Under the pieces are notes generated by a model that was given only the letters and a program-made list of their open reading frames with translations, ran no database searches and was not told the origin of the DNA. This document shows, piece by piece, positions 1 to 64,000 of a stretch of 64,000 bases of DNA. Position 1 is the stretch's first letter. The number at the start of each line of letters is the position of its first letter. Source of the stretch: Clostridia bacterium (GTDB lineage: Bacteria; Bacillota; Clostridia; Oscillospirales; Acutalibacteraceae). Location of the stretch: positions 1 to 64,000 of the forward strand of contig JAFRMR010000020.1 of NCBI GenBank assembly GCA_017430535.1, read 5' to 3'. Both the position numbers and the translations under genes were made by a program.

Positions 1-1598
1 GCGGTTACGACTTCAAGAGTCTTGCTGTCACCGATGTAGTATTCCGCAGAATCTGTAGGCGCAGTTACGCCGGCAGGGGCTTCACCTGTGAATGTGTAGG
101 TAAGAGTATAGGGGATACCGCTCTGGGTTGCCTTTGCAGTTACATTACCCGCAGGCATCTTGCCGGTGGTAATCTCATTATCATCAGCATCGTAATATAC
201 CCAGTCGGTTATGGTGTAGCCGTCCTTGGTTGCTGCTGCAACTGAGGGGATATCATCGCCCTCTTCAAGCTGTACCGGTGCAGGTGCCGCAAGCTTATCT
301 GCATCCTTTACATTTTCATAGGTATATTCATAAGTAAGAGTATAATCCCAGATTGCAGTAAAGGTGATGCCGCCTGAGGGAACCGTTAAATTTCCGATAT
401 CGGCTGAGTTGTAGGTGTTGGTGCCGTCAGTCCAGCCGAGGAAATTATGGCCTGTCCATACAGGGTCGGAAGGAGCTGTAATAGGATCGCCTACATTGGC
501 AGGAGTGGAGTTGTCGGGTGTGCCGTTGTTATAAACATACTTTACAAAAGAACCCTGTGTATAAACCGCATAAAGGGTATCGGGGCTCTCTGCTTTAAGA
601 GTGGCAGCAGTCACATCGGGTGTGGTGGCGTTCTGTGTGGTTGCCCAGCCAAGGAATGTAGTGCCGGCGGCAGTGGTAACAACGGGAAGGGAAGCGGCAG
701 TGTTAGCCTGGCCAACTTCTTCATATACACCGTTGCCCTTATTGGTAATACCATCGGCTGCGGCAATAGTACCGGTAACGCCGAGAGTAGTATTGTTGGT
801 ATTATAAGTTACAGTACCGCCGATAGCGAGATTCTCGGAGTAACTGTTGACATCAAGGTAATAATATGATGAATCCAACGGGCCAATTTCATCTGCGGAA
901 CTTACCCATGTCATATATAACTCGGGATTGTCATAATCATCTTTTGTACATACAGAACCGCCTTCAACTCCGAAAATAGATTCCTGAGTAAGATCTGTAA
1001 TATCATTTTTGACAGTAAAATACCAGGTGATTAAATCTTTGCCGGTGCCGTCGCGGGTAAGTACATAACCGCCGTATTCTTCATTGTCAGTGAGAAACTC
1101 GGTGTTTGCAATCACATATGACTTGCCGGAATCGTATATACCTAACATATTCGCTTTGGTTTCACCGGGGATAGAACAAATCTGCCCGATTGATGAGCCC
1201 GAATCAAAATACTTGCCGCCCGAAACCGGAGCGCAGGAAGATTCAAGTGCAAGCAGGTTTTTATTGAAAGAAAGAAGCATTGAAAACTGATACACATTGA
1301 ATACCGAATCGGGATCCGAGCCATCAGCCATCAGAGATTCAAAGCTCATTACCGCTTTGATTCTGTCGCCTTTTTTAACATAAAGCGTACCGTCGCAGGT
1401 ATCTGTGCCGGAATAGGAAACATCGGAGATTTCATCCTCAAGAGGATCTCCGTTTGAGTCAACACGATAAAACTTGGTATAGACATTGAATATGCCGTGC
1501 TCATCCTCTGTTAAGGCAAATACTGCAACAGACATGCTGCCTGCAATAAGTGCCAAGGCAAGAAGCAGCGCCATGGGTTTTCTAAAGAGCTTCCTCAT
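1..1598 (-). CDS. Giant secreted repeat protein, C-terminus beyond window edge (cohesin-like domain plus InlB B-repeats)
   Basis: Reading from 1598, about 532 residues are visible and the frame is still open at base 1. The ATG at 1596-1598 follows an AAGGAGG site at about 1606-1612. Residues 1-29 are a signal peptide (MRKLFRKPMALLLALALIAG and onwards). Residues of about 30-260 form a beta-rich domain with the cohesin-like hallmark of a hydrophilic KKGDRI turn followed by strands. After it come InlB/Flg_new-type repeats (FLGWATTQN, HNFLGWTDGT, then a YTITDWVYYDADD block). It is the third cistron of the unit starting at 17638. The last visible 330 bases are nearly the same sequence as a block inside the 2199-aa neighbour, which suggests recombination between paralogues. 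Whether it ends in a dockerin cannot be seen. Role as surface adhesin or scaffold is inferred from the architecture. Confidence 0.85.
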   Translation of the reverse strand, partial: MRKLFRKPMALLLALALIAGSMSVAVFALTEDEHGIFNVYTKFYRVDSNGDPLEDEISDVSYSGTDTCDGTLYVKKGDRIKAVMSFESLMADGSDPDSVFNVYQFSMLLSFNKNLLALESSCAPVSGGKYFDSGSSIGQICSIPGETKANMLGIYDSGKSYVIANTEFLTDNEEYGGYVLTRDGTGKDLITWYFTVKNDITDLTQESIFGVEGGSVCTKDDYDNPELYMTWVSSADEIGPLDSSYYYLDVNSYSENLAIGGTVTYNTNNTTLGVTGTIAAADGITNKGNGVYEEVGQANTAASLPVVTTAAGTTFLGWATTQNATTPDVTAATLKAESPDTLYAVYTQGSFVKYVYNNGTPDNSTPANVGDPITAPSDPVWTGHNFLGWTDGTNTYNSADIGNLTVPSGGITFTAIWDYTLTYEYTYENVKDADKLAAPAPVQLEEGDDIPSVAAATKDGYTITDWVYYDADDNEITTGKMPAGNVTAKATQSGIPYTLTYTFTGEAPAGVTAPTDSAEYYIGDSKTLEVVT

Positions 1599-1734
1599 TA
1601 GAACAGTCCTCCTTAAAAATGCGTTCAGTGAACTCAGGCAGCGTGTTTACACAGCTGCAATCTCAGCCCACTTTGCCGTTATAAACAAATAGTGTCAACA
1701 CAAAAAATCGTATTTGCACTTTCTGCTTCATAAT

Positions 1735-1778
1735 GGCATATATGGGTATTTAACCGTTTTTAAACACCCGTATATGCC
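1735..1778. repeat. 17-bp inverted repeat between two giant genes
   Basis: Arms 1735-1751 and 1762-1778 pair over 17 positions with two mismatches that become G-U pairs in RNA; the loop is 10 bases. It lies in the 246-base gap between the 2199-aa and partial genes. No U tract follows, so it does not look like an intrinsic terminator. It could be an RNA processing or stability hairpin, or a protein binding site; its function is unknown. Confidence 0.6.
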
Positions 1779-1802
1779 ATTTGAAACATTAAGGGTGTTA
1801 TC

Positions 1803-1826
1803 CCTGCCCCGGTTTCCCGGGGCAGG
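1803..1826 (-). other. GC-rich intercistronic hairpin after the 2199-aa gene
   Basis: A perfect 10-bp stem (1803-1812 with 1817-1826) with a 4-base loop lies 19 bases past the stop codon. The sequence after it on the minus strand is not T-rich, so full termination is unlikely. Similar hairpins follow the 3012-aa and 1789-aa genes. An mRNA 3'-end stabilising or processing role is inferred. Confidence 0.6.
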
Positions 1827-1844
1827 TAATTTATAATCAGGACC

Positions 1845-4800
1845 TTATTCAGCTTTGCCGGTAGTCTGATTGATAACATAAGCTCCTTCATGAACTTTGT
1901 TGATAGTAGTTACATCCGCTCCGGTGAAGCTGGAATCTGTTGTCAGATTGGCAGCTCTGAACATATAAGGACTTGTCCATCCGGGAGTCTCAAGTTCCTT
2001 ATTCATTGCTGTTGTATCTGAGCCGGTAACATTACCGTCACAGTTTACATCACCGAAGATTACGATGTAGAACATCTCTACAAGTACATCATCGGTTTCA
2101 TCATCAACGGTGCCGTTTCTGTCATAAACCGATACTGTTGTGCCGGTTACTACTCTGTTTCTCTTAAGCCCATCAAGTACAATTCTGCCGTCACCATATA
2201 CTTCAATGTAATCTAAAATGGTTGTTGCAGTCAAACCGGTGGTAATGCCGTAAACATACCAGTCAGTTGCACCGGGTGTGTATGTATAACCGTATGTATC
2301 GGTATAGGCCTGTTCAACACTGGTTACTCCATAGGGTGCGTACTTCGCCCTGACTCTTGCGCTTGTGGATGAATTGAAACCGGTTATGGTTGCTGCATTA
2401 TAGGTTTCAACTTTTCCGCCACGCTCTATCATTGTGTTAGTATTGCCGGTTTTGGGAACCAGTTTAACGGGAACGCGATTCCACTGCGCATAAAGGGTGA
2501 TATCGCTCTCTATTACAGAGTCAACTGCATAAGGTGTTCCGTTTGAGTCAGCCCAGCCTGCGAAGGTAAAGTACTGCTTTGCGGGATCTGCCGGGAAATC
2601 AGCGGCAGTAAGGGCGGTGCCTGCTATAACATCTGCTGTGTCAACCTGTACGCCGTCAACCACAAAGGTTACTGTGAACACGCTTCTTACCCATTCGCCG
2701 GCAACAGCAATGTCGCCTGCGCCGAAGGTTACTTCGGTTACAACTGCATCATTCAGTTTCCAGCCGGAGAATGCGTAGCCTGAAACCTCATTAACAGTTG
2801 CAAGTGATACTGTATCGCCGATGTAATAATTATTGGAATCGGTGGGAGCAGTTACGCCGTCGGGAATTTCACCGGAAATTGTATAGGTAAGATGATAGGC
2901 AATACCGCTCTGGGTTGCCTTTGCGGTTACATTACCCGCAGGCATCTTGCCGTCGGTAATTACATTATCATTTGCATCGTAATATACCCAGTCTGTTACG
3001 GTATAGCCGGTCTTGGTTGCTGCTGCAACTGTGGGAAGGTCGGCCTGATATGCCTTTGTTACAGGTGCAGGTGCTTCAAGCTTATCTGCATCCTTAACGT
3101 TTACATAGGTATATTCATAGGTGATGGTGTAATCGTTTCTTGTCCACTCACCGGCAACCGCAATATCGCCTGCGCCGAAGGTTACTTCGGTTACAACGGC
3201 ATCATTCAGTTTCCAGCCGGAGAAGGTGTAGCCCTCAGGTGCGGTTACAACTTCAAGAGTTTTGCTGTCGCCGATATAGTATGTGCCGTTATCTGTGGGT
3301 GCTGTTACGCCGGCGGGAATATCGCCGCTGATTGAGTAAGACAGAGTATAAGGAATACCGCTCTGGGTTGCCTTTGCAGTTACATTGCCTGCAGGCATCT
3401 TGCCGGTGGTAATCTCATTATCATCTGCATCATAATATACCCAGTCTGTTACGGTGTAGCCGTCCTTGCTTGCTGCTGCAATTGTGGGAAGATCAGCCTG
3501 ATATACCTTTGATAACTGTGCAGGTGCTGCAAGTTTATCTGCATCCTTAACATTCACATAGGTATATTCGAAAGTGATGGTGTAGGTTTCAACATCCCAG
3601 ATTGCGCTGATTACTTTATTTTCAGCAGGCATTGTGGTAATGGCCTCGCTCCAGCTCTGGAATGTATGACCGGTCCAGGTGGGATCTGCGGGAACGGATA
3701 CGCTTTCGCCCGATGCATACCAATCGACCTGATCGGGATCGCCGTTGCCGAACTGCCAGGTAATGCTGTATTCCCATACTGCCGTGAAGGTAAGGTTGCC
3801 TTCAGGCATTGTCATCTCACCGATCTGAGCGGATGTGTAGTTGTTGGTGCCGTCAGTCCAGATTCTGAACTGATGATCTGCCCATACGGGATCTGCGGGA
3901 GCAGCAATGGTATCCTCATAATACTTGGGAGATACAACGATATTATCTTCGCCGTTGCCCAGTACATAAGTGATGGAATATTCATTATGAGTCCACAGAG
4001 CATAGAAATCGGTGGTATCGGCAGTGGGGATTGCAAGAGCGGCAACCTGAGCTGATGTGTAGGTGTTGGTGCCGTCGGTCCAGCCTGCGAAGGTCCAGCC
4101 GGCCTTTGAGGGCTCAGCTGCAACATTGCTGCCGATTGTACCCTGAGGATCATAGGTTAACTGATAAGCGCTGCCTATAAGCTGACCGGTTGTTGCCGGG
4201 TCATCATCATAATAGCTTATGGTTATTGTATTTGCAGAATAAGTACCCTGAACGGTAACATCATCATCAGGCATGGTTGCGGGTATTGAAGACCAGCCGC
4301 TGAAGGTGTAGCCGGGGATATCGGGTGCATCTGCAAGAAGGGTTAATTCGGTGCCGTAAGCAACAGATGAAACAGTTGTGTATTCTGCGCCCTCTGTGCC
4401 GTAGTTTGCACCGTAAACCATATAAATAATGTTGTGCTTATGAACATCCCACTGAGCGGTGTAAGTTACATCGCCTGCAGGCATTGTAAGGGCTTCGATT
4501 TCGGCCTTCTGAAGAAGGGTAACGCCGTTATCTGCAGACCAGCCGAGGAAGTCATAACCTGCACGGGTGGGATCGGCGGGAACATAGCCGGCAAGGCTTG
4601 TGCCGAAGGGCACGCCGTTATCCGGAGCCTGATATACAACATCCTGTGTTACATCATCCGCATACTTAAAGGTAAGGGTGTAAGGATTGGCTGTATAAGT
4701 ACCGGTGATTGTTACTGCCTCATTGGGCATGGTATCGGGAATCTGAGACCAGCCGCTGAAGGTATAGCCGGTGATGGCTGCGGGCTCTGCAACGATATAA

Positions 4801-7800
4801 CCGTTGGCCGCATCATCCTTGGCAGTGCCGAAGGGAACATTCTCAAACTTTGCATACTCGTAGTCTGTGCCGTAAGTTGCACCGGAAACAAGATAGGTTA
4901 CGGTGAACTTGTTAATTGACCACTGAGCGGTATAGGTAACATCATTAGCCGGCATTGTAAGAGCTTCGATTTCGGCCTTCTGAAGAAGGGTAACGCCGTT
5001 ATCTGTGGACCAGCCGAGGAAGGTGCGGCCCTCCCAGGCGGGGTCTGCAGGAACGTATGTTGCCAGTGATTCTTCATAAGGAACGCCGTTATCCGGAACT
5101 GCATAAACAACATCCGCGGTGTTACCGTCATTGGCCATTATGAATGAAAGGGTGTATGAGTTCTTAGTCCACTGGGCTGTGAATGTTACATCCTCTGCAG
5201 GCATTACATAAGCGCCTATCTGAGCTGAGGTGTAAACCTGATTATCCTTGGAGCAAAGCCAGTCTGCAAAGGTATAACCGGTCCTTACGGGATCGGACGG
5301 AGCGCTCTCAAGAGTTTCACCGTAGGTAACCTTAGTTACGGACGGCTCATCTCCGTTACCGAATACAAGGGTAAGGTCATATTTATTTACATCCCATGTA
5401 GCGTTAATGGTAAGGTTCTGTGCGGGCATGGTGGAAGGTGTTGCGGCATCCCAGCCCTTGAAGGTGTGACCTGTCCAGGTGGGGTCTGCGGGAGGCGCGC
5501 CTTCGGTGGAGGCCTCGAATGCGAAGGTATCCACTATATCCGCTTCGCCGTTACCCAGTACATAGGTGATGGTGTAGTTATTTCTCTGCCACTGAGCGGT
5601 GAAGGTAAGATCCTTGGCAGGCATACCGTCGGTATAATCTGCAGGAGCTTTATTATCACCATCAAGCCAGCCGGTGAAGGTGAAACCGGTCTTTGAAGGA
5701 TTGGCAGGAACTTTATCGGTAAAGGATGCGCCGAATGCAATACCGTTACCATCATCTTTATCATAAACAGTATTTACCTCACCGTTATCCGGTGCGAAGG
5801 TAAGGGTGTAGCTGTTAAGAGTCCACTGAGCGATGAAATTGACATCATCGGCAGGAAGTGTAAGGGCAGCTACCTGAGCTGAGGTGTAGGTGTTGGCGCC
5901 GTCGGACCAGCCGGCGAAGGTGTGACCTTCTTTGGTGGGCTCTGCGGCAACATTTGCTGCGCCGATTGTGCCGCCGTAGGTTACCTCATATGCACTGATA
6001 AGGGTATCATTGGATGCCGGAGCATCACTGTAATAGGAAACAGTGTAGTCTCTGGCAGTCCACTGAGCTGTGAAGGTAAGATCCTCTGCGGGCATACCTG
6101 CATCAGCATTGTATGCGGTAAGGGTGATGTTATTATCTTCATCCAGCCAGCCGGCAAAATTGTAACCGCTCTTGGTGGGCTCGGTTGCAGGTACGGGAAT
6201 CTGTGAGCCGAATGCTACCTGATTTGCATCAACATACTGCTCATAAACTGCGCCGTCAACCATAAAGATAACATCAAACTTATCGGGTACCCACTGAGCA
6301 ACCGCAGTAAGATTCTCTGCGGGCATTGTGTAATCCTCGGCATCGCCTGAGAACTCATCGCCGGAGGTTACGCCGGTGAATGCCCAGCCGTCAAATACAT
6401 AGCCGGTCTTGGTGGGCTCAGCAGGAGCATCAATAGTTTCACCGTAGCCGACGGAGAGGCTCTCAATAAGAGTGCCTGCGCCTGCGGGCTCATCGGAGTA
6501 ATAGGAAACTGTATACTCATTCTGAATCCAGGTTGCGGTATATACGGCGTTTTCATCGCCCATTGTATCAACCTCGGGCTCCCAGCCGCCGAAGGTGTAG
6601 CCTTCCTTGGTGGGGTCTGCGGGAGGTGTAATGGTATCGCCGTCTTTAAGGTTTGTGACTGTAGCATAGGTTTCGCCGTCAACCATAAAGGTGGCAACAA
6701 GGTTTGCGGCCTGGGTTGTTTCCGTATAGGATGCGGCAAGCTTAATGCCTGCGGGATCGTTTACGGTATAGCTCTGACCTGCTGTGTAGGCGTTGCCGTT
6801 TGCATCAAACCAGGTGTTGACGGTAAGTGAACCTATGGTAAGAGCGGGAGGCGTGAATGTGCCGTTATAAACAGCTGTATCTCTGTCTGCAAGGTTGCCT
6901 TCTTCGGCAAGAATGCCGGCAATTACAGCGGTATCGGCAGTGCCGCCGGCCTGAATCTCTTCTGTGGAATCAAAGTAATATTTAACAGAAACAGTTACGG
7001 CTCTCCACTCTGCTGTGTAAGTGGTGTTTACATTGGGGTAAGTGGCGGGAATGGTGGTAACAAGGTTGTTATCCTGATCGCGCCAGCCCATGAAGGTATA
7101 GCCGGTTCTTGAGAATTCGCCTGCTGCGGCGCTCTCTGCATTGTAGCTTGCGTTTCTGTTGTATTTGGGTGTTGCGGAGCTGTCAGTCCAGGTGTTACCT
7201 GCATAGACATCATTGCCGGAAATAACCACATTTGAGGTTGTGCCGTCATTGAAATCATAAGTTACGGTAACAAGCTTTTCCCAATGAGCGGTGTACTCAA
7301 AGGTGTTGGTATCCTGAGTGGCATAGGGGAACTGTGCGGGAAGCGCTCCCACACCGTTTATGCCTTCGCCTGACCAGCCCATGAATCTGTATGTATAGCC
7401 GTCTACGGTCTTAGTGGGATCAGCCGGGGGATTATCCCAGGTCTGGCCGCCGTAAACGTAGGGTTCACTCTGACCAATGGGGCTGATTGCAGTACCGCCG
7501 TCGGTATTGAAGGTGATAACTACATTCTGCTGCCACTGAGCGGTGAATACTACGCCGCCGGCTTCGGGCATCTCAAAGGTGCTGTCTGATACCGCAGGTG
7601 CGGTAACATCGGCATTGTTTGAGGTCCATCCCATAAAGGTATAGCCGCTTCTTGTTTTGATATTTGCGGGGATTGTAAGGGTATCATCCCCTACAACGCC
7701 GGTAACATCGGCATAAACTGCATCATCATAACCGGATGCAAATCTTACGCTGTTGCCTACGGTGATTTCGGGAGCATTTGTGAAGGAGGCAGTGAGGTTA

Positions 7801-8444
7801 CAGCCGTAGCCGTAAGCAACCGTCTGCCTGGTATCGCCGGATTCACCGTAATCAAACTCAATATAACCGGTGGCATTATCGTTAAGAAGAGTTGCCAGGT
7901 CATTGGTGTCAACGCTTACTGTTCCCAGAGTGTCGCCATCAGCGGCATCATCCGCAACCTTAAGGTTGATGTAGAACAGAGGTTCATTGATATTGAGCTG
8001 ATAAACCGAGGGGCTTGCGCCTCTCATTATAACTCTGAGGGTGCCTGCGCCTACACTGTCAGGTGCCACATAGGCGGAAAGCACAGAGGTATAAGCCGTG
8101 CCGACTTCAATCTGAGTTGAAGTTCTCAGGGGATAAGCCTGATAATCCACGGCAAAGAAATCTGTATCATAGTAGAGGAGCATTTCGCCGTCCACGGTAT
8201 AAAAACTCGTGCCGACATATACAGCTACTCTTACATTATCACCGGGTGCAACATGGGAATTATCTCCGGTTGCAACAATCCAGTTATTCTGACTGTCTTT
8301 CTTCTGTAATTCGGTTCTTACTGTGACGGTGCCTGTGGGAGGATTATCCTCATCATAGTCATATGCAGCGCCCATCACAGACATGGAGCCGAAAATCATA
8401 AGCAGAGCAATCAATAATGCAACGACTTTTTTACTTGCAGTCAT
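1845..8444 (-). CDS. Giant secreted protein: cohesin-like domain, about 22 InlB B-repeats, dockerin-like C-terminus (2199 aa)
   Basis: ATG 8442-8444 has AAGGAGGG about 10 bases upstream. Residues 1-26 are a signal peptide. Residues of about 35-210 resemble a cohesin: an APGDNVRVAVYVGTS strand, a YYDTDFF segment, then LFYINLKV. From about 230 to 1990 there are roughly 22 beta-grasp repeats of the Listeria-Bacteroides/InlB B type, each with a G(Y/H)TFxGW core and usually ending in a TAQW motif. Residues of about 1991-2129 form a beta linker domain, followed by a dockerin-like end from FGDVNCDG. The first calcium loop (DVNCDGNVTGSD) looks intact; the second (LTTDSSFTGAD) is degenerate. There is no enzyme domain and no LPXTG signal. 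It sits 90 bases after the 3012-aa gene and is cotranscribed with it. I infer a cell-surface adhesin or scaffold; the ligand is unknown. Confidence 0.9.
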   Translation of the reverse strand: MTASKKVVALLIALLMIFGSMSVMGAAYDYDEDNPPTGTVTVRTELQKKDSQNNWIVATGDNSHVAPGDNVRVAVYVGTSFYTVDGEMLLYYDTDFFAVDYQAYPLRTSTQIEVGTAYTSVLSAYVAPDSVGAGTLRVIMRGASPSVYQLNINEPLFYINLKVADDAADGDTLGTVSVDTNDLATLLNDNATGYIEFDYGESGDTRQTVAYGYGCNLTASFTNAPEITVGNSVRFASGYDDAVYADVTGVVGDDTLTIPANIKTRSGYTFMGWTSNNADVTAPAVSDSTFEMPEAGGVVFTAQWQQNVVITFNTDGGTAISPIGQSEPYVYGGQTWDNPPADPTKTVDGYTYRFMGWSGEGINGVGALPAQFPYATQDTNTFEYTAHWEKLVTVTYDFNDGTTSNVVISGNDVYAGNTWTDSSATPKYNRNASYNAESAAAGEFSRTGYTFMGWRDQDNNLVTTIPATYPNVNTTYTAEWRAVTVSVKYYFDSTEEIQAGGTADTAVIAGILAEEGNLADRDTAVYNGTFTPPALTIGSLTVNTWFDANGNAYTAGQSYTVNDPAGIKLAASYTETTQAANLVATFMVDGETYATVTNLKDGDTITPPADPTKEGYTFGGWEPEVDTMGDENAVYTATWIQNEYTVSYYSDEPAGAGTLIESLSVGYGETIDAPAEPTKTGYVFDGWAFTGVTSGDEFSGDAEDYTMPAENLTAVAQWVPDKFDVIFMVDGAVYEQYVDANQVAFGSQIPVPATEPTKSGYNFAGWLDEDNNITLTAYNADAGMPAEDLTFTAQWTARDYTVSYYSDAPASNDTLISAYEVTYGGTIGAANVAAEPTKEGHTFAGWSDGANTYTSAQVAALTLPADDVNFIAQWTLNSYTLTFAPDNGEVNTVYDKDDGNGIAFGASFTDKVPANPSKTGFTFTGWLDGDNKAPADYTDGMPAKDLTFTAQWQRNNYTITYVLGNGEADIVDTFAFEASTEGAPPADPTWTGHTFKGWDAATPSTMPAQNLTINATWDVNKYDLTLVFGNGDEPSVTKVTYGETLESAPSDPVRTGYTFADWLCSKDNQVYTSAQIGAYVMPAEDVTFTAQWTKNSYTLSFIMANDGNTADVVYAVPDNGVPYEESLATYVPADPAWEGRTFLGWSTDNGVTLLQKAEIEALTMPANDVTYTAQWSINKFTVTYLVSGATYGTDYEYAKFENVPFGTAKDDAANGYIVAEPAAITGYTFSGWSQIPDTMPNEAVTITGTYTANPYTLTFKYADDVTQDVVYQAPDNGVPFGTSLAGYVPADPTRAGYDFLGWSADNGVTLLQKAEIEALTMPAGDVTYTAQWDVHKHNIIYMVYGANYGTEGAEYTTVSSVAYGTELTLLADAPDIPGYTFSGWSSIPATMPDDDVTVQGTYSANTITISYYDDDPATTGQLIGSAYQLTYDPQGTIGSNVAAEPSKAGWTFAGWTDGTNTYTSAQVAALAIPTADTTDFYALWTHNEYSITYVLGNGEDNIVVSPKYYEDTIAAPADPVWADHQFRIWTDGTNNYTSAQIGEMTMPEGNLTFTAVWEYSITWQFGNGDPDQVDWYASGESVSVPADPTWTGHTFQSWSEAITTMPAENKVISAIWDVETYTITFEYTYVNVKDADKLAAPAQLSKVYQADLPTIAAASKDGYTVTDWVYYDADDNEITTGKMPAGNVTAKATQSGIPYTLSYSISGDIPAGVTAPTDNGTYYIGDSKTLEVVTAPEGYTFSGWKLNDAVVTEVTFGAGDIAVAGEWTRNDYTITYEYTYVNVKDADKLEAPAPVTKAYQADLPTVAAATKTGYTVTDWVYYDANDNVITDGKMPAGNVTAKATQSGIAYHLTYTISGEIPDGVTAPTDSNNYYIGDTVSLATVNEVSGYAFSGWKLNDAVVTEVTFGAGDIAVAGEWVRSVFTVTFVVDGVQVDTADVIAGTALTAADFPADPAKQYFTFAGWADSNGTPYAVDSVIESDITLYAQWNRVPVKLVPKTGNTNTMIERGGKVETYNAATITGFNSSTSARVRAKYAPYGVTSVEQAYTDTYGYTYTPGATDWYVYGITTGLTATTILDYIEVYGDGRIVLDGLKRNRVVTGTTVSVYDRNGTVDDETDDVLVEMFYIVIFGDVNCDGNVTGSDTTAMNKELETPGWTSPYMFRAANLTTDSSFTGADVTTINKVHEGAYVINQTTGKAE
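2686..3591 (-). repeat. Tandem 453-bp coding repeat (two copies) in the 2199-aa gene
   Basis: Copies 2686-3138 and 3139-3591 are offset by 453 bases (151 codons). Each encodes a YTYVNVKDADKL module plus a GYTVTDWVYYD repeat, a linker and a SGWKLNDAVVTE repeat. A third, similar copy occupies bases 1-335 in the partial neighbour gene. The nucleotide identity is high by eye, which suggests recent duplication or gene conversion. Confidence 0.75.
4449..5130 (-). repeat. Near-identical repeat pair in the 2199-aa gene, period 471 bp
   Basis: The stretch beginning at 4449 matches the one beginning at 4920 closely over about 105 bases. Both encode a GW(S)xDNGVTLLQKAEIEA motif. The spacing of 471 bases equals 157 codons, or two beta-grasp repeats, so the unit of duplication was a repeat pair. 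Confidence 0.6.
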
Positions 8445-8488
8445 TTGCGTTTTGTCCCTCCTTAGATATATTTACGGTACATCTGTTC

Positions 8489-8515
8489 CCTGCGGGCGGG
8501 GCTGCCGCCCGCAGG
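8489..8515 (-). other. GC-rich intercistronic hairpin after the 3012-aa gene
   Basis: A perfect 11-bp GC-rich stem (8489-8499 with 8505-8515) with a 5-base loop lies in the 90-base gap between the 3012-aa and 2199-aa genes. The sequence that follows on the minus strand is not a U tract, and the next ribosome binding site comes 25-35 bases later. An mRNA processing or stabilising element is more likely than a full terminator. Confidence 0.6.
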
Positions 8516-8534
8516 ACTGTTTGATTGTTATGTG

Positions 8535-11500
8535 TTACGCAGTTAAAATCTGGTAATGGCCCTTCTTGGTTTCACTGTTATAGTCAAACTCATAAGCCGG
8601 GAAATAACCCATTACATAACCTTCAGTGTAGTTGGCGTCAAGCTCATCAACATCATTGTCGCCGTCTACATCTGCTGCTCTGTTATAGCAAGCGCAGCGA
8701 ATCTTTTCAGCATTGGAAAGCATGCTTGCGCTCTGCTGAAGTTCCCAGGTTCTGTCAGCTTCATTGTACTCTATGGCCTCATAGATAAGGGCTACGTCGG
8801 AAGAGTTGCAGTGTGCGCTGCCGTCCACATCGCCGAATACTATGATGTAATAGGTTTCAATGGGCTCGGCATTGCTGGGAGCATCATCGCGGTTCGAATA
8901 CAGTTCAATCTTTGCGCCTGTACCGTAAACATTCATCTTGCTGGGAGTGTAGGTGATATATCCGTCACCTTCAACCTCAAGCTGATTCTGAAGCTTAGCC
9001 TTGGTCTGCTTCTCGCCTACATTGTAGATGTAGCCGGTAACTGCTTCGGGTTCGCCTGCTTCTTTATCAACTTTGGCTGCATCGGAAGTGGTCTGAATCT
9101 CAAGAGAAACTTCCACTCTGTAATAAACTGCTGTGAAGTAAACTACTGTATCGTTTGCAAGATCGGGCATCACAAAGTTTGCAAAGGTCTGAGCATTCTG
9201 AGTTACGCCGTCTGCATCAACATAGGTGCCGTCTGCAGTGTAGATTGCGTTATCCGCGCTGCACTGCCAGTACATGAACCTGTAGTTTGTAAGCTCGGGA
9301 ACATCGGTGGGATATGCGGGCAGGCCCTGGCCGCGGGTTACTTCAACATCATTCCAGATTGTGCCGTTGCCGCTTTCAAACGGATTGTGGTCGTTATAGG
9401 TGAGCTCACCGTGGTAAGTGGGTGACAGGCAAGCATCATCGGGCTGAACGAATACAACCTGATTATCGTCATAAACGTGGTCGGTCCACTGAGCGGTAAG
9501 AGCTATATTGCGGGCGGGCATTGTGGTCCATGCCGTGAAGGCGGTGCCGTTTTCATACCAGCCGGCAAAGTCATAGCCGTCCTTGGTGGGATCTGCGGGC
9601 CTGGTGATCTCTTCGCCGTAGGTCTTGGTCATGGTTGCTACCGTGCTGCCTCCGACGGTATCGAAGGTAATCTGGTAGGTGTTCTGAGTCCAGCCGGCGT
9701 AGAGGTTAAGTGCAGTGTTATCTGCGCTCTGTGCGGGCACTGCCCAGGTGCTGCTGGAAATGTAATTGTCATTTGCGGCTTCGGCATCTGCCTGAGTGGT
9801 GTACCAGCCCTTGAAGTTCCAACCGGTCTTATAGAAAGCGCCGTAGTTGTTGTGATCGGGAAGGGTAACTGTTACGCCCTCGGTGTAGGTAACATTTGTA
9901 CTTGCGGGGGCGGAAACATTAACTGCGCCCTGGCCGTAGTTGAAGGTTACCACATAGTGGTGGCTGCTCCACTGAGCGGTTGCAACAAGATTCTGTGCGG
10001 GCATGGTTGCGGGGATTGTGATATCCCAATCGGTGAAGTTATAACCGTCTTTTGCAGGGTTGGCTGCGGCGGTTACTTCTGCGCCGTAGTTATAGGTCTG
10101 AACAACATTTTCTTCGCCGTTACCAAGTACATAAGTAATGGTGTACTCATTGATTCTCCACTGAGCTGTAACAGTTACATCATCTGCGGGCATGGTTGCG
10201 GGAACATTATCCCAACCGGTGAATGTGTAACCTGTTCTTGAAGGATCTGCGGGAGCGGTTACGGTATCCTGATAATGATAGGTCTGGGTAATATCCGCCT
10301 GGCCGTTATTCAGAACATAAGTTACGGTGTAGTCAATGGCAGTCCACTGAGCGGTGAAGGTGATATTGTCTGCAGGCATTGTCATTGCGGAAACCTGTGC
10401 TGCTGTGTAGGTATCGGTTCCATCTGACCAGCCGCCGAAGGTGTAGCCTGTCTTTTCAGGAGAAGCGGGTGCGGTAATAGTATCCTGATAATGATAGGTC
10501 TGGGTAATATCAGCCTGACCGTTGTTCAGTACATAAGTTACGGTGTAGTCATTTTCGGTCCAATCCGCTATAACGGTAACATCCATTGCGGGCATGGTGG
10601 CGGGGATGCCGAGCCAGCCTTCGAAGTTGAAACCGGTTTTGGTGGGATTGGTTGCGGGTGTGGGAATATCTGCTGCCGCTGTGCCGTAAGCAACATTGGT
10701 TATGGTTTCATACGGCTCGGCATCGTCAGAGTTTATCTTATATATTACATTATATGTATTAACAGTGAATGTACCTGTAATGATTACATCCTCTGCAGGC
10801 ATGGTTGCAGGAACATTCTGCCAGCCGCTGAATGTGTAACCGGTGCGGGTAGGCTCTGCGGGAGCGGTTACAACATCCTGATAATGATAGGTCTGAACAA
10901 TATCCTGCTCGCCTTCTGCGCGGTAAGTAATGGTGTAATTGTTCTGTGTAAATGTTGCGTTGAACTCAAGGTCATTATCGGGCATTGTTGCGGGAGCGTC
11001 GGGAGTCCAGCCGGTGAAGGTCCAACCGGTCTTGGTGGGATCGGTTGCAGGTACGGGAATTGCCGCACCGTAATCTACCTGATTTGCGCCGGTGTACTGC
11101 TCGTAAACAACGCCGTCTACCTTGTAAACAACATCGTGCTTATTCACGGTCCAGTTTGCTGTTACGGTGATATCCTCATCGGGCATGGATGCGGGGATGC
11201 CGTTCCAGCTCTGGAAGGTGTAACCTGTTTTGGTGGGATTGGTTGCGGGTGTGGGTATGGTGGTTGCTCCAACGGGAACATTGGAGATAACCTCATAGGG
11301 CTCTGTATCCGCAGCATCCAGCTTATAGGTTACGGTGTGAAGGTTGGGTGCCCATACTGCGTAGAGGGTTGTGGTATGGTCGCCTACGGTAGTAAGGGTG
11401 GGAAGATTCTCAAGCGGCTCGGTTGCAGTTGCCGATGTTGCCCAGCCGGCCAAAGTGTGCCCTGCCTTGGTGGGAGCAGTATCGGGAGCGGTAATGGTCT

Positions 11501-14500
11501 GTTCGTACTTAACATCTACATCTTTCGTTGTTGAGCTGTCTGCCCAGGCGCCGCCGTTTGCATCAAAGTCTACTTTGTAGGTATTTGCCTCGTAAACTGC
11601 ATAGTAGTTAATCGGATCTTCGGTATTAACCGGTACAACAGTGTTATCAACATCATAGTTAGTGCCGGTAAGATCGTTGATATCTTTGTACCAAAGCGGA
11701 TCGCCGTTAATATTCTTAACGGTATATCCGGTAATTTCAGGTATGGTAAGGCGTCCGGTCTGGGCGTCATTACCCACTCTGTAGGTACTGTTGTAAATAC
11801 CGATTGCAGAACCTATCTGAGTTACGGCACTGCCGTCTTCTTTAACGGTATAATAAGTAATATTTATTGTTTTGGGAGTAAAATAGGGAACCATATACAG
11901 CTTAAGAACGCCGTCTTCCTCAACATAGTAGGAAGAATTAATGCTTGCAATATAAACGTTTGTGTTGGTCTGGCCGTAAATTGTGTTATCGGCAGGAACA
12001 TAAACGCCGTTCTGAAGCACGCCGGCTGCCCAGCCCTGGTAGTCATAGCCTACCTTGTCATCTCTTCTCTGGCTGTTTCCGTAGTAATTGAAGTTGGTTC
12101 TGCTGAAATAGCCGTTATCGTAGTTCTTATTTATGGGGTTCCTCTGAGTGGAGCTGTTGCCGCCTACGATAGGAGTGATTCCGTCGGTATTGATGAAGGT
12201 AACGGTTACGCTCCTTGCAGTATACATTGCGTTATACTCGCTGCCGCGGAATACGCCGCGGTAAGCGGCTGCGGGGCCGTCCCAGCCTGCGGCCTCAAAG
12301 CCGAAGGGGGCAACAACACCGGCGGTTGCGGCATCAAAATCATAGGTTGAGCCGTATCTGCCCTCAACATACCACTCGATGGTCTGAACATCCTGCATTT
12401 CAAGGTCGCCGTCCTCCATCTGAATGGTGGCGGTGTGGTAGGTGATATCACCGGTATAGGTTGCAGGCCTGAATTCATAGGCGCTGCCGGTATTTACAAA
12501 TGCACCGGTAGCTCTGAATATTTCTCTTACAATTGCGCCCTGATACTCAACATAGATTATATTGGTATTGAGGGCGGGGTTAGCGGAGTTGGACTCATTA
12601 ACCTCCCAGTAAAGGGTGCGGGTGGTATCAGCCAGCTCATACTTGCCTGCAGCATTACCAAGACCTGCAGCGGGTGTGACGGTGGAGCCGTCCGCAACAG
12701 AGGTATAGGGGTTGCCCTGCATCAGGTCATCAATCTGTGAATAGGTGATATAGGTGATGTTGGGCTCGGGATTTGCGGGGATCGCATCAACGATATTGAT
12801 GTTATCGCCGTATCTGATTTCAAGGCCGAAGGTTTCCTGAGCAGCCTGATCAAGGGTGTAGGTACCAACCTCAATCTTTGCATTGCTGTCTTCGGGGTCG
12901 GGAATATAGGCCTTGACTATAATACTCTTCTGGGTGGGTTTAACCCAGGGGTAGAAGGAAGCGTCGCCGGTAACATGGTAGGTTGTGAAATCAACTATGT
13001 TACTCTCGGTGCACTCCTGGCCCATGGGAATCCAGCCGATGAATTCCTCGGTGTTACCGCTTCTGTAAGTGATAACGCCGTCTGTTACGCCTACCTGGTC
13101 ATATTCAACGGTAACATTGCCCCTGAGAGTGGTCTTATCCTTCTCATAGAAGGTAAGGGTCTGCTCATTGGGAGCCCACTTTGCATAGTAGGTGCCGCCG
13201 TCCTGGCTGTAGGTGGCATAGAAGCCGGGGATCCATTCATCGGTTTCATCATATACTGTTTCGCCGTTCTGTACGGTGCCGGCATACCAGCCGGAAACAT
13301 GATAGCCCTCTTTTACTGCTTCGGGTACGCCGAAGGAGCTTACGCCGCCGGCAGTTGTGTAGGTTTCAAGTATCTCTGCGCCCTCTCTGCCGGTATAAGT
13401 AATTGAGGTCTTCTTGGTGGAATCATTGATATCAAATTCGCCCTGAACGGTGCCGCCCTTGGTGGGCATTGCCGCCGTAAGAGTATAATCATCATATTCA
13501 AGAAGAGGATCAACTGTTACGGAGGAGCACATTACATTGGTATCAAAGGCAACGCGGTAGGTTTCAACGGATGTGAGAGGGCCCTGGGCGTTGTTCCAGG
13601 AAATGAACATGGGGCCTGCCATATTATTCGCCTGCCTGAGGGCTTCGGTAGCCACCCAGACTGAGCCGGTACCGGTTGCGGTATCTTTAATTCTGAGGTG
13701 AAGCACAAGAAGGTATTCCATGTGGTCCATAGACGCGGTGTTGTAATTGCCGGTGGTATAAACATCCGGATCAATGGTAATCTCAACATACCTTGCATTT
13801 ACGGTTTCACCGGTATAAGGATCTATATTGGTAAACCTTGCCTGAGTCTGAGGATTGAACTGAGTTACAGTATTAACCTCAGCGGCAATCTCTGAAATGA
13901 AGGGGTTATCTTCATTTACATCAAAGAGGCTGACGCCGGAAATTTCCTCATAGAAATCCTGGTTATAGCCGAATACATAGGCCTGTGAACCGGAGAAGAA
14001 CTTGCCGCTGACCGTGAATTTAACGGAAACAACATCTCCTCTGGCGGCGTCAATTTCGGCGCTGTCACCTGCATGCTGCTCATCAACTATGTAATCGGTA
14101 CCTGCCTGCCTTACATAGGTGGTGATATCCGCATAAGCAACGTCATCAACAGGCTCCCAATCGGCAGTAAGCTCAAAATCATCAAGAGGATACTTATTTC
14201 TGCCGAAGGTGAAGGTTCTGCCGTCGTAAATCCAGTATTTGAACAGGTAGCCGTACCTTCTGGGAGTTGCGGGGGCATCATCCGCACTGGACATCTGATC
14301 TGCCCTTACGGTAAAGGGAGGATACTTGCTTGCCTTACTGTTATAGGGGCTGACTTCAGTGCTGCTTATCCTCAGACGGTAAGTACCGGTAATCTCCTTG
14401 GGCTCCCACTTTGCATAGCAGTTGAAACCGACTGTTGTGCTCATGGTGATGGTGCCGTTCTCCACGGGGTAGAAGGAGCCATCGGCATAGCCGGTCCATG

Positions 14501-17500
14501 CGCCGGTGAAGGAACCGGTGATGTAGCTGTCATTGATGGGGTTGGCGTTATCGCCTGTGCCGTCAAACCAGCCCAGGAAGTTATAGCCTTCTCTTACGGG
14601 TACAAGGTAGCTTACGGGTGTGCCGGTGGTGAAGGTAATCTGCTTGGAGCTTACTTCATTGCCGTTATCATCCAGCTTACCGCCCATGGCGTAGAAGGTG
14701 ATTTTATTGTTGTTATTTGCAAACTGAGTATAAACCTCAATGGTATTATAGGCAGTGCCCGAGCCTGTTTCGTTGATGGTGTAGGTATATTCCTCACCCT
14801 CGCCGTACTCATACTTTGCAGTGATGGGCCACTCTACCGGGTTTTCACAGGCGGCATCTGAATAAAATGCCTGGCCCCAGTCATAGCCTGCGGGGGCGAC
14901 GGGAGTTGAAAGAGAACCATCGGCAAATGAAACCTCTTCATCAAGAGACTGCATTACATACTCGCTGCTGTAATCTGTGCCGCCGCTGAGGGTAACGGGA
15001 TTGCCGCTTTCATCAATGGCGTTTACATGAATCTTGATGGGCTTGGGATTCCACTTAACAAAGAGATTGGCAGTGCTGTTGGGCATTGTCCAGGCGCCGG
15101 TGCCGCTCTCTGTAACAGCTGAACCGGTGAAGGCCGCATCCTCATACATGCCGACATAGGTGCAGTGAAGCTTGCCGCCGATAGCGGTTTTGATTGCCGC
15201 AAAATCGGGAACCGCGCCGGTGAGAACTGTGGTGGTGTAAAGGCCTTCATACTCATTATTGGGGTGAATAATGAGGTTCTGGGCAGCGGGCTTATAGTAG
15301 AAAGCATATTCGCTGCCGAGGCTGTTGCCGGCTGCGTCATAAAGAGCGGTTACACCGTAAGTGGTGCCGTTGCCGCTGAACATGGCATAGCCCGCTGTGC
15401 CGCCGGTGGTGGTGCACTCATAACCCCTTAAGGAATTCAGGGGGAAGAGAGTGAAGGAAACACCGGGGATAAAGTATTCGCTTACCTGGCTCTCTACCTT
15501 GGTGGGATTGCCGTTTGAATCAAAACCGTAGTAGGTTTCATCGGGAACAACCTTCACGGGGTTGCCGCCCTCAAGAACGGGGTTGCCGTTATTATCCGCA
15601 AGATAGTGGTGAACGGTAATTTTACCTTTATCCTGATAACCAAGGCCGTTATAAGCGTTGATAAGCGTTGTAACAGCATTATCAATGGCGCTCTGCTCAA
15701 GGCCGTTGGCAAGGGTGGTAACACCATTATAAGAATGGTTGGTCTGGTTAAGGTCAAAGGCCGCTATATACTGCCTTGCAGTATTATATGCGCTTACAAA
15801 GGTGCTCCAGCCGGAGTAGAATGTGAACGCCTGAGGGTTGGCACCCTTGTTTTTGGTAAGGGACTTAGAGGTTGCGCTTACCGAGCTGCCGTAGGTACCG
15901 CCGTAAGAGAAGGAGGCGCCGTCTGAGAAATTACCGGTATCAATGGCATTAATAACCGAGCGGAGAACAGAGGTGTCGTAAACGCGGAAACGAACGCTCA
16001 TATTAAAGTCCGTAGTAGCACGGTTTGAGTTGGATGTAAGGTCTCTGTTTTCAAACTGACCGTAACCGGTACAGTTGAGAGACCAGCAGTCGTTGGCGTT
16101 TGTCTGTGAAGCGGTGGGGCCTATGCCGCCGAGGGCGATCTGAAGGTAACCGTAGTTAACCTTGGTATCGCGGTCAAGCAGATATCCGCCCCGGCCGAAG
16201 CCTACGCCCGCGGCAACATTTTCGTTCGCCGCCAAAGTGGCGTTATTGGAAATACCCTTACTCTTAAGGGTTGCTCTGTTATTGGCATTGAAGCTCGCGG
16301 ATTTACCGCTCTCAGCAACCCACTGATTTGTGTTGATGGTAAGGGCATCGGCCTGAGTGAAAGTACCGGATGGTGTGCCATTGGATTTATCACCTGTATA
16401 ACCGTAACCTTCAGAGTTGCTGTTACGAAGCTGGAAGCAGTAAATACAGCCGATATAGAAGTTTTTGTTTTCGGCAAACATAAACAGGAAGCGCATATTG
16501 AGGTTATTGGGCTTGCTGTAGGTGTTGCCGTTGCCGTCACCGAGAACATCGGTAGCTTTATCTACCCAGACAGTGGTAAGGGTTCTGTTACCGTCTGTAG
16601 CGCTGGTACTGAAAGTACGGCTGATACCGAAAGCACTGCTGTAGTTCCTGTAACTGTTTCTGATATAGTAAAGAGTTGAGTGGTTGTTATCGGTGCCGGA
16701 ACTCTTTTTAAGGATGAGACCGTCGGAACTGACGGGACCTTCGGAGCCGAGACCCGGAACGGAATCCGCACTGCTTGAGCCCTGCTGACCGTTCATATAA
16801 CCTCTCTGATTAGAGGTTGAGGATGAAGCATAACCGGGCTTCATATTCGCGCCCACAATTGCGCCGAAAGCAGAAATACGGCCATTAGTGGATGTGATAT
16901 TTTTGGTGATAAGGTAGTAGTTAACTCCGTTGGGGTGAAGAATATACTCGGTGTGGGAATAAGCATACTGAGTATAAGTCTTGTTGTTGAAAGTAAAGGT
17001 AATAACATGCCTTACATTTACATCGGGGCCGGTAGCCGTGGCAACATAGGGGTTGGTAAGAGTCCAGGTGAAGTCAACATAATCGACGGTTTCACCGCCT
17101 ATTGTGGTTGAACCCCTTACGCTCTGAGGAGTACCCCACTGGGCGTTGCTGAGGTTTTCGGATGTGATGCTGAGACCTGTAAGCCTGTTGGCGTTATCAA
17201 TACCGTAAACTCTCATCTTAACAACGGGGGCGTACGGAGTTTCGCCGCCGAGGAAGAACGGAGAGTAGTTGCCGTTTACTTCGGGCATACCCGAAGTGGT
17301 GGCCTTAACTACTGTGTTGCCGTACTCACAGGTGGCGGCGCCGTTGCTGACGGCACCAATCCTGATGATTTCGGTGGTACCTAAAGTATCCACCCAGATG
17401 GTTGAGCCTGTTGGGTTGGCAAATACATCCGTGCCGTAGGCATAGTCTCCGTTTGCTTCGCTGTATTCAGTACCGTCGGGGTTCTGAAGATAAGCGAGAC

Positions 17501-17573
17501 CGGAAACCGGGAGCACGGACATAAGCATTGCCGCCGCAAGCAGGAGGCAAATCGCCTTTTTAACCTTGCTCAA
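8535..17573 (-). CDS. Giant secreted protein with FIVAR-like segment, internal cohesin-like domain, InlB B-repeats and dockerin-like C-terminus (3012 aa)
   Basis: The start is chosen as TTG at 17571-17573: AGGAGG lies about 8 bases upstream and a signal peptide (SKVKKAICLLLAAAMLMSV) follows at once. An in-frame ATG further upstream at 17666 falls inside the promoter and cannot be used. The first 500 or so mature residues are a beta-rich region rich in Asn/Ser/Thr/Gly that I do not recognise. A helical FIVAR-like segment follows (NTARQYIAAFDL ... AVTTLINAYNGL). About 20 InlB/Flg_new repeats (GYTFSGWQNVP and similar) fill the rest. They are interrupted near the middle by a cohesin-like domain (AARGDVVSVKFTVSGKFF). 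The end from FGDVDG, about residue 2913, is dockerin-like: the first loop is degenerate, while the second (DVDGDNDVDELD) is good. It is the first gene of its transcription unit and has no catalytic domain. Adhesion or scaffolding is inferred. Confidence 0.88.
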   Translation of the reverse strand: MSKVKKAICLLLAAAMLMSVLPVSGLAYLQNPDGTEYSEANGDYAYGTDVFANPTGSTIWVDTLGTTEIIRIGAVSNGAATCEYGNTVVKATTSGMPEVNGNYSPFFLGGETPYAPVVKMRVYGIDNANRLTGLSITSENLSNAQWGTPQSVRGSTTIGGETVDYVDFTWTLTNPYVATATGPDVNVRHVITFTFNNKTYTQYAYSHTEYILHPNGVNYYLITKNITSTNGRISAFGAIVGANMKPGYASSSTSNQRGYMNGQQGSSSADSVPGLGSEGPVSSDGLILKKSSGTDNNHSTLYYIRNSYRNYSSAFGISRTFSTSATDGNRTLTTVWVDKATDVLGDGNGNTYSKPNNLNMRFLFMFAENKNFYIGCIYCFQLRNSNSEGYGYTGDKSNGTPSGTFTQADALTINTNQWVAESGKSASFNANNRATLKSKGISNNATLAANENVAAGVGFGRGGYLLDRDTKVNYGYLQIALGGIGPTASQTNANDCWSLNCTGYGQFENRDLTSNSNRATTDFNMSVRFRVYDTSVLRSVINAIDTGNFSDGASFSYGGTYGSSVSATSKSLTKNKGANPQAFTFYSGWSTFVSAYNTARQYIAAFDLNQTNHSYNGVTTLANGLEQSAIDNAVTTLINAYNGLGYQDKGKITVHHYLADNNGNPVLEGGNPVKVVPDETYYGFDSNGNPTKVESQVSEYFIPGVSFTLFPLNSLRGYECTTTGGTAGYAMFSGNGTTYGVTALYDAAGNSLGSEYAFYYKPAAQNLIIHPNNEYEGLYTTTVLTGAVPDFAAIKTAIGGKLHCTYVGMYEDAAFTGSAVTESGTGAWTMPNSTANLFVKWNPKPIKIHVNAIDESGNPVTLSGGTDYSSEYVMQSLDEEVSFADGSLSTPVAPAGYDWGQAFYSDAACENPVEWPITAKYEYGEGEEYTYTINETGSGTAYNTIEVYTQFANNNNKITFYAMGGKLDDNGNEVSSKQITFTTGTPVSYLVPVREGYNFLGWFDGTGDNANPINDSYITGSFTGAWTGYADGSFYPVENGTITMSTTVGFNCYAKWEPKEITGTYRLRISSTEVSPYNSKASKYPPFTVRADQMSSADDAPATPRRYGYLFKYWIYDGRTFTFGRNKYPLDDFELTADWEPVDDVAYADITTYVRQAGTDYIVDEQHAGDSAEIDAARGDVVSVKFTVSGKFFSGSQAYVFGYNQDFYEEISGVSLFDVNEDNPFISEIAAEVNTVTQFNPQTQARFTNIDPYTGETVNARYVEITIDPDVYTTGNYNTASMDHMEYLLVLHLRIKDTATGTGSVWVATEALRQANNMAGPMFISWNNAQGPLTSVETYRVAFDTNVMCSSVTVDPLLEYDDYTLTAAMPTKGGTVQGEFDINDSTKKTSITYTGREGAEILETYTTAGGVSSFGVPEAVKEGYHVSGWYAGTVQNGETVYDETDEWIPGFYATYSQDGGTYYAKWAPNEQTLTFYEKDKTTLRGNVTVEYDQVGVTDGVITYRSGNTEEFIGWIPMGQECTESNIVDFTTYHVTGDASFYPWVKPTQKSIIVKAYIPDPEDSNAKIEVGTYTLDQAAQETFGLEIRYGDNINIVDAIPANPEPNITYITYSQIDDLMQGNPYTSVADGSTVTPAAGLGNAAGKYELADTTRTLYWEVNESNSANPALNTNIIYVEYQGAIVREIFRATGAFVNTGSAYEFRPATYTGDITYHTATIQMEDGDLEMQDVQTIEWYVEGRYGSTYDFDAATAGVVAPFGFEAAGWDGPAAAYRGVFRGSEYNAMYTARSVTVTFINTDGITPIVGGNSSTQRNPINKNYDNGYFSRTNFNYYGNSQRRDDKVGYDYQGWAAGVLQNGVYVPADNTIYGQTNTNVYIASINSSYYVEEDGVLKLYMVPYFTPKTINITYYTVKEDGSAVTQIGSAIGIYNSTYRVGNDAQTGRLTIPEITGYTVKNINGDPLWYKDINDLTGTNYDVDNTVVPVNTEDPINYYAVYEANTYKVDFDANGGAWADSSTTKDVDVKYEQTITAPDTAPTKAGHTLAGWATSATATEPLENLPTLTTVGDHTTTLYAVWAPNLHTVTYKLDAADTEPYEVISNVPVGATTIPTPATNPTKTGYTFQSWNGIPASMPDEDITVTANWTVNKHDVVYKVDGVVYEQYTGANQVDYGAAIPVPATDPTKTGWTFTGWTPDAPATMPDNDLEFNATFTQNNYTITYRAEGEQDIVQTYHYQDVVTAPAEPTRTGYTFSGWQNVPATMPAEDVIITGTFTVNTYNVIYKINSDDAEPYETITNVAYGTAAADIPTPATNPTKTGFNFEGWLGIPATMPAMDVTVIADWTENDYTVTYVLNNGQADITQTYHYQDTITAPASPEKTGYTFGGWSDGTDTYTAAQVSAMTMPADNITFTAQWTAIDYTVTYVLNNGQADITQTYHYQDTVTAPADPSRTGYTFTGWDNVPATMPADDVTVTAQWRINEYTITYVLGNGEENVVQTYNYGAEVTAAANPAKDGYNFTDWDITIPATMPAQNLVATAQWSSHHYVVTFNYGQGAVNVSAPASTNVTYTEGVTVTLPDHNNYGAFYKTGWNFKGWYTTQADAEAANDNYISSSTWAVPAQSADNTALNLYAGWTQNTYQITFDTVGGSTVATMTKTYGEEITRPADPTKDGYDFAGWYENGTAFTAWTTMPARNIALTAQWTDHVYDDNQVVFVQPDDACLSPTYHGELTYNDHNPFESGNGTIWNDVEVTRGQGLPAYPTDVPELTNYRFMYWQCSADNAIYTADGTYVDADGVTQNAQTFANFVMPDLANDTVVYFTAVYYRVEVSLEIQTTSDAAKVDKEAGEPEAVTGYIYNVGEKQTKAKLQNQLEVEGDGYITYTPSKMNVYGTGAKIELYSNRDDAPSNAEPIETYYIIVFGDVDGSAHCNSSDVALIYEAIEYNEADRTWELQQSASMLSNAEKIRCACYNRAADVDGDNDVDELDANYTEGYVMGYFPAYEFDYNSETKKGHYQILTA
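10264..10560 (-). repeat. 216-bp repeat pair (72-codon InlB B-repeat unit)
   Basis: The stretch starting at 10264 recurs at 10480, with a partial copy near 10872. All encode the QTYHYQD(T/V)(I/V)TAPA segment of successive beta-grasp repeats. The 216-base offset equals 72 codons, which gives the basic repeat length in this gene. Confidence 0.65.
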
Positions 17574-17637
17574 AAAAATCCCTCCTAAATAAGAAAAATT
17601 TGAACATGTAGATAGATGGGCACTATTACACACTGAC

Positions 17638-17666
17638 ATTATATAAAATAAAAACGCAAGCGTCAA
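17638..17666 (-). promoter_or_regulatory. Sigma-A promoter of the 3012-aa gene operon
   Basis: On the minus strand, TTGACG (17661-17666) and TATAAT (17638-17643) are separated by exactly 17 bases. The predicted transcript starts near 17631, leaving a leader of about 58 nt before AGGAGG and the TTG start at 17573. This placement decides the start codon of the gene. Confidence 0.85.
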
Positions 17667-18387
17667 TGATATTTAATATAATATTATGCAAAAAAACAGA
17701 CAAAATTTTCTCAAAAATTTTTACTTATATAAAATATACAAAAAATAGGGTTTTGAACTGGTAACTTTTACCTGCATTTCTCAGGTTTTTCGGCACAGAA
17801 AAATTCACCTGAATTCACATTTTTTCTCACTTTTTTATGATTTCCGGGTATTTTTTAAGGTAATTTTTCCGCCGTTTTTCGGAAAAAAATCAGAGAATAA
17901 CAAGATATTGAGCAGAGAAAGAAAACAGCCCACAAGAAGTGGGAAAAGAAGGAATAAGTAACAAGTTACAAGTGACAAATGAAGGTCGCTGCGCTCCGAT
18001 ATTGTGTTATGCCGGTACATTTTTTGTTATGCTCACGCATATCCTGATAGAATGATTTGACCTGCGGCCATGAATTGGCCTCCGCTGTGAAATGCCCAAA
18101 GGGCATGATTTAAATTGCGGCACAATTCCTTAAGGATGCTGACGCATTTTATATTAAGCTCATATCCTTGAAGCGGGCGGATAATATCCGCCCCTAGGCC
18201 TGAGCGCACTGATTTTTATTCTCCCTCGGTACAGGCAACCGGAGCGGTACGACCGTCAGCATTTTGCAGTAAAAAACACATCACTTTGCCTGAGCAAAAC
18301 ATCACTGAATGAATATCACTCCGCAAGGCGGAGCTTCACTGCCAATCAAGGGAACCGTCCCCTTGATTGGCACAAACTTTTCCCCGT
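17667..18387. other. Gene-free spacer with several palindromes, resembling dispersed repeats
   Basis: No credible gene was found. The part from 17667 to about 17900 is very AT-rich. From about 18000 on, several short palindromes follow each other: a GGGCGGAT/ATCCGCCC pair near 18175-18193, a CTCCGC/GCGGAG pair at 18319-18333 and a 13-bp perfect stem at 18340-18372. ATCACT-type direct repeats lie around 18280-18320. This composition resembles small non-autonomous or REP-like elements common between clostridial genes. No transposase is present. Confidence 0.55.
18340..18372. repeat. Perfect 13-bp inverted repeat with GGGACGGTTCC-like centre
   Basis: Arms TGCCAATCAAGGG (18340-18352) and its complement (18360-18372) flank a 7-base loop. 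Read on the minus strand, the centre is GGGGACGGTTCCC-like. Sequences of this kind recur as dispersed repeats linked to REP-associated transposases in clostridial genomes. That link is from general knowledge, not from a search. Confidence 0.6.
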
Positions 18388-18423
18388 TAAACAAAACCCC
18401 GCCCCGGATTGCTCCGGAGCGGG
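18388..18423 (-). terminator. Intrinsic terminator after the 1848-aa gene
   Basis: On the minus strand, a 10-position GC-rich stem with one internal mismatch (18398-18407 with 18414-18423) and a 6-base loop are followed by GTTTTGTTT. It lies 35 bases past the stop codon and ends the 1789-aa/1848-aa unit. Confidence 0.75.
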
Positions 18424-18457
18424 ATCTGTTGATTTATAAGGATTTTGCGGTTTTTAC

Positions 18458-21400
18458 TCAGCCGATAACAACATTGAATGTTACGGGATCTCCCCATACT
18501 GAGCCGCGGGCATTTACGGTGTATTCCGTGCTGCCTGAACCCTTGAACTTATAGTTGATAGTCCAGGTTCTCAGGCCGCCCTCGTCGGTGTAGGAAGTAT
18601 TGGCACTGGTGGTCTGGTAAGTTGCGAACTTGCCGCCTGTGCCGATACGAACCTTGGTGCAGTCATCGGTGGTAACGATGGTTACGGGTGTGTAAACACC
18701 TGCGGTAACGTTTGCACTCTGTACGGATGCATTAACGAGGCTGTACTTGGGCAGAGCGGAGGCGCTCTGTGCAAGGGCATCGGCATCCTTACCTACGGTA
18801 ACATTGACCGGTGAGCCGGCGTTAACTTTGAAATAAGTGGTGCCGGAGCCAACCTTGTAGCTGATAGTCCAGGCCTCAAGAATTGACAGGTCATCGGTAC
18901 TGTAGGTGAATCTCATCCTTACGGACCAGGTTGCAGTACCGTTTGAAACGGTGCGTGTTACATTGGAGCTGGTGGTATCATACTTGTAGATGGTGGTCAG
19001 TTTCTTCTGAGCGCCTTCTGCAGGAGTATAAACGCCGTCAAGCTTAATCCAGGTAACATCTTCACTGGTAACGAAGGTCCAGGTGAGGTACTGGCCGCGA
19101 TAGGTAGTGGTATCGCTTATAGCATAGCTGATAAACTCATCCTCTACAGCTGAACCGGGCTTCTGGGCATAAGCAACATCAAAGATAAGGGCATTATCCT
19201 GATCGCTCAGGCCGTCTGTGGTGGTGCAGTATACTCTGTAGGTATCGGAAGCTTCTGCAAGCACAAGGCCTACAGTCCATACTTCTTTACCGCCTACAAT
19301 CTCAATGTTTTCAACGCCGCTGTCAGCGCCCAGCTTCACATAGGAAGCTTTGCTGAAGGCGATGGTCTTGGTGCCGTCATTTACATAAATATCCTCAGCG
19401 AAAATGTTATCTTTGAGGGTAATATTGTAAAGAGCATAGCCTTTGGCGTAATAGGTTGAGGGCGAAGCAAGACCTGCGGAGTAGATGTAGCTTGCGGAGG
19501 TATCCTGCTCCCAAACACCTACATAGGTGCGGCCTTCGCCGTCCATTACGAAGGTGGTGGTTACGGCAGAGGTGCCGGCAAGCTTCCAGCCCACGAACTC
19601 ATAAGCGGGTCTGGTAGGATCGGTGGCGGGAGGTGCGAAGCTGTCACCGAAGGTAACACCTGTTACGGTGGCATAAGGCTCTGCATCGCCGTCTACCGCA
19701 TAGAATACAGCATCATAACTGTTGGCAGTCCAGGTGGCGTTGAATGTGATATCTGCAGCGCCCATAGTAAGAGCAGCAACTTCTGCAGGTGTGTATTCAT
19801 TAGTGCCGTCTGACCACTTGGCGAAGGTGTAGCCGACCTTGGTGGGGCTTGCGGGAACATCAATCTGAGCGCCGTAAGCGGTCCTTCTGGTGGCAATTAC
19901 TCTGTCGCCGTCTCTGAAATATGCAGTGTAGTAATTAACTGTGAATGTTGCGTTTACGGTAAGGTTACCTGCGGGCATTGTGGCGGGAACAGAGGGGTTC
20001 CACGCGGTGAATGTATAGCCTTCCTTGGTGGGAGCGGCGGGCATTCTGCCGGAGATATCATCACCGTAATCTGCGCTGATACGGTAATATTCAACACCGT
20101 CTACCATAAAGATAACAGCATAGGCCTCAACTGAGAAGGAGCCGTTAACAATGGTATCTGCAGCGGGCATTGTGGCGGGAACATTATCCCATCCGCTGAA
20201 GGTGAAGCCGTCCCTTTCGGGTGCCGGTTCGGGTGTGATGTTTGCGCCGTACTGATAGGTTACGGTCTTGTAAACTTCACCGTCTACCTTATAGATAAGG
20301 TTATAACTGTTAATAGTGTAAGAGGCATTACCGTTGATATTGTATGCAGGCATTGTTGCCGGCAGAGTGTTGTTAGGCAGGGTAGTGCCGTTGTCTCTGG
20401 TCCAGGTCCAGCCGGCGAAGGTATGACCTTCTTTAGCGGCGGCTGTGGGTACAGTCAGAGGCGTGGTGTATTTAACAGTTGACGGATGTGTACCGGAATT
20501 ATCGGTATAAATAAAGTTATATTCGTGAAGATTGAATCTGGCAACAAGCTGGGTGGTACCGTTACCGTTAATGGTGCCGGATGTTACTGAATGATCTGCA
20601 TCAAAATCATAACCGGTTCTCTGCATCTGGCTGGGTGAAAGCGCAACGGGATCGTCTGTGGTGCCGGAGAAGGTTTCTATGATTTCGTCAACAGTGCCGT
20701 CATACTTCTCAAGAATGGTCTTGATGGTGTAATTTGCCGAACCGGCAGCACTTCTGTAATTGAAGACCATATTTTCGGCCTTCTGTACGGTATCGGTGGG
20801 GAACCAGTAAGCGCCGGTGTAGCCCTCATAAGTGGGCAGAGCAATCGTAGGAATCTGCTCATCATAATAAACATCGCGCTCAGCTATAATCTCGCCGTCT
20901 TTACCATACCAGATATCGTGGTAAAGATTCTTTGTACCTGTGGAGTAAACATCAATACTCTCTGCAGGCATGGTGGCGGGAAGTGACTGACCGGCGGAAG
21001 TGAGCCAGGGTGAATAGGTCCAGCCGGTTGCTGTCTTGACAGGCCTTGCGTTAATCTGCGCACCGAAAGCATAGCTGTCACTGCCGTAAACGGTGTAGGT
21101 GCCCTGATCGGTATCTCTTACATAGTAAGTAACAGTGTAGGCGCCTTCGGTCCACTGAGCGGTAACAGTCAGGTCTTCTGCAGGCATAGTACCGGGAAGT
21201 GCGGGTGACCAACCGGAGAAGGAGTTACCCTGCTTGGAGGGGTTGGCGGGGGGAACGATGGTATCGCCGTAGGAATAATCCTGAACTATGTTGGGTTCGC
21301 CGTTATCAAGAACATAAGTTACATGATAGGTTACGGCATTCCACAGTGCGGTGATTGTAAGGTCGCTTGCAGGCATGGTTGCGGGGATAGTAGTATCCCA

Positions 21401-24004
21401 ACCTGCGAAGGTTGAACCCGTCTTGGAGGGGTTTGCAGGAGCGGTTACGGCAGCGCCGTAAGCATAACTCTGAACAATATTTGCCTGACCGTTAGCTAAA
21501 ACATAGGTAATACGGTAGGTATTTATATTATAGGTAGCATCATAGGTAACATCATTATCGGGCATTACGGAATCAACTGACCATCCGCTGAAGGTGTAAC
21601 CCTCACGGGCGGGAACGTCGGTGGGAGGATAAATCCTTGCGCCGGCGGCCACGGTCTGCTGGGCGTAATAAACGCCGTCAATGGTGTAGGTTACGGTATG
21701 GCTGTTGCCTACATATCTGGCAGTCCATACAGTATTTGCGGCGGGAACGGTTGCAGTGCCGATATCGGCAAGATTAACAACGGTACCGTCGGCAGCTTCC
21801 CAGTAAGCGAAGGTCTTGCCTTCAACTGCGGGAGCGGGAGGACAAACAAGGACATCACCGTAGGTCTGAGAACCGGAAGAAATAGTGGTGCCGATGTTTG
21901 AAAGGAAGGTCATGGTGTAGGAATTGGCGGTAAAGGTACCGGTAATAACTACATCATTATCGGGCATTGTGGCAGGTACATTCTGCCAGCCGCTGAAGGT
22001 ATGTCCGGTCCTTGAAGGTGCCTGAGCAGGCGCAGGAATGGACGAACCGTAAGCGACATTGGGAATTACTTCATAATTTTCACCGTCAATCTGATAGGTT
22101 ACGGTGTGGGTGTTGACGGTAAAGTCAGCAGCAACGGATATATCCTGCGCGGGCATGGTTGAGGGGATTCCCGTCCAGCCGTTGAAGGTATAACCGGTCT
22201 TTGAAGGATTGGCGGGAGGAACGATGGTCTCCCCTTCTTCATACTGCTGGGTTGTATATGTGCTGCCGTCAACAGTATAAGTGATTGTGTATTTATCGGC
22301 TACAATCTCGGCCCACTGTGCGGTAACCGTAAGGTCATTGCCGGGCATTACGGGAGGAATCGGAGGATTCCAGCCGTTGAAGGTGTAGCCTTCTTTTGTG
22401 GGATCGGCGGGAGGCGTAATTGCCGCGCCTTCCACATAGCTGGTCGTGGTATTGGGCTGGCCGTTATCGTAAACAATTGTAAGGATGTAACTCCAGGTGG
22501 CGGTTACGGTAACATCCGCATTGCCCATAGTCTGCGGAAGTCCGCTCCAGCCTGCGAAGGTAGCACCCTGCTTTGTGGGATCGGCAATAGGCGTGATTGC
22601 CGCGCCCTCGGCGTAAACCTGAGTGCCCAGAACAGTCTGACCGTCAACATAAGTTACGGTATGGCCCCAGACAGCAGTAAAGGTTACATCATCGGTTACG
22701 GTATAGGTAGCGCCGGGCTGAAGCACGGTGGCTCCGTTGTCGGCAGTCCAGCCTACAAGAACATAGCCCTGCTTAGTGTAATTGGGCAATGTAATGGTAT
22801 CGCCATCATCAATTTCGTCCTGAGTAAGAGCGGTAATGGTGTTGGCGCCGTCCATAAAGGTTGCAGTATAGGTCTGAGCTGCAGGAGCTTCGCCAAGCAT
22901 AAAGACATGGTCGCAACCTGTCATATCAACAACAACACCCAGGTTGTAGGAGTTGTCTTCATCAGCTGCATCTGTTAAATCATCAAGAACGCAGTTGAAT
23001 GCCTGTGCGCGCTGACCATTTGTAACATTGGAACAGCTGTTTATATCAATACCGAGGTCGCCGATAAGGTAATCATTAACTCCGTCGCTGTCGGTATCAA
23101 AGGGGTTGACTGTGGAATAGTTGGTTGCATTTGCTTTTGCCTTATGATAGGGCTCTGCTTCTGTTCTTACGGTAATAATCCAGTCAAACAGCCATTCATT
23201 TGTCTGAGAATAAAGACCTTCAAAACGGCCGATATTGCCGATACTTACTGTAGCAAGATAATAATCCAGCGAATTCAGAAGGGCAGCATCAAGGCCGGTT
23301 TTGTTTACAGTCATACCTGAATGCTGTGAGATGGTCTTCGGGCTGATTTCAATCGTGGTTTCGGGATCATCGCCGCCGGTTACATCGTCGGTAATCATGG
23401 GGTTAAGGCTGTTTATCGCATCGGGAGCCTTCATAGCCATTGCGGTATAACCTGTGTTGTTAAGACCGTCACCCTGCTTATCAAGGTTTGAAACCCAGTA
23501 GCCTTTGTTTGTGTAGGTGGGACCGTTAAAGTCAAAGAACCTTCTGGAGCCCATAATTACGGCATTGAAGCCGGTAATATAAACATTGGATTTGCAATAG
23601 GCTCTGAGTGTAAGCTCATCGCCGGGCTCTACATAGTGGTCGGTAAGTTCGCCATCGCTTTCATATACTTCAATACCGTAGTAAATGAAAGGCTCGTTCT
23701 GATACTCAGTGCAGAGATCAGAATAAGACTTGATGCCAAACGGGTGGGTAGTGCTGTTATAGTTCTGATATGTTCTGTTATAAGAATTGAATGTCTGAGG
23801 CGTTACAGCCTGCCAGTCGCTGCTGCCATTACGGTAAGCCCTGTAGAAAACATCGGTAACACCGTTTTTATTTCTGAACGAGAGCTCTTCAACCTGCGGG
23901 GGGTTAATATCTGCGTTTGCCACAACCGAACCAAGGCAGGTCAGCATTCCGAAAGCCATAACAAAAGCCATAACGGCGCTCAGAAAGCGCTTGAAATTAG
24001 ACAT
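18458..24004 (-). CDS. Giant secreted protein: cohesin-like domain, about 16 InlB B-repeats, three C-terminal beta-sandwich repeats, no dockerin (1848 aa)
   Basis: ATG 24002-24004 has AAGGAGGAG about 9 bases upstream. Residues 1-32 are a signal peptide (SNFKRFLSAVMAFVMAFG). Residues of about 100-330 hold a cohesin-like region (VEPGDELTLRAYCKSNVY, then RRFFDFNG) with a calcium-loop-like DTDSDGVNDYLIGD segment. About 16 InlB/Flg_new repeats follow (GYTFNGWTGIP, GHTFSGWQNVP and others). The last 340 or so residues are three related beta-sandwich units of 105-125 aa, each containing a (T)WT(F/I) strand. Unlike the other completely visible members it has no dockerin and stops at FNVVIG. There is no wall-anchor signal. 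It lies 84 bases after the 1789-aa gene. It could be the end piece or binding tip of the assembly (inference). Confidence 0.88.
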   Translation of the reverse strand: MSNFKRFLSAVMAFVMAFGMLTCLGSVVANADINPPQVEELSFRNKNGVTDVFYRAYRNGSSDWQAVTPQTFNSYNRTYQNYNSTTHPFGIKSYSDLCTEYQNEPFIYYGIEVYESDGELTDHYVEPGDELTLRAYCKSNVYITGFNAVIMGSRRFFDFNGPTYTNKGYWVSNLDKQGDGLNNTGYTAMAMKAPDAINSLNPMITDDVTGGDDPETTIEISPKTISQHSGMTVNKTGLDAALLNSLDYYLATVSIGNIGRFEGLYSQTNEWLFDWIITVRTEAEPYHKAKANATNYSTVNPFDTDSDGVNDYLIGDLGIDINSCSNVTNGQRAQAFNCVLDDLTDAADEDNSYNLGVVVDMTGCDHVFMLGEAPAAQTYTATFMDGANTITALTQDEIDDGDTITLPNYTKQGYVLVGWTADNGATVLQPGATYTVTDDVTFTAVWGHTVTYVDGQTVLGTQVYAEGAAITPIADPTKQGATFAGWSGLPQTMGNADVTVTATWSYILTIVYDNGQPNTTTSYVEGAAITPPADPTKEGYTFNGWNPPIPPVMPGNDLTVTAQWAEIVADKYTITYTVDGSTYTTQQYEEGETIVPPANPSKTGYTFNGWTGIPSTMPAQDISVAADFTVNTHTVTYQIDGENYEVIPNVAYGSSIPAPAQAPSRTGHTFSGWQNVPATMPDNDVVITGTFTANSYTMTFLSNIGTTISSGSQTYGDVLVCPPAPAVEGKTFAYWEAADGTVVNLADIGTATVPAANTVWTARYVGNSHTVTYTIDGVYYAQQTVAAGARIYPPTDVPAREGYTFSGWSVDSVMPDNDVTYDATYNINTYRITYVLANGQANIVQSYAYGAAVTAPANPSKTGSTFAGWDTTIPATMPASDLTITALWNAVTYHVTYVLDNGEPNIVQDYSYGDTIVPPANPSKQGNSFSGWSPALPGTMPAEDLTVTAQWTEGAYTVTYYVRDTDQGTYTVYGSDSYAFGAQINARPVKTATGWTYSPWLTSAGQSLPATMPAESIDVYSTGTKNLYHDIWYGKDGEIIAERDVYYDEQIPTIALPTYEGYTGAYWFPTDTVQKAENMVFNYRSAAGSANYTIKTILEKYDGTVDEIIETFSGTTDDPVALSPSQMQRTGYDFDADHSVTSGTINGNGTTQLVARFNLHEYNFIYTDNSGTHPSTVKYTTPLTVPTAAAKEGHTFAGWTWTRDNGTTLPNNTLPATMPAYNINGNASYTINSYNLIYKVDGEVYKTVTYQYGANITPEPAPERDGFTFSGWDNVPATMPAADTIVNGSFSVEAYAVIFMVDGVEYYRISADYGDDISGRMPAAPTKEGYTFTAWNPSVPATMPAGNLTVNATFTVNYYTAYFRDGDRVIATRRTAYGAQIDVPASPTKVGYTFAKWSDGTNEYTPAEVAALTMGAADITFNATWTANSYDAVFYAVDGDAEPYATVTGVTFGDSFAPPATDPTRPAYEFVGWKLAGTSAVTTTFVMDGEGRTYVGVWEQDTSASYIYSAGLASPSTYYAKGYALYNITLKDNIFAEDIYVNDGTKTIAFSKASYVKLGADSGVENIEIVGGKEVWTVGLVLAEASDTYRVYCTTTDGLSDQDNALIFDVAYAQKPGSAVEDEFISYAISDTTTYRGQYLTWTFVTSEDVTWIKLDGVYTPAEGAQKKLTTIYKYDTTSSNVTRTVSNGTATWSVRMRFTYSTDDLSILEAWTISYKVGSGTTYFKVNAGSPVNVTVGKDADALAQSASALPKYSLVNASVQSANVTAGVYTPVTIVTTDDCTKVRIGTGGKFATYQTTSANTSYTDEGGLRTWTINYKFKGSGSTEYTVNARGSVWGDPVTFNVVIG

Positions 24005-24043
24005 GTATACCTTCTCCTCCTTATAGAATGAGGATTATATCCC

Positions 24044-24064
24044 CGGCGGAGGGTTGCTCCGCCG
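24044..24064 (-). other. GC-rich intercistronic hairpin between the 1789-aa and 1848-aa genes
   Basis: An 8-bp perfect stem (24044-24051 with 24057-24064) with a 5-base loop lies 25 bases after the stop codon of the 1789-aa gene. No U tract follows, and the ribosome binding site of the 1848-aa gene comes soon after. It has the same layout as the hairpins at 1803-1826 and 8489-8515. Confidence 0.55.
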
Positions 24065-24088
24065 AGAACAATCGCTTAAAAGTTAATA

Positions 24089-27000
24089 TTATACATACTT
24101 GCCTGTGGTCTGGCTGATGTATCTTACCTGGTTAAATACATACTTTGCAATGGTAAGGTCGTTAAGGCCGAATCCGCCGTCGCCGTTAACATCTGCACCG
24201 CCTGCAAATTTTCTTTCAGCAAAGGAAGCTTCGGAATTACAATACTGATATCCGTCAACCTGAGCATTTGTTCTCTTAAGGTTGTTGATATCTTTACCGT
24301 CAATTGAGCAGTCGCCGTTAACATCACCGCGGTATGCAACTATATAGAATGCAAGGGGAGCATCAGTTGATTCATCTCTGATGATTATGTATGAACCTGT
24401 GCCGTATTCTTCTCTGGCTGCGTTAACGGGAACAACATCAACATAGCAGCCTTCTACTGTGAACATTTCCTCAAGAGTCTCTCCGGTTGCGTTTTCAGGC
24501 ACACCGTAAAGAACACCGTCAACAGTATAAACAACATCATTGCCGTTTTCTGTTATGGTTACAGTTTCGAGGCCGTAACCGTCTACAAAGATTGCATCAT
24601 CATCCATAACAATAGCTGTGTATTCTGCACCGCTGCCTTCATAGACACTTGATGTATCAAGCTCAAATGTGGCTGAGGATGAGCCGAAGGGAACAAGGGC
24701 TTCCTGTGCAGCGGTGATTGCTGCTGCGGCTTTGTCGATTACATCCTGATCGGACTTGGCAAGACCCTTGCCGTTGGTGTAGTTGCTCAGAAGAATGTCG
24801 CCGGCCTTGATTGCTCCGAGGAATGCAATGTAGCTTTCGGGAGTGTAGACAGACTGCTCTGAAGCTTCTTCTTCAACAACAGCACCTGTTGTAGTATTGA
24901 GACCGTAACCTTCGACATTGTTGTTGATAAAGTCTTTTGCAGAAGTAACAATGCCGGAAAGCTGAGTGTAGTTTGCGCCTTCTGCAAGATTCTTCCAGGC
25001 TTCAATAAGCTTGGTAAGAGCACAGTTGACCATTTCGGCTGTTGCATTTTCGTTACCGGCAACAGCATTTGCAAATGTCAAGGCATGGCTGTAAGCTGCC
25101 CATGAACCGGTTGACCAGGATTTTTCCTGCTCGGTTCTGTCAGCAAATCCGGGGCCGCCCTCAGCCTTTGGAGTCAGAGCCCAGTTGAGCTTGGACTTGT
25201 TGGCATCAATGGGAATAAGTCTGCCGGCAGTAAGTGACAGCCTGTGAAGAGCGTATGCGGATTCAACTGCCTTGATGGCCGTTGTATTCTCGGTAACATC
25301 CGTCTTGTAGTTGTCAACCGTGGTGGCATATTCTTCCTTCTGAGCAACAGTCATATTGTTGTAGTCTTCCTCAGAAGTCCATACCCACTTATATTCTCTG
25401 TCGATAAGGCCGTTTGCATAGCTTACGGCATCCTTCATATTCCTGTAGGTGTGACCTACATAGTTTCTCATACCGACGAAGCCGTAGCCGGATTCGTAGT
25501 ATTCTTTATAATCCTGATAGTAAACGGTGTAATCGCCTTCAGAACCTTCTGCATCATAGCTGGCTCTGGTGTAATTATAAGGAAGTACATTGTTAACTGC
25601 ATTCCAGAGAGCTAAAGCGCCTTCACTCTTTTCCCACTGCTTTATGGTTTCAATCTGAGTATAAAGAGTTCTGTAAAGGGTGAGGTAAGTGTTGCTTTCA
25701 TTTATTGTGCCAACATTGGATGCATTAATATGACCTGCAAAACCACCATTTTGAGTATCACCGCCGTAGATATTGGGCTGGTAAACGAATGCTGCTGCAC
25801 TCTTAAGAGCGTTGTAATAAGGAGTCCAGTAAGATGAACCGCCGCTCTTGAGGCCTGCAAGTGAACGGTTTGCGTTAACCGCATTCCTTACCAGTGAGGG
25901 AAGACCGAAGTCATCATAAATATGAATCCTGGTAGTGATTGTGCCGCTTACGCCGCCGACACTGATGGTGGTTGTGGCGGTGTATTCGCCGTCGGGAATC
26001 CAGGTGACACCGTCGGGTGCCTCTTTGATTGCGGTCTTGATTCTCATGCCCCAATCATCTTCAACATAAGCTTCGCTGCCGTCTTCTTTCTGATACTCAA
26101 ACTCGGTTCTCTTGAAGGATTCGGTATCAACTGAGAAGGGCATGAATGCGTAGGTACCGCCCTGGTGAGTAAGGCTCTGAGAAGTCGCCTCTTCTTCAGA
26201 GTTCTTGCTGACCCATGCTCTGTTTGCACCGGCGGAAATGCCTGCAGCAGTAACATTTACTGCAGTAAATGTATTCGGGTTAGGATTTTGAACACCCTGA
26301 TTGGTTTTGGTATCCTCTATACGGAAGGAATATCCTTCAAGTTTTGAAAGGGAATCACCTGAGCTCAGATAAATATCAGTGGGGTACTGAATTGTAGCAC
26401 CGTTGATAATGGTTGAATGAAGAGCTTCATCGTCGCCTTTATCGGATGCACTTACATAGCAGTAAGATGTGGAGGTAAGGGCTGTGCCGTTATTAAGGAA
26501 GTTGCCGTTTTCATCGGAAACTTTGTAAGAGAATGTAACCTCAAGCATCTGATTGTTGGAAAGGCCGCTGATATTACAGGGAACGCTGTCACCGGCCATA
26601 ATCACGGTGGAGTTGGGAGTAACACCGGTAATATCAAGGGTATTGCCCATGCCGGTACCGTCAATTATGGTACAGGTTGCGCCGGTAATTGTGTAAGAAT
26701 ACAGGCGGTCAATCTTGCGCTTGTAGTTATCGTTCTTATCTCTGAAGGAGGTGTTAACACCGCTGGAACCATTGTAAATGGAGAAGTCAATACCTTCGCT
26801 TGTGGCAGCTGCTACTGAGGGAAGGTGATTTTCCAGCTCTTTGAATTCCTGTTTGTCGGAAAGGTGGAGAACCATACAAACAATAGGAAGTGCTACGCCG
26901 GCAATAATCTTGCCTCTGCCTGTAAGGGTGTGGCCGTTGGCTTCGCCGGTAAATGTGTTGTTTGCCCCGAGAGTTCTTATAAGGTCACTTGCCATACCGG

Positions 27001-29458
27001 CGAGCAGGCCGTTATTAAGGAATGTATCAATGCTTACTACTTCGTGATCGAATACATCGGGGAAGAGTACATCAAATATCCTGTGAACGGTATCAACAAG
27101 AACGGTCTGGATATTGTCATAAGCAAAAGCACCGGAATCGTTCTTTGTAAGAAGAGTCTGAATGGGAAGAATGTTGAGGCCGAGAACGGGATATACAATG
27201 TAATTAAACAAAATATTATATACAACGGAGCCTGCATAAGATGCTATTTCATTGCTTATCCAGGGACGGTTGTCGGGGCCGGATGTGCCGGTATTATCGG
27301 CATCGATGGGGATAAGGGAGTTAACAAGAAGATCAAGATCGCCCCATACATCATTTGCGGTAAGGTTGGTTGTTTTGCCTTTATAGTCATCGCTCTTGAA
27401 ATCAAGGGCAAGCAGGCACTGAGCAACATTGTTTATTTCGGTTGAAGCCCAGGTATAAACAGCCCACGCAGCAATGGTAACGGCTGTGGTGGTGTAGGAA
27501 CCGCTGTCACCGAGATAGCCGAGAAGACCGGTCCTGTTAGTCGTACCGTTGTTGGTAACATTGTAGTTGGCGTCGGTTGCGGTAGCATTAAGGTTGGTAT
27601 CAAGTACGGAGTTGAGGTTATAAGCCGCAACATCCATAAGAATGGCAAGAGCTTTGTTGACTACCGCCTCATAATAAGCCTGATCACTGTTGAAGTCGGA
27701 ACGAACGGGAGCGGTATAGGTGAACTGAGGAATATCCTGATATGCAAGCTGGATGCAGGCCTGAAGTGCTACGCCGGCCAGATCATTGGTTGTGTTTCCT
27801 TCCGGGATATAGATATAGGAAACATTTGCATTCATTACCGATCTGAGAACATAGGCAAGCAGGGCCTGGTTACCCATAGCATTAACCTCGGCGGGAGTCT
27901 TGACCTCGCCTCTTTCAATGGCGCCTTCATCGAAGAAATCATCCTCGGTTACGCACATAAGGAACTTGAGGGCGCTGCAGAGGTTGTTTACAAGATAGCT
28001 GTTGTCGCCGTCGGTCCAGGTGAAGCTATAGCCCTCGTCTTCGGGGTTAAGCTTCCAGGTATAGGTTGTGGCTGCACCGGAGGTGGATTTGCTGCTGTAT
28101 TTAATGATACTGTCTATGAACAGACCCAGGTTGTGGTTGAGAGCCAGAACGAAGGAGGTGTAACCGGTCATATCATAGTAAGGAACTGACATGGTTTCAG
28201 GATCGAAAATACGGAAGATCTTATCGCCTGAAACTTCTTCGGGAGCGTCGCCCAGATACAGGTAATCGTAAGTGGGGTTGATGAGGGGCTCGCCGTTGGC
28301 ATCGGTCTTTACGCTGCCGTCTTCGTTAAGCTGGAATTCCTCTGTCTTGGCCTTATCGAAGGTGTAGCCCATCTTTTCGCGAACCCATCTCTTGGTGATT
28401 CTGTTGAGAACGGGAACAAGAATGCCGTTGTAGGCCTGAAGGAACAGATCCTCAACAAAGGGATAAACCTCTTTGAGGTTGCTCAGGTTGATTCTGGAAT
28501 AGCACTTGGAAGCATCCGGCTTTGCGGCGCCCTGGGAAACACGAACGAAATCGCCGAGGCCTACGGTTACCCAGTTATCATCATGAACCCAGCCGTAATA
28601 GTCGTAAGCGTTGGTGTTGAGATCGCCTGTGACTATATTGCCTACGCCGCCCGAAGCTGTGTAGGAACGGAACTGGATTTCCTGGAATGCGATATGGGAT
28701 GTGGTGTTCTGTGCAGAATAGAACAGGGAGTCAAGCTGCTTGAACTCGCCGAGGACATACTTGTTGAGGATATCCTGAGCAAGAATCATGGCATCTACGG
28801 TTGTGCCGTCGTTATTGAGGTATTTTGCGGGAATTCTTCTGTCCTCAAAATATTCCCAATCTTCACCGAATCCTTCAATATCATCTGCAAGGCCGGTAAG
28901 CTGAATGAGCATACCGAAAGCAAGCTCTCTGACATCGAAAACATAATTTTTAATAAATGAATCAAGAATACCGAGGCTTACAGTGCCGTTAACATACTTT
29001 TTGACAATGGGAGCCAGGGCTGAGATGAAGTCCAGCAAATCATAGATAACGGTCATATCGCCGTTGGATCTTTTGGTGTTGCTGATGTAGGGCATTGCAT
29101 TACCCAGCAGGGAAGCATCGCCCAGAAGGTTGGACTCAAGAAGAGTACCTACATTGCTGTAAAGGGTTCTTACGCTGCCGATGGTGTGATCAACATCGCT
29201 GATTTCAAGGGTACCGACATAAATATCAAGCACCATCTTGTTTTCATCGAGCAAGCGGTCAAGAGCGTCAAGAGCCATTTCAGCGTACTGCTCGAGGGTG
29301 AAGACCGGCTGGTCAACATCATCATAAACAACGCTGTTCTTGACGGTTGCGGGGTCGCCCTTGTAGTTTGACTGGTATGCCGATGCGGCAACGGACAAGC
29401 TGCCGAGAAGCATAACCACTGCAAGAACAAGGGAAAGGATGCGAAGTGATTTTTTCAT
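24089..29458 (-). CDS. Large secreted dockerin-like protein, mostly helical, with FIVAR-like segment (1789 aa)
   Basis: ATG 29456-29458 has AGGAGGTAGC just upstream. Residues 1-27 are a signal peptide (KKSLRILSLVLAVVMLLGS). Residues of about 30-900 are largely helical and match no family I can name. A beta region follows (about 930-1150). A second helical part includes a FIVAR-like end (ENATAEMVNCALTKLIEAWKNL). The C-terminal 80 residues are the best dockerin in the window: two loops, DVNGDCSIDGKDINNLKR and DVNGDGGFGLNDLTIAKYV, joined by about 30 residues. It has no InlB repeats, unlike its four neighbours, and no catalytic motif was recognised. It is first in its operon, behind a strong promoter and a long leader, so it is probably the most expressed member. 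A cell-surface scaffold or binding role is inferred. Confidence 0.85.
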   Translation of the reverse strand: MKKSLRILSLVLAVVMLLGSLSVAASAYQSNYKGDPATVKNSVVYDDVDQPVFTLEQYAEMALDALDRLLDENKMVLDIYVGTLEISDVDHTIGSVRTLYSNVGTLLESNLLGDASLLGNAMPYISNTKRSNGDMTVIYDLLDFISALAPIVKKYVNGTVSLGILDSFIKNYVFDVRELAFGMLIQLTGLADDIEGFGEDWEYFEDRRIPAKYLNNDGTTVDAMILAQDILNKYVLGEFKQLDSLFYSAQNTTSHIAFQEIQFRSYTASGGVGNIVTGDLNTNAYDYYGWVHDDNWVTVGLGDFVRVSQGAAKPDASKCYSRINLSNLKEVYPFVEDLFLQAYNGILVPVLNRITKRWVREKMGYTFDKAKTEEFQLNEDGSVKTDANGEPLINPTYDYLYLGDAPEEVSGDKIFRIFDPETMSVPYYDMTGYTSFVLALNHNLGLFIDSIIKYSSKSTSGAATTYTWKLNPEDEGYSFTWTDGDNSYLVNNLCSALKFLMCVTEDDFFDEGAIERGEVKTPAEVNAMGNQALLAYVLRSVMNANVSYIYIPEGNTTNDLAGVALQACIQLAYQDIPQFTYTAPVRSDFNSDQAYYEAVVNKALAILMDVAAYNLNSVLDTNLNATATDANYNVTNNGTTNRTGLLGYLGDSGSYTTTAVTIAAWAVYTWASTEINNVAQCLLALDFKSDDYKGKTTNLTANDVWGDLDLLVNSLIPIDADNTGTSGPDNRPWISNEIASYAGSVVYNILFNYIVYPVLGLNILPIQTLLTKNDSGAFAYDNIQTVLVDTVHRIFDVLFPDVFDHEVVSIDTFLNNGLLAGMASDLIRTLGANNTFTGEANGHTLTGRGKIIAGVALPIVCMVLHLSDKQEFKELENHLPSVAAATSEGIDFSIYNGSSGVNTSFRDKNDNYKRKIDRLYSYTITGATCTIIDGTGMGNTLDITGVTPNSTVIMAGDSVPCNISGLSNNQMLEVTFSYKVSDENGNFLNNGTALTSTSYCYVSASDKGDDEALHSTIINGATIQYPTDIYLSSGDSLSKLEGYSFRIEDTKTNQGVQNPNPNTFTAVNVTAAGISAGANRAWVSKNSEEEATSQSLTHQGGTYAFMPFSVDTESFKRTEFEYQKEDGSEAYVEDDWGMRIKTAIKEAPDGVTWIPDGEYTATTTISVGGVSGTITTRIHIYDDFGLPSLVRNAVNANRSLAGLKSGGSSYWTPYYNALKSAAAFVYQPNIYGGDTQNGGFAGHINASNVGTINESNTYLTLYRTLYTQIETIKQWEKSEGALALWNAVNNVLPYNYTRASYDAEGSEGDYTVYYQDYKEYYESGYGFVGMRNYVGHTYRNMKDAVSYANGLIDREYKWVWTSEEDYNNMTVAQKEEYATTVDNYKTDVTENTTAIKAVESAYALHRLSLTAGRLIPIDANKSKLNWALTPKAEGGPGFADRTEQEKSWSTGSWAAYSHALTFANAVAGNENATAEMVNCALTKLIEAWKNLAEGANYTQLSGIVTSAKDFINNNVEGYGLNTTTGAVVEEEASEQSVYTPESYIAFLGAIKAGDILLSNYTNGKGLAKSDQDVIDKAAAAITAAQEALVPFGSSSATFELDTSSVYEGSGAEYTAIVMDDDAIFVDGYGLETVTITENGNDVVYTVDGVLYGVPENATGETLEEMFTVEGCYVDVVPVNAAREEYGTGSYIIIRDESTDAPLAFYIVAYRGDVNGDCSIDGKDINNLKRTNAQVDGYQYCNSEASFAERKFAGGADVNGDGGFGLNDLTIAKYVFNQVRYISQTTGKYV

Positions 29459-29700
29459 ATGCTACCTCCTGAAAAATATGACGTACGGACAATTGATTTA
29501 CCGGAATCCTGCCGCCGGACAGCCTGGGAAGCCTGCCGACAGGCTTGCTGCGACCGGCCGTTCTGTCAAAAAGCTTCGTCAACGCAACCGCACTTTAACA
29601 GCCGGCCTGCATTGCCGATAAACATTGCCCATTTGCGGTTGCAAGGAAGCCGTCGGATTTGCCTTTTGGGGGCACTACTCCCTTGAGCCGACTATTTGGT
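29459..29700 (-). promoter_or_regulatory. Long structured 5' leader of the 1789-aa gene (possible regulatory RNA)
   Basis: About 240 nt separate the predicted transcript start from the ATG. On the minus strand the leader contains several potential stems: GTCGG/CCGAC enclosing a CAAGGGAGTAGTGCC segment, a long-range GCAACCGCA/TGCGGTTGC pair, and an AAGCCTG/CAGGCTT hairpin with a TCGG loop. The GGGAGTAG motif recalls the yybP-ykoY manganese leader but the rest could not be matched. It is best described as an unassigned structured leader. Confidence 0.45.
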
Positions 29701-29707
29701 CACTTAT

Positions 29708-29736
29708 AATATAACTAAATTTAAAAGAAAAGTCAA
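29708..29736 (-). promoter_or_regulatory. Sigma-A promoter of the 1789-aa/1848-aa unit
   Basis: On the minus strand, TTGACT (29731-29736) and TATATT (29708-29713) are separated by 17 bases. A further TATAAG overlaps downstream. The strand upstream is A/T-rich, like an UP element. It drives the long leader at 29459-29700. Confidence 0.75.
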
Positions 29737-29794
29737 TAAACCGCGGGAGCGAAAAAAAATTTTGGAATTTTTTACAAAACAGGTTTTTCAGTTT

Positions 29795-29845
29795 TGTAAA
29801 AAATAACACCTGCCCGGGGCAAAAGGCTGTCCCCGAGGCAGGTGT
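29795..29845 (-). terminator. Intrinsic terminator after the alpha-galactosidase gene
   Basis: On the minus strand, a 9-bp outer stem (29837-29845 with 29806-29814), extended by a CGGGG/CCCCG inner helix, is followed by TTATTTTTT. A second small ACAAAAC/GTTTTGT hairpin (29774-29797) comes right after. Bases 29846-29954 hold only a small hairpin (29919-29940) and no gene. Confidence 0.8.
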
Positions 29846-29954
29846 AAAGTGTTTTTACTTTCGTTTATTTGCTGAGAATTTCAATGCTGTGTTTGTGCAA
29901 TTTTACGGCATTTCTTTTCGTAAAGTTTCAGCACTTTACGATGAAAATGTCATC

Positions 29955-32132
29955 TCAGAGAGCCCTGAGGTATATTTTGAAGGAGTCGCCGTCCTCCATA
30001 CCGAACCTGTTGAGGCAGAGGCCTGCGTTCATAAGCAGGGCGCCGGAATAAACCTCGCCGCTCTCGTCATCAACATAGTACTTTCCGGAATCAAGGCCCC
30101 TGAGCTTCAGGTAAAAACTGCGGTCCTCCGGTTTTCTCATCACCACACAGGTGAGCAGTGCTTCGCTTTTATCCGGCGAAACAAACATCCAGGCGGCTCT
30201 CCAGTGGTTCTCGTGGGGAGAAATAAGACGGTAAAGGTCGCCTTTATGGATAATATCGTAATACTTATGATATTCGCCCACCTGATGCTTCACAATCTCT
30301 CTGTCTTCATCGGTGAACTTATTGGGATCCAGCTCATAGCCGAAGGTTCCCCAGAGGGCAACATTGCCTTTTGTTTCATAGCCCGCCCGTTTGCTGGCGG
30401 AAACATGGGCGCCCATGGTGGAGGCAGGATAGCAAAGGGATGTGCCGAACTGAATGCTCAGGCGCTCAATGGGGTCCGTATTGTCGCTGGTCCAGATCTG
30501 GGGAGAATAGTACAGCATGCCCGGGTCAAATCTTCCGCCGCCGCTGGAGCAGTTTTCAAGCAGCAGGCCCGGGAAATCTGAAGTGAGCCTGTCCATAATC
30601 TCATAAACTCCCAGCACATAGCGGTGAAATACCTCTCTCTGGTTCTCAGCCGGAAGGGCTGCGGACCCCACCTCGCTGAGATTCCTGTTGAAATCCCATT
30701 TGACATAGGCAATATTATTCTCAGAGAGAATGCCGTACATAAGGGAATAGATATAATCACGCACCTCTTTGCGGCTGTAATCCAGCACATACTGGTACCT
30801 GGCAATGCTCTTTTCCCTGCCGGGAACATGAATGCACCAGTCGGGATGCAGGCGGTAAAGGTCGCTGTCTCTTGATACCATTTCAGGCTCAAACCATATA
30901 CCGAATTTTATGCCTAAATCGTTGATTCGCTTTATGAAATCATTAAGGGGGCCGCCCAGCTTTTCCTCATTTACAAACCAGTCGCCCAGGGAGGATTTAT
31001 CATCATCTCTTCTGCCGAACCAGCCGTCATCCATAACAAGCATATCAATGCCCAGCTCTTTGGCTCTTTCGGCAAAGGTAACCAGCTTATCACCGGTGAA
31101 ATCCATACCTGTAGCTTCCCAGTTGTTTATAAGCAGCGGGCGTTTCACATCCGCCCAGGCGCCCCTGATAAGGTGCTTTGAGTAAAGCCGGTGGAAGGTG
31201 CGGCTCATAGCGCCTATGCCATCGCCGGAGTAGACCATAACAACCTCGGGCGCAGTAAACTCCTCACCGGGTTTAAGGCGCCAGCCGAAGCCCTCGGGGT
31301 TGATGCCCATAATAACTCTGGCTCCGCCGTAGGGGTCGGGATCCGCGCTGAAAAGGAAGTTGCCGCTGTAAACAAAATTGAAGCCGTAGGCGTTTCCGTG
31401 CTCCTCACCTGCGTCCCTGTCAACGATTGCGGCAAAAGGATTCTGATGGTGGCTTGAGCTGCCTCTTTTGCTTGAAACACTCTGCCTTGTGTGGGTGATG
31501 GGAGATCTGTTTACGCTCCTCTCCTTGCCCCATTTGCCGTAAAGGGTAATCAGGTCAAAATCCCTTGTGTTGAAATCAACGCAGGCGCTCATAATCCGTT
31601 CAATTTCAACCTCATTGCCGGATGGGTTAATTACCTTTACGCTCCTTGTCATTGCGCTGAATTCTTCAAAAACGGTGTAATAAAGCACGGCCTGAATTCC
31701 CGTAACTTTATCACAGGTGAGCACCTCGAGGGTCTGAGCCTGACTGTCATCCGAAATATGCAGGGAAGGGAGGCCTTTGAGGGCAGGTTTGCCGTCATAA
31801 ATTCTGTGGGAAACATAGCGGAAATCCGTTGAATTGTTGCCGTCGGCATTGCCTATAGCTATGGCGGATTCCCTGAAATCACCGGTACCTTCCCCGGGGA
31901 ATTCAAATGTGTTTACATCCGGCGAAAAATCCGGGTCGTCAATATTGATATTCACCGGTGCGGGAGAACAGAACCAGCCCTTGTATTTGTGCAGGGAAAG
32001 GTTTATATCGGGTATTTTTGCGCCATAGTAGAGATGAACCAGATACCCTTCATCGTAAATCTGAAAAACATAGCTTGAGCCGGCGGTATCCAGCTTAAAA
32101 ATCCTTTGGTCACTGTCAAATGAAACAGGCAT
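29955..32132 (-). CDS. Alpha-galactosidase, GH36 family (725 aa)
   Basis: This enzyme hydrolyses terminal alpha-1,6-linked galactose from raffinose-family oligosaccharides and galactomannan fragments. The full GH36 layout is visible: an N-terminal beta-supersandwich (to about residue 310), a TIM barrel with the LLINNWEATGMDF strand, and a short C-terminal beta domain. The nucleophile Asp is in YVKWDFNRN and the acid/base Asp in QIWTSDNTDPIERL. The substrate loop LLENCSSGGGRFD is present, and the length is typical. There is no signal peptide, so it acts in the cytosol on imported oligosaccharides. GGAGG lies 8 bases before the ATG. It is transcribed alone, divergently from threonine synthase. 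No transporter is adjacent and it has no dockerin, so it is not part of the neighbouring surface assembly. Confidence 0.95.
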   Translation of the reverse strand: MPVSFDSDQRIFKLDTAGSSYVFQIYDEGYLVHLYYGAKIPDINLSLHKYKGWFCSPAPVNINIDDPDFSPDVNTFEFPGEGTGDFRESAIAIGNADGNNSTDFRYVSHRIYDGKPALKGLPSLHISDDSQAQTLEVLTCDKVTGIQAVLYYTVFEEFSAMTRSVKVINPSGNEVEIERIMSACVDFNTRDFDLITLYGKWGKERSVNRSPITHTRQSVSSKRGSSSHHQNPFAAIVDRDAGEEHGNAYGFNFVYSGNFLFSADPDPYGGARVIMGINPEGFGWRLKPGEEFTAPEVVMVYSGDGIGAMSRTFHRLYSKHLIRGAWADVKRPLLINNWEATGMDFTGDKLVTFAERAKELGIDMLVMDDGWFGRRDDDKSSLGDWFVNEEKLGGPLNDFIKRINDLGIKFGIWFEPEMVSRDSDLYRLHPDWCIHVPGREKSIARYQYVLDYSRKEVRDYIYSLMYGILSENNIAYVKWDFNRNLSEVGSAALPAENQREVFHRYVLGVYEIMDRLTSDFPGLLLENCSSGGGRFDPGMLYYSPQIWTSDNTDPIERLSIQFGTSLCYPASTMGAHVSASKRAGYETKGNVALWGTFGYELDPNKFTDEDREIVKHQVGEYHKYYDIIHKGDLYRLISPHENHWRAAWMFVSPDKSEALLTCVVMRKPEDRSFYLKLRGLDSGKYYVDDESGEVYSGALLMNAGLCLNRFGMEDGDSFKIYLRAL

Positions 32133-32170
32133 ATCAAATCCTCCGTAATGTCATTTAATCCGACACTTAA

Positions 32171-32199
32171 ATAATAGCCTAAACGGAATGTTAATGCAA
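32171..32199 (-). promoter_or_regulatory. Promoter of the alpha-galactosidase gene
   Basis: On the minus strand, TTGCAT (32194-32199) and TATTAT (32171-32176) are 17 bases apart. They lie about 40 bases before the start codon. Confidence 0.6.
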
Positions 32200-32233
32200 G
32201 GATATTTTGTTATAAAATAACATAAAGTTTTTG

Positions 32234-32262
32234 TTTACAAATAAAAAAAGCTGTGATATAAT
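32234..32262 (+). promoter_or_regulatory. Promoter of thrC
   Basis: TTTACA (32234-32239) and TATAAT (32257-32262) are 17 bases apart. The leader before thrC is about 47 nt. It is back to back with the alpha-galactosidase promoter. Confidence 0.75.
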
Positions 32263-32315
32263 GAGCCGTATTATTTCGATATTTATTACGGAACAAGCAC
32301 CGAAAGGGTGATAAG

Positions 32316-33800
32316 ATGAACTATATCAGCACAAGAGACGACAAAGTAAAAGTTTCCTCCTGCGAAGCAATAGCCGAAGGCATCTCCGCCGACGGCGGGC
32401 TTTTTGTGCCGGAGAGCATTCCGGAAATCAGCCTTGAGGAAATATCCGCCCTTGCTGAAAAAACCTATGCCGAAAGAGCGGAATACATACTGGGGCTCTT
32501 CCTTACGGATTTTACGGAAGACGAGCTTAAGGCCTGCGTAAAAGGCGCCTACAGCACAGGATTTTCCGATGAAAAAATCGCCCCGGTGGTAAATCTGCCC
32601 GGGGGCAGAAATATACTTGAGCTTTTCAAGGGCCCGACCTGCGCATTCAAGGATATGGCCCTGCAGATACTCCCCCACCTGCTTACGGTGGCAGGCAGAA
32701 AAGCCGCCCCCGGCACGGAGATAGTGATTCTTGTTGCCACCTCCGGGGATACGGGCAAAGCCGCCCTTGAAGGCTTCAGGGATGTGCCCGGCACAAAAAT
32801 ACTTGTATTTTACCCCAGTGAGGGTGTAAGCCCCATGCAGAAGCTTCAGATGTGTACCCAGGAGGGTAACAATGTTGCAGTATGCGCCATCAGAGGCAAT
32901 TTTGATGATGCCCAGACCGGAGTAAAGAGGATATTCACCGATAAAGCCATAGGCGAAAAGCTCCGCCTTGCGGGCAAGGCCTTTTCCTCAGCCAACTCCA
33001 TAAACTGGGGCAGGCTTGCGCCTCAGATTGTTTACTATTTTTCCGCTTACTGCGATCTTATCGGGCAGGGCAACATAAAGCCCGGTGATAAAGTGAATAT
33101 AGTGGTGCCCACAGGCAACTTCGGCAATATTCTTGCAGCTTACTATGCCGGAGAAATGGGGCTGCCGGTTGCAAAGTTCATCTGCGCTTCCAATAGGAAT
33201 TCCGTGCTCACTGAATTCCTCACCACCGGCGTTTATGACCGCAACAGGGAATTTTACACCACCATCTCCCCTTCTATGGATATACTCATTTCCTCAAACC
33301 TTGAGCGCCTGCTTTATACCCTTGCGGGCAGTGAAAAGGTTAAGGAATGGATGGGCCTGCTGGCAAAAGAGGGCAGATATGAAGTTGACCCGGAAACACT
33401 GGGTAAAATAAAAGAAAAGTTTGCCGCCGGCTGCTGTGACGATGAAGCAACCAAGGCAACAATAGCAAAGGTATTTAAGGAAGACGGTTACCTGTGCGAC
33501 ACCCACACAGCAGTTGCCGTAACCGTATATGAAGAATACAGAAAATCAACGGGCGACCTTACCCCGGCAATTATCGCCTCCACCGCAAGCCCCTTCAAAT
33601 TCAGCGCCAGCGTGCTTGAAGCCGTTACAGGCGAAAAGAGCGGCCTTGATGAATTTGAGATGGTAAACGAACTTTCCCGTGTAACGGGCAAAGCCTGCCC
33701 GCCTCAGCTTGCAGGGCTTAAGGAAAAGGCGGTAAGATTTGACAGGTGCTGTGAAAAAGCCGAAATGGATGCCGTTGTATTTGAGATGCTGAATATCTGA
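32316..33800 (+). CDS. thrC: Threonine synthase (494 aa)
   Basis: It converts O-phospho-L-homoserine to L-threonine using PLP, the last step of threonine synthesis. It is the long, yeast/E. coli-type form: it opens with NYISTRD (as in most members), has the PLP lysine in PTCAFKDMALQ, and the phosphate-binding and Ser/Thr loops VATSGDTGKAALEGF and VPTGNFGNILAAYYAG. Its length is close to the usual 490-510 residues. The start is preceded by a weak GGGTGAT site. It is the first gene downstream of the promoter at 32234 and is followed one base later by a metallophosphoesterase. No other threonine gene is in view. Confidence 0.95.
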   Translation: MNYISTRDDKVKVSSCEAIAEGISADGGLFVPESIPEISLEEISALAEKTYAERAEYILGLFLTDFTEDELKACVKGAYSTGFSDEKIAPVVNLPGGRNILELFKGPTCAFKDMALQILPHLLTVAGRKAAPGTEIVILVATSGDTGKAALEGFRDVPGTKILVFYPSEGVSPMQKLQMCTQEGNNVAVCAIRGNFDDAQTGVKRIFTDKAIGEKLRLAGKAFSSANSINWGRLAPQIVYYFSAYCDLIGQGNIKPGDKVNIVVPTGNFGNILAAYYAGEMGLPVAKFICASNRNSVLTEFLTTGVYDRNREFYTTISPSMDILISSNLERLLYTLAGSEKVKEWMGLLAKEGRYEVDPETLGKIKEKFAAGCCDDEATKATIAKVFKEDGYLCDTHTAVAVTVYEEYRKSTGDLTPAIIASTASPFKFSASVLEAVTGEKSGLDEFEMVNELSRVTGKACPPQLAGLKEKAVRFDRCCEKAEMDAVVFEMLNI

Positions 33801-33801
33801 T

Positions 33802-34503
33802 ATGTCACTTTTTGTAATAGGAGATACTCACCTTTCCCTTTCCACCGGAAAATCCATGGATATTTTCGGCGGCTGGCAGGATTATGAGCAGCGGCTTGAA
33901 AACAACTGGCGGCGGCTTGTTGCCCCTGAGGATACCGTGGTGATACCCGGGGATATATCCTGGTGCATGACCCTTGAGGAAGGGCTGGAGGATTTCAGAT
34001 TCCTCAACAGCCTGCCCGGGCGTAAAATCCTGATGAAAGGCAACCATGATTACTGGTGGTGCACAAAAAAGAAGGCGGATGAGTTCTTTGCACGTAACGG
34101 CTTTGACACCCTGAATATCCTTCATAACAACGCCTATACCTGCGGCGGCATTGCAATATGCGGCACCAGGGGCTGGTTTTTTGATGCGGAGAAGGATGAG
34201 GATAAAAAGATTGTGCTCAGGGAGGCCGGAAGACTGCGGGCAAGCATAGCTGCCGCAAAAGAAACGGGCCTTGAGCCGGTGGTATTTCTCCACTACCCTC
34301 CCCTGACTCTTGCAGGCAAATGCCCGGAGATATATGATGTGCTTGTTGATGAAGGGATAAAGCGGTGCTACTACGGCCACCTTCACTCATTTTCACACGC
34401 CCAGGCCTACAACGGCACAAATGAAGACGGCATAAAATTCACTCTCGTTTCGGGAGATTATATAAATTTCTGCCCCGTTTATGTGGCGGAAAACAATAAG
34501 TAA
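33802..34503 (+). CDS. Calcineurin-like metallophosphoesterase (233 aa)
   Basis: A cytosolic metal-dependent phosphoesterase. The five metal/active-site blocks are visible: GDTHLS near the N-terminus, GDISW, KGNHDYWW, FLHYPP and GHLHS. Members of this group (often annotated YkuE- or MPP-like, sometimes serine/threonine phosphatase) have no agreed substrate. The ATG lies one base after the thrC stop, so translation is probably coupled. It ends 24 bases before trigger factor, so thrC, this gene and tig may share a transcript. The function beyond phosphoester hydrolysis is unknown. Confidence 0.85.
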   Translation: MSLFVIGDTHLSLSTGKSMDIFGGWQDYEQRLENNWRRLVAPEDTVVIPGDISWCMTLEEGLEDFRFLNSLPGRKILMKGNHDYWWCTKKKADEFFARNGFDTLNILHNNAYTCGGIAICGTRGWFFDAEKDEDKKIVLREAGRLRASIAAAKETGLEPVVFLHYPPLTLAGKCPEIYDVLVDEGIKRCYYGHLHSFSHAQAYNGTNEDGIKFTLVSGDYINFCPVYVAENNK

Positions 34504-34527
34504 ATAAACCCATTGGAGGAAAACATA

Positions 34528-35859
34528 ATGAGCTTAGTATCAGCAAACAAAACAGAAACCAACACCTACAGCATTGAGATTGCCGTATCTGCAGAAGATT
34601 TCAAAAACGCAGTTCAGCAGGCATACCTCAAAAACAGGAAGAACATCACAATCCCCGGCTTCCGCAAGGGCAAGGCCCCAAAAGCCATGATTGAAAAGCT
34701 TTACGGCGACAGCTTCTTCTATGAGGATGCTCTTGAGGATCTGTTCCCCGGCGAAATCGAAGCCGCTTATAAAGAGGCGGATATAAAGCCCGTGGACCAG
34801 CCCAGAGACCTTGACATCAAAACAATGAACGTTACCGAAGGCCTTAACTTCACCGTTAATGTTACCGTTAAGCCCGAAATCACCCTCAAAGCCTACAAAG
34901 AGCTTGAGGCGGAGAAAGAGGATGCTTCCGTTTCGGCAGAAGAAATTGACAGAGAAATCGGCTTTATGCTTGACAGAGGCTCAAGGCTTGTGGATATAGA
35001 TGACAGAGCCGCCGAAAAGGGCGATATTACCGTAATAGATTTTGAAGGCTTTGTTGACGGCGTTGCTTTTGACGGCGGAAAAGCCGAAAAATACAACCTC
35101 ACCCTGGGCGAAGGCCAGTTTATCCCCGGTTTTGAGGATCAGATTATAGGTCACAGCATAGGCGATGAATTTGATATCAATGTTAAATTCCCCGATGACT
35201 ACGCCCCCGAGCTTGCCTCCAAGGACGCTGTTTTCAAAATCAAGCTTCACGAAATCAAGGTTAAGGAAGTTCCCGAGCTTGACGATGAATTCGCAAAGGA
35301 TCAGGGCGACTATGAAACCGTTGACGAGTTGAAGAAAGGCGTTGAAGAGGATCTGCTTGCCCACAAGCAGGAGCACGCCCAGCACGCTTTTGAGGACAGA
35401 GTTGTAAACGCTCTGTGCGAAAATGTTGAAGGCGAAATCCCCGACTGCATGTATGAAAACAAGGCAAATGAAAATATCAACAACTTTGCCCAGAGAGTAC
35501 AGCAGCAGGGCATAAACCTTGAAACCTACCTTTCCTATATGGGTATGGACCTTGATACCTTCAAAAAGGATATGAAGGAAAGAGCCGTAAACGATGTTAA
35601 ATATGATCTTGCGGTTGAAAAGATAATTGAGCTTGAAGGCATTACCGCCGACGAAGCCGCCATTGAAGAGGAATACGACAAGATGGCTGAGCAGTACGGC
35701 CTTGATGTTGAAAAAATCAAAGAGCTTGTTCCCTCCGAGATGGTTGCGGATGAGCTTAACAAGAGGGCCGCAATAAAGGCGGTTATAGATTCCGCAAAGG
35801 CCGTTCCCCCCGCCCCCATGGCAAAAGCTGAGGAAAAGAAGGAAGAGGCAGCCGAATAA
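34528..35859 (+). CDS. tig: Trigger factor, ribosome-associated chaperone (443 aa)
   Basis: It binds the ribosome exit tunnel and shields nascent chains, and has peptidyl-prolyl isomerase activity. The N-terminal ribosome-binding domain carries the signature PGFRKGKAPKAMIE, close to the canonical GFRxGKxP loop. The FKBP-like PPIase domain spans about 155-245 (DGVAFDGGKAEKYNLTLGEG, QFIPGFEDQIIG). The C-terminal helical arms follow, with a Lys/Glu-rich tail. ATG 34528 is chosen because GGAGG lies 8 bases upstream; an upstream in-frame TTG would start inside that site. clpP and clpX follow directly, the usual tig-clpP-clpX order. Confidence 0.97.
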   Translation: MSLVSANKTETNTYSIEIAVSAEDFKNAVQQAYLKNRKNITIPGFRKGKAPKAMIEKLYGDSFFYEDALEDLFPGEIEAAYKEADIKPVDQPRDLDIKTMNVTEGLNFTVNVTVKPEITLKAYKELEAEKEDASVSAEEIDREIGFMLDRGSRLVDIDDRAAEKGDITVIDFEGFVDGVAFDGGKAEKYNLTLGEGQFIPGFEDQIIGHSIGDEFDINVKFPDDYAPELASKDAVFKIKLHEIKVKEVPELDDEFAKDQGDYETVDELKKGVEEDLLAHKQEHAQHAFEDRVVNALCENVEGEIPDCMYENKANENINNFAQRVQQQGINLETYLSYMGMDLDTFKKDMKERAVNDVKYDLAVEKIIELEGITADEAAIEEEYDKMAEQYGLDVEKIKELVPSEMVADELNKRAAIKAVIDSAKAVPPAPMAKAEEKKEEAAE

Positions 35860-35900
35860 TAAAGATTGCTGCGTAATTTGACAGAAAAGAGGTTAAAACC

Positions 35901-36482
35901 ATGGCACTTGTACCTTATGTTATTGAACAGACCAACAGAGGCGAGCGTTCCTATGATATTTTTTCCCGCCTGCTTAATGACAGAATAATCGTTCTTTCGG
36001 ACGAGGTGAACGATGCCACTGCCAGCGTGATTGTGGCACAGCTCCTTTACCTTGAAAGCCAGGATCCGGATAAGGATATCAGCCTCTATATCAACAGCCC
36101 CGGCGGTTCCGTAACCGCAGGTATGGCTATATACGATACCATGCAGTATGTTAAATGCGATGTATCCACAATCTGCATGGGTATGGCGGCATCCATGGGC
36201 GCTTTTCTCCTTTCATCGGGAGCAAAAGGCAAAAGATACGCTCTGCCCAACAGCGAGATTATGATTCACCAGCCCCTTGGCGGAATGCAGGGCCAGGCCA
36301 GCGATATGCAGATTGCCGCCGCCCACATTCAGAGGACCAAGGATAAGCTGAACCGCATCTTTGCCGAGAATACAGGCAAAAAGATTGAAGAAATTGCCAA
36401 GGATACAGACAGAGACAACTGGCTCACTGCCGAGCAGGCAATGGACTACGGCCTTGTTGACAAGGTTATAGACCACAGATAA
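35901..36482 (+). CDS. clpP: ATP-dependent Clp protease proteolytic subunit ClpP (193 aa)
   Basis: A serine peptidase that forms the double heptamer of the ClpXP protease. The start [20 protein letters not shown] is typical. The catalytic serine is in [13 protein letters not shown] and the histidine in [10 protein letters not shown]; the aspartate is in [10 protein letters not shown] or nearby. The length of 193 is standard and there is no degenerate site. A GAGG site precedes the ATG. It lies 41 bases after tig and 24 bases before clpX, whose product is its unfoldase partner. Confidence 0.98.
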
Positions 36483-36506
36483 ATCCACCGGAACAGGAGA
36501 TACATA

Positions 36507-37775
36507 ATGGCCAACGACGATAAGCGCTACGGCAACCATATACCGAGCTGTTCTTTCTGCCACAAAAAGCAGAATCAGGTTACAAAGCTGATTGAGGGCG
36601 ACGGGGTTTATATATGCAATGAGTGCGTGGAGCTCTGCATGTCCATACTGGGCGAGGATTCCCGCTACCAAAGCTCAGACAGCGGCAAAATCAAGGATTT
36701 TGATTCCCTGCCCAAGCCCCACCAGATAAAGGAACTGCTAGATCAGTATGTAATAGGCCAGGAAAAGGCAAAAATAACCCTGAGCGTTGCTGTTTACAAT
36801 CATTACAAGAGAATATCCGCCGTAAGGGATACCGATGTGGAAATCCAGAAGTCAAATATACTTATGCTGGGCCCCACCGGTGTAGGCAAAACCATGCTTG
36901 CCCAGACCCTTGCGGGAATACTTGATGTGCCCTTTGCCATTGCGGATGCCACCACCCTTACGGAGGCCGGCTATGTGGGCGAAGATGTGGAAAACATCCT
37001 GCTCCGTCTTATTCAGGCGGCGGATTACGATATAGAGAGAGCCGAAAGAGGCATAATCTATGTGGATGAAATTGACAAAATCGCCCGCAAGAGCGAAAAT
37101 CCCTCCATCACAAGGGATGTAAGCGGAGAAGGCGTTCAGCAGGCGCTGCTCAAGATAATTGAGGGCACCGTTGCCAATGTTCCCCCTCAGGGCGGCAGAA
37201 AGCACCCCCAGCAGGAGTTCATTCAGGTTGATACCTCCAAAATTCTCTTTATATGCGGCGGCGCATTCGACGGCATAGAAAAGATTATTGAAAAGAGAGT
37301 TTCCGGCTCTGCCGTGGGATTCGGTGCAGATGTTAAAAGCAAGTCCGAATTCAGCAGGGAAAACCTTATTTCAAAAACCGTACAGCAGGATCTTGTGAAA
37401 TTCGGCCTTATCCCCGAGCTTGTGGGCAGACTTCCCGTTATCACAACCCTTGAGGATCTTGATAAGGACGCCCTTGTAAGGATTCTTACCGAGCCCAAAA
37501 ACGCCATTGCAAAGCAGTACAGAGAGCTGTTTAACCTTGACGGCGTTGAGCTGGATTTTGAAACTGCGGCTCTTGAAGCTATAGCGGAGAAAACCATTGA
37601 GAAGAAAACCGGCGCCAGAGGCCTTCGCTCCATAGTGGAGGAATGCCTTATGAAGGCAATGTATGATGTGCCTTCCGACAGCTCCATTTCAAAGGTCTGC
37701 GTTACCGAGGCCTGTGTAAATGAAGGGGCGGAGCCCTATATTGAGCACAGAAAACCCGATGCAAAAAAGGCCTGA
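36507..37775 (+). CDS. clpX: ATP-dependent Clp protease ATP-binding subunit ClpX (422 aa)
   Basis: An AAA+ unfoldase that feeds substrates to ClpP. The N-terminal C4 zinc-binding domain is complete (CSFC ... [10 protein letters not shown]). The Walker A motif is [10 protein letters not shown], Walker B is [11 protein letters not shown], and the pore loop is GYVGEDVE. The IGF-type loop needed to dock on ClpP is expected near LRLI/VGFGAD but was not matched exactly. The length is normal. It is the last gene before the terminator at 37799-37822. GGAGA precedes the start. Confidence 0.98.
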
Positions 37776-37798
37776 AAAATATAACAGCATAAATTTAA

Positions 37799-37822
37799 GC
37801 CCGCGGTTTACAAACCGCGGGC
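37799..37822. terminator. Terminator between clpX and the convergent sugar operon
   Basis: An 11-bp perfect stem (37799-37809 with 37812-37822), GCCCGCGGTTT and complement, is followed on the plus strand by CTTTATTATTTATTATT. It ends clpX. It may also act from the other side, although the minus-strand exit is less T-rich. Confidence 0.75.
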
Positions 37823-37846
37823 CTTTATTATTTATTATTCCTTTTA

Positions 37847-38392
37847 TCAATACTCAAATTCAAATGACTCTATCAAAGAAATTACCTTCTGCTCTGTTTC
37901 TCTGAAAATCCTTGTGCCCAGAGCCGTGAGGTAGGGGTCATCATCCTTATCGCAAAGCATGGCGAAATTTTTGCCTATCTCTTCCTCTATATTATCGTTT
38001 TTGCGCACGGTGAGGTAGTAAAAACTGAAGGAGGAGCCGTCGGATATATTGGCAAAAAAGCCGGGGCTTGTCTGCTCAAGCTTTGAGTACATTGCGTTTA
38101 CGGCCTGGGTGGAAAGGATGGTATGGGGCAGATACTTATGCAGTGAAATCTGGGCGGTGAAAACCATAAGGGACCTGAGCTGCAACAGCTCGTTATTCAT
38201 AAGCTTTGCCGCATCTTCGGGGCACATTTCCTCGGGGGTAAGGTCCCCAAGCCGCTCGCCCAGGATACCGGCCTTGGCGCTGTTGCCGTTGGCCCGGTGC
38301 TTATCCATTATGCCTGCAAGGCTTGTTAAATCCGAGCCCGCAACCTCTTTCTTTTTGGGCCTGAAAATTTTTATATCATCATCATTATGCAT
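37847..38392 (-). CDS. Protein of unknown function at the end of the sugar operon (181 aa)
   Basis: Not recognised. It is acidic at both ends and helix-rich. A positively charged FRPKKKE stretch lies near the N-terminus and a helical core follows (EDAAKLMNNELLQLRSL ... TAQISLHKYLPHTILSTQAV). There is no signal peptide and no membrane segment, so it is probably cytosolic. The start at 38392 lies 14 bases after the stop of the dehydrogenase gene, so it is cotranscribed, but the ribosome binding site is weak (GGCGG). Nothing in it suggests an enzyme; the operon position alone does not tell its role. Confidence 0.75.
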   Translation of the reverse strand: MHNDDDIKIFRPKKKEVAGSDLTSLAGIMDKHRANGNSAKAGILGERLGDLTPEEMCPEDAAKLMNNELLQLRSLMVFTAQISLHKYLPHTILSTQAVNAMYSKLEQTSPGFFANISDGSSFSFYYLTVRKNDNIEEEIGKNFAMLCDKDDDPYLTALGTRIFRETEQKVISLIESFEFEY

Positions 38393-38406
38393 ATCAATAC
38401 CGCCTG

Positions 38407-39477
38407 TTAAATAACATCGTTGAATTCCACTACCTTGTTGGTTTTGCCGGATTCGAATACCGCCTCCACCAGCTTCATGAGCCTTCTCTGCTGGTCATGG
38501 GTAACAATGGGTTCTTTGCCGTTAAGGATAACATCAAATATATTCTTGTAGTACTCTCCCCAGTCCGCCTTCTGCACGGGCAGGGGGTATCTTTTGATTG
38601 TATCGTCGGTTCTGGGGGCCATGGTCTTGGTGATGCCGGCCCCTGCCACGATGGGCACGGCCTCTCTGTTTTCCCAATCGGAAACCATTACGATTTCGCC
38701 GTCGCAATCCCAGTTATTGATAACTGCGGAGCCGTTTTCGCCCAGCATATACCAAAGTGGCAGCTCAATGAAGTTGCTGGTGGTAACCTCCACATAGAAG
38801 GAAAGGCCGTCATCAAAAATCAAGGTTGTTCTGAAACCGTCATCGCAGTTTTCATTGGTAACATTTGTAAGCTCGGCGTAAACGGTTTTAAGCTTGCGGG
38901 GCAGGGTCATCATAAGGGCCTGATCCAGCAGATGAATTCCCCAGTCCAGCACCATACCGCCGCCGTGCTGGGGCTGATTGCGCCAGTCACCCGGCACGCC
39001 TCTTGACCCCTGCACCCTTGACTCTATGCGGAAAACATTGCCCAGGGTATTATCATCAAGGATTTTTTTCATGGTGAGGTAATCTTCATCCCACCGTCTG
39101 TTCTGGTGAACGGTAAAGAGCCTGCCGCATCTTTTTGAGGCGGCTATCATTTCCTCAAGCTCGCCGCTGTTCATGGCCACGGGTTTTTCGCTTATAACAT
39201 TTTTGCCCGCTTCCATAGCGGCTATGGCAATTTCCTTATGAAAATCGTTGGGGGTTGCCACGGTAACAAGGTCTATCCTATCATCCGCAAGCAGTTCCTC
39301 ACGGGTGGAGTAAGAGTGTATGCCGTTTTCTTCTGCAACCTTGCCCCGCTCCGGGTCTATATCATAAATGCCCAGCAGCACGGCGTAATCGCCCATTTCA
39401 TCCTTTATTTTTCTTGTATGCCAGCCGCCCATTCCGCCGTAGCCGATAACTGCGCAGCCGACTTTACCGTTAACCAT
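38407..39477 (-). CDS. Gfo/Idh/MocA family NAD(P)-dependent oxidoreductase (356 aa)
   Basis: A sugar or cyclitol dehydrogenase of the two-domain Gfo/Idh/MocA fold. The Rossmann start VGCAVIGYGGMGGWHTRKI carries the dinucleotide loop, and the SEKPVAMN segment has the catalytic EKP lysine. The C-terminal beta-sheet domain includes MVLDWGIHLLDQALMM, with the usual substrate His/Asp. An AGAGG site precedes the ATG. It is the fourth gene of the operon and is followed by the 181-aa unknown. The substrate cannot be read from sequence; 3-keto-sugar or inositol chemistry is possible. Confidence 0.88.
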   Translation of the reverse strand: MVNGKVGCAVIGYGGMGGWHTRKIKDEMGDYAVLLGIYDIDPERGKVAEENGIHSYSTREELLADDRIDLVTVATPNDFHKEIAIAAMEAGKNVISEKPVAMNSGELEEMIAASKRCGRLFTVHQNRRWDEDYLTMKKILDDNTLGNVFRIESRVQGSRGVPGDWRNQPQHGGGMVLDWGIHLLDQALMMTLPRKLKTVYAELTNVTNENCDDGFRTTLIFDDGLSFYVEVTTSNFIELPLWYMLGENGSAVINNWDCDGEIVMVSDWENREAVPIVAGAGITKTMAPRTDDTIKRYPLPVQKADWGEYYKNIFDVILNGKEPIVTHDQQRRLMKLVEAVFESGKTNKVVEFNDVI

Positions 39478-39501
39478 ATCAATAACCTCTTTTCGTGAAT
39501 A

Positions 39502-40467
39502 TCAGAACCACCAGGCGGCGCCGGTGGGCTCGGTAACGAGCACCTCTTTGAGCATACTTACTGCCTTTGAAAGGCCTTCGTTCTGGCTCATAAGTGAATC
39601 CTCGTGCTCAATGCTTATGGCATAGTCATAACCAACTGTGCGAAGGGCTGAAATCATATCCTTCCAGTAGGAATAATCATTGCCGTAGCCCACGGAGCGG
39701 AACACCCAGGAGCGGTTGAGCACATCGCCGTAAGATTTTGTATCCAGCACGCCGTTTACGGCGGTGTTGTATTTATCAATTTTGGTATCCTTTGCGTGGA
39801 AGTGGAAAATGGCATCCCCCATTTTCTTTATGCAGGCAACGGGATCCATACCCTGCCAGATAAGATGGCTGGGGTCAAAGTTTGCGCCGATTTCAGGGCC
39901 TACCCTGTCACGGAGCTTAAGCAGGGATTCCGTATTGTAAACGCAGAAACCCGGGTGAAGCTCAAGAGCGATTTTATTAACGCCGTGAGCCTTTGCAAAC
40001 TCCACAAGTCCTTTCCAGTAAGGCACAAGCACCTGATCCCACTGCCAGTTGAGTATTTCGGTAAAATCATCGGGCCAGGGGCATACAACCCAGTTGGGGT
40101 ATTTTGCGTTTTCGCTGTCCCCGGGGCAGCCGGAGAAGGTGTTTATCTGGTGAAGGCCCAGCTTCTCCGCCAGCAGTATGGCGTTGCGGATTGTTTTATC
40201 CGCTTCGGCGGCGATTTCTTTATTGGGGTGTACCGGGTTGCTGTGGCAGGAAAGTGCGCTTATCTCCATACCGTATTTTGCTATAAGGGCTTTAAAATCA
40301 TTGAGCTTGCCTTCATCGGCAAGGAGCTCCTCTGCGTTGGCGTGGGCATTGCCCGGGTAGCCGCCGCAGCCGATTTCAACCATCTCTATACCCAGAGATT
40401 TGAAGTATTTAAGTGCTTCCTCAAGGGGCACATCTGAAAGTAAAGTAGTAAAAACACCGAGCTTCAT
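39502..40467 (-). CDS. Xylose-isomerase-like TIM barrel sugar isomerase/epimerase (321 aa)
   Basis: A cytosolic metal-dependent TIM barrel of the AP endonuclease 2 / sugar phosphate isomerase/epimerase type. The likely metal ligands sit in the usual places: IALELHPGF (Glu), ANFDPSHLIWQG (Asp/His), FHFHAKDT (His) and AISIEHEDS (Glu). The GGAGG site is clear. It is the third gene of the operon, between a second TIM barrel protein and a dehydrogenase. Relatives act on inositol intermediates, ketohexoses or 3-keto-glycosides, so the actual substrate stays open. Confidence 0.85.
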   Translation of the reverse strand: MKLGVFTTLLSDVPLEEALKYFKSLGIEMVEIGCGGYPGNAHANAEELLADEGKLNDFKALIAKYGMEISALSCHSNPVHPNKEIAAEADKTIRNAILLAEKLGLHQINTFSGCPGDSENAKYPNWVVCPWPDDFTEILNWQWDQVLVPYWKGLVEFAKAHGVNKIALELHPGFCVYNTESLLKLRDRVGPEIGANFDPSHLIWQGMDPVACIKKMGDAIFHFHAKDTKIDKYNTAVNGVLDTKSYGDVLNRSWVFRSVGYGNDYSYWKDMISALRTVGYDYAISIEHEDSLMSQNEGLSKAVSMLKEVLVTEPTGAAWWF

Positions 40468-40479
40468 ATTATTCCTCCG

Positions 40480-41205
40480 TCAGATTATGGATTTAAGGTA
40501 TTTGAGGCTTCTTGCTATATCATCAAAGCCGTTGGGAACGGGATCGTCGTTTTCAACAATAAGCCATTCAAGCTCCATTGCCTTGGCGGCTTTTACAACC
40601 TGCTTTATATCGCAGTCCCCTTCGCCCAGGGCTTTGGGGTTGCCGCCTATGCCGTCCTTTACATGAAGATGGATTATCTTATCCCTGTGAGACATAAGGA
40701 ATTTGTAATTATCCACTCCCGCGTGGTGGCTCCAGTAGGTATCAATCTCAAGGTCGCAGTAACTGCCTATTACATCAATGGGGAGCCGCTTGTTGCGCAG
40801 GGGCTTGAACTCCTCGCTGTGGTTATGGTAATAGGTGGTGATACCGTATTTTTCCATACCGTATTCCTTGGCCCTGCCCAGCACCTTGCCCGTGCGTACA
40901 CACTGCTCCATGGTGCTGTGGGGGGCGCCGCCCACGCCTATGGCTTTAACGCCGAGGGTATTCTGAAACTCAAAGGTTTTTTCGAGCTTGCCTTTTTTGA
41001 AATCATCAAGGCCGATGTGGCCCCCTACGCAGACAAGGCCGAGCTCATCCAGCTTTGCTTTTATAACCTTTGCATCCGTATCAAAATAGCCGGCAAACTC
41101 AACGCCGTCATAGCCGATTTCTTTGATTTTTTCAAGGGCTTTGAGGAATGTTTTGCTGTTTTTAATACCGTCCCTTACGGAATAGACCTGAACTGCAATT
41201 TTCAT
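40480..41205 (-). CDS. Xylose-isomerase-like TIM barrel protein, short form (241 aa)
   Basis: The same superfamily as its downstream neighbour but shorter and divergent (MKIAVQVYSVRDGIKNSKTF start). Ligand candidates are YYHNHSEEF, DLEIDTYW, HLHVKDG and LIVENDD. Proteins of this short form often appear beside Gfo/Idh/MocA dehydrogenases in glycoside and 3-keto-sugar pathways. AGGTGA precedes the start, and the gap to the upstream dehydrogenase is only 9 bases. Having two related barrels in one operon suggests two successive steps rather than duplicates, because they share little sequence. Confidence 0.85.
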   Translation of the reverse strand: MKIAVQVYSVRDGIKNSKTFLKALEKIKEIGYDGVEFAGYFDTDAKVIKAKLDELGLVCVGGHIGLDDFKKGKLEKTFEFQNTLGVKAIGVGGAPHSTMEQCVRTGKVLGRAKEYGMEKYGITTYYHNHSEEFKPLRNKRLPIDVIGSYCDLEIDTYWSHHAGVDNYKFLMSHRDKIIHLHVKDGIGGNPKALGEGDCDIKQVVKAAKAMELEWLIVENDDPVPNGFDDIARSLKYLKSII

Positions 41206-41214
41206 AATTTCACC

Positions 41215-42303
41215 TTAATCCTCGTTAAAATAGTAGGGCTTGCCGCTTTCGGCGGATTTGTAGATTCCCTCAAGAATCTGGGTAACAACCATTGCCTGCT
41301 CCGGCTTTGTGGATAAAGGAGTACCGTTGATTATTGACTCATAGAAGGCCAGGTTTTCCAAGTCTTCGGGATTTGTACCCGCACCCTCAAAGAAGGCAAC
41401 ACCGCCCACATCAAAATCGGGCTTCTCTATAACCTGGCGGTTGTTTTTAACATAGTTGAGGCGAAGGCCGTCCAGCATATCCGCCCCGCCTTTATCGCCG
41501 CAGATAAGGGTGATGGCTTCTCTCGGGTCCGCAATATTGAGGGCCCAGGAGGCCTCCACGCTTACGGTGGCTCCGTTTTCCATCACAACAAAACCGAAGG
41601 CGGAATCCTCAACGGTGAACTGCTCGGGATCCCAGTCGCCCCAGGCGTTGGCGGTGCCGTTGGCATCCCCAAGTTTCTTATAAGTATTGCCCACGCACAT
41701 TTTGGGCTTGTAGTTATCCATCATCCAAAGGGTAAGGTCAAGGGCGTGGGTACCTATATCAATAAGGGGGCCGCCGCCCTGCTCATATTCATTGAGGAAA
41801 ACGCCCCAGGTGGGCACTGCACGGCGGCGCAGGGCTATGGCTCTGCCATAATAAATATCGCCCAGCTGGCCGTCCTCACAGCATTTTTTAAGGTAAAGGG
41901 CATCCCCTCTCCAGCGGCTCTGGTAACCGATGGTGAGCAGCTTGCCGGTTCTGAGTGAGGCCTCATACATTGCCTTTGCCTCGGCATAGGTTTTGGCCAT
42001 GGGCTTTTCGCACATAACATGCTTGCCCGCTTCAAGGGAATCTATGGTAATAAAAGAGTGGGAGCGGTTGGGGGTACATACGTGAACCGCAGTGATATCC
42101 TTCTCCTTTTCAAGCAATTCTTTATAGTCGGCATAAACTCTTGCGCCCTCGGCGCCGAATTTTTTTGCAGACTCCTCGGCGCGGCTTTCAATAATATCGC
42201 AGAATGCCACAACCTCAACATAAGGGTTCTTTTTAAGCGCAGGCAGGTGCTTGTTGTTTGCAATGCCTCCGCAGCCTATAATGCCGACCTTAAGCTTTTT
42301 CAT
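41215..42303 (-). CDS. Gfo/Idh/MocA family NAD(P)-dependent oxidoreductase (362 aa)
   Basis: The first gene of the sugar operon. The dinucleotide loop is KVGIIGCGGIANNKHLPAL, the catalytic region MCEKPMAKTY and the substrate helix GGGPLIDIGTHALDLTLW. The start chosen is the ATG at 42301-42303 because AAGGAG lies 8 bases upstream; two earlier in-frame ATGs either overlap the site or precede it. The RRRAVPTWGVF segment is typical of a subgroup found with carbohydrate-active enzymes. It oxidises or reduces a sugar hydroxyl; the exact substrate is unknown. Confidence 0.88.
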   Translation of the reverse strand: MKKLKVGIIGCGGIANNKHLPALKKNPYVEVVAFCDIIESRAEESAKKFGAEGARVYADYKELLEKEKDITAVHVCTPNRSHSFITIDSLEAGKHVMCEKPMAKTYAEAKAMYEASLRTGKLLTIGYQSRWRGDALYLKKCCEDGQLGDIYYGRAIALRRRAVPTWGVFLNEYEQGGGPLIDIGTHALDLTLWMMDNYKPKMCVGNTYKKLGDANGTANAWGDWDPEQFTVEDSAFGFVVMENGATVSVEASWALNIADPREAITLICGDKGGADMLDGLRLNYVKNNRQVIEKPDFDVGGVAFFEGAGTNPEDLENLAFYESIINGTPLSTKPEQAMVVTQILEGIYKSAESGKPYYFNED

Positions 42304-42350
42304 AACCATTGCTCCTTTTTCTGTTTTGGTATTCAAAATAGCCCAGTTTT

Positions 42351-42378
42351 ATTATACAATTTACTATTTTTATTGCAA
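42351..42378 (-). promoter_or_regulatory. Promoter of the sugar operon
   Basis: On the minus strand, TTGCAA (42373-42378) and TATAAT (42351-42356) are 16 bases apart. It lies about 50 bases before the first start codon. No clear operator palindrome was seen around it. Confidence 0.65.
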
Positions 42379-42429
42379 GAAAAAAGAGAAGCTGTGAGTA
42401 TAAATTTTAAAGGTATTTTTTTGTTTATG

Positions 42430-42459
42430 TTGACGAAACGCGGAACTGTAAAGTATAAT
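42430..42459 (+). promoter_or_regulatory. Promoter of the polyferredoxin membrane protein gene
   Basis: TTGACG (42430-42435) and TATAAT (42454-42459) are 18 bases apart, 21 bases before the start codon. It is divergent from the sugar operon promoter. Confidence 0.7.
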
Positions 42460-42479
42460 AAACAATCGGAGATGAAACT

Positions 42480-43307
42480 ATGAAACAAATAAAAAAATAC
42501 ATGCTGTCCCTTGTGATGCTTGCTGTTTTTGAGGCTGTGGCAGTTGCCCTTTGGCTTACCAAAAGCAACATTTTTTATCTTTTCAATTTCACATATATCG
42601 GCATTTCCGTTTCTCTCGGCGTTTTTCTGATAAGCGGAAAATACAGGCACGCAAGGCGGGTGGTTCAGCTGCTGGTAGGGCTTTATATGCTGGTATATCT
42701 TGGCCTTATAAGAAGAGAGAACATGCAGATTGAAGGCTTCTGGTATTACCTTTTTACCGGAGTGTTTGAGGCGGCGGTAATTCACTATGCCGTGGCAAAA
42801 ATATTCGGGCCCCTTATTTTCGGGCGGGGCTGGTGCGGCTATGCCTGCTGGACTGCGATGGTGCTGGATTCTCTTCCCTATAAAACTCCTGCAGGTCCCC
42901 GAAAAAAGCTGGGATGGATAAGATACGTAACCTTCACCGCATCCCTGATTTTTGTTGCGGCCCTGTTTCTTGCCAAGGCCGGAAATATTGAAAAAATTAT
43001 GTTTTGGGCTTTCGTTGCCGGAAATGCAATATACTATGCCGCCGGTATTATTATGGCCTTTGCTTTCAAAGATAACCGGGCATTCTGCAAATATATCTGC
43101 CCTGTTACGGTATTCCTTAAACCCATGAGCTATTTTGCCCTTTTCAGGGTAAAATGCAATAAAGAAAAATGCGTAAACTGCGGCAAATGCAAAACCGTAT
43201 GCCCGATGGAAGTTGATATGACGGATAATTCCCGTAAACGAAAAAACGGCACAGAGTGCATTCTTTGCCTTGAATGCGTAAAAAGCTGCCCCAAGAACGC
43301 ACTTTAA
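42480..43307 (+). CDS. NapH/NosR-like membrane protein with two 4Fe-4S clusters (275 aa)
   Basis: An inner-membrane electron carrier. About five hydrophobic segments are visible (residues of about 8-28, 35-52, 64-80, 95-115, 155-195). Between them sits GRGWCGYACWTA, a variant of the CGxxCP motif in which Trp replaces Pro. Near residue 205 comes CKYICPVTVF. The C-terminal ferredoxin domain has two CxxCxxCxxxCP sets (CVNCGKCKTVCP and CILCLECVKSCP). Relatives pass electrons in nitrate, nitrous oxide or unknown redox systems. The next gene is a housekeeping methyltransferase, so the electron partner is not identified here. Confidence 0.85.
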   Translation: MKQIKKYMLSLVMLAVFEAVAVALWLTKSNIFYLFNFTYIGISVSLGVFLISGKYRHARRVVQLLVGLYMLVYLGLIRRENMQIEGFWYYLFTGVFEAAVIHYAVAKIFGPLIFGRGWCGYACWTAMVLDSLPYKTPAGPRKKLGWIRYVTFTASLIFVAALFLAKAGNIEKIMFWAFVAGNAIYYAAGIIMAFAFKDNRAFCKYICPVTVFLKPMSYFALFRVKCNKEKCVNCGKCKTVCPMEVDMTDNSRKRKNGTECILCLECVKSCPKNAL

Positions 43308-43327
43308 TACAGTTTTCCGGAGTAACT

Positions 43328-44497
43328 ATGTCAGAAAAATCAAACCTTAAAACAAACCCCGGCGCCTGCCCTCTTGCAAAAAAATGCGGGGGCTGCCAGT
43401 TGCAGAATATGACCTATGAACGCCAGCTCAGATGGAAGCAGGCGCGCTGTGAGATTCTGCTGAAAAAATACGGGAAAGTCCGCAGGATAATCGGTATGGA
43501 TAATCCGTTTCACTACCGCAACAAAGTTCAGGCAGCTTTCGGCAGAACCAAAAGCGGCAAAACCGTAAGCGGAGTTTACCAGAGCGGAAGCCACCGGATA
43601 GTAAATGTGGACGACTGTATGATTCAGGATGAAAAAGCGAATAAGATAATTGAAGATATACGCAATCTGCTGCCGAAATTCCGCATAACCGTTTATGATG
43701 AATACAGGCGCAGCGGATTTCTGCGCCATGTGCTTGTGAAAAGAGGATTTTCAAGCGGAGAAATAATGGTTGTGATTGTGGGCTCCGACAGTTACTTCCC
43801 CATGAAAAAGAAATTCACAAAAGCCCTTCTGGAGCTTCACCCGGATATAACCACGGTTATACTCAGCATAAACCCGAAGGAAACAACCCTTGTGCTGGGC
43901 GACAGAGAAGAAATCCTTTACGGCAGCGGCCATATTACGGATACCCTGTGCGGGCTTGAATTTTCCATATCCGCAAAATCATTTTATCAGATAAACCCCG
44001 TACAGACCGAAAAGCTTTATTCCCTTGCGGTGGAATATGCCGGGCTCAATGAAAAAATGACCGTGCTGGACGCATACTGCGGCATAGGCACAATAGGTAT
44101 GGTTGCGGCAAAAACCGCCGGCATCGTTACCGGGGTAGAGCTTAACCCGGAGGCGGTAAAAGACGCAATAGCCAACGCTAAAATGAACGGGATGAAAAAT
44201 ATTCATTTTTACTGCGCCGATGCAGGCGATTTTATGGAGGAGGCCGCAAAAGAAGGGGCAAAACCGGATGTGGTGTTTATGGATCCTCCCCGCTCGGGCA
44301 GCAGCAGAAAATTTATAAAATCACTGCTCACCGCTGCACCCAAAAAGATAATTTACATATCCTGCAACCCGGAAACCCTTGCCCGGGACCTGGAGCTTAT
44401 ATGCGCCGGGGGATACAAGGCGGAAAAGATAACCCCGGTGGATATGTTTCCGCATACTAATCATATTGAAACTGTTGTTTCTATGGTCAGGGTGTAA
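43328..44497 (+). CDS. rlmD: 23S rRNA (uracil-5-)-methyltransferase RlmD/TrmA family (389 aa)
   Basis: It methylates uracil C5 in 23S rRNA using S-adenosylmethionine. The Fe-S cluster cysteines near the N-terminus are in CPLAKKCGGCQLQ. The methyltransferase core has LDAYCGIGTIGM and VFMDPPRSG, and the catalytic cysteine is in IIYISCNPETLARDL. The TRAM domain seen in many RlmD proteins is absent, so it is of the shorter form. GGAG precedes ATG 43328; an earlier in-frame ATG would overlap the preceding gene by 34 bases. Which uracil it modifies (U1939 or U747) cannot be decided from sequence, so the symbol is tentative. Confidence 0.85.
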   Translation: MSEKSNLKTNPGACPLAKKCGGCQLQNMTYERQLRWKQARCEILLKKYGKVRRIIGMDNPFHYRNKVQAAFGRTKSGKTVSGVYQSGSHRIVNVDDCMIQDEKANKIIEDIRNLLPKFRITVYDEYRRSGFLRHVLVKRGFSSGEIMVVIVGSDSYFPMKKKFTKALLELHPDITTVILSINPKETTLVLGDREEILYGSGHITDTLCGLEFSISAKSFYQINPVQTEKLYSLAVEYAGLNEKMTVLDAYCGIGTIGMVAAKTAGIVTGVELNPEAVKDAIANAKMNGMKNIHFYCADAGDFMEEAAKEGAKPDVVFMDPPRSGSSRKFIKSLLTAAPKKIIYISCNPETLARDLELICAGGYKAEKITPVDMFPHTNHIETVVSMVRV

Positions 44498-44498
44498 T

Positions 44499-45008
44499 AT
44501 GGCAAATCTTATCACCATAGTCCGGATTATCTGCAGCATAGCTTTGCTGTTCTTCCCCGTGTTTTCGCCGGGGTTCTATGCCTTTTATATCACTGCGGGA
44601 ATCAGCGATATGGCAGACGGGGCGGTTGCGCGGAAAACGGGCACTGTAAGCAAGTTCGGATCGAAGCTGGATACAGCGGCGGATTTTGTATTGGTTATTG
44701 TATGCCTTATAAAACTTATACCGGCTATTCACGCGCCAACATGGCTTATCATCTGGATTATCGTGATTGCCGCAATCAAAGCAGTCAATCTGATTTCCGG
44801 ATATATAATGCGAAAAGAAATTGTTGCCTTACATACGGTAATGAACAAGGTGACGGGTATACTGCTGTTTGCGCTTCCGCTGACAATTACGTTTATTGAT
44901 CTGAAATACAGCGGAGCATTTGTCTGCGCTGCGGCAACATTCGCGGCAATACAGGAAGGGCACATTATCAGAACAGGAGCGGAAAATAACAATCCGTCTG
45001 ACTGCTGA
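44499..45008 (+). CDS. CDP-alcohol phosphatidyltransferase family protein (169 aa)
   Basis: A membrane phospholipid synthase that transfers a phosphatidyl group from CDP-diacylglycerol to an alcohol. The full family signature D-x2-DG-x2-AR-x8-G-x3-D-x3-D is visible in DMADGAVARKTG followed by KFGSKLDTAAD. About five membrane segments are present. The start is ATG 44499, one base after the preceding stop. At 169 residues it is shorter than PgsA, and no partner gene tells whether the product is phosphatidylglycerophosphate or another lipid. Confidence 0.82.
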   Translation: MANLITIVRIICSIALLFFPVFSPGFYAFYITAGISDMADGAVARKTGTVSKFGSKLDTAADFVLVIVCLIKLIPAIHAPTWLIIWIIVIAAIKAVNLISGYIMRKEIVALHTVMNKVTGILLFALPLTITFIDLKYSGAFVCAAATFAAIQEGHIIRTGAENNNPSDC

Positions 45009-45075
45009 CTTGTTCAGTAGGCATCCGTCTTTAATATATTTCCGCTCACCGATGTCATAAATAAGGAGAATCACT

Positions 45076-45282
45076 ATGGATTTTAAATGGGAAGACGGGT
45101 TCAGCATAAAGGTTACTGCCGAAAACAGCTGCGCGGTTATTTCCGCAAACAGGGAGGGGCTGATTTCCCTTGCGAATCACCTGCTCACCCTTTCGCAGGA
45201 GCCTGCGGGCGGCCACATTCACCTTGACAGCTGCAACTCCCTTGAGGACGGCTCGGCAGAGCTGATTATTGAAAAAATCTGA
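45076..45282 (+). CDS. Imm32-like small protein (68 aa), no toxin neighbour
   Basis: A 68-residue protein with AAGGAG before the ATG. ISANREGLISLANHLLTLSQ, then HIHLDSCNSLEDGSAELIIE, resembles the Imm32 family of predicted immunity proteins. Immunity proteins usually sit next to a polymorphic toxin, but none is nearby, so it may be an orphan immunity gene or a housekeeping relative. The family call is from memory of the pattern. Confidence 0.6.
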   Translation: MDFKWEDGFSIKVTAENSCAVISANREGLISLANHLLTLSQEPAGGHIHLDSCNSLEDGSAELIIEKI

Positions 45283-45303
45283 AACCGGGCAGAAGGAAAA
45301 CTT

Positions 45304-46080
45304 ATGAAAATTACGGCTCTTACCGAAAATACATCTCACAGCCCCGATATAGGATGCGAGCACGGGCTCTCGCTTTATATTGAAACAGGCGGTATCAGGA
45401 TTCTTTTTGACGCCGGACAGACTGATTTGTTTGCCCGAAACGCGGAAAAGCTGGGCATTGACCTTGGGGCGGTTGATATTTTTGTGCTGTCCCACGGGCA
45501 TTACGACCACGGAGGCGGGCTGGCAAAATTCCTTGAAATAAACAAAACCGCGCCGGTTTATATGAGCAGATACGCTTTTGAACCCCACTTCAACGGTGAA
45601 AAATACATCGGGCTGGGCCCTGCACTGCAAAACAATAAAAGAATTATTTTTACCGAGGGTACACGGGAGATATACCCGGGCATCACTCTCTTTTCACCCG
45701 AGGGCAGAGATAAAAAGTATGACCTCGGCTCTTTCGGCCTCACAGCGGTAAAAGAGGGCCAAACCGTTGCCGATGATTTCAGGCACGAACTGTTTGCGGA
45801 GATAACCGAAAACGGCAGAAAAATCCTTTTCAGCGGCTGCTCCCACAGCGGAATAATGGATATTGCCCGGTGGTTTAACCCGGATGTGCTGGCAGGCGGT
45901 TTCCATTTTTCAAAACTTGATATGGATGAAACCCTTGCAGGTTATGCAAAAATCCTTGACAGCACGGGAATAAAATTTATTACCTGCCACTGCACCGGCA
46001 CCGACAGATATGAATATATGAAGCCGTATATGAAAAACCTGGGATATATTTCCGCAGGAGAAACGGTTGAAATAATATAA
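45304..46080 (+). CDS. MBL-fold metallohydrolase, dihydropterin synthase-like subgroup (258 aa)
   Basis: A metallo-beta-lactamase fold enzyme. The metal motif is LSHGHYDHGGGL, and other ligands are in FSGCSHSGIMDI and ITCHCTGTD. The subgroup was once annotated as 7,8-dihydropterin-6-methyl-4-aminobenzene phosphate synthase, and its true substrates are uncertain. No signal peptide is seen. It lies 55 bases before the GH109-like gene and 22 bases after the Imm32-like gene, so the three may be cotranscribed. Confidence 0.8.
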   Translation: MKITALTENTSHSPDIGCEHGLSLYIETGGIRILFDAGQTDLFARNAEKLGIDLGAVDIFVLSHGHYDHGGGLAKFLEINKTAPVYMSRYAFEPHFNGEKYIGLGPALQNNKRIIFTEGTREIYPGITLFSPEGRDKKYDLGSFGLTAVKEGQTVADDFRHELFAEITENGRKILFSGCSHSGIMDIARWFNPDVLAGGFHFSKLDMDETLAGYAKILDSTGIKFITCHCTGTDRYEYMKPYMKNLGYISAGETVEII

Positions 46081-46134
46081 ACAATTCTGCAGCAAACTGC
46101 AGATAAATAAACACTGATAACCGGGAGAGATATT

Positions 46135-47262
46135 ATGATTAAAATAGGAATTGCGGGCACAAGAGGGCTTTCAACGCTTATGGGGCTTAAAGCCATTGAG
46201 GATGTTGAAATAGCCGCCATGTGCGACCTTGATGAAAAGCACCTTGAAGAGTCGGCGGAGAAAATCGGCGGAAACATAAAAAAATTCAGGGTTTTCGACG
46301 ATATGCTGGAAACGGATATTGACGCCGTTATTATAGCTACGCCCATGCAGTGCCACGTGCCTCAGGCCATAGCGGCCCTGGAGGCAGGCAAGCATGTTAT
46401 GAGCGAGGTTACCGCCGGGGTTACCATGGATGAGCTGTGGTGGCTGTGTGAAAGCGTTGAAAAATACGGCAAAATATATATGTACGGCGAAAACTATATT
46501 TACGATGCGCGTGTACAGCAGATAAAAAATATGGTAGCTGCCGGCCTTTTCGGCGAAACCTATTATGCTGAGGGAATGTACCTGCACAATATAGGCGACC
46601 TGTTTGTTTACCCCGGGGGGAAAACCTCCTGGCGCTCCTACTGGCAGTGCGGCATAAGAGGCAATTTTTACCCCACACACAGCATCGGACCCGTTATGCA
46701 GTGGTTTCCCGGTGACAGAATAACCGAGATTTCCACCTTTTCACCGGGCATAAGAAACAGCCTTGGCCTTAAGCAGGACAGCGGCACCACCACCATGTGC
46801 CGCACAGCAAAGGGCAACCTGCTTAATATCAGGGTGGACTGCACATCTCCCCGCCCACACAATATGAGCTTTTACCATCTGCAGGGCACAGGCGGCGCTT
46901 TCTTCTCAAAGGCCCACGATGAGGATATTGACAGAGTTTCCTTCGTAAGCGATGAAAACCCCGCCCATAATATGAAATGGCAGAAGCTGGAGGAGTATGA
47001 AAAATACATACCTGAAAGGTACAGGAACGCCACGGATGAGCAGAAAAAAGCCGGCCATAACGGCGGTGATTTCTTTATCGTTGAGGATTTCATAAACGCC
47101 GTGAGGACAGGAACCCAGCCGGAGCTGGATGTTTACAAGGCCTGCCAGTGGACTGCCGCAGGGCTGCTCTCCGGGTTATCCGTAACCAACGGGGGCAAAA
47201 CAATGGCGGTGCCCGATTTCAGAAAAGGGGTACCCAATGAGGAAAAAATAATAAAACTTTAA
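46135..47262 (+). CDS. GH109-like NAD-dependent glycosidase of the Gfo/Idh/MocA fold (375 aa)
   Basis: The fold is that of the Gfo/Idh/MocA oxidoreductases but the details fit glycoside hydrolase family 109 (NAD-dependent alpha-N-acetylgalactosaminidase). MSEVTAGVTMDELWWL has EV where ordinary dehydrogenases have the EKP lysine, and it is followed by a YGENYIYDARVQQIKNM helix. The family-typical YPTHSIGPV segment is present near residue 180. A HNGGDFFIVEDF and DVYKACQWTAAGLL end is also as in GH109. There is no signal peptide, so it acts in the cytosol, unlike some secreted GH109 enzymes. GGGAGAG precedes the ATG. The substrate is inferred; an alternative is an unassigned oxidoreductase. Confidence 0.72.
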   Translation: MIKIGIAGTRGLSTLMGLKAIEDVEIAAMCDLDEKHLEESAEKIGGNIKKFRVFDDMLETDIDAVIIATPMQCHVPQAIAALEAGKHVMSEVTAGVTMDELWWLCESVEKYGKIYMYGENYIYDARVQQIKNMVAAGLFGETYYAEGMYLHNIGDLFVYPGGKTSWRSYWQCGIRGNFYPTHSIGPVMQWFPGDRITEISTFSPGIRNSLGLKQDSGTTTMCRTAKGNLLNIRVDCTSPRPHNMSFYHLQGTGGAFFSKAHDEDIDRVSFVSDENPAHNMKWQKLEEYEKYIPERYRNATDEQKKAGHNGGDFFIVEDFINAVRTGTQPELDVYKACQWTAAGLLSGLSVTNGGKTMAVPDFRKGVPNEEKIIKL

Positions 47263-47319
47263 ATTTATTAAGAGGATTTTTATTTTACCGTGCGTATAAT
47301 AATTTGAAGGGGTGAGAAA

Positions 47320-48327
47320 ATGAGCTCTGTAAGAGAGAGACTTCTGGAAGCGGAAAAGCTGACTCTTTCCGGTAAAGCGACCCTGTCCTGCAACACAAAG
47401 GGCAGAGCGGTGCCGGAGGAAGAGAGCCCGGTAAGGACCGAATTTCAGCGTGACAGAGACCGTATTATCCACAGCAGTTCTTTCAGGCGGCTTAAGCATA
47501 AAACCCAGGTTTTTCTTTCCCCCGAAGGGGATTACTACCGCACCAGGCTTACCCACACACTTGAGGTTTCACAGATTGCCCGCACAATTGCTGCGGCCCT
47601 GGGGCTCAACGAAACCCTTACGGAGGCTATAGCCCTGGGCCACGACCTGGGCCACACGCCCTTCGGCCACGCCGGGGAAAGAGCCCTTGACGAGGTATGC
47701 CCCGGGGGCTTCAGGCACTATGAGCAGAGCCTCAGAGTGGTAGATAAGCTTGAAAAGGACGGCAAAGGCCTTAACCTTACCTATGAGGTGCGCAACGGAA
47801 TTGAAAGGCACACCTGCGGGGAGGCTGCCTGCACCCTTGAGGGCAGAGCCGTGCGCCTTGCGGACCGTATTGCCTACATTAACCACGATATAGACGATGC
47901 CTGCACGGCAGGTATTATGTGCGAAGAGGATATACCCATTGAGATAAGGGATATTCTGGGGCACAGAAAGAGCCTGAGGATAGATACCCTTGTTACGGAC
48001 TGTATTGAGAACAGCGCCGATGATATCTGCCTTTCGCCGGATATACAGACCGCCTTTGATATGCTGCACAGCTTTATGTTCAAAATGGTATATACCAACC
48101 CGGTGTGCAAAAGCGAAGAGGCAAAGGCGGATGCTATGCTAAAAGCACTTTACAATCATTTTGTAAGTTTTCCGGAAAAAATGCCGGAGCAGTTTATAAA
48201 AATCGCAAGAACAGAATCCCCGGAAATTGCCGCCTGCGACTATATTGCCGGCATGACCGACAGATACGCGGTAAAGGTTTTCGGTGATTTATACATTCCC
48301 AAGGGCTGGAATTTCAGCGATACCTGA
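47320..48327 (+). CDS. dgt: Deoxyguanosinetriphosphate triphosphohydrolase-like HD-domain protein (335 aa)
   Basis: It hydrolyses dNTPs (dGTP in the classical case) to the nucleoside and triphosphate. The HD-domain metal ligands are seen in RLTHTLEVSQIAR, LGHDLGHTPFGHAGE and INHDIDDA. AAGGGGTGAG precedes the ATG and a TATAAT lies at 47295-47300. In Clostridia this gene often precedes dnaG and rpoD, as here. The length of 335 is normal for the short dNTPase subfamily, whose preferred base is not fixed. Confidence 0.9.
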   Translation: MSSVRERLLEAEKLTLSGKATLSCNTKGRAVPEEESPVRTEFQRDRDRIIHSSSFRRLKHKTQVFLSPEGDYYRTRLTHTLEVSQIARTIAAALGLNETLTEAIALGHDLGHTPFGHAGERALDEVCPGGFRHYEQSLRVVDKLEKDGKGLNLTYEVRNGIERHTCGEAACTLEGRAVRLADRIAYINHDIDDACTAGIMCEEDIPIEIRDILGHRKSLRIDTLVTDCIENSADDICLSPDIQTAFDMLHSFMFKMVYTNPVCKSEEAKADAMLKALYNHFVSFPEKMPEQFIKIARTESPEIAACDYIAGMTDRYAVKVFGDLYIPKGWNFSDT

Positions 48328-48336
48328 GGTGAATTT

Positions 48337-49128
48337 ATGAAACGAGAAAGAAAAATAATAATCGCATTCCTTGTTGTGCTTTCAATCCTTACGGCAACCT
48401 GTATTTCGGGTTATGCCGCAAGAACCACTACAAAAGCCACCGAAAGAAACACTACGCTGGTTGATTCTTCCGAATCATCTTCCGATACTTCTTCCTCTGC
48501 CGAGGGCGAGTCATCCGAAGATACAGGCACAACAGCATCAACGGAACCTACTGAAACAACAAAGAAACCGTCCTTTGAGCCCCATAACGGCAAAACGGAC
48601 CCCAGCAGAAACCGTACCACCACCAAAAAGGGCGAAACCGGCACCGATGCTTCTTCCTCCTCATCCTCTGCCGACAGCTCAAACACTTCGGAAACCATCA
48701 GAGGCACTACCGGGGACGGCAGCCAGACAACAAGGGGCAATATAACCACCGCCACGGGAGTTATTGTGGACTACAACAGAACCACTTACAGAAACGACCC
48801 TGTTGTAATTACCCAGGCGCCTACCTACACCACAACGCCCACGGTTATAGCAGAGGATGCTTCGGATAACTCCGAAAGCTCTTCGGCGGAAGATACCACC
48901 AACGGCCTTGAGATATACACAATTTACGGCGAATCCACACAGGTAAATTCGGTTGTGGAGATTACAACCGGTGAAACGGAACCGGAGAAAAAGGAATTCC
49001 ACTTCAATTTCAAGATTCTCATTGCTCTGCTTATAGTGCTGCTTATAGGTATTATCACCGCCGCCGTGTTCCTTTTCAAGAAAAACAAGGAATTCAGAAG
49101 CAGCCTTTATTTCCAGTTTAAAAAATAA
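48337..49128 (+). CDS. Ser/Thr-rich membrane-anchored surface protein of unknown function (263 aa)
   Basis: An N-terminal signal or anchor (KRERKIIIAFLVVLSILTAT) is followed by about 180 residues of low complexity. This stretch is dominated by Ser, Thr, Glu and Asp (DTSSSAEGESSEDTGTTAST and similar runs). It ends in a single membrane helix (KILIALLIVLLIGIITAAVF) and a short basic tail. The architecture is mucin-like: an extended spacer that would be held on the cell surface. No folded domain is visible. It lies 9 bases after dgt and 21 bases before dnaG, inside a macromolecular-synthesis operon, which is an odd place for it. Confidence 0.78.
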   Translation: MKRERKIIIAFLVVLSILTATCISGYAARTTTKATERNTTLVDSSESSSDTSSSAEGESSEDTGTTASTEPTETTKKPSFEPHNGKTDPSRNRTTTKKGETGTDASSSSSSADSSNTSETIRGTTGDGSQTTRGNITTATGVIVDYNRTTYRNDPVVITQAPTYTTTPTVIAEDASDNSESSSAEDTTNGLEIYTIYGESTQVNSVVEITTGETEPEKKEFHFNFKILIALLIVLLIGIITAAVFLFKKNKEFRSSLYFQFKK

Positions 49129-49149
49129 CGGTAACTTCGGAGAAAGAAG

Positions 49150-50916
49150 GTGAGGAAAACGGCTATACCACCGGAATTTATACAGACACTGCATGATAAA
49201 CTGTCAATTGAAGATGTTGTTTCCTCACATGTGGAGCTCAAGCACTCCGGAAGAACTTTAAAAGGGCTGTGCCCCTTTCATAATGAAAAAACCCCGTCTT
49301 TTACGGTTTACCCGGATACGGAATCATTCTACTGCTTCGGCTGCGGAGCCGCAGGCGATGTTATCGCCTTCATAATGCGCATAGATAACCTTGACTATGT
49401 GGAGGCGGTGAAATCCGCCGCGGATATGGCAGGGGTTGCCATGCCGGAGGACGGCTATGACGATTCCATTATGAAGCTTAAGCGCCGGCTTCTCAGCGCA
49501 AACCGGGAGGCGGCAAAATTCTATAACTCAATGCTCTATACCGATAAAGGCAGGGCCGGGCTTGAGTATTTCATAAACAGAGGCCTGCCCCAAAACACCA
49601 TAACCCACTTCGGCCTGGGCTACGCCCCGGATGAATGGGATGCTCTTTATAAGCACCTTAGAGGGCTGGGTTACTCCGAATATGAGCTCATAACCGCAAA
49701 CCTTGCAAGGCGCTCGGCAAAAAACAACAGCGTTTACGATAATTTCCGCAACCGCGTAATGTTCCCCATAATCGATTTAAGGGGAAATGTGATTGCCTTC
49801 AGCGGAAGAAGAGTAAACGAAAATGATGAAAGAAAATATGTGAACACCGCCGATACCCCGGTATTCAAAAAAGGTGACGGTGTATTTGCCCTGAATTTTG
49901 CGAAAAATTCCGGCAGCAAGCAGATAATACTTGCGGAGGGGCAGATGGATGCAATAGCCATGCACGAATTCGGCTTCACAAACGCCGTGGCAACCCTGGG
50001 CACCGCCCTTACAAGGGAGCAGGCAAACCTGATTGCCCGCTATGCCGAGGAAATAGTTATCTGCTACGATAATGATGAGGCGGGCAGAAAGGCCACGGAA
50101 AAAGCCGTGGGGATTTTTGAAAAGACCGGAGTAAAAATAAAGGTGGTTACCCTTGACGGTGGAAAAGACGCGGATGAAATACTGCGGACCTACGGCAAGG
50201 AAAAGTTTGAAAGAATACTGAACTCTTCAAATAATGAAACGGAATACCGCCTCGAGCAGGAAAGGAACAAATACAGCATTGCAACAGAGGACGGCAAAGT
50301 TAAATACCTGAAAGCCGCCGCCGAGGTGCTGGCCTCCTGCTCCCCTGTTGAAAAAGATATATACAGCGCAAAAATTGCCGAGGAGCTAGGCGTAAATAAA
50401 AACGCCCTGCGAGAACAGATTGAAATGGCCGCCTCAAGGCTGAAAAAGCAGAAAAGGGCCGAGGAAAGCAAAGCTGTTGAAAAAATGCTGTTCAGCTCCT
50501 TTGAGGATAAAAACAACCCCCAGCGGCAGCAAAAGCTGAGGGCAGCACGGGCAGAGGAGACCCTTATCGCCTCCTTTATGAAAAACCCGGATTTCTATAA
50601 AAAGCTCAAGGACACTTTCAGCCCCGATGATTTCACAACGGAATTCAACAAAAGAATAATAAAGCACCTCATAGGGCTGATTGAGGACGGCTACTCAACG
50701 GATTTATCGATGTTCAACTCGGAATTTGATGTTGAGGAAATGAATACGGTGGCAAAAATCGCAATATCCGCCGGCTCCCTGAGCAATACACTCAGGGAAT
50801 GCGAGGACTGCATTGCGGTAATCAAAGCCGAGAGCTCAAAACCGGGCACCGACGCAAAAAATATGAGCGATGAGGAATACCTCAGCGCTTTCAGAAAGAA
50901 TAACAACGGAGGATAA
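49150..50916 (+). CDS. dnaG: DNA primase DnaG (588 aa)
   Basis: It synthesises RNA primers at the replication fork. It starts with GTG at 49150, after GGAGAAAGAAGG. The N-terminal CHC2 zinc finger is complete ([14 protein letters not shown] ... [11 protein letters not shown]). The TOPRIM core has [13 protein letters not shown] and [13 protein letters not shown]. The C-terminal helicase-interaction domain is present but poorly conserved ([16 protein letters not shown]). The length is normal. It is followed 2 bases later by rpoD, as in the usual macromolecular-synthesis operon. Confidence 0.95.
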
Positions 50917-50918
50917 AT

Positions 50919-52001
50919 ATGGAAAAAGAAAAAAAGAATCCCTTTAAAGCATTGATCGAAAAGGGCAAACTTACCGGAAAACTCACAACCCAGGAGATTG
51001 ACACCGCCATACTGGAAACAAACATAGAGGTTGAGGCCCTTGACAAGCTCTATGAAACTCTTGAGGCGGAAAATATCGAAGTGGTTGACGATATGTCCTC
51101 CGGCGATCTGAAGGATTTTGATATTGATATACCCAAAACCGCGGATATGGCGGTTATTGATGAGAAGAACGCCAATATCGATGACCCCGTAAAAGTATAT
51201 CTAAAGGAAATAGGCAAGGTTGCCCTGCTTACTCCCGAAGAGGAAATTGAACTTGCAATAAGAATTGCGGATGATGACGAGAGCGCAAAGAAGCGCCTGG
51301 CTGAAGCAAACCTGCGCCTTGTGGTAAGCATTGCCAAAAGGTATGTGGGCAGGGGCATGCAGTTCCTTGATCTTATTCAGGAGGGCAATCTGGGCCTGAT
51401 AAAAGCCGTTGACAAGTTTGATTACACCAAGGGTTTCAAATTCTCAACCTATGCCACCTGGTGGATAAGGCAGGCCATAACAAGAGCCATTGCGGACCAG
51501 GCGAGAACCATACGCATACCCGTACATATGGTTGAAACAATAAATAAGGTTAAAAAGACCAGCAGCCAGCTTCTGCACAAAAACGGCAGAGACCCCACCG
51601 CAGAGGAAATTGCCCAGGAGCTGGATATGCCTGTTGAAAAGGTCAGGGATATTATGAGAGTGGCTCAGGAGCCGGTTTCTCTTGAAACCCCCATAGGTGA
51701 GGAAGAAGACAGCCACCTGGGTGATTTCATCCCCGATGACGAAGCCCCCGCCCCGGCAGACGCCGCCTCAATGGTTCTGCTCAAGGAACAGCTTGAGGAT
51801 GTGCTCAAAACCCTGCAGCCCAGAGAGGCTCAGGTTCTCAAACTCCGCTTCGGCCTCGAAGGCGGCCACCCCCACACCCTTGAAGAGGTGGGCGCCGAAT
51901 TCAATGTTACAAGAGAAAGAATCAGGCAGATTGAGGCAAAGGCCCTGCGCAAGCTCAGGCACCCCAGCCGCAGCAAAAAGCTGAAAGACTACCTTGAATA
52001 A
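50919..52001 (+). CDS. rpoD: RNA polymerase primary sigma factor RpoD/SigA (360 aa)
   Basis: It directs RNA polymerase to consensus -10/-35 promoters, which matches the TTGACA/TATAAT-type promoters elsewhere in the window. Regions are in order: 1.1 at the acidic N-terminus, 1.2 ([17 protein letters not shown]), 2.3-2.4 ([20 protein letters not shown]) and 4.2 ([20 protein letters not shown]). At 360 residues it is the usual Firmicutes length. GGAGG precedes the ATG. Past the stop there is only an A/T-rich hairpin (52012-52036), so terminator strength is unclear. The 203-base gap to the next gene holds that and a promoter. Confidence 0.97.
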
Positions 52002-52132
52002 GGATTATTATATAGGGCTTTATATAATAAAATAGCATTTGTATTCACAGCCGGAATAAGTCAATTTATTACATATTTCCGCTGAAAAAGTTACAATTTG
52101 TAATTTTTTTGTAATTTTTTTGATAAAAACTC

Positions 52133-52161
52133 TTGACAAACCCGGATTAGGGTGTTATAGT
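52133..52161 (+). promoter_or_regulatory. Strong promoter of the small wall-anchored protein gene
   Basis: TTGACA (52133-52138, perfect consensus) and TATAGT (52156-52161) are 17 bases apart. The stretch just upstream is very A/T-rich, like an UP element. This is among the strongest promoters in the window. Confidence 0.8.
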
Positions 52162-52204
52162 AGTGCCACAACGATACAGAAAAAACAGAAAGGAACCAAT
52201 AATT

Positions 52205-52744
52205 ATGAAAAAGATTCTTGCTATCGTACTTTCAATCGTTATGATTTTCTCAATGTCAGCCGTTGCTTTTGCTGAAGATGCTCCTGCAGCTGATAACGCT
52301 CCCGCTATTGATGTTGCAAACCTTGACCTTTCCTCAGTAGTATCCAACGTTAAAGGCATCTTCGATCAGGTTATTTCCGCTATCCAGACTCAGGGCGTAG
52401 CAAGCGAAATCCTCAAGTCCGTTCAGGATCTTGTAAACAAGATTCTTGCTGCTATCGGTGTTAACACCCAGTCCTCAGTTCTCGGCGCTGTTTCCGACCT
52501 CGAAGCTAAGATCGGCGATCTCGGCATCATCGGTGACATCTTTGAGTACATTCACAACCTCATCAACAAGATTAAGCAGAAGATTAAGAACTTCTATGCA
52601 GGTTTCAAAGAGACTACCTGCGAAGCTACCGCTGCTGAAGCTCCCGCAGAGACCGGTTCAACTTCTCTTGGCATCGTAGCTTTCGCTGCTGTTTCCGTAG
52701 CTGCTGCTGCTGCTTATGTTTGCACCAGAAAAAAGGAAGACTAA
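52205..52744 (+). CDS. Small secreted helical protein with PxxTG-type wall-sorting signal (179 aa)
   Basis: ATG 52205 is chosen because AGAAAGGA lies upstream and a signal peptide (KKILAIVLSIVMIFSMS) follows at once. The mature part, residues of about 22-140, is made of amphipathic helices (VSNVKGIFDQVISAIQTQG and similar), with no recognised domain. The C-terminus is a sorting-like signal: PAETGSTS, a hydrophobic stretch (LGIVAFAAVSVAAAAAYV), then RKKED. Codons are strongly biased to GCT, GTT and AAC forms, unlike neighbours, which suggests high expression. It has a consensus promoter and double terminators of its own. The role is unknown; a monocistronic abundant surface protein is inferred. 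No sortase is in the window. Confidence 0.8.
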   Translation: MKKILAIVLSIVMIFSMSAVAFAEDAPAADNAPAIDVANLDLSSVVSNVKGIFDQVISAIQTQGVASEILKSVQDLVNKILAAIGVNTQSSVLGAVSDLEAKIGDLGIIGDIFEYIHNLINKIKQKIKNFYAGFKETTCEATAAEAPAETGSTSLGIVAFAAVSVAAAAAYVCTRKKED

Positions 52745-52764
52745 TTTAGTTTAATCAACTTCAG

Positions 52765-52795
52765 ACTCCGTACCCTCGCGGTACGGAGTTTTTCT
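52765..52795 (+). terminator. Strong intrinsic terminator of the small wall protein gene
   Basis: A 10-bp perfect stem (52765-52774 with 52780-52789) with a 5-base loop and TTTTTCTT. The gene ends 20 bases before it. Confidence 0.9.
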
Positions 52796-52821
52796 TCCCT
52801 GTATCGTTGTTAATCCGGATG

Positions 52822-52865
52822 GCTGTATCAGAGAGCTTACGCTCGCAGGTACAGCTTTTTTATTT
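52822..52865 (+). terminator. Second, tandem terminator-like hairpin
   Basis: GCTGTA (52822-52827) pairs with TACAGC (52850-52855), with an inner GAGC/GCTC helix, followed by TTTTTTATTTT. It gives the preceding gene two terminators in a row and insulates the next promoter. Confidence 0.7.
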
Positions 52866-52875
52866 TGAGCAATAT

Positions 52876-52904
52876 TTGACTAAACCTGCATTTAGCGTTA
52901 TAAT
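52876..52904 (+). promoter_or_regulatory. Promoter of the substrate-binding lipoprotein gene
   Basis: TTGACT (52876-52881) and TATAAT (52899-52904) are exactly 17 bases apart, 30 bases before the start codon. Confidence 0.8.
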
Positions 52905-52934
52905 TCCCCATAGCAATCCAAAGGGAGGATTATT

Positions 52935-53915
52935 ATGAATATTTTTAAGAAGATTATCTCCTTTGCGCTGATACTCACGCTGGTTCTCACCTTCGGCGCC
53001 TGCGGCAAAAAAGGCGGCGGCGAAACAACGGAAGCGGAATCTGAAACGGAAACCACCAGCGATGAAAGAGAAGTAAAAACCCGCATTTCCGCTCTGAAAG
53101 ATGCGGGCGGGCTGGGCCTTATAAAACTGGGCCTTGACCGGGCATACGGCTATGACCTTAAATTTGAGGAAAAAGAAGAGGATATAGTTGGGCTGCTTGT
53201 TACAGGCAAAACAGATATTGCCTCCCTCTCCTTAACCACCGCAATCAACCTGTATAATGAGTCAAATGCGGATATACAGATCCTTACCGTAAACTCCCTC
53301 TACAATTACGGAGTAACAGCAAAGGATGAAAAAATAGAGGATATTGCCGGGCTTAAAGGCAGAGAAATATATGTTTACGGTCAGGGCGATACCGGCTTTG
53401 ACTTTACAAAAAAACTGCTTGATGACGCTGGCATTGATACCTCCGCCCTTAAAAAGGTAAACTCCGCCGATGAAGCCGCCGGGCTTTCGAAGGAAAACCC
53501 GGAGAGAGTGTTTATTCTGCCAGAACCGATAATCACAAGATTTGCGGAGCTCAATACGGATTACAAGAAATTTGATGTAATAAACAAGGCCCTTACGGAT
53601 TCCAAAACCGAGGCCCCTGCCCTTATGTGCACCGTGGCACGCAGGGAATATATCGAAAACAACCCGGTAATAATTGATGAATTCATGCTGTTTTACGAGG
53701 TTTCCGTAAACTATATGAATACGGATGAATTTGTTGTTCCCGTTATTATGGCGGAGCAGGGATTCCTTGGGAATAAGGAGACCGGGTATTCGCTTAACCC
53801 CTACTTCAAGCTTGTATTTATTGAAGGGGATGAAATGAAGACCCTGGTAAAATCAAGCCTTGACCTGATTTACGGCGAAGGCAAGGTTCAGACCGATGAC
53901 GGTATGTTCAGCTGA
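52935..53915 (+). CDS. Lipoprotein resembling NitT/TauT/SsuA-type substrate-binding proteins (326 aa)
   Basis: The signal peptide ends at the lipobox TFGAC (Cys23), so the mature protein is lipid-anchored. An acidic linker follows. The folded part has the two-lobed solute-binding pattern of the NMT1/SsuA type: ALKDAGGLGLIKLGLDRAYG, TGKTDIASLSLTTAINLYNE, IAGLKGREIYVYGQG and TRFAELNTDYKKFDV. No permease or ATPase gene is next to it, so it may be an orphan receptor whose transporter lies elsewhere. GGGAGG precedes the ATG. Confidence 0.78.
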   Translation: MNIFKKIISFALILTLVLTFGACGKKGGGETTEAESETETTSDEREVKTRISALKDAGGLGLIKLGLDRAYGYDLKFEEKEEDIVGLLVTGKTDIASLSLTTAINLYNESNADIQILTVNSLYNYGVTAKDEKIEDIAGLKGREIYVYGQGDTGFDFTKKLLDDAGIDTSALKKVNSADEAAGLSKENPERVFILPEPIITRFAELNTDYKKFDVINKALTDSKTEAPALMCTVARREYIENNPVIIDEFMLFYEVSVNYMNTDEFVVPVIMAEQGFLGNKETGYSLNPYFKLVFIEGDEMKTLVKSSLDLIYGEGKVQTDDGMFS

Positions 53916-53940
53916 GAAGCGTAAAAAATTTTTTCAGCCC

Positions 53941-53969
53941 TTGCATTTATAAATAAAATATACTATAAT
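53941..53969 (+). promoter_or_regulatory. Promoter of the acidic lipoprotein gene
   Basis: TTGCAT (53941-53946) and TATAAT (53964-53969) are 17 bases apart in very A/T-rich DNA. Confidence 0.7.
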
Positions 53970-54026
53970 TTCTATGAATACGGCCAAAGCCGAAAATATT
54001 TATGCAAATAATCAGGAGGAAAGATT

Positions 54027-54944
54027 ATGGCTAAAAAAATTCTTGCTATTTTAATGGCACTCTCTTTTGTTGTTGCTTTCGCAGCCTGCGGCGCAAAAGA
54101 CAATAACACAACCACCACTGAGCCCGATACCGAAATTACAGATGAAAGCTTACCTGCTGATGAGAGCACCGATGCAACTGAGGCAACAGACGCAGCTGAC
54201 GATACCACAGCCGCTCCTGCAGATGAATCAGCATCCGCAACAGAGAACGCAAGCGAAACTTCCGCTGAAGATGCTTCCGAAGAAGAGAGCACCGAAGCCC
54301 CCAAGGCTCCCGAAACCAAAGCCGAAATCATCGCTTACTTCAACGAAGCTTCAAATAAGGTTAAGACCGATGCGAAATCCGTTACCCGCAATTACTCCAA
54401 GATTTCCCTTAACGGAAGCACCACTCTCCCCTCTTCACTCAACACCATCCTTAAGCTCCTCGGCGGCGCAGATTCCTTCCTTGCCGATCAGCTCGCAAAG
54501 AACAGCAAGACTGAGCCCGAGACCTTCACCGGCAGCCAGATAAAGTCCACTTACCCTGTTGAGGGCGAATCCTGGTCCTCCAAGCTTACTGAGGCCGATG
54601 TTCAGAGCGCTACCTGCGAAGAGAAGGACGGCAAATATGTAATCACCATCACCACCGTTGCCGACGGCAAGAGCGATTCCATCAAGCACGGTCAGGGCCA
54701 CGCTCCCAAGGCTTTCAACGTAGTTCTTCCCGGCGTTGTTAACGATAATATCCCCGGCGTTGCAACCAGCATTGTAGGCACCGCCACCATGAACTATCCC
54801 TCAAGCACAGTTAAAGTAGTTGTTGACCCCGCTACCGGTCATGTAATCTCCGCAAACTATGACCTTTACTGGACCATCAACTTTGATAAGGCAGGAGCAA
54901 TCCTTCCCTTCCACACCTCAGATTCCTACACCATTAAATACTGA
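54027..54944 (+). CDS. Lipoprotein of unknown function with acidic low-complexity linker (305 aa)
   Basis: The signal peptide ends at lipobox FAAC (about Cys21). About 70 residues of Thr/Glu/Ala/Asp-rich linker follow. The folded C-terminal part (about 95-305) is beta-rich, with SGKYVITITTVADG-like strands (DGKYVITITTVADGKSD) and DPATGHVISANYDLYWTINF. I do not recognise the family. Codon bias is high-expression-like (GCT, GAA, TCC), as in the wall protein at 52205. AGGAGG precedes the ATG. The surface location is clear, the ligand is not. Confidence 0.75.
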   Translation: MAKKILAILMALSFVVAFAACGAKDNNTTTTEPDTEITDESLPADESTDATEATDAADDTTAAPADESASATENASETSAEDASEEESTEAPKAPETKAEIIAYFNEASNKVKTDAKSVTRNYSKISLNGSTTLPSSLNTILKLLGGADSFLADQLAKNSKTEPETFTGSQIKSTYPVEGESWSSKLTEADVQSATCEEKDGKYVITITTVADGKSDSIKHGQGHAPKAFNVVLPGVVNDNIPGVATSIVGTATMNYPSSTVKVVVDPATGHVISANYDLYWTINFDKAGAILPFHTSDSYTIKY

Positions 54945-54967
54945 TTAACAAGGAGCGATAACACATT

Positions 54968-55540
54968 ATGAAAAAAGAGGTCCTTGTTGAAACATCAGCC
55001 AGGCACGTTCACGTTACAAGAGAAGCTCTTGACATCCTTTTCGGCAAAGGCTATGAGCTGACCAAAAAGAAGGATCTTTCTCAGCCCGGCCAGTTCGCCA
55101 GCAATGAGAGAGTTGCCGTTATAGGCACCAAAGGTCAGTTCCCCGCGGTTTCAATCCTCGGCCCCATCCGCCCGGAATGTCAGGTTGAGCTTTCACTTAC
55201 GGATGCCCGCTCAATCGGCGTTGACGCTCCCATAAGAGAGAGCGGCGATGTAAAAGGCAGCGGCCCCTGCAAGCTTGTAGGCCCTGCAGGCGAGGTTGAG
55301 CTTGAGTACGGCGTTATTGCCGCCCAGAGGCACATCCACGCCACCCCCGAGGATGCCGAAAAATACGGACTTGCAGATAAGCAGATTGTTGCCGTAAAAA
55401 TAGAATCCGAAGGCCGTTCACTTATCTTTGACGATGTTATAGTCAGGGTAAGCCCCAAATACGCGCTTGCTATGCATATTGATACAGATGAATCAAATGC
55501 CGCCTGTGCAAAGCCCGGCCTTATGGGTGAAATATTATAA
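54968..55540 (+). CDS. pduL: PduL-type phosphate acyltransferase (phosphotransacylase) (190 aa)
   Basis: It interconverts acyl-CoA and acyl-phosphate; the zinc ligands are in ETSARHVHVTRE, AQRHIHATPEDA and ALAMHIDTDES. It lacks the N-terminal encapsulation peptide of microcompartment PduL, and no microcompartment shell gene is nearby. A cytosolic phosphotransacetylase role in acetate formation is therefore likely. It lies 23 bases after the lipoprotein gene and may be cotranscribed with it. A terminator follows at 55551. Length matches the family. Confidence 0.88.
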   Translation: MKKEVLVETSARHVHVTREALDILFGKGYELTKKKDLSQPGQFASNERVAVIGTKGQFPAVSILGPIRPECQVELSLTDARSIGVDAPIRESGDVKGSGPCKLVGPAGEVELEYGVIAAQRHIHATPEDAEKYGLADKQIVAVKIESEGRSLIFDDVIVRVSPKYALAMHIDTDESNAACAKPGLMGEIL

Positions 55541-55550
55541 TTTGAATCAA

Positions 55551-55582
55551 GGGCTGTCGCATAAAGTGGCAGCCCATTTTTT
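55551..55582 (+). terminator. Terminator after pduL
   Basis: GGGCTG (55551-55556) pairs with CAGCCC (55570-55575), followed by ATTTTTTC. The next gene starts 18 bases later and may rely on read-through or on a promoter not recognised. Confidence 0.7.
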
Positions 55583-55600
55583 CAAAAAAGAGGTACATTT

Positions 55601-56920
55601 ATGTTTTCCATAACAAATATAGGCAGAACACTGCTGGCCAAAATCGTAGCTTTCCTCTATGTTATTACATCTGTTATTTTTGCAGGTTTTCCCTTCGGTG
55701 CAGGTGAGGACCCTGCCGCCCCTAAGGATTTTACCCCGGTAATCCGTTTTGCGGTGTGCAGCGATATACACCTTAACGGCGAAGAAGACCAGCCCGAAGC
55801 CGCGCGGCTTAAAAAGCTGATTGATTTTATGTACGGCTACTGCGCGGACCAGAGCTACACCGGCTTTGATGCCCTTGTATGCGTGGGGGATGTGGCAACA
55901 ACGGGCTATGAAAAGGAATACGCTCTTTTCAACAGCATTATTGCCGAGAAGCTCAAAGAAGAAACTCAGCTTATGATATGCACCGGCAACCACGAATATA
56001 TAGCCACCAGAGATTATGATGCCTCCGAAAGCGCACGGCTCTTTGAAAAAATGGAGGGTCCCCTTGATAACCACTACACACTCAATGGCTACCATTTTAT
56101 ACTTGCCTCTTATGATGACAACGGCAAAACCTTCTCAGGCAAGCTGGACTGGCTTGAGGAGCAGATAAGCTCGGCTGAAAAAGATTCCGGCAGCAAGCCT
56201 GTTTTTGTTTTTCAGCATCCCGGCCCCTTTGCCACAGTTTACGGCAGCATAAACTGGGGAGATTTTGATATTACCAAAGTGCTTTCAAAGCATCCCCGGG
56301 TTGTGGATTTTTCCGGCCACTCACACTACCCCATAAACGACCCCCGCACAATATGGCAGGGCGGTTATACGGCCCTTGGCTGCGGCACCCTGAGCTATTT
56401 TGAAACAGAGCTTGACGCAATAGCGGGCAACTTCCCCTATGAAACGGAAAATGCCGCACAGTTTTATATTGTCGAAGGGGATAAGGACGGCAACCTGCGC
56501 ATAAAATCCTACGACCTTATTACAGACGCTTTCTTTGATAACGAATATTACCTTACGGGCCTTGCGGATAAAAACTTTGACTATACCTACCTCAAAAGAA
56601 AAAACAGGGATTCCGCCCCGGTATGGCCCGCAGGCACAAAGGCAGAAACATACAAGAACGATAAGGGCGAAACAATCCTGAAGTTTACCGGCGCCGAGGA
56701 TAAGTATGTTGTTGAGAGCTACAAGCTCAGCGTTACGGAAAACGGCATACCCTTCTTTTCCGATAATTTTTCGGGCAAATATATGTATCTTTACGAAGAA
56801 AATCAGTATGAGGTAAACCTTGGTACTCTTACTCAGGGCAAAAAATACTCGGTGCAGATTGTTGCCCTGAACGCCTATGCCGAAACTTCATCCCCATTCT
56901 CTTACAGCTTTACTGCATAA
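55601..56920 (+). CDS. Secreted calcineurin-like metallophosphoesterase with C-terminal beta domain (439 aa)
   Basis: An N-terminal signal peptide (about 1-37) precedes the enzyme. The metal blocks are AVCSDIHLNG, CVGDVATTGYE, CTGNHEYIA, FQHPGPFAT and SGHSHYPIND. The last 100 or so residues form a beta-sandwich, Fn3-like, starting near KAETYKNDKGE. Relatives hydrolyse phosphomonoesters or nucleotides outside the membrane. It is followed 16 bases later by deoC, deoD and cdd; supplying nucleosides for salvage is a plausible link, but inferred. It is not a 5'-nucleotidase by length or C-terminal domain. AGAGG precedes the ATG. Confidence 0.8.
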   Translation: MFSITNIGRTLLAKIVAFLYVITSVIFAGFPFGAGEDPAAPKDFTPVIRFAVCSDIHLNGEEDQPEAARLKKLIDFMYGYCADQSYTGFDALVCVGDVATTGYEKEYALFNSIIAEKLKEETQLMICTGNHEYIATRDYDASESARLFEKMEGPLDNHYTLNGYHFILASYDDNGKTFSGKLDWLEEQISSAEKDSGSKPVFVFQHPGPFATVYGSINWGDFDITKVLSKHPRVVDFSGHSHYPINDPRTIWQGGYTALGCGTLSYFETELDAIAGNFPYETENAAQFYIVEGDKDGNLRIKSYDLITDAFFDNEYYLTGLADKNFDYTYLKRKNRDSAPVWPAGTKAETYKNDKGETILKFTGAEDKYVVESYKLSVTENGIPFFSDNFSGKYMYLYEENQYEVNLGTLTQGKKYSVQIVALNAYAETSSPFSYSFTA

Positions 56921-56936
56921 AAGAGGTAAATGAAAT

Positions 56937-57596
56937 ATGGATATTAAAGAAATTCTGTCAAAATGCGACCATACACTGCTTTCGCAGTCCGCCACTCTCG
57001 CTCAGATTAAAGAGATATGCGATGACGGCAAAAAATACGGCACAGCCAGCGTATGTATTCCCCCCTGCTATGTAAAAGCGGCTAAGGAGTACACAGGAGA
57101 TAAGCCGGCAATATGCACCGTTATCGGCTTCCCCAACGGCTATTCCTCCACCCCGGTAAAATGCTTTGAGGCCTCTCAGGCAGTGGATGACGGGGCGGAT
57201 GAAATTGATATGGTAATAAACATAGGCAAGGTAAAAGACGGGGATTATGATTTCATACTCAATGAGATAAACGCCGTTAAGGATGCCTGCAAAGGCAGAC
57301 TGCTTAAGGTTATTATTGAAACCTGCCTGCTTACGGAAGAGGAAAAAATAAAAATGTGTGAGGTTGTTTCGGAATCCCGTGCGGATTATATAAAGACCTC
57401 CACCGGCTTTTCCACAGGCGGGGCAACCTTTGAGGATATTGCCCTTTTCAAGGAGCATGTTTCTCCCCGGCTTAAAATAAAGGCCGCAGGAGGAATATCA
57501 TCCATTGAGGACGCTGAAAAATTCATCTCGCTGGGGGCAGACAGACTGGGCACCAGCAGAATTGTAAAGATAATGAAATCAAGGGAGGAAAAGTAA
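56937..57596 (+). CDS. deoC: Deoxyribose-phosphate aldolase (219 aa)
   Basis: It cleaves 2-deoxyribose 5-phosphate to glyceraldehyde 3-phosphate and acetaldehyde, a class I aldolase with a Schiff-base lysine. The reactive lysine sits in YIKTSTGFSTGGAT, the second conserved lysine in KIKAAGGISS. DEIDMVINIG and KVIIETCLL are also as in the family. The length is standard. AGAGG precedes the ATG. Its stop overlaps the start of deoD by one base, showing tight coupling. Confidence 0.95.
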   Translation: MDIKEILSKCDHTLLSQSATLAQIKEICDDGKKYGTASVCIPPCYVKAAKEYTGDKPAICTVIGFPNGYSSTPVKCFEASQAVDDGADEIDMVINIGKVKDGDYDFILNEINAVKDACKGRLLKVIIETCLLTEEEKIKMCEVVSESRADYIKTSTGFSTGGATFEDIALFKEHVSPRLKIKAAGGISSIEDAEKFISLGADRLGTSRIVKIMKSREEK

Positions 57597-58333
57597 TGGC
57601 CGAAAACACCCCTCATATCAACCTGCTCAGCGATATCGGCTTCGGCAAAACCGTGCTTATGCCCGGCGACCCATTAAGGTCTGCGTTCATTGCCGAAAAC
57701 TTCCTTGAAAACCCTGTTGCCGTAAACAAGGTAAGAGGCGTAAACGGATTTACCGGCTACTATAAAGGCGTTAAAGTTTCCGTAATGGCCAGCGGTATGG
57801 GTATGCCCTCCATCGGCATTTACAGCTATGAGCTGTATAATAGTTTCGGGGTTGAGAATATTATAAGAATCGGCTCCGCCGGCTCCCTTACCCCGGATTG
57901 CGGCCTTATGGATATTGTAGCGGGTATGGGCGCCTGCACCAATTCAGGGTTTGCCTCCCAATACGGCCTTGACGGCACAATCGCCCCGGTATGCGATTAC
58001 AGCCTGCTTTCCGCCTGCAAAGAAGCGGCGGACGCTGCCGGCTCGGCCCTTAAAATCGGCCTGCTCTATTCCTCCGATACTTTCTATGATGATACAAGGG
58101 TAACAACCGATTGGGCAAAAATGGGCTGCCTTGCAGTTGAAATGGAAGCCGCCGCTCTTTACCTTACGGCAATGAGGTATAAAAAGAGGGCGCTCGCAAT
58201 ATGTACAGTATCCGATTTATGTTTTGAGCCCTTCACGGCTCTGGGCGCAGAAGAGAGGCAGAAGAGCTTTACGGAAATGATAACCCTGGCCCTTGAAACT
58301 GCCGTAAAAGCGGAAAATCTGCCGAAGGTGTAA
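57596..58333 (+). CDS. deoD: Purine-nucleoside phosphorylase, DeoD type (245 aa)
   Basis: It phosphorolyses purine (deoxy)nucleosides to base and (deoxy)ribose 1-phosphate. The phosphate-binding MPGDPLR and the family block SGMGMPSIGIYSYEL are visible. Substrate residues are in AVEMEAAALY and the catalytic Asp lies in CTVSDLC. The length fits the hexameric DeoD/Udp class; uridine phosphorylase is a less likely alternative. It overlaps deoC by one base and precedes cdd by one base. AAGGGAGG lies upstream. Confidence 0.92.
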   Translation: MAENTPHINLLSDIGFGKTVLMPGDPLRSAFIAENFLENPVAVNKVRGVNGFTGYYKGVKVSVMASGMGMPSIGIYSYELYNSFGVENIIRIGSAGSLTPDCGLMDIVAGMGACTNSGFASQYGLDGTIAPVCDYSLLSACKEAADAAGSALKIGLLYSSDTFYDDTRVTTDWAKMGCLAVEMEAAALYLTAMRYKKRALAICTVSDLCFEPFTALGAEERQKSFTEMITLALETAVKAENLPKV

Positions 58334-58334
58334 T

Positions 58335-58742
58335 ATGGATAATAAAAAACTTATATGCAAAGCCATTGAGGCAATGAAATACTCCTATTCCCCCTACTCC
58401 GGCTTTGCCGTTGGCGCCGCGCTGCTGGCAAAAAGCGGCAAGGTCTATACAGGCTGCAATATTGAGAATGCCGCCTTCGGCCCCACGGTATGCGCAGAAA
58501 GAACCGCATTTTTCAAGGCCGTAAGCGAGGGTGAAAGAGAGTTTGAAAAAATTGCAGTTGCCGGAGGGAAAAACGGAAAAGTTACGGATTATGCCTTTCC
58601 CTGCGGAGTATGCAGGCAGGTTATGGCGGAATTCTGCAAAAAGGATTTTGAAATAATCACGGCAAAATCCGGGAAAGATTATATTATACGCACTCTCGGC
58701 GACCTGCTGCCCGAAAACTTCGGGAAGAATAATCTGGAATAA
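58335..58742 (+). CDS. cdd: Cytidine deaminase (135 aa)
   Basis: It deaminates cytidine and deoxycytidine to uridine forms, a zinc enzyme. The zinc ligands and catalytic Glu are in FGPTVCAERTAFFKA, and the PCGVCRQVM motif supplies the other two cysteines. The length is that of the short tetrameric class. It begins one base after the deoD stop. It is last in the salvage operon, before the terminator at 58787. Confidence 0.96.
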   Translation: MDNKKLICKAIEAMKYSYSPYSGFAVGAALLAKSGKVYTGCNIENAAFGPTVCAERTAFFKAVSEGEREFEKIAVAGGKNGKVTDYAFPCGVCRQVMAEFCKKDFEIITAKSGKDYIIRTLGDLLPENFGKNNLE

Positions 58743-58786
58743 ATAAAAAAAACAAATATTGTTTCATAAAAATATAAATGCAGAAA

Positions 58787-58816
58787 GAGCCCGCAGTTTT
58801 ATTAATCTGCGGGCTC
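58787..58816. terminator. Terminator between cdd and the convergent membrane protein gene
   Basis: A 10-bp perfect stem (58787-58796 with 58807-58816) with a 10-base loop. Plus strand exit CTGTTCTT is moderately T-rich. Minus strand exit TTTCTGCATTTATATTTTT is also plausible. It probably serves both genes. Confidence 0.7.
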
Positions 58817-58833
58817 CTGTTCTTATCTGTTTT

Positions 58834-59202
58834 TTAATCTGACGCTTCTTTATTTCTTCTCTCTTCTTTAACCTTTTTCCAGATTTCGTCATACTGCTTC
58901 AGCATTTCCTGGCACTTGTTTTCCATAAGATAATAATGTTTTATATACGGTACCAGCAACACCATAAACAGGAAAATTGCGGCAAGCAGTGGGTAAAACT
59001 CCGTTACCAGCTCCGTGATAATGGTGGCAACAGTCATAATTGCAAAGGTGAGCATAACAAACATGTGCACAATCCTTTCATGCTGAAACCACTCAAGCTG
59101 ATGTATATGCTCCTCAAGAAGCTCCTCCCAGTTTTCCACCGGGGTTTCGCCGCTTATGCAGCTGTCTATTCTTTTTGTGTAGGCAATAATTCTCTGTTTC
59201 AA
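58834..59202 (-). CDS. Small membrane protein of unknown function (122 aa)
   Basis: It starts with TTG (59200-59202), chosen because AGGAGG lies 9 bases upstream and no better start exists. An N-terminal soluble helix (about 1-45, acidic EELLEEHIHQLE) is followed by two membrane segments (about 47-65 and 70-87). A charged helical tail follows (KVKEERRNKEASD). The family is not recognised. It is transcribed alone, convergent with cdd. Confidence 0.75.
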   Translation of the reverse strand: MKQRIIAYTKRIDSCISGETPVENWEELLEEHIHQLEWFQHERIVHMFVMLTFAIMTVATIITELVTEFYPLLAAIFLFMVLLVPYIKHYYLMENKCQEMLKQYDEIWKKVKEERRNKEASD

Positions 59203-59254
59203 AACTATTCCTCCTGCGGTTATTTTGTTATTTTTACAATATTTTTCAAAAATG

Positions 59255-59283
59255 TTGATTTATTAACATTGTAACTGTATTAT
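59255..59283 (+). promoter_or_regulatory. Promoter of the MoxR operon
   Basis: TTGATT (59255-59260) and TATTAT (59278-59283) are 17 bases apart. It lies about 46 bases before the MoxR start codon. Confidence 0.6.
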
Positions 59284-59328
59284 AACATTATAGGAAATAA
59301 ATGCAACCTTGAAAGAGAAGGTAATAAT

Positions 59329-60264
59329 ATGGATAACATTCACGAAAAGCTGGACCTTGTAAAAACCGAAGTGCAGAAAGCGATAATAGGCAAGGATGAA
59401 ATAATAGATGCCGTGCTTATGACCGTGCTTGCGGGGGGACATATTCTGCTGGAGGATATACCCGGGGTGGGCAAAACCACTCTGGCGGTGGCTTTCTCAA
59501 AAGCCCTGTCCCTTAAATACCGCCGCATGCAGTTTACCCCGGATACCCTGCCCTCGGATGTTACGGGATTCTCAATGTATGATAAAAACACAGGTGAATT
59601 CAGCTACAGGGAAGGGGCGGTTATGTGCAACCTTTTTCTGGGGGATGAAATAAACCGCACCTCGCCCAAAACCCAGTCCGCCCTGCTGGAGGTAATGGAG
59701 GAGGGCAAGGTTACCGTTGACGGCGTAACCCATCCCCTGCCTTCGCCTTTCTTTGTAATTGCCACCCAGAATCCTCTGGGCTCCGCAGGCACACAGAAGC
59801 TGCCGGAATCCCAGCTGGACCGCTTTATGGTGCGGCTTTCCATCGGCTATCCGGACCCTGCAAGCGAAGCCCGTATGCTTAAAAGCCAGGGCTATGAAAA
59901 CAATGCGGAAATAAACCCGGTGCTCTCCCTTGATGAAATAATTGAAGCGCAGAGAACCGTGGCCGCCCTTCATACGGAGGACTGCATTTTTGACTATATA
60001 TCCGCCATTACTCTTAAATCCAGAAACAGCGAGCTGCTCAAAAGCGGCATAAGCCCCAGGGGCGCAAAGGCAATACTGCGCATGGCAAAATCCCGGGCAT
60101 ATATCAAAAACAGAGACTATGTGGTGCCCGAGGATATTATTGATGTAATGGGTATTACATCAAGCCACAGAATAACCCTGAGCACCAAAGCGAAGGCCGC
60201 CGCTCTTACGGAGGAGCAGGTTATTACGGGCATTGCAAAAGAGGTGGAAATGCCCTCTTTCTGA
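59329..60264 (+). CDS. MoxR-family AAA+ ATPase (311 aa)
   Basis: An AAA+ chaperone-type ATPase that typically works with a DUF58/VWA protein. Walker A is EDIPGVGKTTLAVAF, Walker B is NLFLGDEINRTSPKTQ and sensor 1 is FFVIATQNPLGS. It is first in a three-gene operon with DUF58 and a transglutaminase, the standard trio. GAGAAGG precedes the ATG. The biological role of such trios is still not settled. Confidence 0.92.
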   Translation: MDNIHEKLDLVKTEVQKAIIGKDEIIDAVLMTVLAGGHILLEDIPGVGKTTLAVAFSKALSLKYRRMQFTPDTLPSDVTGFSMYDKNTGEFSYREGAVMCNLFLGDEINRTSPKTQSALLEVMEEGKVTVDGVTHPLPSPFFVIATQNPLGSAGTQKLPESQLDRFMVRLSIGYPDPASEARMLKSQGYENNAEINPVLSLDEIIEAQRTVAALHTEDCIFDYISAITLKSRNSELLKSGISPRGAKAILRMAKSRAYIKNRDYVVPEDIIDVMGITSSHRITLSTKAKAAALTEEQVITGIAKEVEMPSF

Positions 60265-60299
60265 AATAACGGCAAATAAAATGAAGGGAGTGTAAAATA

Positions 60300-61367
60300 A
60301 TGTTTAAAAACAGAGTAGAATATACCCTGGTTTTCATTTACACTCTCCTTTATTTTTTGTTCTTTCACAACTTTTTCTTCTTTTATCTTTTCCTTATAGT
60401 TGTTGCTCTGCCTTTTATCAGCTTTTTTGTTTCAAGAAATATCTGGAAAAAGAGCGGAGCTGGAATTTCCGCCCCGCTTACCGTAATATACGGCAGCGGG
60501 GATATGGGCGTGGATTTTGTTACGGAAAACACTTCACGCCTGCCAATACCCGGCATTTTTCTCAGGTTCATTGCGGAAAACGCCTATTACCCCAATGAAG
60601 AGATACAGGAAATGAAGCTCCCCTTAAAAACAGGCAGAAACAGCTACCGCTGGAATATTCAGTCTGTCTATTCAGGGCGGATAGTAATAAAAGGCATTGA
60701 GGTTTCAATGCCGGATTACCTGGGCCTTTTTGTTTTTAAAAAAGAGTGGCCAGCACAGGCGGCTGTATCCGTGATTCCCCCTAAAGACGATATAGTTATG
60801 GATATTATCGAAAACTCCTTTATTCAGGGTGAGGAGCAGGAGGCAAACAGCACCAACAGCACCGAGGATGTTACCCGTATAAAGCAGTTCCGCGAATATG
60901 TGCCCGGGGACCGTATGCAGAGGGTAAACTGGAAGATAAGCGCAAAGCACGATACCCTTTATGTTAAGGAATACGAGCGGCTGTTTAACCGCACCCTGAC
61001 ATTGCTTGTGGAGCTGCGCCGTGACAGCGACAGCATAGGATTCCTTGATGAGCTGATAACCGCATTTTACTCCGCAGGCGAAAAACTGCTGGAGATGGAG
61101 ATGCCCTTCAGGGTATGCTGGTACGATTGCGAAACAAACAGATTCATAACCGAAAATGTTGACGATAACGAGAGCTTTATTGAGGTGCTGGAGCAGATGT
61201 ACCTTATGCAAAGCTACACGGAATACTATGCCTACGAAAAATACAATGAAGCCGGCATCGGTGTAAACGACCGGGCTGTTTATTTCACCTCCCCCTCTTT
61301 TGAAGGGGCGGATAAGCACACTCTGCTTGGTGCTTATAAGGAAAGCGTGGTGCTGATATGCCTTTGA
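60300..61367 (+). CDS. DUF58 domain-containing membrane protein (355 aa)
   Basis: Two N-terminal membrane segments (about 7-27 and 29-44) are followed by a beta domain. The DUF58 signature is seen in TRIKQFREYVPGDRMQRVNW, where the PGD..R.(I/V)NW core is typical. A VWA-like region with a degenerate metal site follows. It overlaps the next gene by 10 bases. It is probably a partner of the MoxR ATPase; the function is inferred from the operon. Confidence 0.88.
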   Translation: MFKNRVEYTLVFIYTLLYFLFFHNFFFFYLFLIVVALPFISFFVSRNIWKKSGAGISAPLTVIYGSGDMGVDFVTENTSRLPIPGIFLRFIAENAYYPNEEIQEMKLPLKTGRNSYRWNIQSVYSGRIVIKGIEVSMPDYLGLFVFKKEWPAQAAVSVIPPKDDIVMDIIENSFIQGEEQEANSTNSTEDVTRIKQFREYVPGDRMQRVNWKISAKHDTLYVKEYERLFNRTLTLLVELRRDSDSIGFLDELITAFYSAGEKLLEMEMPFRVCWYDCETNRFITENVDDNESFIEVLEQMYLMQSYTEYYAYEKYNEAGIGVNDRAVYFTSPSFEGADKHTLLGAYKESVVLICL

Positions 61368-63856
61368 GTATCGGCCAGCGGATTGACAGATGGAGAGAGA
61401 AGAAAAACCGCAATTACAGAGAAGCTCTCTCCGAAAAAACCGGCATTCTCTATTCATCTGACCTGACTGCGGAAAAGGAGGGCTTCCCCTTCCTCAAGTA
61501 TGCGGTCAATGCCCTTGCGCTTTTCTGCGGCACTTTCGGCTCACTTTACTGCCTGATTTCATCCTTTGAGCTGGATCTCAGCCTTGTGCCACTGTTTTTC
61601 ACCTGCGTTGTTTCCGCCCTGGCGCTCTCATTTATGTATGTGAGCTTCAGAACAAAAATAATCAATTACCTTATTATTCTTGCGGCAGCTATAACCGTTT
61701 CAACCCGCTTTTTTGCGGTGGTAAACAGCGGAATGAGCGCAATATGGAATAATATACTGAAATATATTGATGATAAAATCGACCTGCCCTACCTGCGGGA
61801 ATTCACGCTGATTTATAAGGATGAATATACCGCTATGACCATAGCTGTATGCGTACTGGCTGTGGGCATTATGATAATGCAGAATATAAATGTTTCCGAA
61901 AAAATGAGCCTGAGGGGATTTTTCCTTTTCTCCTCACCTATTGTAATGTTCGGAATGTATTTTAACTTCAATGCCGCAAAAGCCGGTATGATTATGGTTG
62001 TTATCGGCTGGGTGCTGGTTATGGGCACGGGCTTTACCAACAGCTATGACGGCCTGAATGACAGCCAGAGCGCCCGCTCCTACATAAAAAAGCACCTGCA
62101 CAGATATACCTTTGCCACAGGCGCAAAAAATACCGCCCGCATTGCGGTTATATGGCTTGTATTCATACTGGTTGTTACGGGCCTTGTGTTTGCGGTTGTG
62201 CCTTCGGAAACCTTTGAAATAAACCTGCCCACAAATCTTGTTAAAGACAGCACGGTGCGGCCTGTAAAGAACTTCCTTTCCTACGGTTTCAGATCCCTTT
62301 ATTCCCGTGACAGGCAGGCATCGGAGCCGGGCCAGCTTTCAAATGTATCCTCGGTAACCTTTGACGGTATGACGGATATTGAGGTTGAGCTTGTAAACTA
62401 CAGGGTTAACAGAATTTACCTGCGCAATTACTGCGGCTATGATTTTGACTCCTCCGCTCTTAAATGGAAACCGGGCAAAACAGAGGACCCGGAAGGAAAA
62501 CTCTTTAACTTCACCGCAAATCTGCTGGAAAAAGACTTCAATTCGGAAAAATCAGTTACCCAGAGCAGCCACCGCATAGCCCTGCGCACCGTTGACCCCG
62601 CTCTGTTTGACCAGCCCGTAAGCGTGCCTTATTACGCCGCCCTTGACGGGGAAAAATTCAGCTTTGAAAGCCCCGGGCAGGCGAACCTGAAATCGGAAAC
62701 GGCTGAAGAAAAATCGGCTTTCATTTATTACACCGCATATACAAGAGATAATTATGAACCGGGAGCAAATCCCCTTGAAGCCCTTACCGGTGAGGAAAAA
62801 GAGCAGTATGAATCCCTGCTTGATGAAATACGGGCCGACGCTTACGATAACGCCCTGACCGTTCCCCCGGGGAGCGCCGATGCGGTGGCAAAATTCTGCG
62901 AAGAGTACGGCATTTCTCAGGATGACACTCAGGATGTTAAAATAGAAAAGGTTACATCCGCCCTTGAAAATAATTTTGAATATACCCTGCGCCCGGGCAA
63001 AGTTCCTTACGGCGAGGATTATATAAACTACTTCCTGCTGGCCTCTCAGAAAGGTTACTGCCAGCACTTTGCCACTGCCGCAACCGTAATATTCAGGTAC
63101 CTGGGCATTCCCGCAAGGTATGCTCAGGGCTACGCCGTGGACAGGGAGGATTTCTATAACTCCGAGGATGTTGACGGCGAGGATTATACACAGTGGATTT
63201 CAACAATGTATTCATCGGACCGTACCGTAAGCAAGATTTCCGTGCCGGATTCTCACGGCCACGCCTGGGTTGAGGTTTTTGAGGAAGGCATCGGCTGGGT
63301 GCCCGTAGAGGCCACCACCGCTCAGTCCGCCGATGAATTCTCACCCATAATAAGCACGCTTTTCGGCGGCGGACGGTTTAACGGCGCTGCGGATACTCTC
63401 GGCGATATGGTAAAAAATATAAATGCGAACCGCACCAAAAACCGGATTGCCCTGCTGGCGGGCATAATAGCCGCCTTTATTGTGCTGAGGTACCTTGTAA
63501 AAACCGCGGTTACCGTTATTAAGCGGCACAGGAGCTTCTCCCGCAAAAACCGCAAAGCTTCCCTGAGGAACCGCTTTGCCTACCTTGATGAACTTTGGAA
63601 ATTTGCAAAGGGCGACAATACCGAAACCCATTCCTTCGGGGATTTCCCCGCCCTGATGCAAAGCGAAGGCTCAAATCCGCAGGAGGCGGAAGACTATATA
63701 CGGGAGCTTGAATATTTCCTTTTCAGCGGTGATGAGCCGGGTGATGAGGCGTTTGATTCCCTGACCGGAAAAACAAAGCGTTATATAAAATTCATTAAAG
63801 GAAATATGAAGCCCGGTAAAAAATTTAAGATGTATTTCATTAAGAGGCTCTGGTAA
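61358..63856 (+). CDS. TgpA-like membrane transglutaminase-like protein (832 aa)
   Basis: A large membrane protein with about six N-terminal membrane segments (about 45-290), an extracytoplasmic part and another helix near residue 690. The transglutaminase-like core has its Cys in KGYCQHFATAATVIFRYLGI, the His in SHGHAWVEV and the Asp position in EATT vicinity. Such genes follow MoxR and DUF58 in many bacteria. The reaction may be protein cross-linking or deamidation at the cell surface. It starts inside DUF58 and ends before the terminator at 63842-63873. Confidence 0.88.
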   Translation: MPLSIGQRIDRWREKKNRNYREALSEKTGILYSSDLTAEKEGFPFLKYAVNALALFCGTFGSLYCLISSFELDLSLVPLFFTCVVSALALSFMYVSFRTKIINYLIILAAAITVSTRFFAVVNSGMSAIWNNILKYIDDKIDLPYLREFTLIYKDEYTAMTIAVCVLAVGIMIMQNINVSEKMSLRGFFLFSSPIVMFGMYFNFNAAKAGMIMVVIGWVLVMGTGFTNSYDGLNDSQSARSYIKKHLHRYTFATGAKNTARIAVIWLVFILVVTGLVFAVVPSETFEINLPTNLVKDSTVRPVKNFLSYGFRSLYSRDRQASEPGQLSNVSSVTFDGMTDIEVELVNYRVNRIYLRNYCGYDFDSSALKWKPGKTEDPEGKLFNFTANLLEKDFNSEKSVTQSSHRIALRTVDPALFDQPVSVPYYAALDGEKFSFESPGQANLKSETAEEKSAFIYYTAYTRDNYEPGANPLEALTGEEKEQYESLLDEIRADAYDNALTVPPGSADAVAKFCEEYGISQDDTQDVKIEKVTSALENNFEYTLRPGKVPYGEDYINYFLLASQKGYCQHFATAATVIFRYLGIPARYAQGYAVDREDFYNSEDVDGEDYTQWISTMYSSDRTVSKISVPDSHGHAWVEVFEEGIGWVPVEATTAQSADEFSPIISTLFGGGRFNGAADTLGDMVKNINANRTKNRIALLAGIIAAFIVLRYLVKTAVTVIKRHRSFSRKNRKASLRNRFAYLDELWKFAKGDNTETHSFGDFPALMQSEGSNPQEAEDYIRELEYFLFSGDEPGDEAFDSLTGKTKRYIKFIKGNMKPGKKFKMYFIKRLW

Positions 63857-63873
63857 AGGAGTCTCTTATTTTT
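63842..63873 (+). terminator. Terminator of the MoxR operon
   Basis: AAGAGGCTC (63842-63850) pairs with GAGTCTCTT (63859-63867), one wobble, and is followed by ATTTTTCTT. The stop codon of the transglutaminase gene lies in the loop. Confidence 0.7.
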
Positions 63874-63874
63874 C

Positions 63875-63903
63875 TTGCAAAAAACAACAGAAAGTGCTAT
63901 AAT
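63875..63903 (+). promoter_or_regulatory. Promoter of the gene at the right edge
   Basis: TTGCAA (63875-63880) and TATAAT (63898-63903) are 17 bases apart. A leader of about 74 nt follows, with a CCCGA/TCGGG stem near 63939-63968. Confidence 0.7.
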
Positions 63904-63983
63904 TTCAGCCGAAATCTCAGGATTTCAAAAATAAAGACCCGAGCGGCAGTCATTGACGCGGTATCGGGCAAGGAGAAATGAAT

Positions 63984-64000
63984 ATGGCAAACAACACAAC
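63984..64000 (+). CDS. First codons of a gene cut by the window edge
   Basis: AAGGAG (63970-63975) is followed 8 bases later by ATG 63984, giving MANNT before the window ends. An ATG at 63978 lies too close to the site. Nothing can be said of its product, but the strong promoter and leader show a real gene. Confidence 0.55.

Follow-up and report, generated by a model that had tools for sequence, protein, structure and literature searches.

Gene cluster and repeat stalks

The window, that is, the whole analysed stretch of 64,000 nucleotides, opens with five neighbouring genes forming a predicted cluster:

1–1598, minus strand: P0005, 532 aa, C-terminus cut off by the contig start
1845–8444, minus strand: P0001, 2199 aa; cohesin-like domain, InlB stalk, X-like module and dockerin; putative link protein
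8535–17666, minus strand: P0002, 3043 aa as listed; large N-terminal domain, mid-protein cohesin-like domain, InlB stalk, X-like module and dockerin
18458–24004, minus strand: P0003, 1848 aa; cohesin-like domain, InlB stalk and a C-terminal region without known domain
24089–29458, minus strand: P0004, 1789 aa; dockerin-only protein

The starts of related proteins suggest that P0002 likely begins at the TTG codon at 17573, which would give 3012 aa. The intergenic gaps equal 84 nt (P0004–P0003), about 884 nt (P0003–P0002), 90 nt (P0002–P0001) and 246 nt (P0001–P0005), which fits two transcription units. By eye, a signal-peptide-like stretch opens all five proteins, and a Pfam scan revealed no catalytic domain in P0001–P0005; both results agree with the original prediction of five secreted non-catalytic proteins. 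The same scan found no carbohydrate-binding module (CBM) in any of the five. In the complete proteins, P0001–P0004, no sortase motif lies within the 60 C-terminal residues, and hence a sortase-assembled pilus was rejected. P0003 has neither a dockerin nor a sortase motif.

The stalks of InlB B-repeats expected in four of the proteins were recovered by Pfam in P0001, P0002, P0003 and P0005 (E from 7e-13 to 4e-107). The stalks and the large N-terminal regions are located as follows:

129–743, minus strand: InlB B-repeats of P0005, start of the stalk
2355–7763, minus strand: InlB B-repeat stalk of P0001 (limits approximate)
9057–13511, minus strand: InlB B-repeat stalk of P0002 (limits approximate)
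19553–22870, minus strand: InlB B-repeat stalk of P0003
15087–17501, minus strand: N-terminal domain of P0002 (P2N, residues 56–860)
25772–29365, minus strand: N-terminal region of P0004 (P4N, residues 32–1229)

The stalk of P0001 consists of 18 repeat stretches according to Pfam and of 22 according to a purpose-built profile. Internalin-type surface proteins have the same repeat stalk (PF09479, PF18998, TIGR02543), but their LRR head was not found by Pfam in the window proteins; the internalin label suggested by NCBIfam was rejected, as the internalin models score far below their cut-offs. Regions similar to P2N (24–30% identity) occur in three relatives, and no known family was found for it in Pfam or NCBIfam. 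P4N contains no known family and no InlB repeats according to Pfam.

Cohesin-like domains and dockerins

The original prediction placed cohesin-like domains in four genes, and iterated profiles locate them in P0001, P0002, P0003 and P0005:

7764–8336, minus strand: cohesin-like domain of P0001, residues 37–227 (iterated profile)
13512–14099, minus strand: cohesin-like domain of P0002, residues 1190–1385 (iterated profile)
22970–23914, minus strand: cohesin-like domain of P0003, COH3 type, residues 31–345 (own-family profile)
813–1523, minus strand: cohesin-like domain of P0005, COH5 type, residues 26–262 (own-family profile)

These domains were detected by iterated profiles only, the COH3 and COH5 families then being aligned to the COHL profile; the Pfam Cohesin model (PF00963) matches none of the five window proteins. 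Of 42 stretches recovered, alignment A1 contains 41, a near-duplicate having been omitted; its first row was lengthened manually, and its members share 14–34% identity with the P0001 domain.

The kinship of the N-terminal domains with cohesins, named as a test in the original prediction, is supported by two comparisons. First, the COHL profile was compared with that of 19 true cohesins of the genus, retained from 28 places tried, of which the other nine failed the frame or motif test. The profile–profile comparison yields P 2.1e-6, with controls at 0.07 or worse and 20 column shuffles reaching 0.2 at best. The COH3 family gives P 2.3e-4 against the true cohesins and P 7.7e-16 against COHL. For COH5 the values are P 2e-6 against COHL and an unconvincing P 0.025 against the true cohesins; the P0005-type domain connects to cohesins through COHL only. 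Second, when profile A5 was compared with PDB, solved cohesins filled the eight best rows (top 3l8q, E 3.6e-5), a result favoured by selection, since A5 is narrower than A1 and was picked partly because some of its rows already matched PF00963. The COHL comparison and its controls are independent of this selection. A1 as a whole, used as the PDB query, yielded nothing at E up to 10. Single rows match Pfam Cohesin at E up to 1 in three of six cases for A5 (best 3.1e-5) and in 4 of 41 for A1 (best 1.3e-5), and two places of the A1 family (G009:C233 and G019:C10) pass the PF00963 cut-off only when summed with their neighbours. Judging from these profile comparisons, the cohesin-like domains, which evolve fast, appear to be remote but genuine relatives of cohesins. 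Given that Pfam misses them in 37 of the 41 A1 rows, such systems are probably under-annotated.

Dockerin-like C-termini were foreseen in three of the four complete genes, and were found in P0001, P0002 and P0004, each together with an upstream X-like module:

1857–2273, minus strand: X-like module and dockerin of P0001, residues 2058–2196
8595–9047, minus strand: X-like module and dockerin of P0002, residues 2874–3024
24101–24529, minus strand: X-like module and dockerin of P0004, residues 1644–1786

In the whole-protein Pfam search, Dockerin_1 (PF00404) matches P0001, P0002 and P0004 with E 4e-4, 5e-3 and 2e-2, respectively, all below the gathering cut-off. In the genome search for dockerins, P0001 and P0002 score above the cut-off (P0002 only with neighbours) and P0004 below it; the dockerin module of P0001 taken alone reaches 26.5 bits versus a cut-off of 22.9. 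Overall, 46 of 51 modules have a Pfam dockerin match at E up to 1, and solved dockerins were matched down to E 8e-11 in the PDB comparison. The calcium loops were assessed in 73 dockerins, a set without short pieces, duplicates or anything from contigs C12 and C13. By an alignment-based count with a lenient residue rule, loop 1 is acceptable in 72 and both loops in 56, and 16 have a degenerate loop 2. An earlier count by regular expression, which gave 69 of 85 for loop 1, 42 for loop 2 and 41 for both, was discarded due to misplaced matches and duplicate loci. Both loops of P0004 are canonical; loop 2 of P0001 and loop 1 of P0002 deviate mildly. The two dockerin halves are alike at 3.24 of 11 positions within a protein versus 1.45 between proteins, a difference reached in 0 of 10000 shuffles; the test was run on the 59 of 73 dockerins in which loop positions 1 and 12 had usable residues, and ignored kinship. 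Judging from these alignments, the C-termini in the window qualify as dockerins with a duplicated calcium loop–helix motif. Ahead of the dockerins of alignment A4 lies a conserved stretch; the A4 rows were picked with a profile already containing it. Compared with solved X-modules, this X-like stretch gave no match.

The weak dockerin scores in the window and the 16 degenerate second loops would also suit unlinked wall or matrix adhesins, whose dockerin-like ends would be calcium-stabilised caps binding glycans or the wall. The two-fold symmetry of the dockerins speaks against such caps, as does the observation that in two genomes dockerins of unrelated proteins are near-identical within the genome and not between genomes. 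Together these two features favour a shared protein partner, and we consider unlinked adhesins highly improbable.

Recurrence in relatives and predicted wall-anchored members

Related uncultured gut Clostridia share the gene order, a check that the original prediction had proposed. The P0004-type gene stands first in the cluster of the relatives, and in 24 of 29 loci the following gene matches the COHL, COH3 or InlB profiles; six of these 29 loci also served in building the profiles. Of the five loci without such a match, two break off within the gene and three have 356–899 nt left. The fetched loci encode 14 single-cohesin and seven double-cohesin proteins with dockerins, and the mapped proteins bear one or two cohesin-like domains each, in most members at the N-terminal end of the stalk. 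Three distant loci encode proteins of 392–455 aa consisting of a cohesin-like domain and an X-dockerin and nothing else. The COHL scores of these minimal links are weak (7e-7, 3e-5 and 7e-4) and none of the three has a Pfam cohesin match; in the profile–profile comparison they yield P 3.9e-5.

P0005 has paralogues, one on contig C18 with a dockerin end and one on contig C24, which carries the same type of N-terminal domain and ends in IPATG. The absence of sortase signals, noted originally, holds for the ends of P0001–P0004 but not for the system: sortase anchoring is indicated by the member on C24, and in some relatives such a member lies within the cluster itself. Sortase signals (P.TG, a hydrophobic stretch and a basic tail) were found by pattern in 11 mapped members; the LPXTG Pfam model matches three of the four scanned, above the cut-off in one. 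All 11 have a cohesin-like domain, in nine by locus mapping and in the other two by A1, and are devoid of a dockerin. The combination of a cohesin-like domain with a C-terminal sortase signal corresponds to a predicted ScaE-like arrangement. The own genome contains four sortase matches, three of them above the cut-off. The final part of another dockerin gene opens contig C18. C17 and C18 share no end sequence; both terminate in repeats, and their linkage is possible.

At the genus level, matches to A1 and to dockerins co-occur in 39 of 45 genomes. An A1 match is absent in five, all of them 77–86% complete and having a dockerin match; four of these also lack a Pfam cohesin match, and so have neither kind of socket. 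These four genomes would agree with the cohesin-like domains being ligand-binding beta-sandwich adhesin heads, the dockerins tethering the proteins to a surface partner. The N-terminal position on stalks in most mapped members, the fast evolution seen in A1 and the remoteness of the cohesin match point the same way. However, proteins made of COHL and X-dockerin alone make little sense as heads, sortase-signal members have the cohesin-like domain without the dockerin, as expected of sockets, and the two parts go together in the 39 genomes. We therefore regard adhesin heads as unlikely.

Eight PF00963 matches were found in the own genome, seven of them above the cut-off and canonical-looking on contigs C12 and C13, and one weak on C25. 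Thus true cohesins do exist elsewhere in the genome, and the dockerins might plug into these C12/C13 scaffoldin cohesins, the N-terminal domains being irrelevant and the giant proteins cargo rather than links. However, PF00963 matches (E 0.01) are absent from 27 of the 45 genomes of the genus, and 22 of these 27, including all eight near-complete ones, keep both dockerins and cohesin-like domains, which speaks against cognate cohesins lying solely on unrelated scaffoldins, the case named in the original prediction. Moreover, C12 and C13 carry canonical dockerins beside the cohesins and, by eye, recombinase-like genes nearby; hence their cohesins and dockerins look like a separate, perhaps mobile set. 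The cargo reading thus appears quite improbable.

Predicted fibre and known cohesin–dockerin systems

From these comparisons we propose that the cluster probably supplies components of a surface fibre that is held together non-covalently, anchored to the wall and made of giant non-catalytic proteins. The links would be P0001, P0002 and their relatives, in which an InlB stalk lies between a cohesin-like domain and an X-like module with dockerin. P0004, which has a dockerin and no cohesin-like domain, would be an end piece, a tip or cap; P0003, which has a cohesin-like domain and no dockerin, would be a separate socket-bearing stalk; and the IPATG-ended paralogue on the other contig would serve as the covalent wall anchor. 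A protein on contig C27 is possibly a second end piece: the P4N profile, searched against this single sequence, matches it weakly, with 2.3e-7 for the best stretch. Together with the preceding module and calcium, each dockerin would insert into the cohesin-like domain of the protein that follows in the chain. The result would be an ordered cable of thousands of residues holding binding domains away from the cell. The pairing, the direction and order of assembly, the calcium dependence and the adhesive role are all inferred.

The original idea of a cohesin/dockerin adhesive fibre thus gains from the homologies, the gene order and the lack of enzymes; its free head-to-tail chaining fares less well. 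Dockerins of different genes within one genome mostly differ strongly, and an assembly in fixed order is therefore more likely than a free head-to-tail polymer.

Cohesin–dockerin joints are known mainly as clips in enzyme complexes; CttA of Ruminococcus is itself non-catalytic. Non-cellulosomal cohesin and dockerin proteins were reportedly described by Peer et al. in 2009. In the passages cited here, CttA and ScaB of Ruminococcus flavefaciens and R. champanellensis have a C-terminal X-module and dockerin, which a sortase-anchored ScaE cohesin holds, and CttA ties the cell to cellulose through CBMs (PMC4081043, PMC7456326). The likeness to our system lies in a C-terminal dockerin with a module before it, X-like here by position, and in a cohesin, here a cohesin-like domain, linked to the wall via a predicted sortase signal in our case. 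As described there, however, the Ruminococcus joint belongs to an enzyme-bearing cellulosome, whereas no enzyme domain was found in any of the five window proteins; moreover, the putative links here (about 1200–3600 aa) bear their own predicted socket and plug and InlB B-repeat stalks. Scaffoldins can be stacked via a cohesin and a dockerin in one protein, and dual-binding dockerins exist, according to the sections cited (PMC12484212, PMC5817068). Chains of anchoring, adaptor and primary scaffoldins resemble the links in having both parts in one protein, but scaffoldins have long cohesin arrays, in contrast to one or two cohesin-like domains per protein here, and no enzymes or CBM were found in the window proteins. 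Cohesin/dockerin adhesins of methanotrophic consortia, with a proposed role in adhesion (PMC10553843), and the non-cellulosomal proteins combine cohesin and dockerin outside cellulosomes, as here; an ordered cluster of giant InlB-repeat links with an end piece and a sortase anchor was not found in the part of PMC10553843 considered.

A cellulosome was rejected, as the own genome has no dockerin-bearing plant-polysaccharide hydrolases and the window proteins have no cohesin array with CBM. The 10 dockerin matches in the own genome fall on eight ORFs, and in a Pfam scan of all eight the sole hydrolase was a phage-lysozyme domain, located on C12. In other genomes of the genus, Pfam was run on seven dockerin ORFs of 10 fetched, the three left out carrying InlB repeats: four contain BspA-LRR, one CHAP and two no other domain. 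Rather than a cellulosome, the system is best described as a putative variant of cohesin–dockerin scaffolds. Tentatively, it might even represent a new class of surface appendage, an enzyme-free, ordered, calcium-locked giant-repeat cable with dockerin-only tips, cohesin–dockerin links and sortase anchors that also hooks onto a TasA-like matrix operon via a shared genome-specific dockerin; we hold this broader reading to be possible rather than probable.

If true, a conserved, purely structural cohesin–dockerin fibre would be another route to a long surface appendage in this group of uncultured Clostridia of the herbivore gut. The minimal links of 392–455 aa are small enough for self-assembly tests and may provide building blocks for designed protein fibres.

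The gene cluster and its recurrence in relatives

The window is the beginning of the 84-kb contig C17 in a genome of 2.41 Mb (27 contigs). The features considered are as follows.

29458 down to 1, minus strand: genes of five giant secreted proteins, in the order P0004, P0003, P0002, P0001 and the truncated P0005
52163–52744, plus strand: small secreted protein of 193 aa, its C-terminus resembling a sortase signal (by eye)

Pfam detected InlB B-repeats in four of the five giants and weak dockerins in three, and no cohesin or enzyme domain in any of the five. ORFs in the remaining window resemble housekeeping and metabolic genes, as judged by eye.

The gene order recurs in relatives: a P0004-type gene is followed by P0003-, P0002- and P0001-type genes and then by more links (proteins with a cohesin-like domain, an InlB stalk and a dockerin), the last of which often bears two cohesin-like domains. 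Examples are contigs G011:C18, G025:C61, G013:C29 and G037:C25 (first four genes), as well as G044:C22, which starts at the second gene. Cluster copies were found at 29 loci in public genomes, and a herbivore is named for 18 of them (goat, sheep, reindeer, horse, yak or water buffalo). The gene following the P0004-type gene bears InlB profiles or profiles of P0001/P0002-type (COHL) or P0003-type (COH3) cohesin-like domains in 24 of the 29 loci. Used as a single query, the P0001 N-terminal domain matched 32 of 148 genomes. All 32 belong to the genus, which counts 45 genomes with the own one included; the 103 genomes outside it gave no match.

At three distant loci (L195, L196 and L197) the P0004-type gene is directly followed by a gene for a 392–455 aa protein consisting of a signal peptide, a cohesin-like domain and an X-dockerin (a dockerin preceded by the conserved X-like module), and nothing else. 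The cohesin-like domains scored E = 7e-7, 3e-5 and 7e-4, respectively, and no cohesin was found in these proteins by Pfam. Judged by domain content, they are predicted to be stalkless links. Upstream of the P0004-type gene, 15 of the 29 relatives have a single ORF of 2348–2468 aa (L173–L197, about 1800–9500); the L195 copy, the one scanned, contains GH94-type domains, as in cyclic glucan synthases.

Relation of the cohesin-like domains to cohesins

The profile seeded with P0001 residues and iterated over relatives yielded 42 stretches, one or two domains per protein. Alignment A1 contains 41 of them, with 14–34% identity to the first row. Pfam Cohesin (PF00963) was matched singly by 4 of the 41 rows at E ≤ 1 (best 1.3e-5), and comparison of A1 with seven true cohesins from the own genome by hhalign gave E = 1.7e-4 and a probability of 50%.

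In profile–profile comparison, 66 cohesin-like domains matched 19 true cohesins from the genus with P = 2.1e-6, the P0003-type domains with P = 2.3e-4 and the three minimal links with P = 3.9e-5. For the P0005-type domains, P was 0.025 against cohesins but 2e-6 against COHL. Control alignments (X-module, dockerin, InlB, the large N-terminal regions of P0004 and P0002, and reversed alignments) gave P = 0.07 at the lowest; for 20 column-shuffled cohesin profiles, P never fell below 0.2. We also searched PDB with a six-row profile of anchors (members with a sortase signal), minimal links and other members, some rows of which were previously known to match PF00963. Solved cohesins were the eight best rows (top 3l8q, 3.6e-5), with unrelated proteins among later rows from E = 0.05 onward; the entire A1 as a PDB query had no match. 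These sequence comparisons support cohesin homology of the cohesin-like domains.

Dockerins and their candidate sockets

The C-terminal module has about 160 residues with the X-like part upstream; Pfam Dockerin_1 matched 46 of 51 members at E ≤ 1, and the module matched solved dockerins 4uyp (E = 3.7e-9) and 8x39 (E = 7.9e-11). Among 73 non-duplicate dockerins, calcium loops were acceptable under a lenient rule in 72 (loop 1), 57 (loop 2) and 56 (both). For the 59 dockerins passing the residue filter, halves of the same protein had 3.24 of 11 non-calcium positions in common, compared to 1.45 of 11 when halves were shuffled between proteins; the observed likeness was reached in 0 of 10000 shuffles, a statistic that ignores relatedness. 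Internal symmetry of dockerins accompanies binding in two orientations. Dual binding, as well as symmetry in type I and II dockerins, is covered in the consulted part of a review (PMC12484212).

Within a genome, the dockerins encoded by different genes mostly share 20–54% identity, which argues for distinct partners and ordered assembly. Three same-genome pairs have outstanding identity, one being P0001 and its C18 paralogue (78%). The other two are more informative: the dockerin of a SipW-signal protein from a TasA-like operon is 100% (G019) and 94% (G028) identical to a giant-chain dockerin of the same genome, these two being the only genomes in the fetched set with both kinds. Operon dockerins from four genomes, by comparison, are at most 62% identical to one another. 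Two unrelated proteins of one genome thus seem to share one socket. The operon (L055 on own contig C18, 5727–14242; also L204, L206, L207 and L208) comprises genes for a SipW-like peptidase, for two or three proteins resembling TasA/camelysin, for a protein of about 1190 aa whose C-terminus has a Hint-like domain (Pfam, below cut-off) and for the SipW-signal X-dockerin protein. A TasA-like protein is present in 8 of 45 genus genomes; four of these eight have the whole operon dockerin gene, whereas the own-genome copy is truncated where its contig stops.

True cohesins could be alternative sockets. PF00963 matched 18 of the 45 genus genomes at E = 0.01 (14 above cut-off), a few of these places being A1 domains themselves. 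Dockerins are present in 44 genomes and A1 domains in 40, and 22 of the 27 genomes lacking a PF00963 match keep both. All 15 near-complete genomes contain a dockerin and an A1 domain, and only seven have a PF00963 match. Against cohesin-like domains as sockets, G004, G034, G035 and G043 (81–86% complete) have a dockerin match and neither socket kind. Draft gaps could explain some of the cases in either direction. On C12 and C13 of the own genome, loci L053 and L054 contain true cohesins and canonical dockerins, along with a dockerin protein that has a phage-lysozyme domain and a collagen-repeat protein with a cohesin. They lie close to resolvase-like genes that are alike on the two contigs (by eye) and are perhaps mobile elements.

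Anchors, other dockerin proteins and the proposed cable

In 11 mapped members, a P.TG motif, a hydrophobic stretch and a basic tail take the dockerin's place at the C-terminus. The anchor adjoins chain genes in G013:C52, G019:C10 and G040:C134. The own-genome anchor and the dockerin proteins with BspA-type LRR are:

C24:309–4934: anchor ending IPATG, with an N-domain in common with P0005
L211, L212, L213 and L214 (four genus genomes): BspA-type LRR proteins with dockerins

Matches covering nearly the full length of the C24 anchor C-terminus (E = 2.2e-32 or better, extending at least to position 184) occur in 30 of 45 genomes. Of four sortase matches in the own genome, three score above cut-off. 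Two sortase matches lie among proteins with sortase-like C-termini at L062:5564–14163 (C24), a region that by eye resembles a common sortase pilus locus. A P0003 paralogue (L059:4899–9653, own contig C21) is close to a GroEL-like gene (named by eye), as is a sortase-signal cohesin-like protein in G011:C32, G021:C9 and G008:C18.

Eight other dockerin ORFs (seven of the ten fetched and the C27 protein) were scanned with Pfam: four had BspA-type LRR, one CHAP, and three no other domain above cut-off. In the own genome, one C12 dockerin protein bears a phage-lysozyme domain. The C27 protein (L057:10203–15545, own contig, 1780 aa) is a second dockerin-only protein with weak likeness to P0004 and a possible alternative end piece.

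The consulted open literature on cohesin/dockerin, noncellulosomal or adhesin roles, InlB repeats and TasA describes no such cluster in the parts covered, nor do the corresponding parts of PMC4081043, PMC7456326, PMC12484212, PMC5817068 and PMC10553843. That cohesin–dockerin joints serve adhesion is in part already known, from reports on methanotroph consortia (PMC10553843) and CttA–ScaE (PMC4081043, PMC7456326).

Given how the putative sockets and plugs are distributed over the set, and given its enzyme-free stalks, the simplest reading is a wall-anchored cable, for which we infer binding, order, polarity, calcium dependence and an adhesive role alike. Links and anchors would supply the sockets, and links and end pieces the plugs, with enzyme-free stalks between; the other dockerin proteins partly fit this cable.
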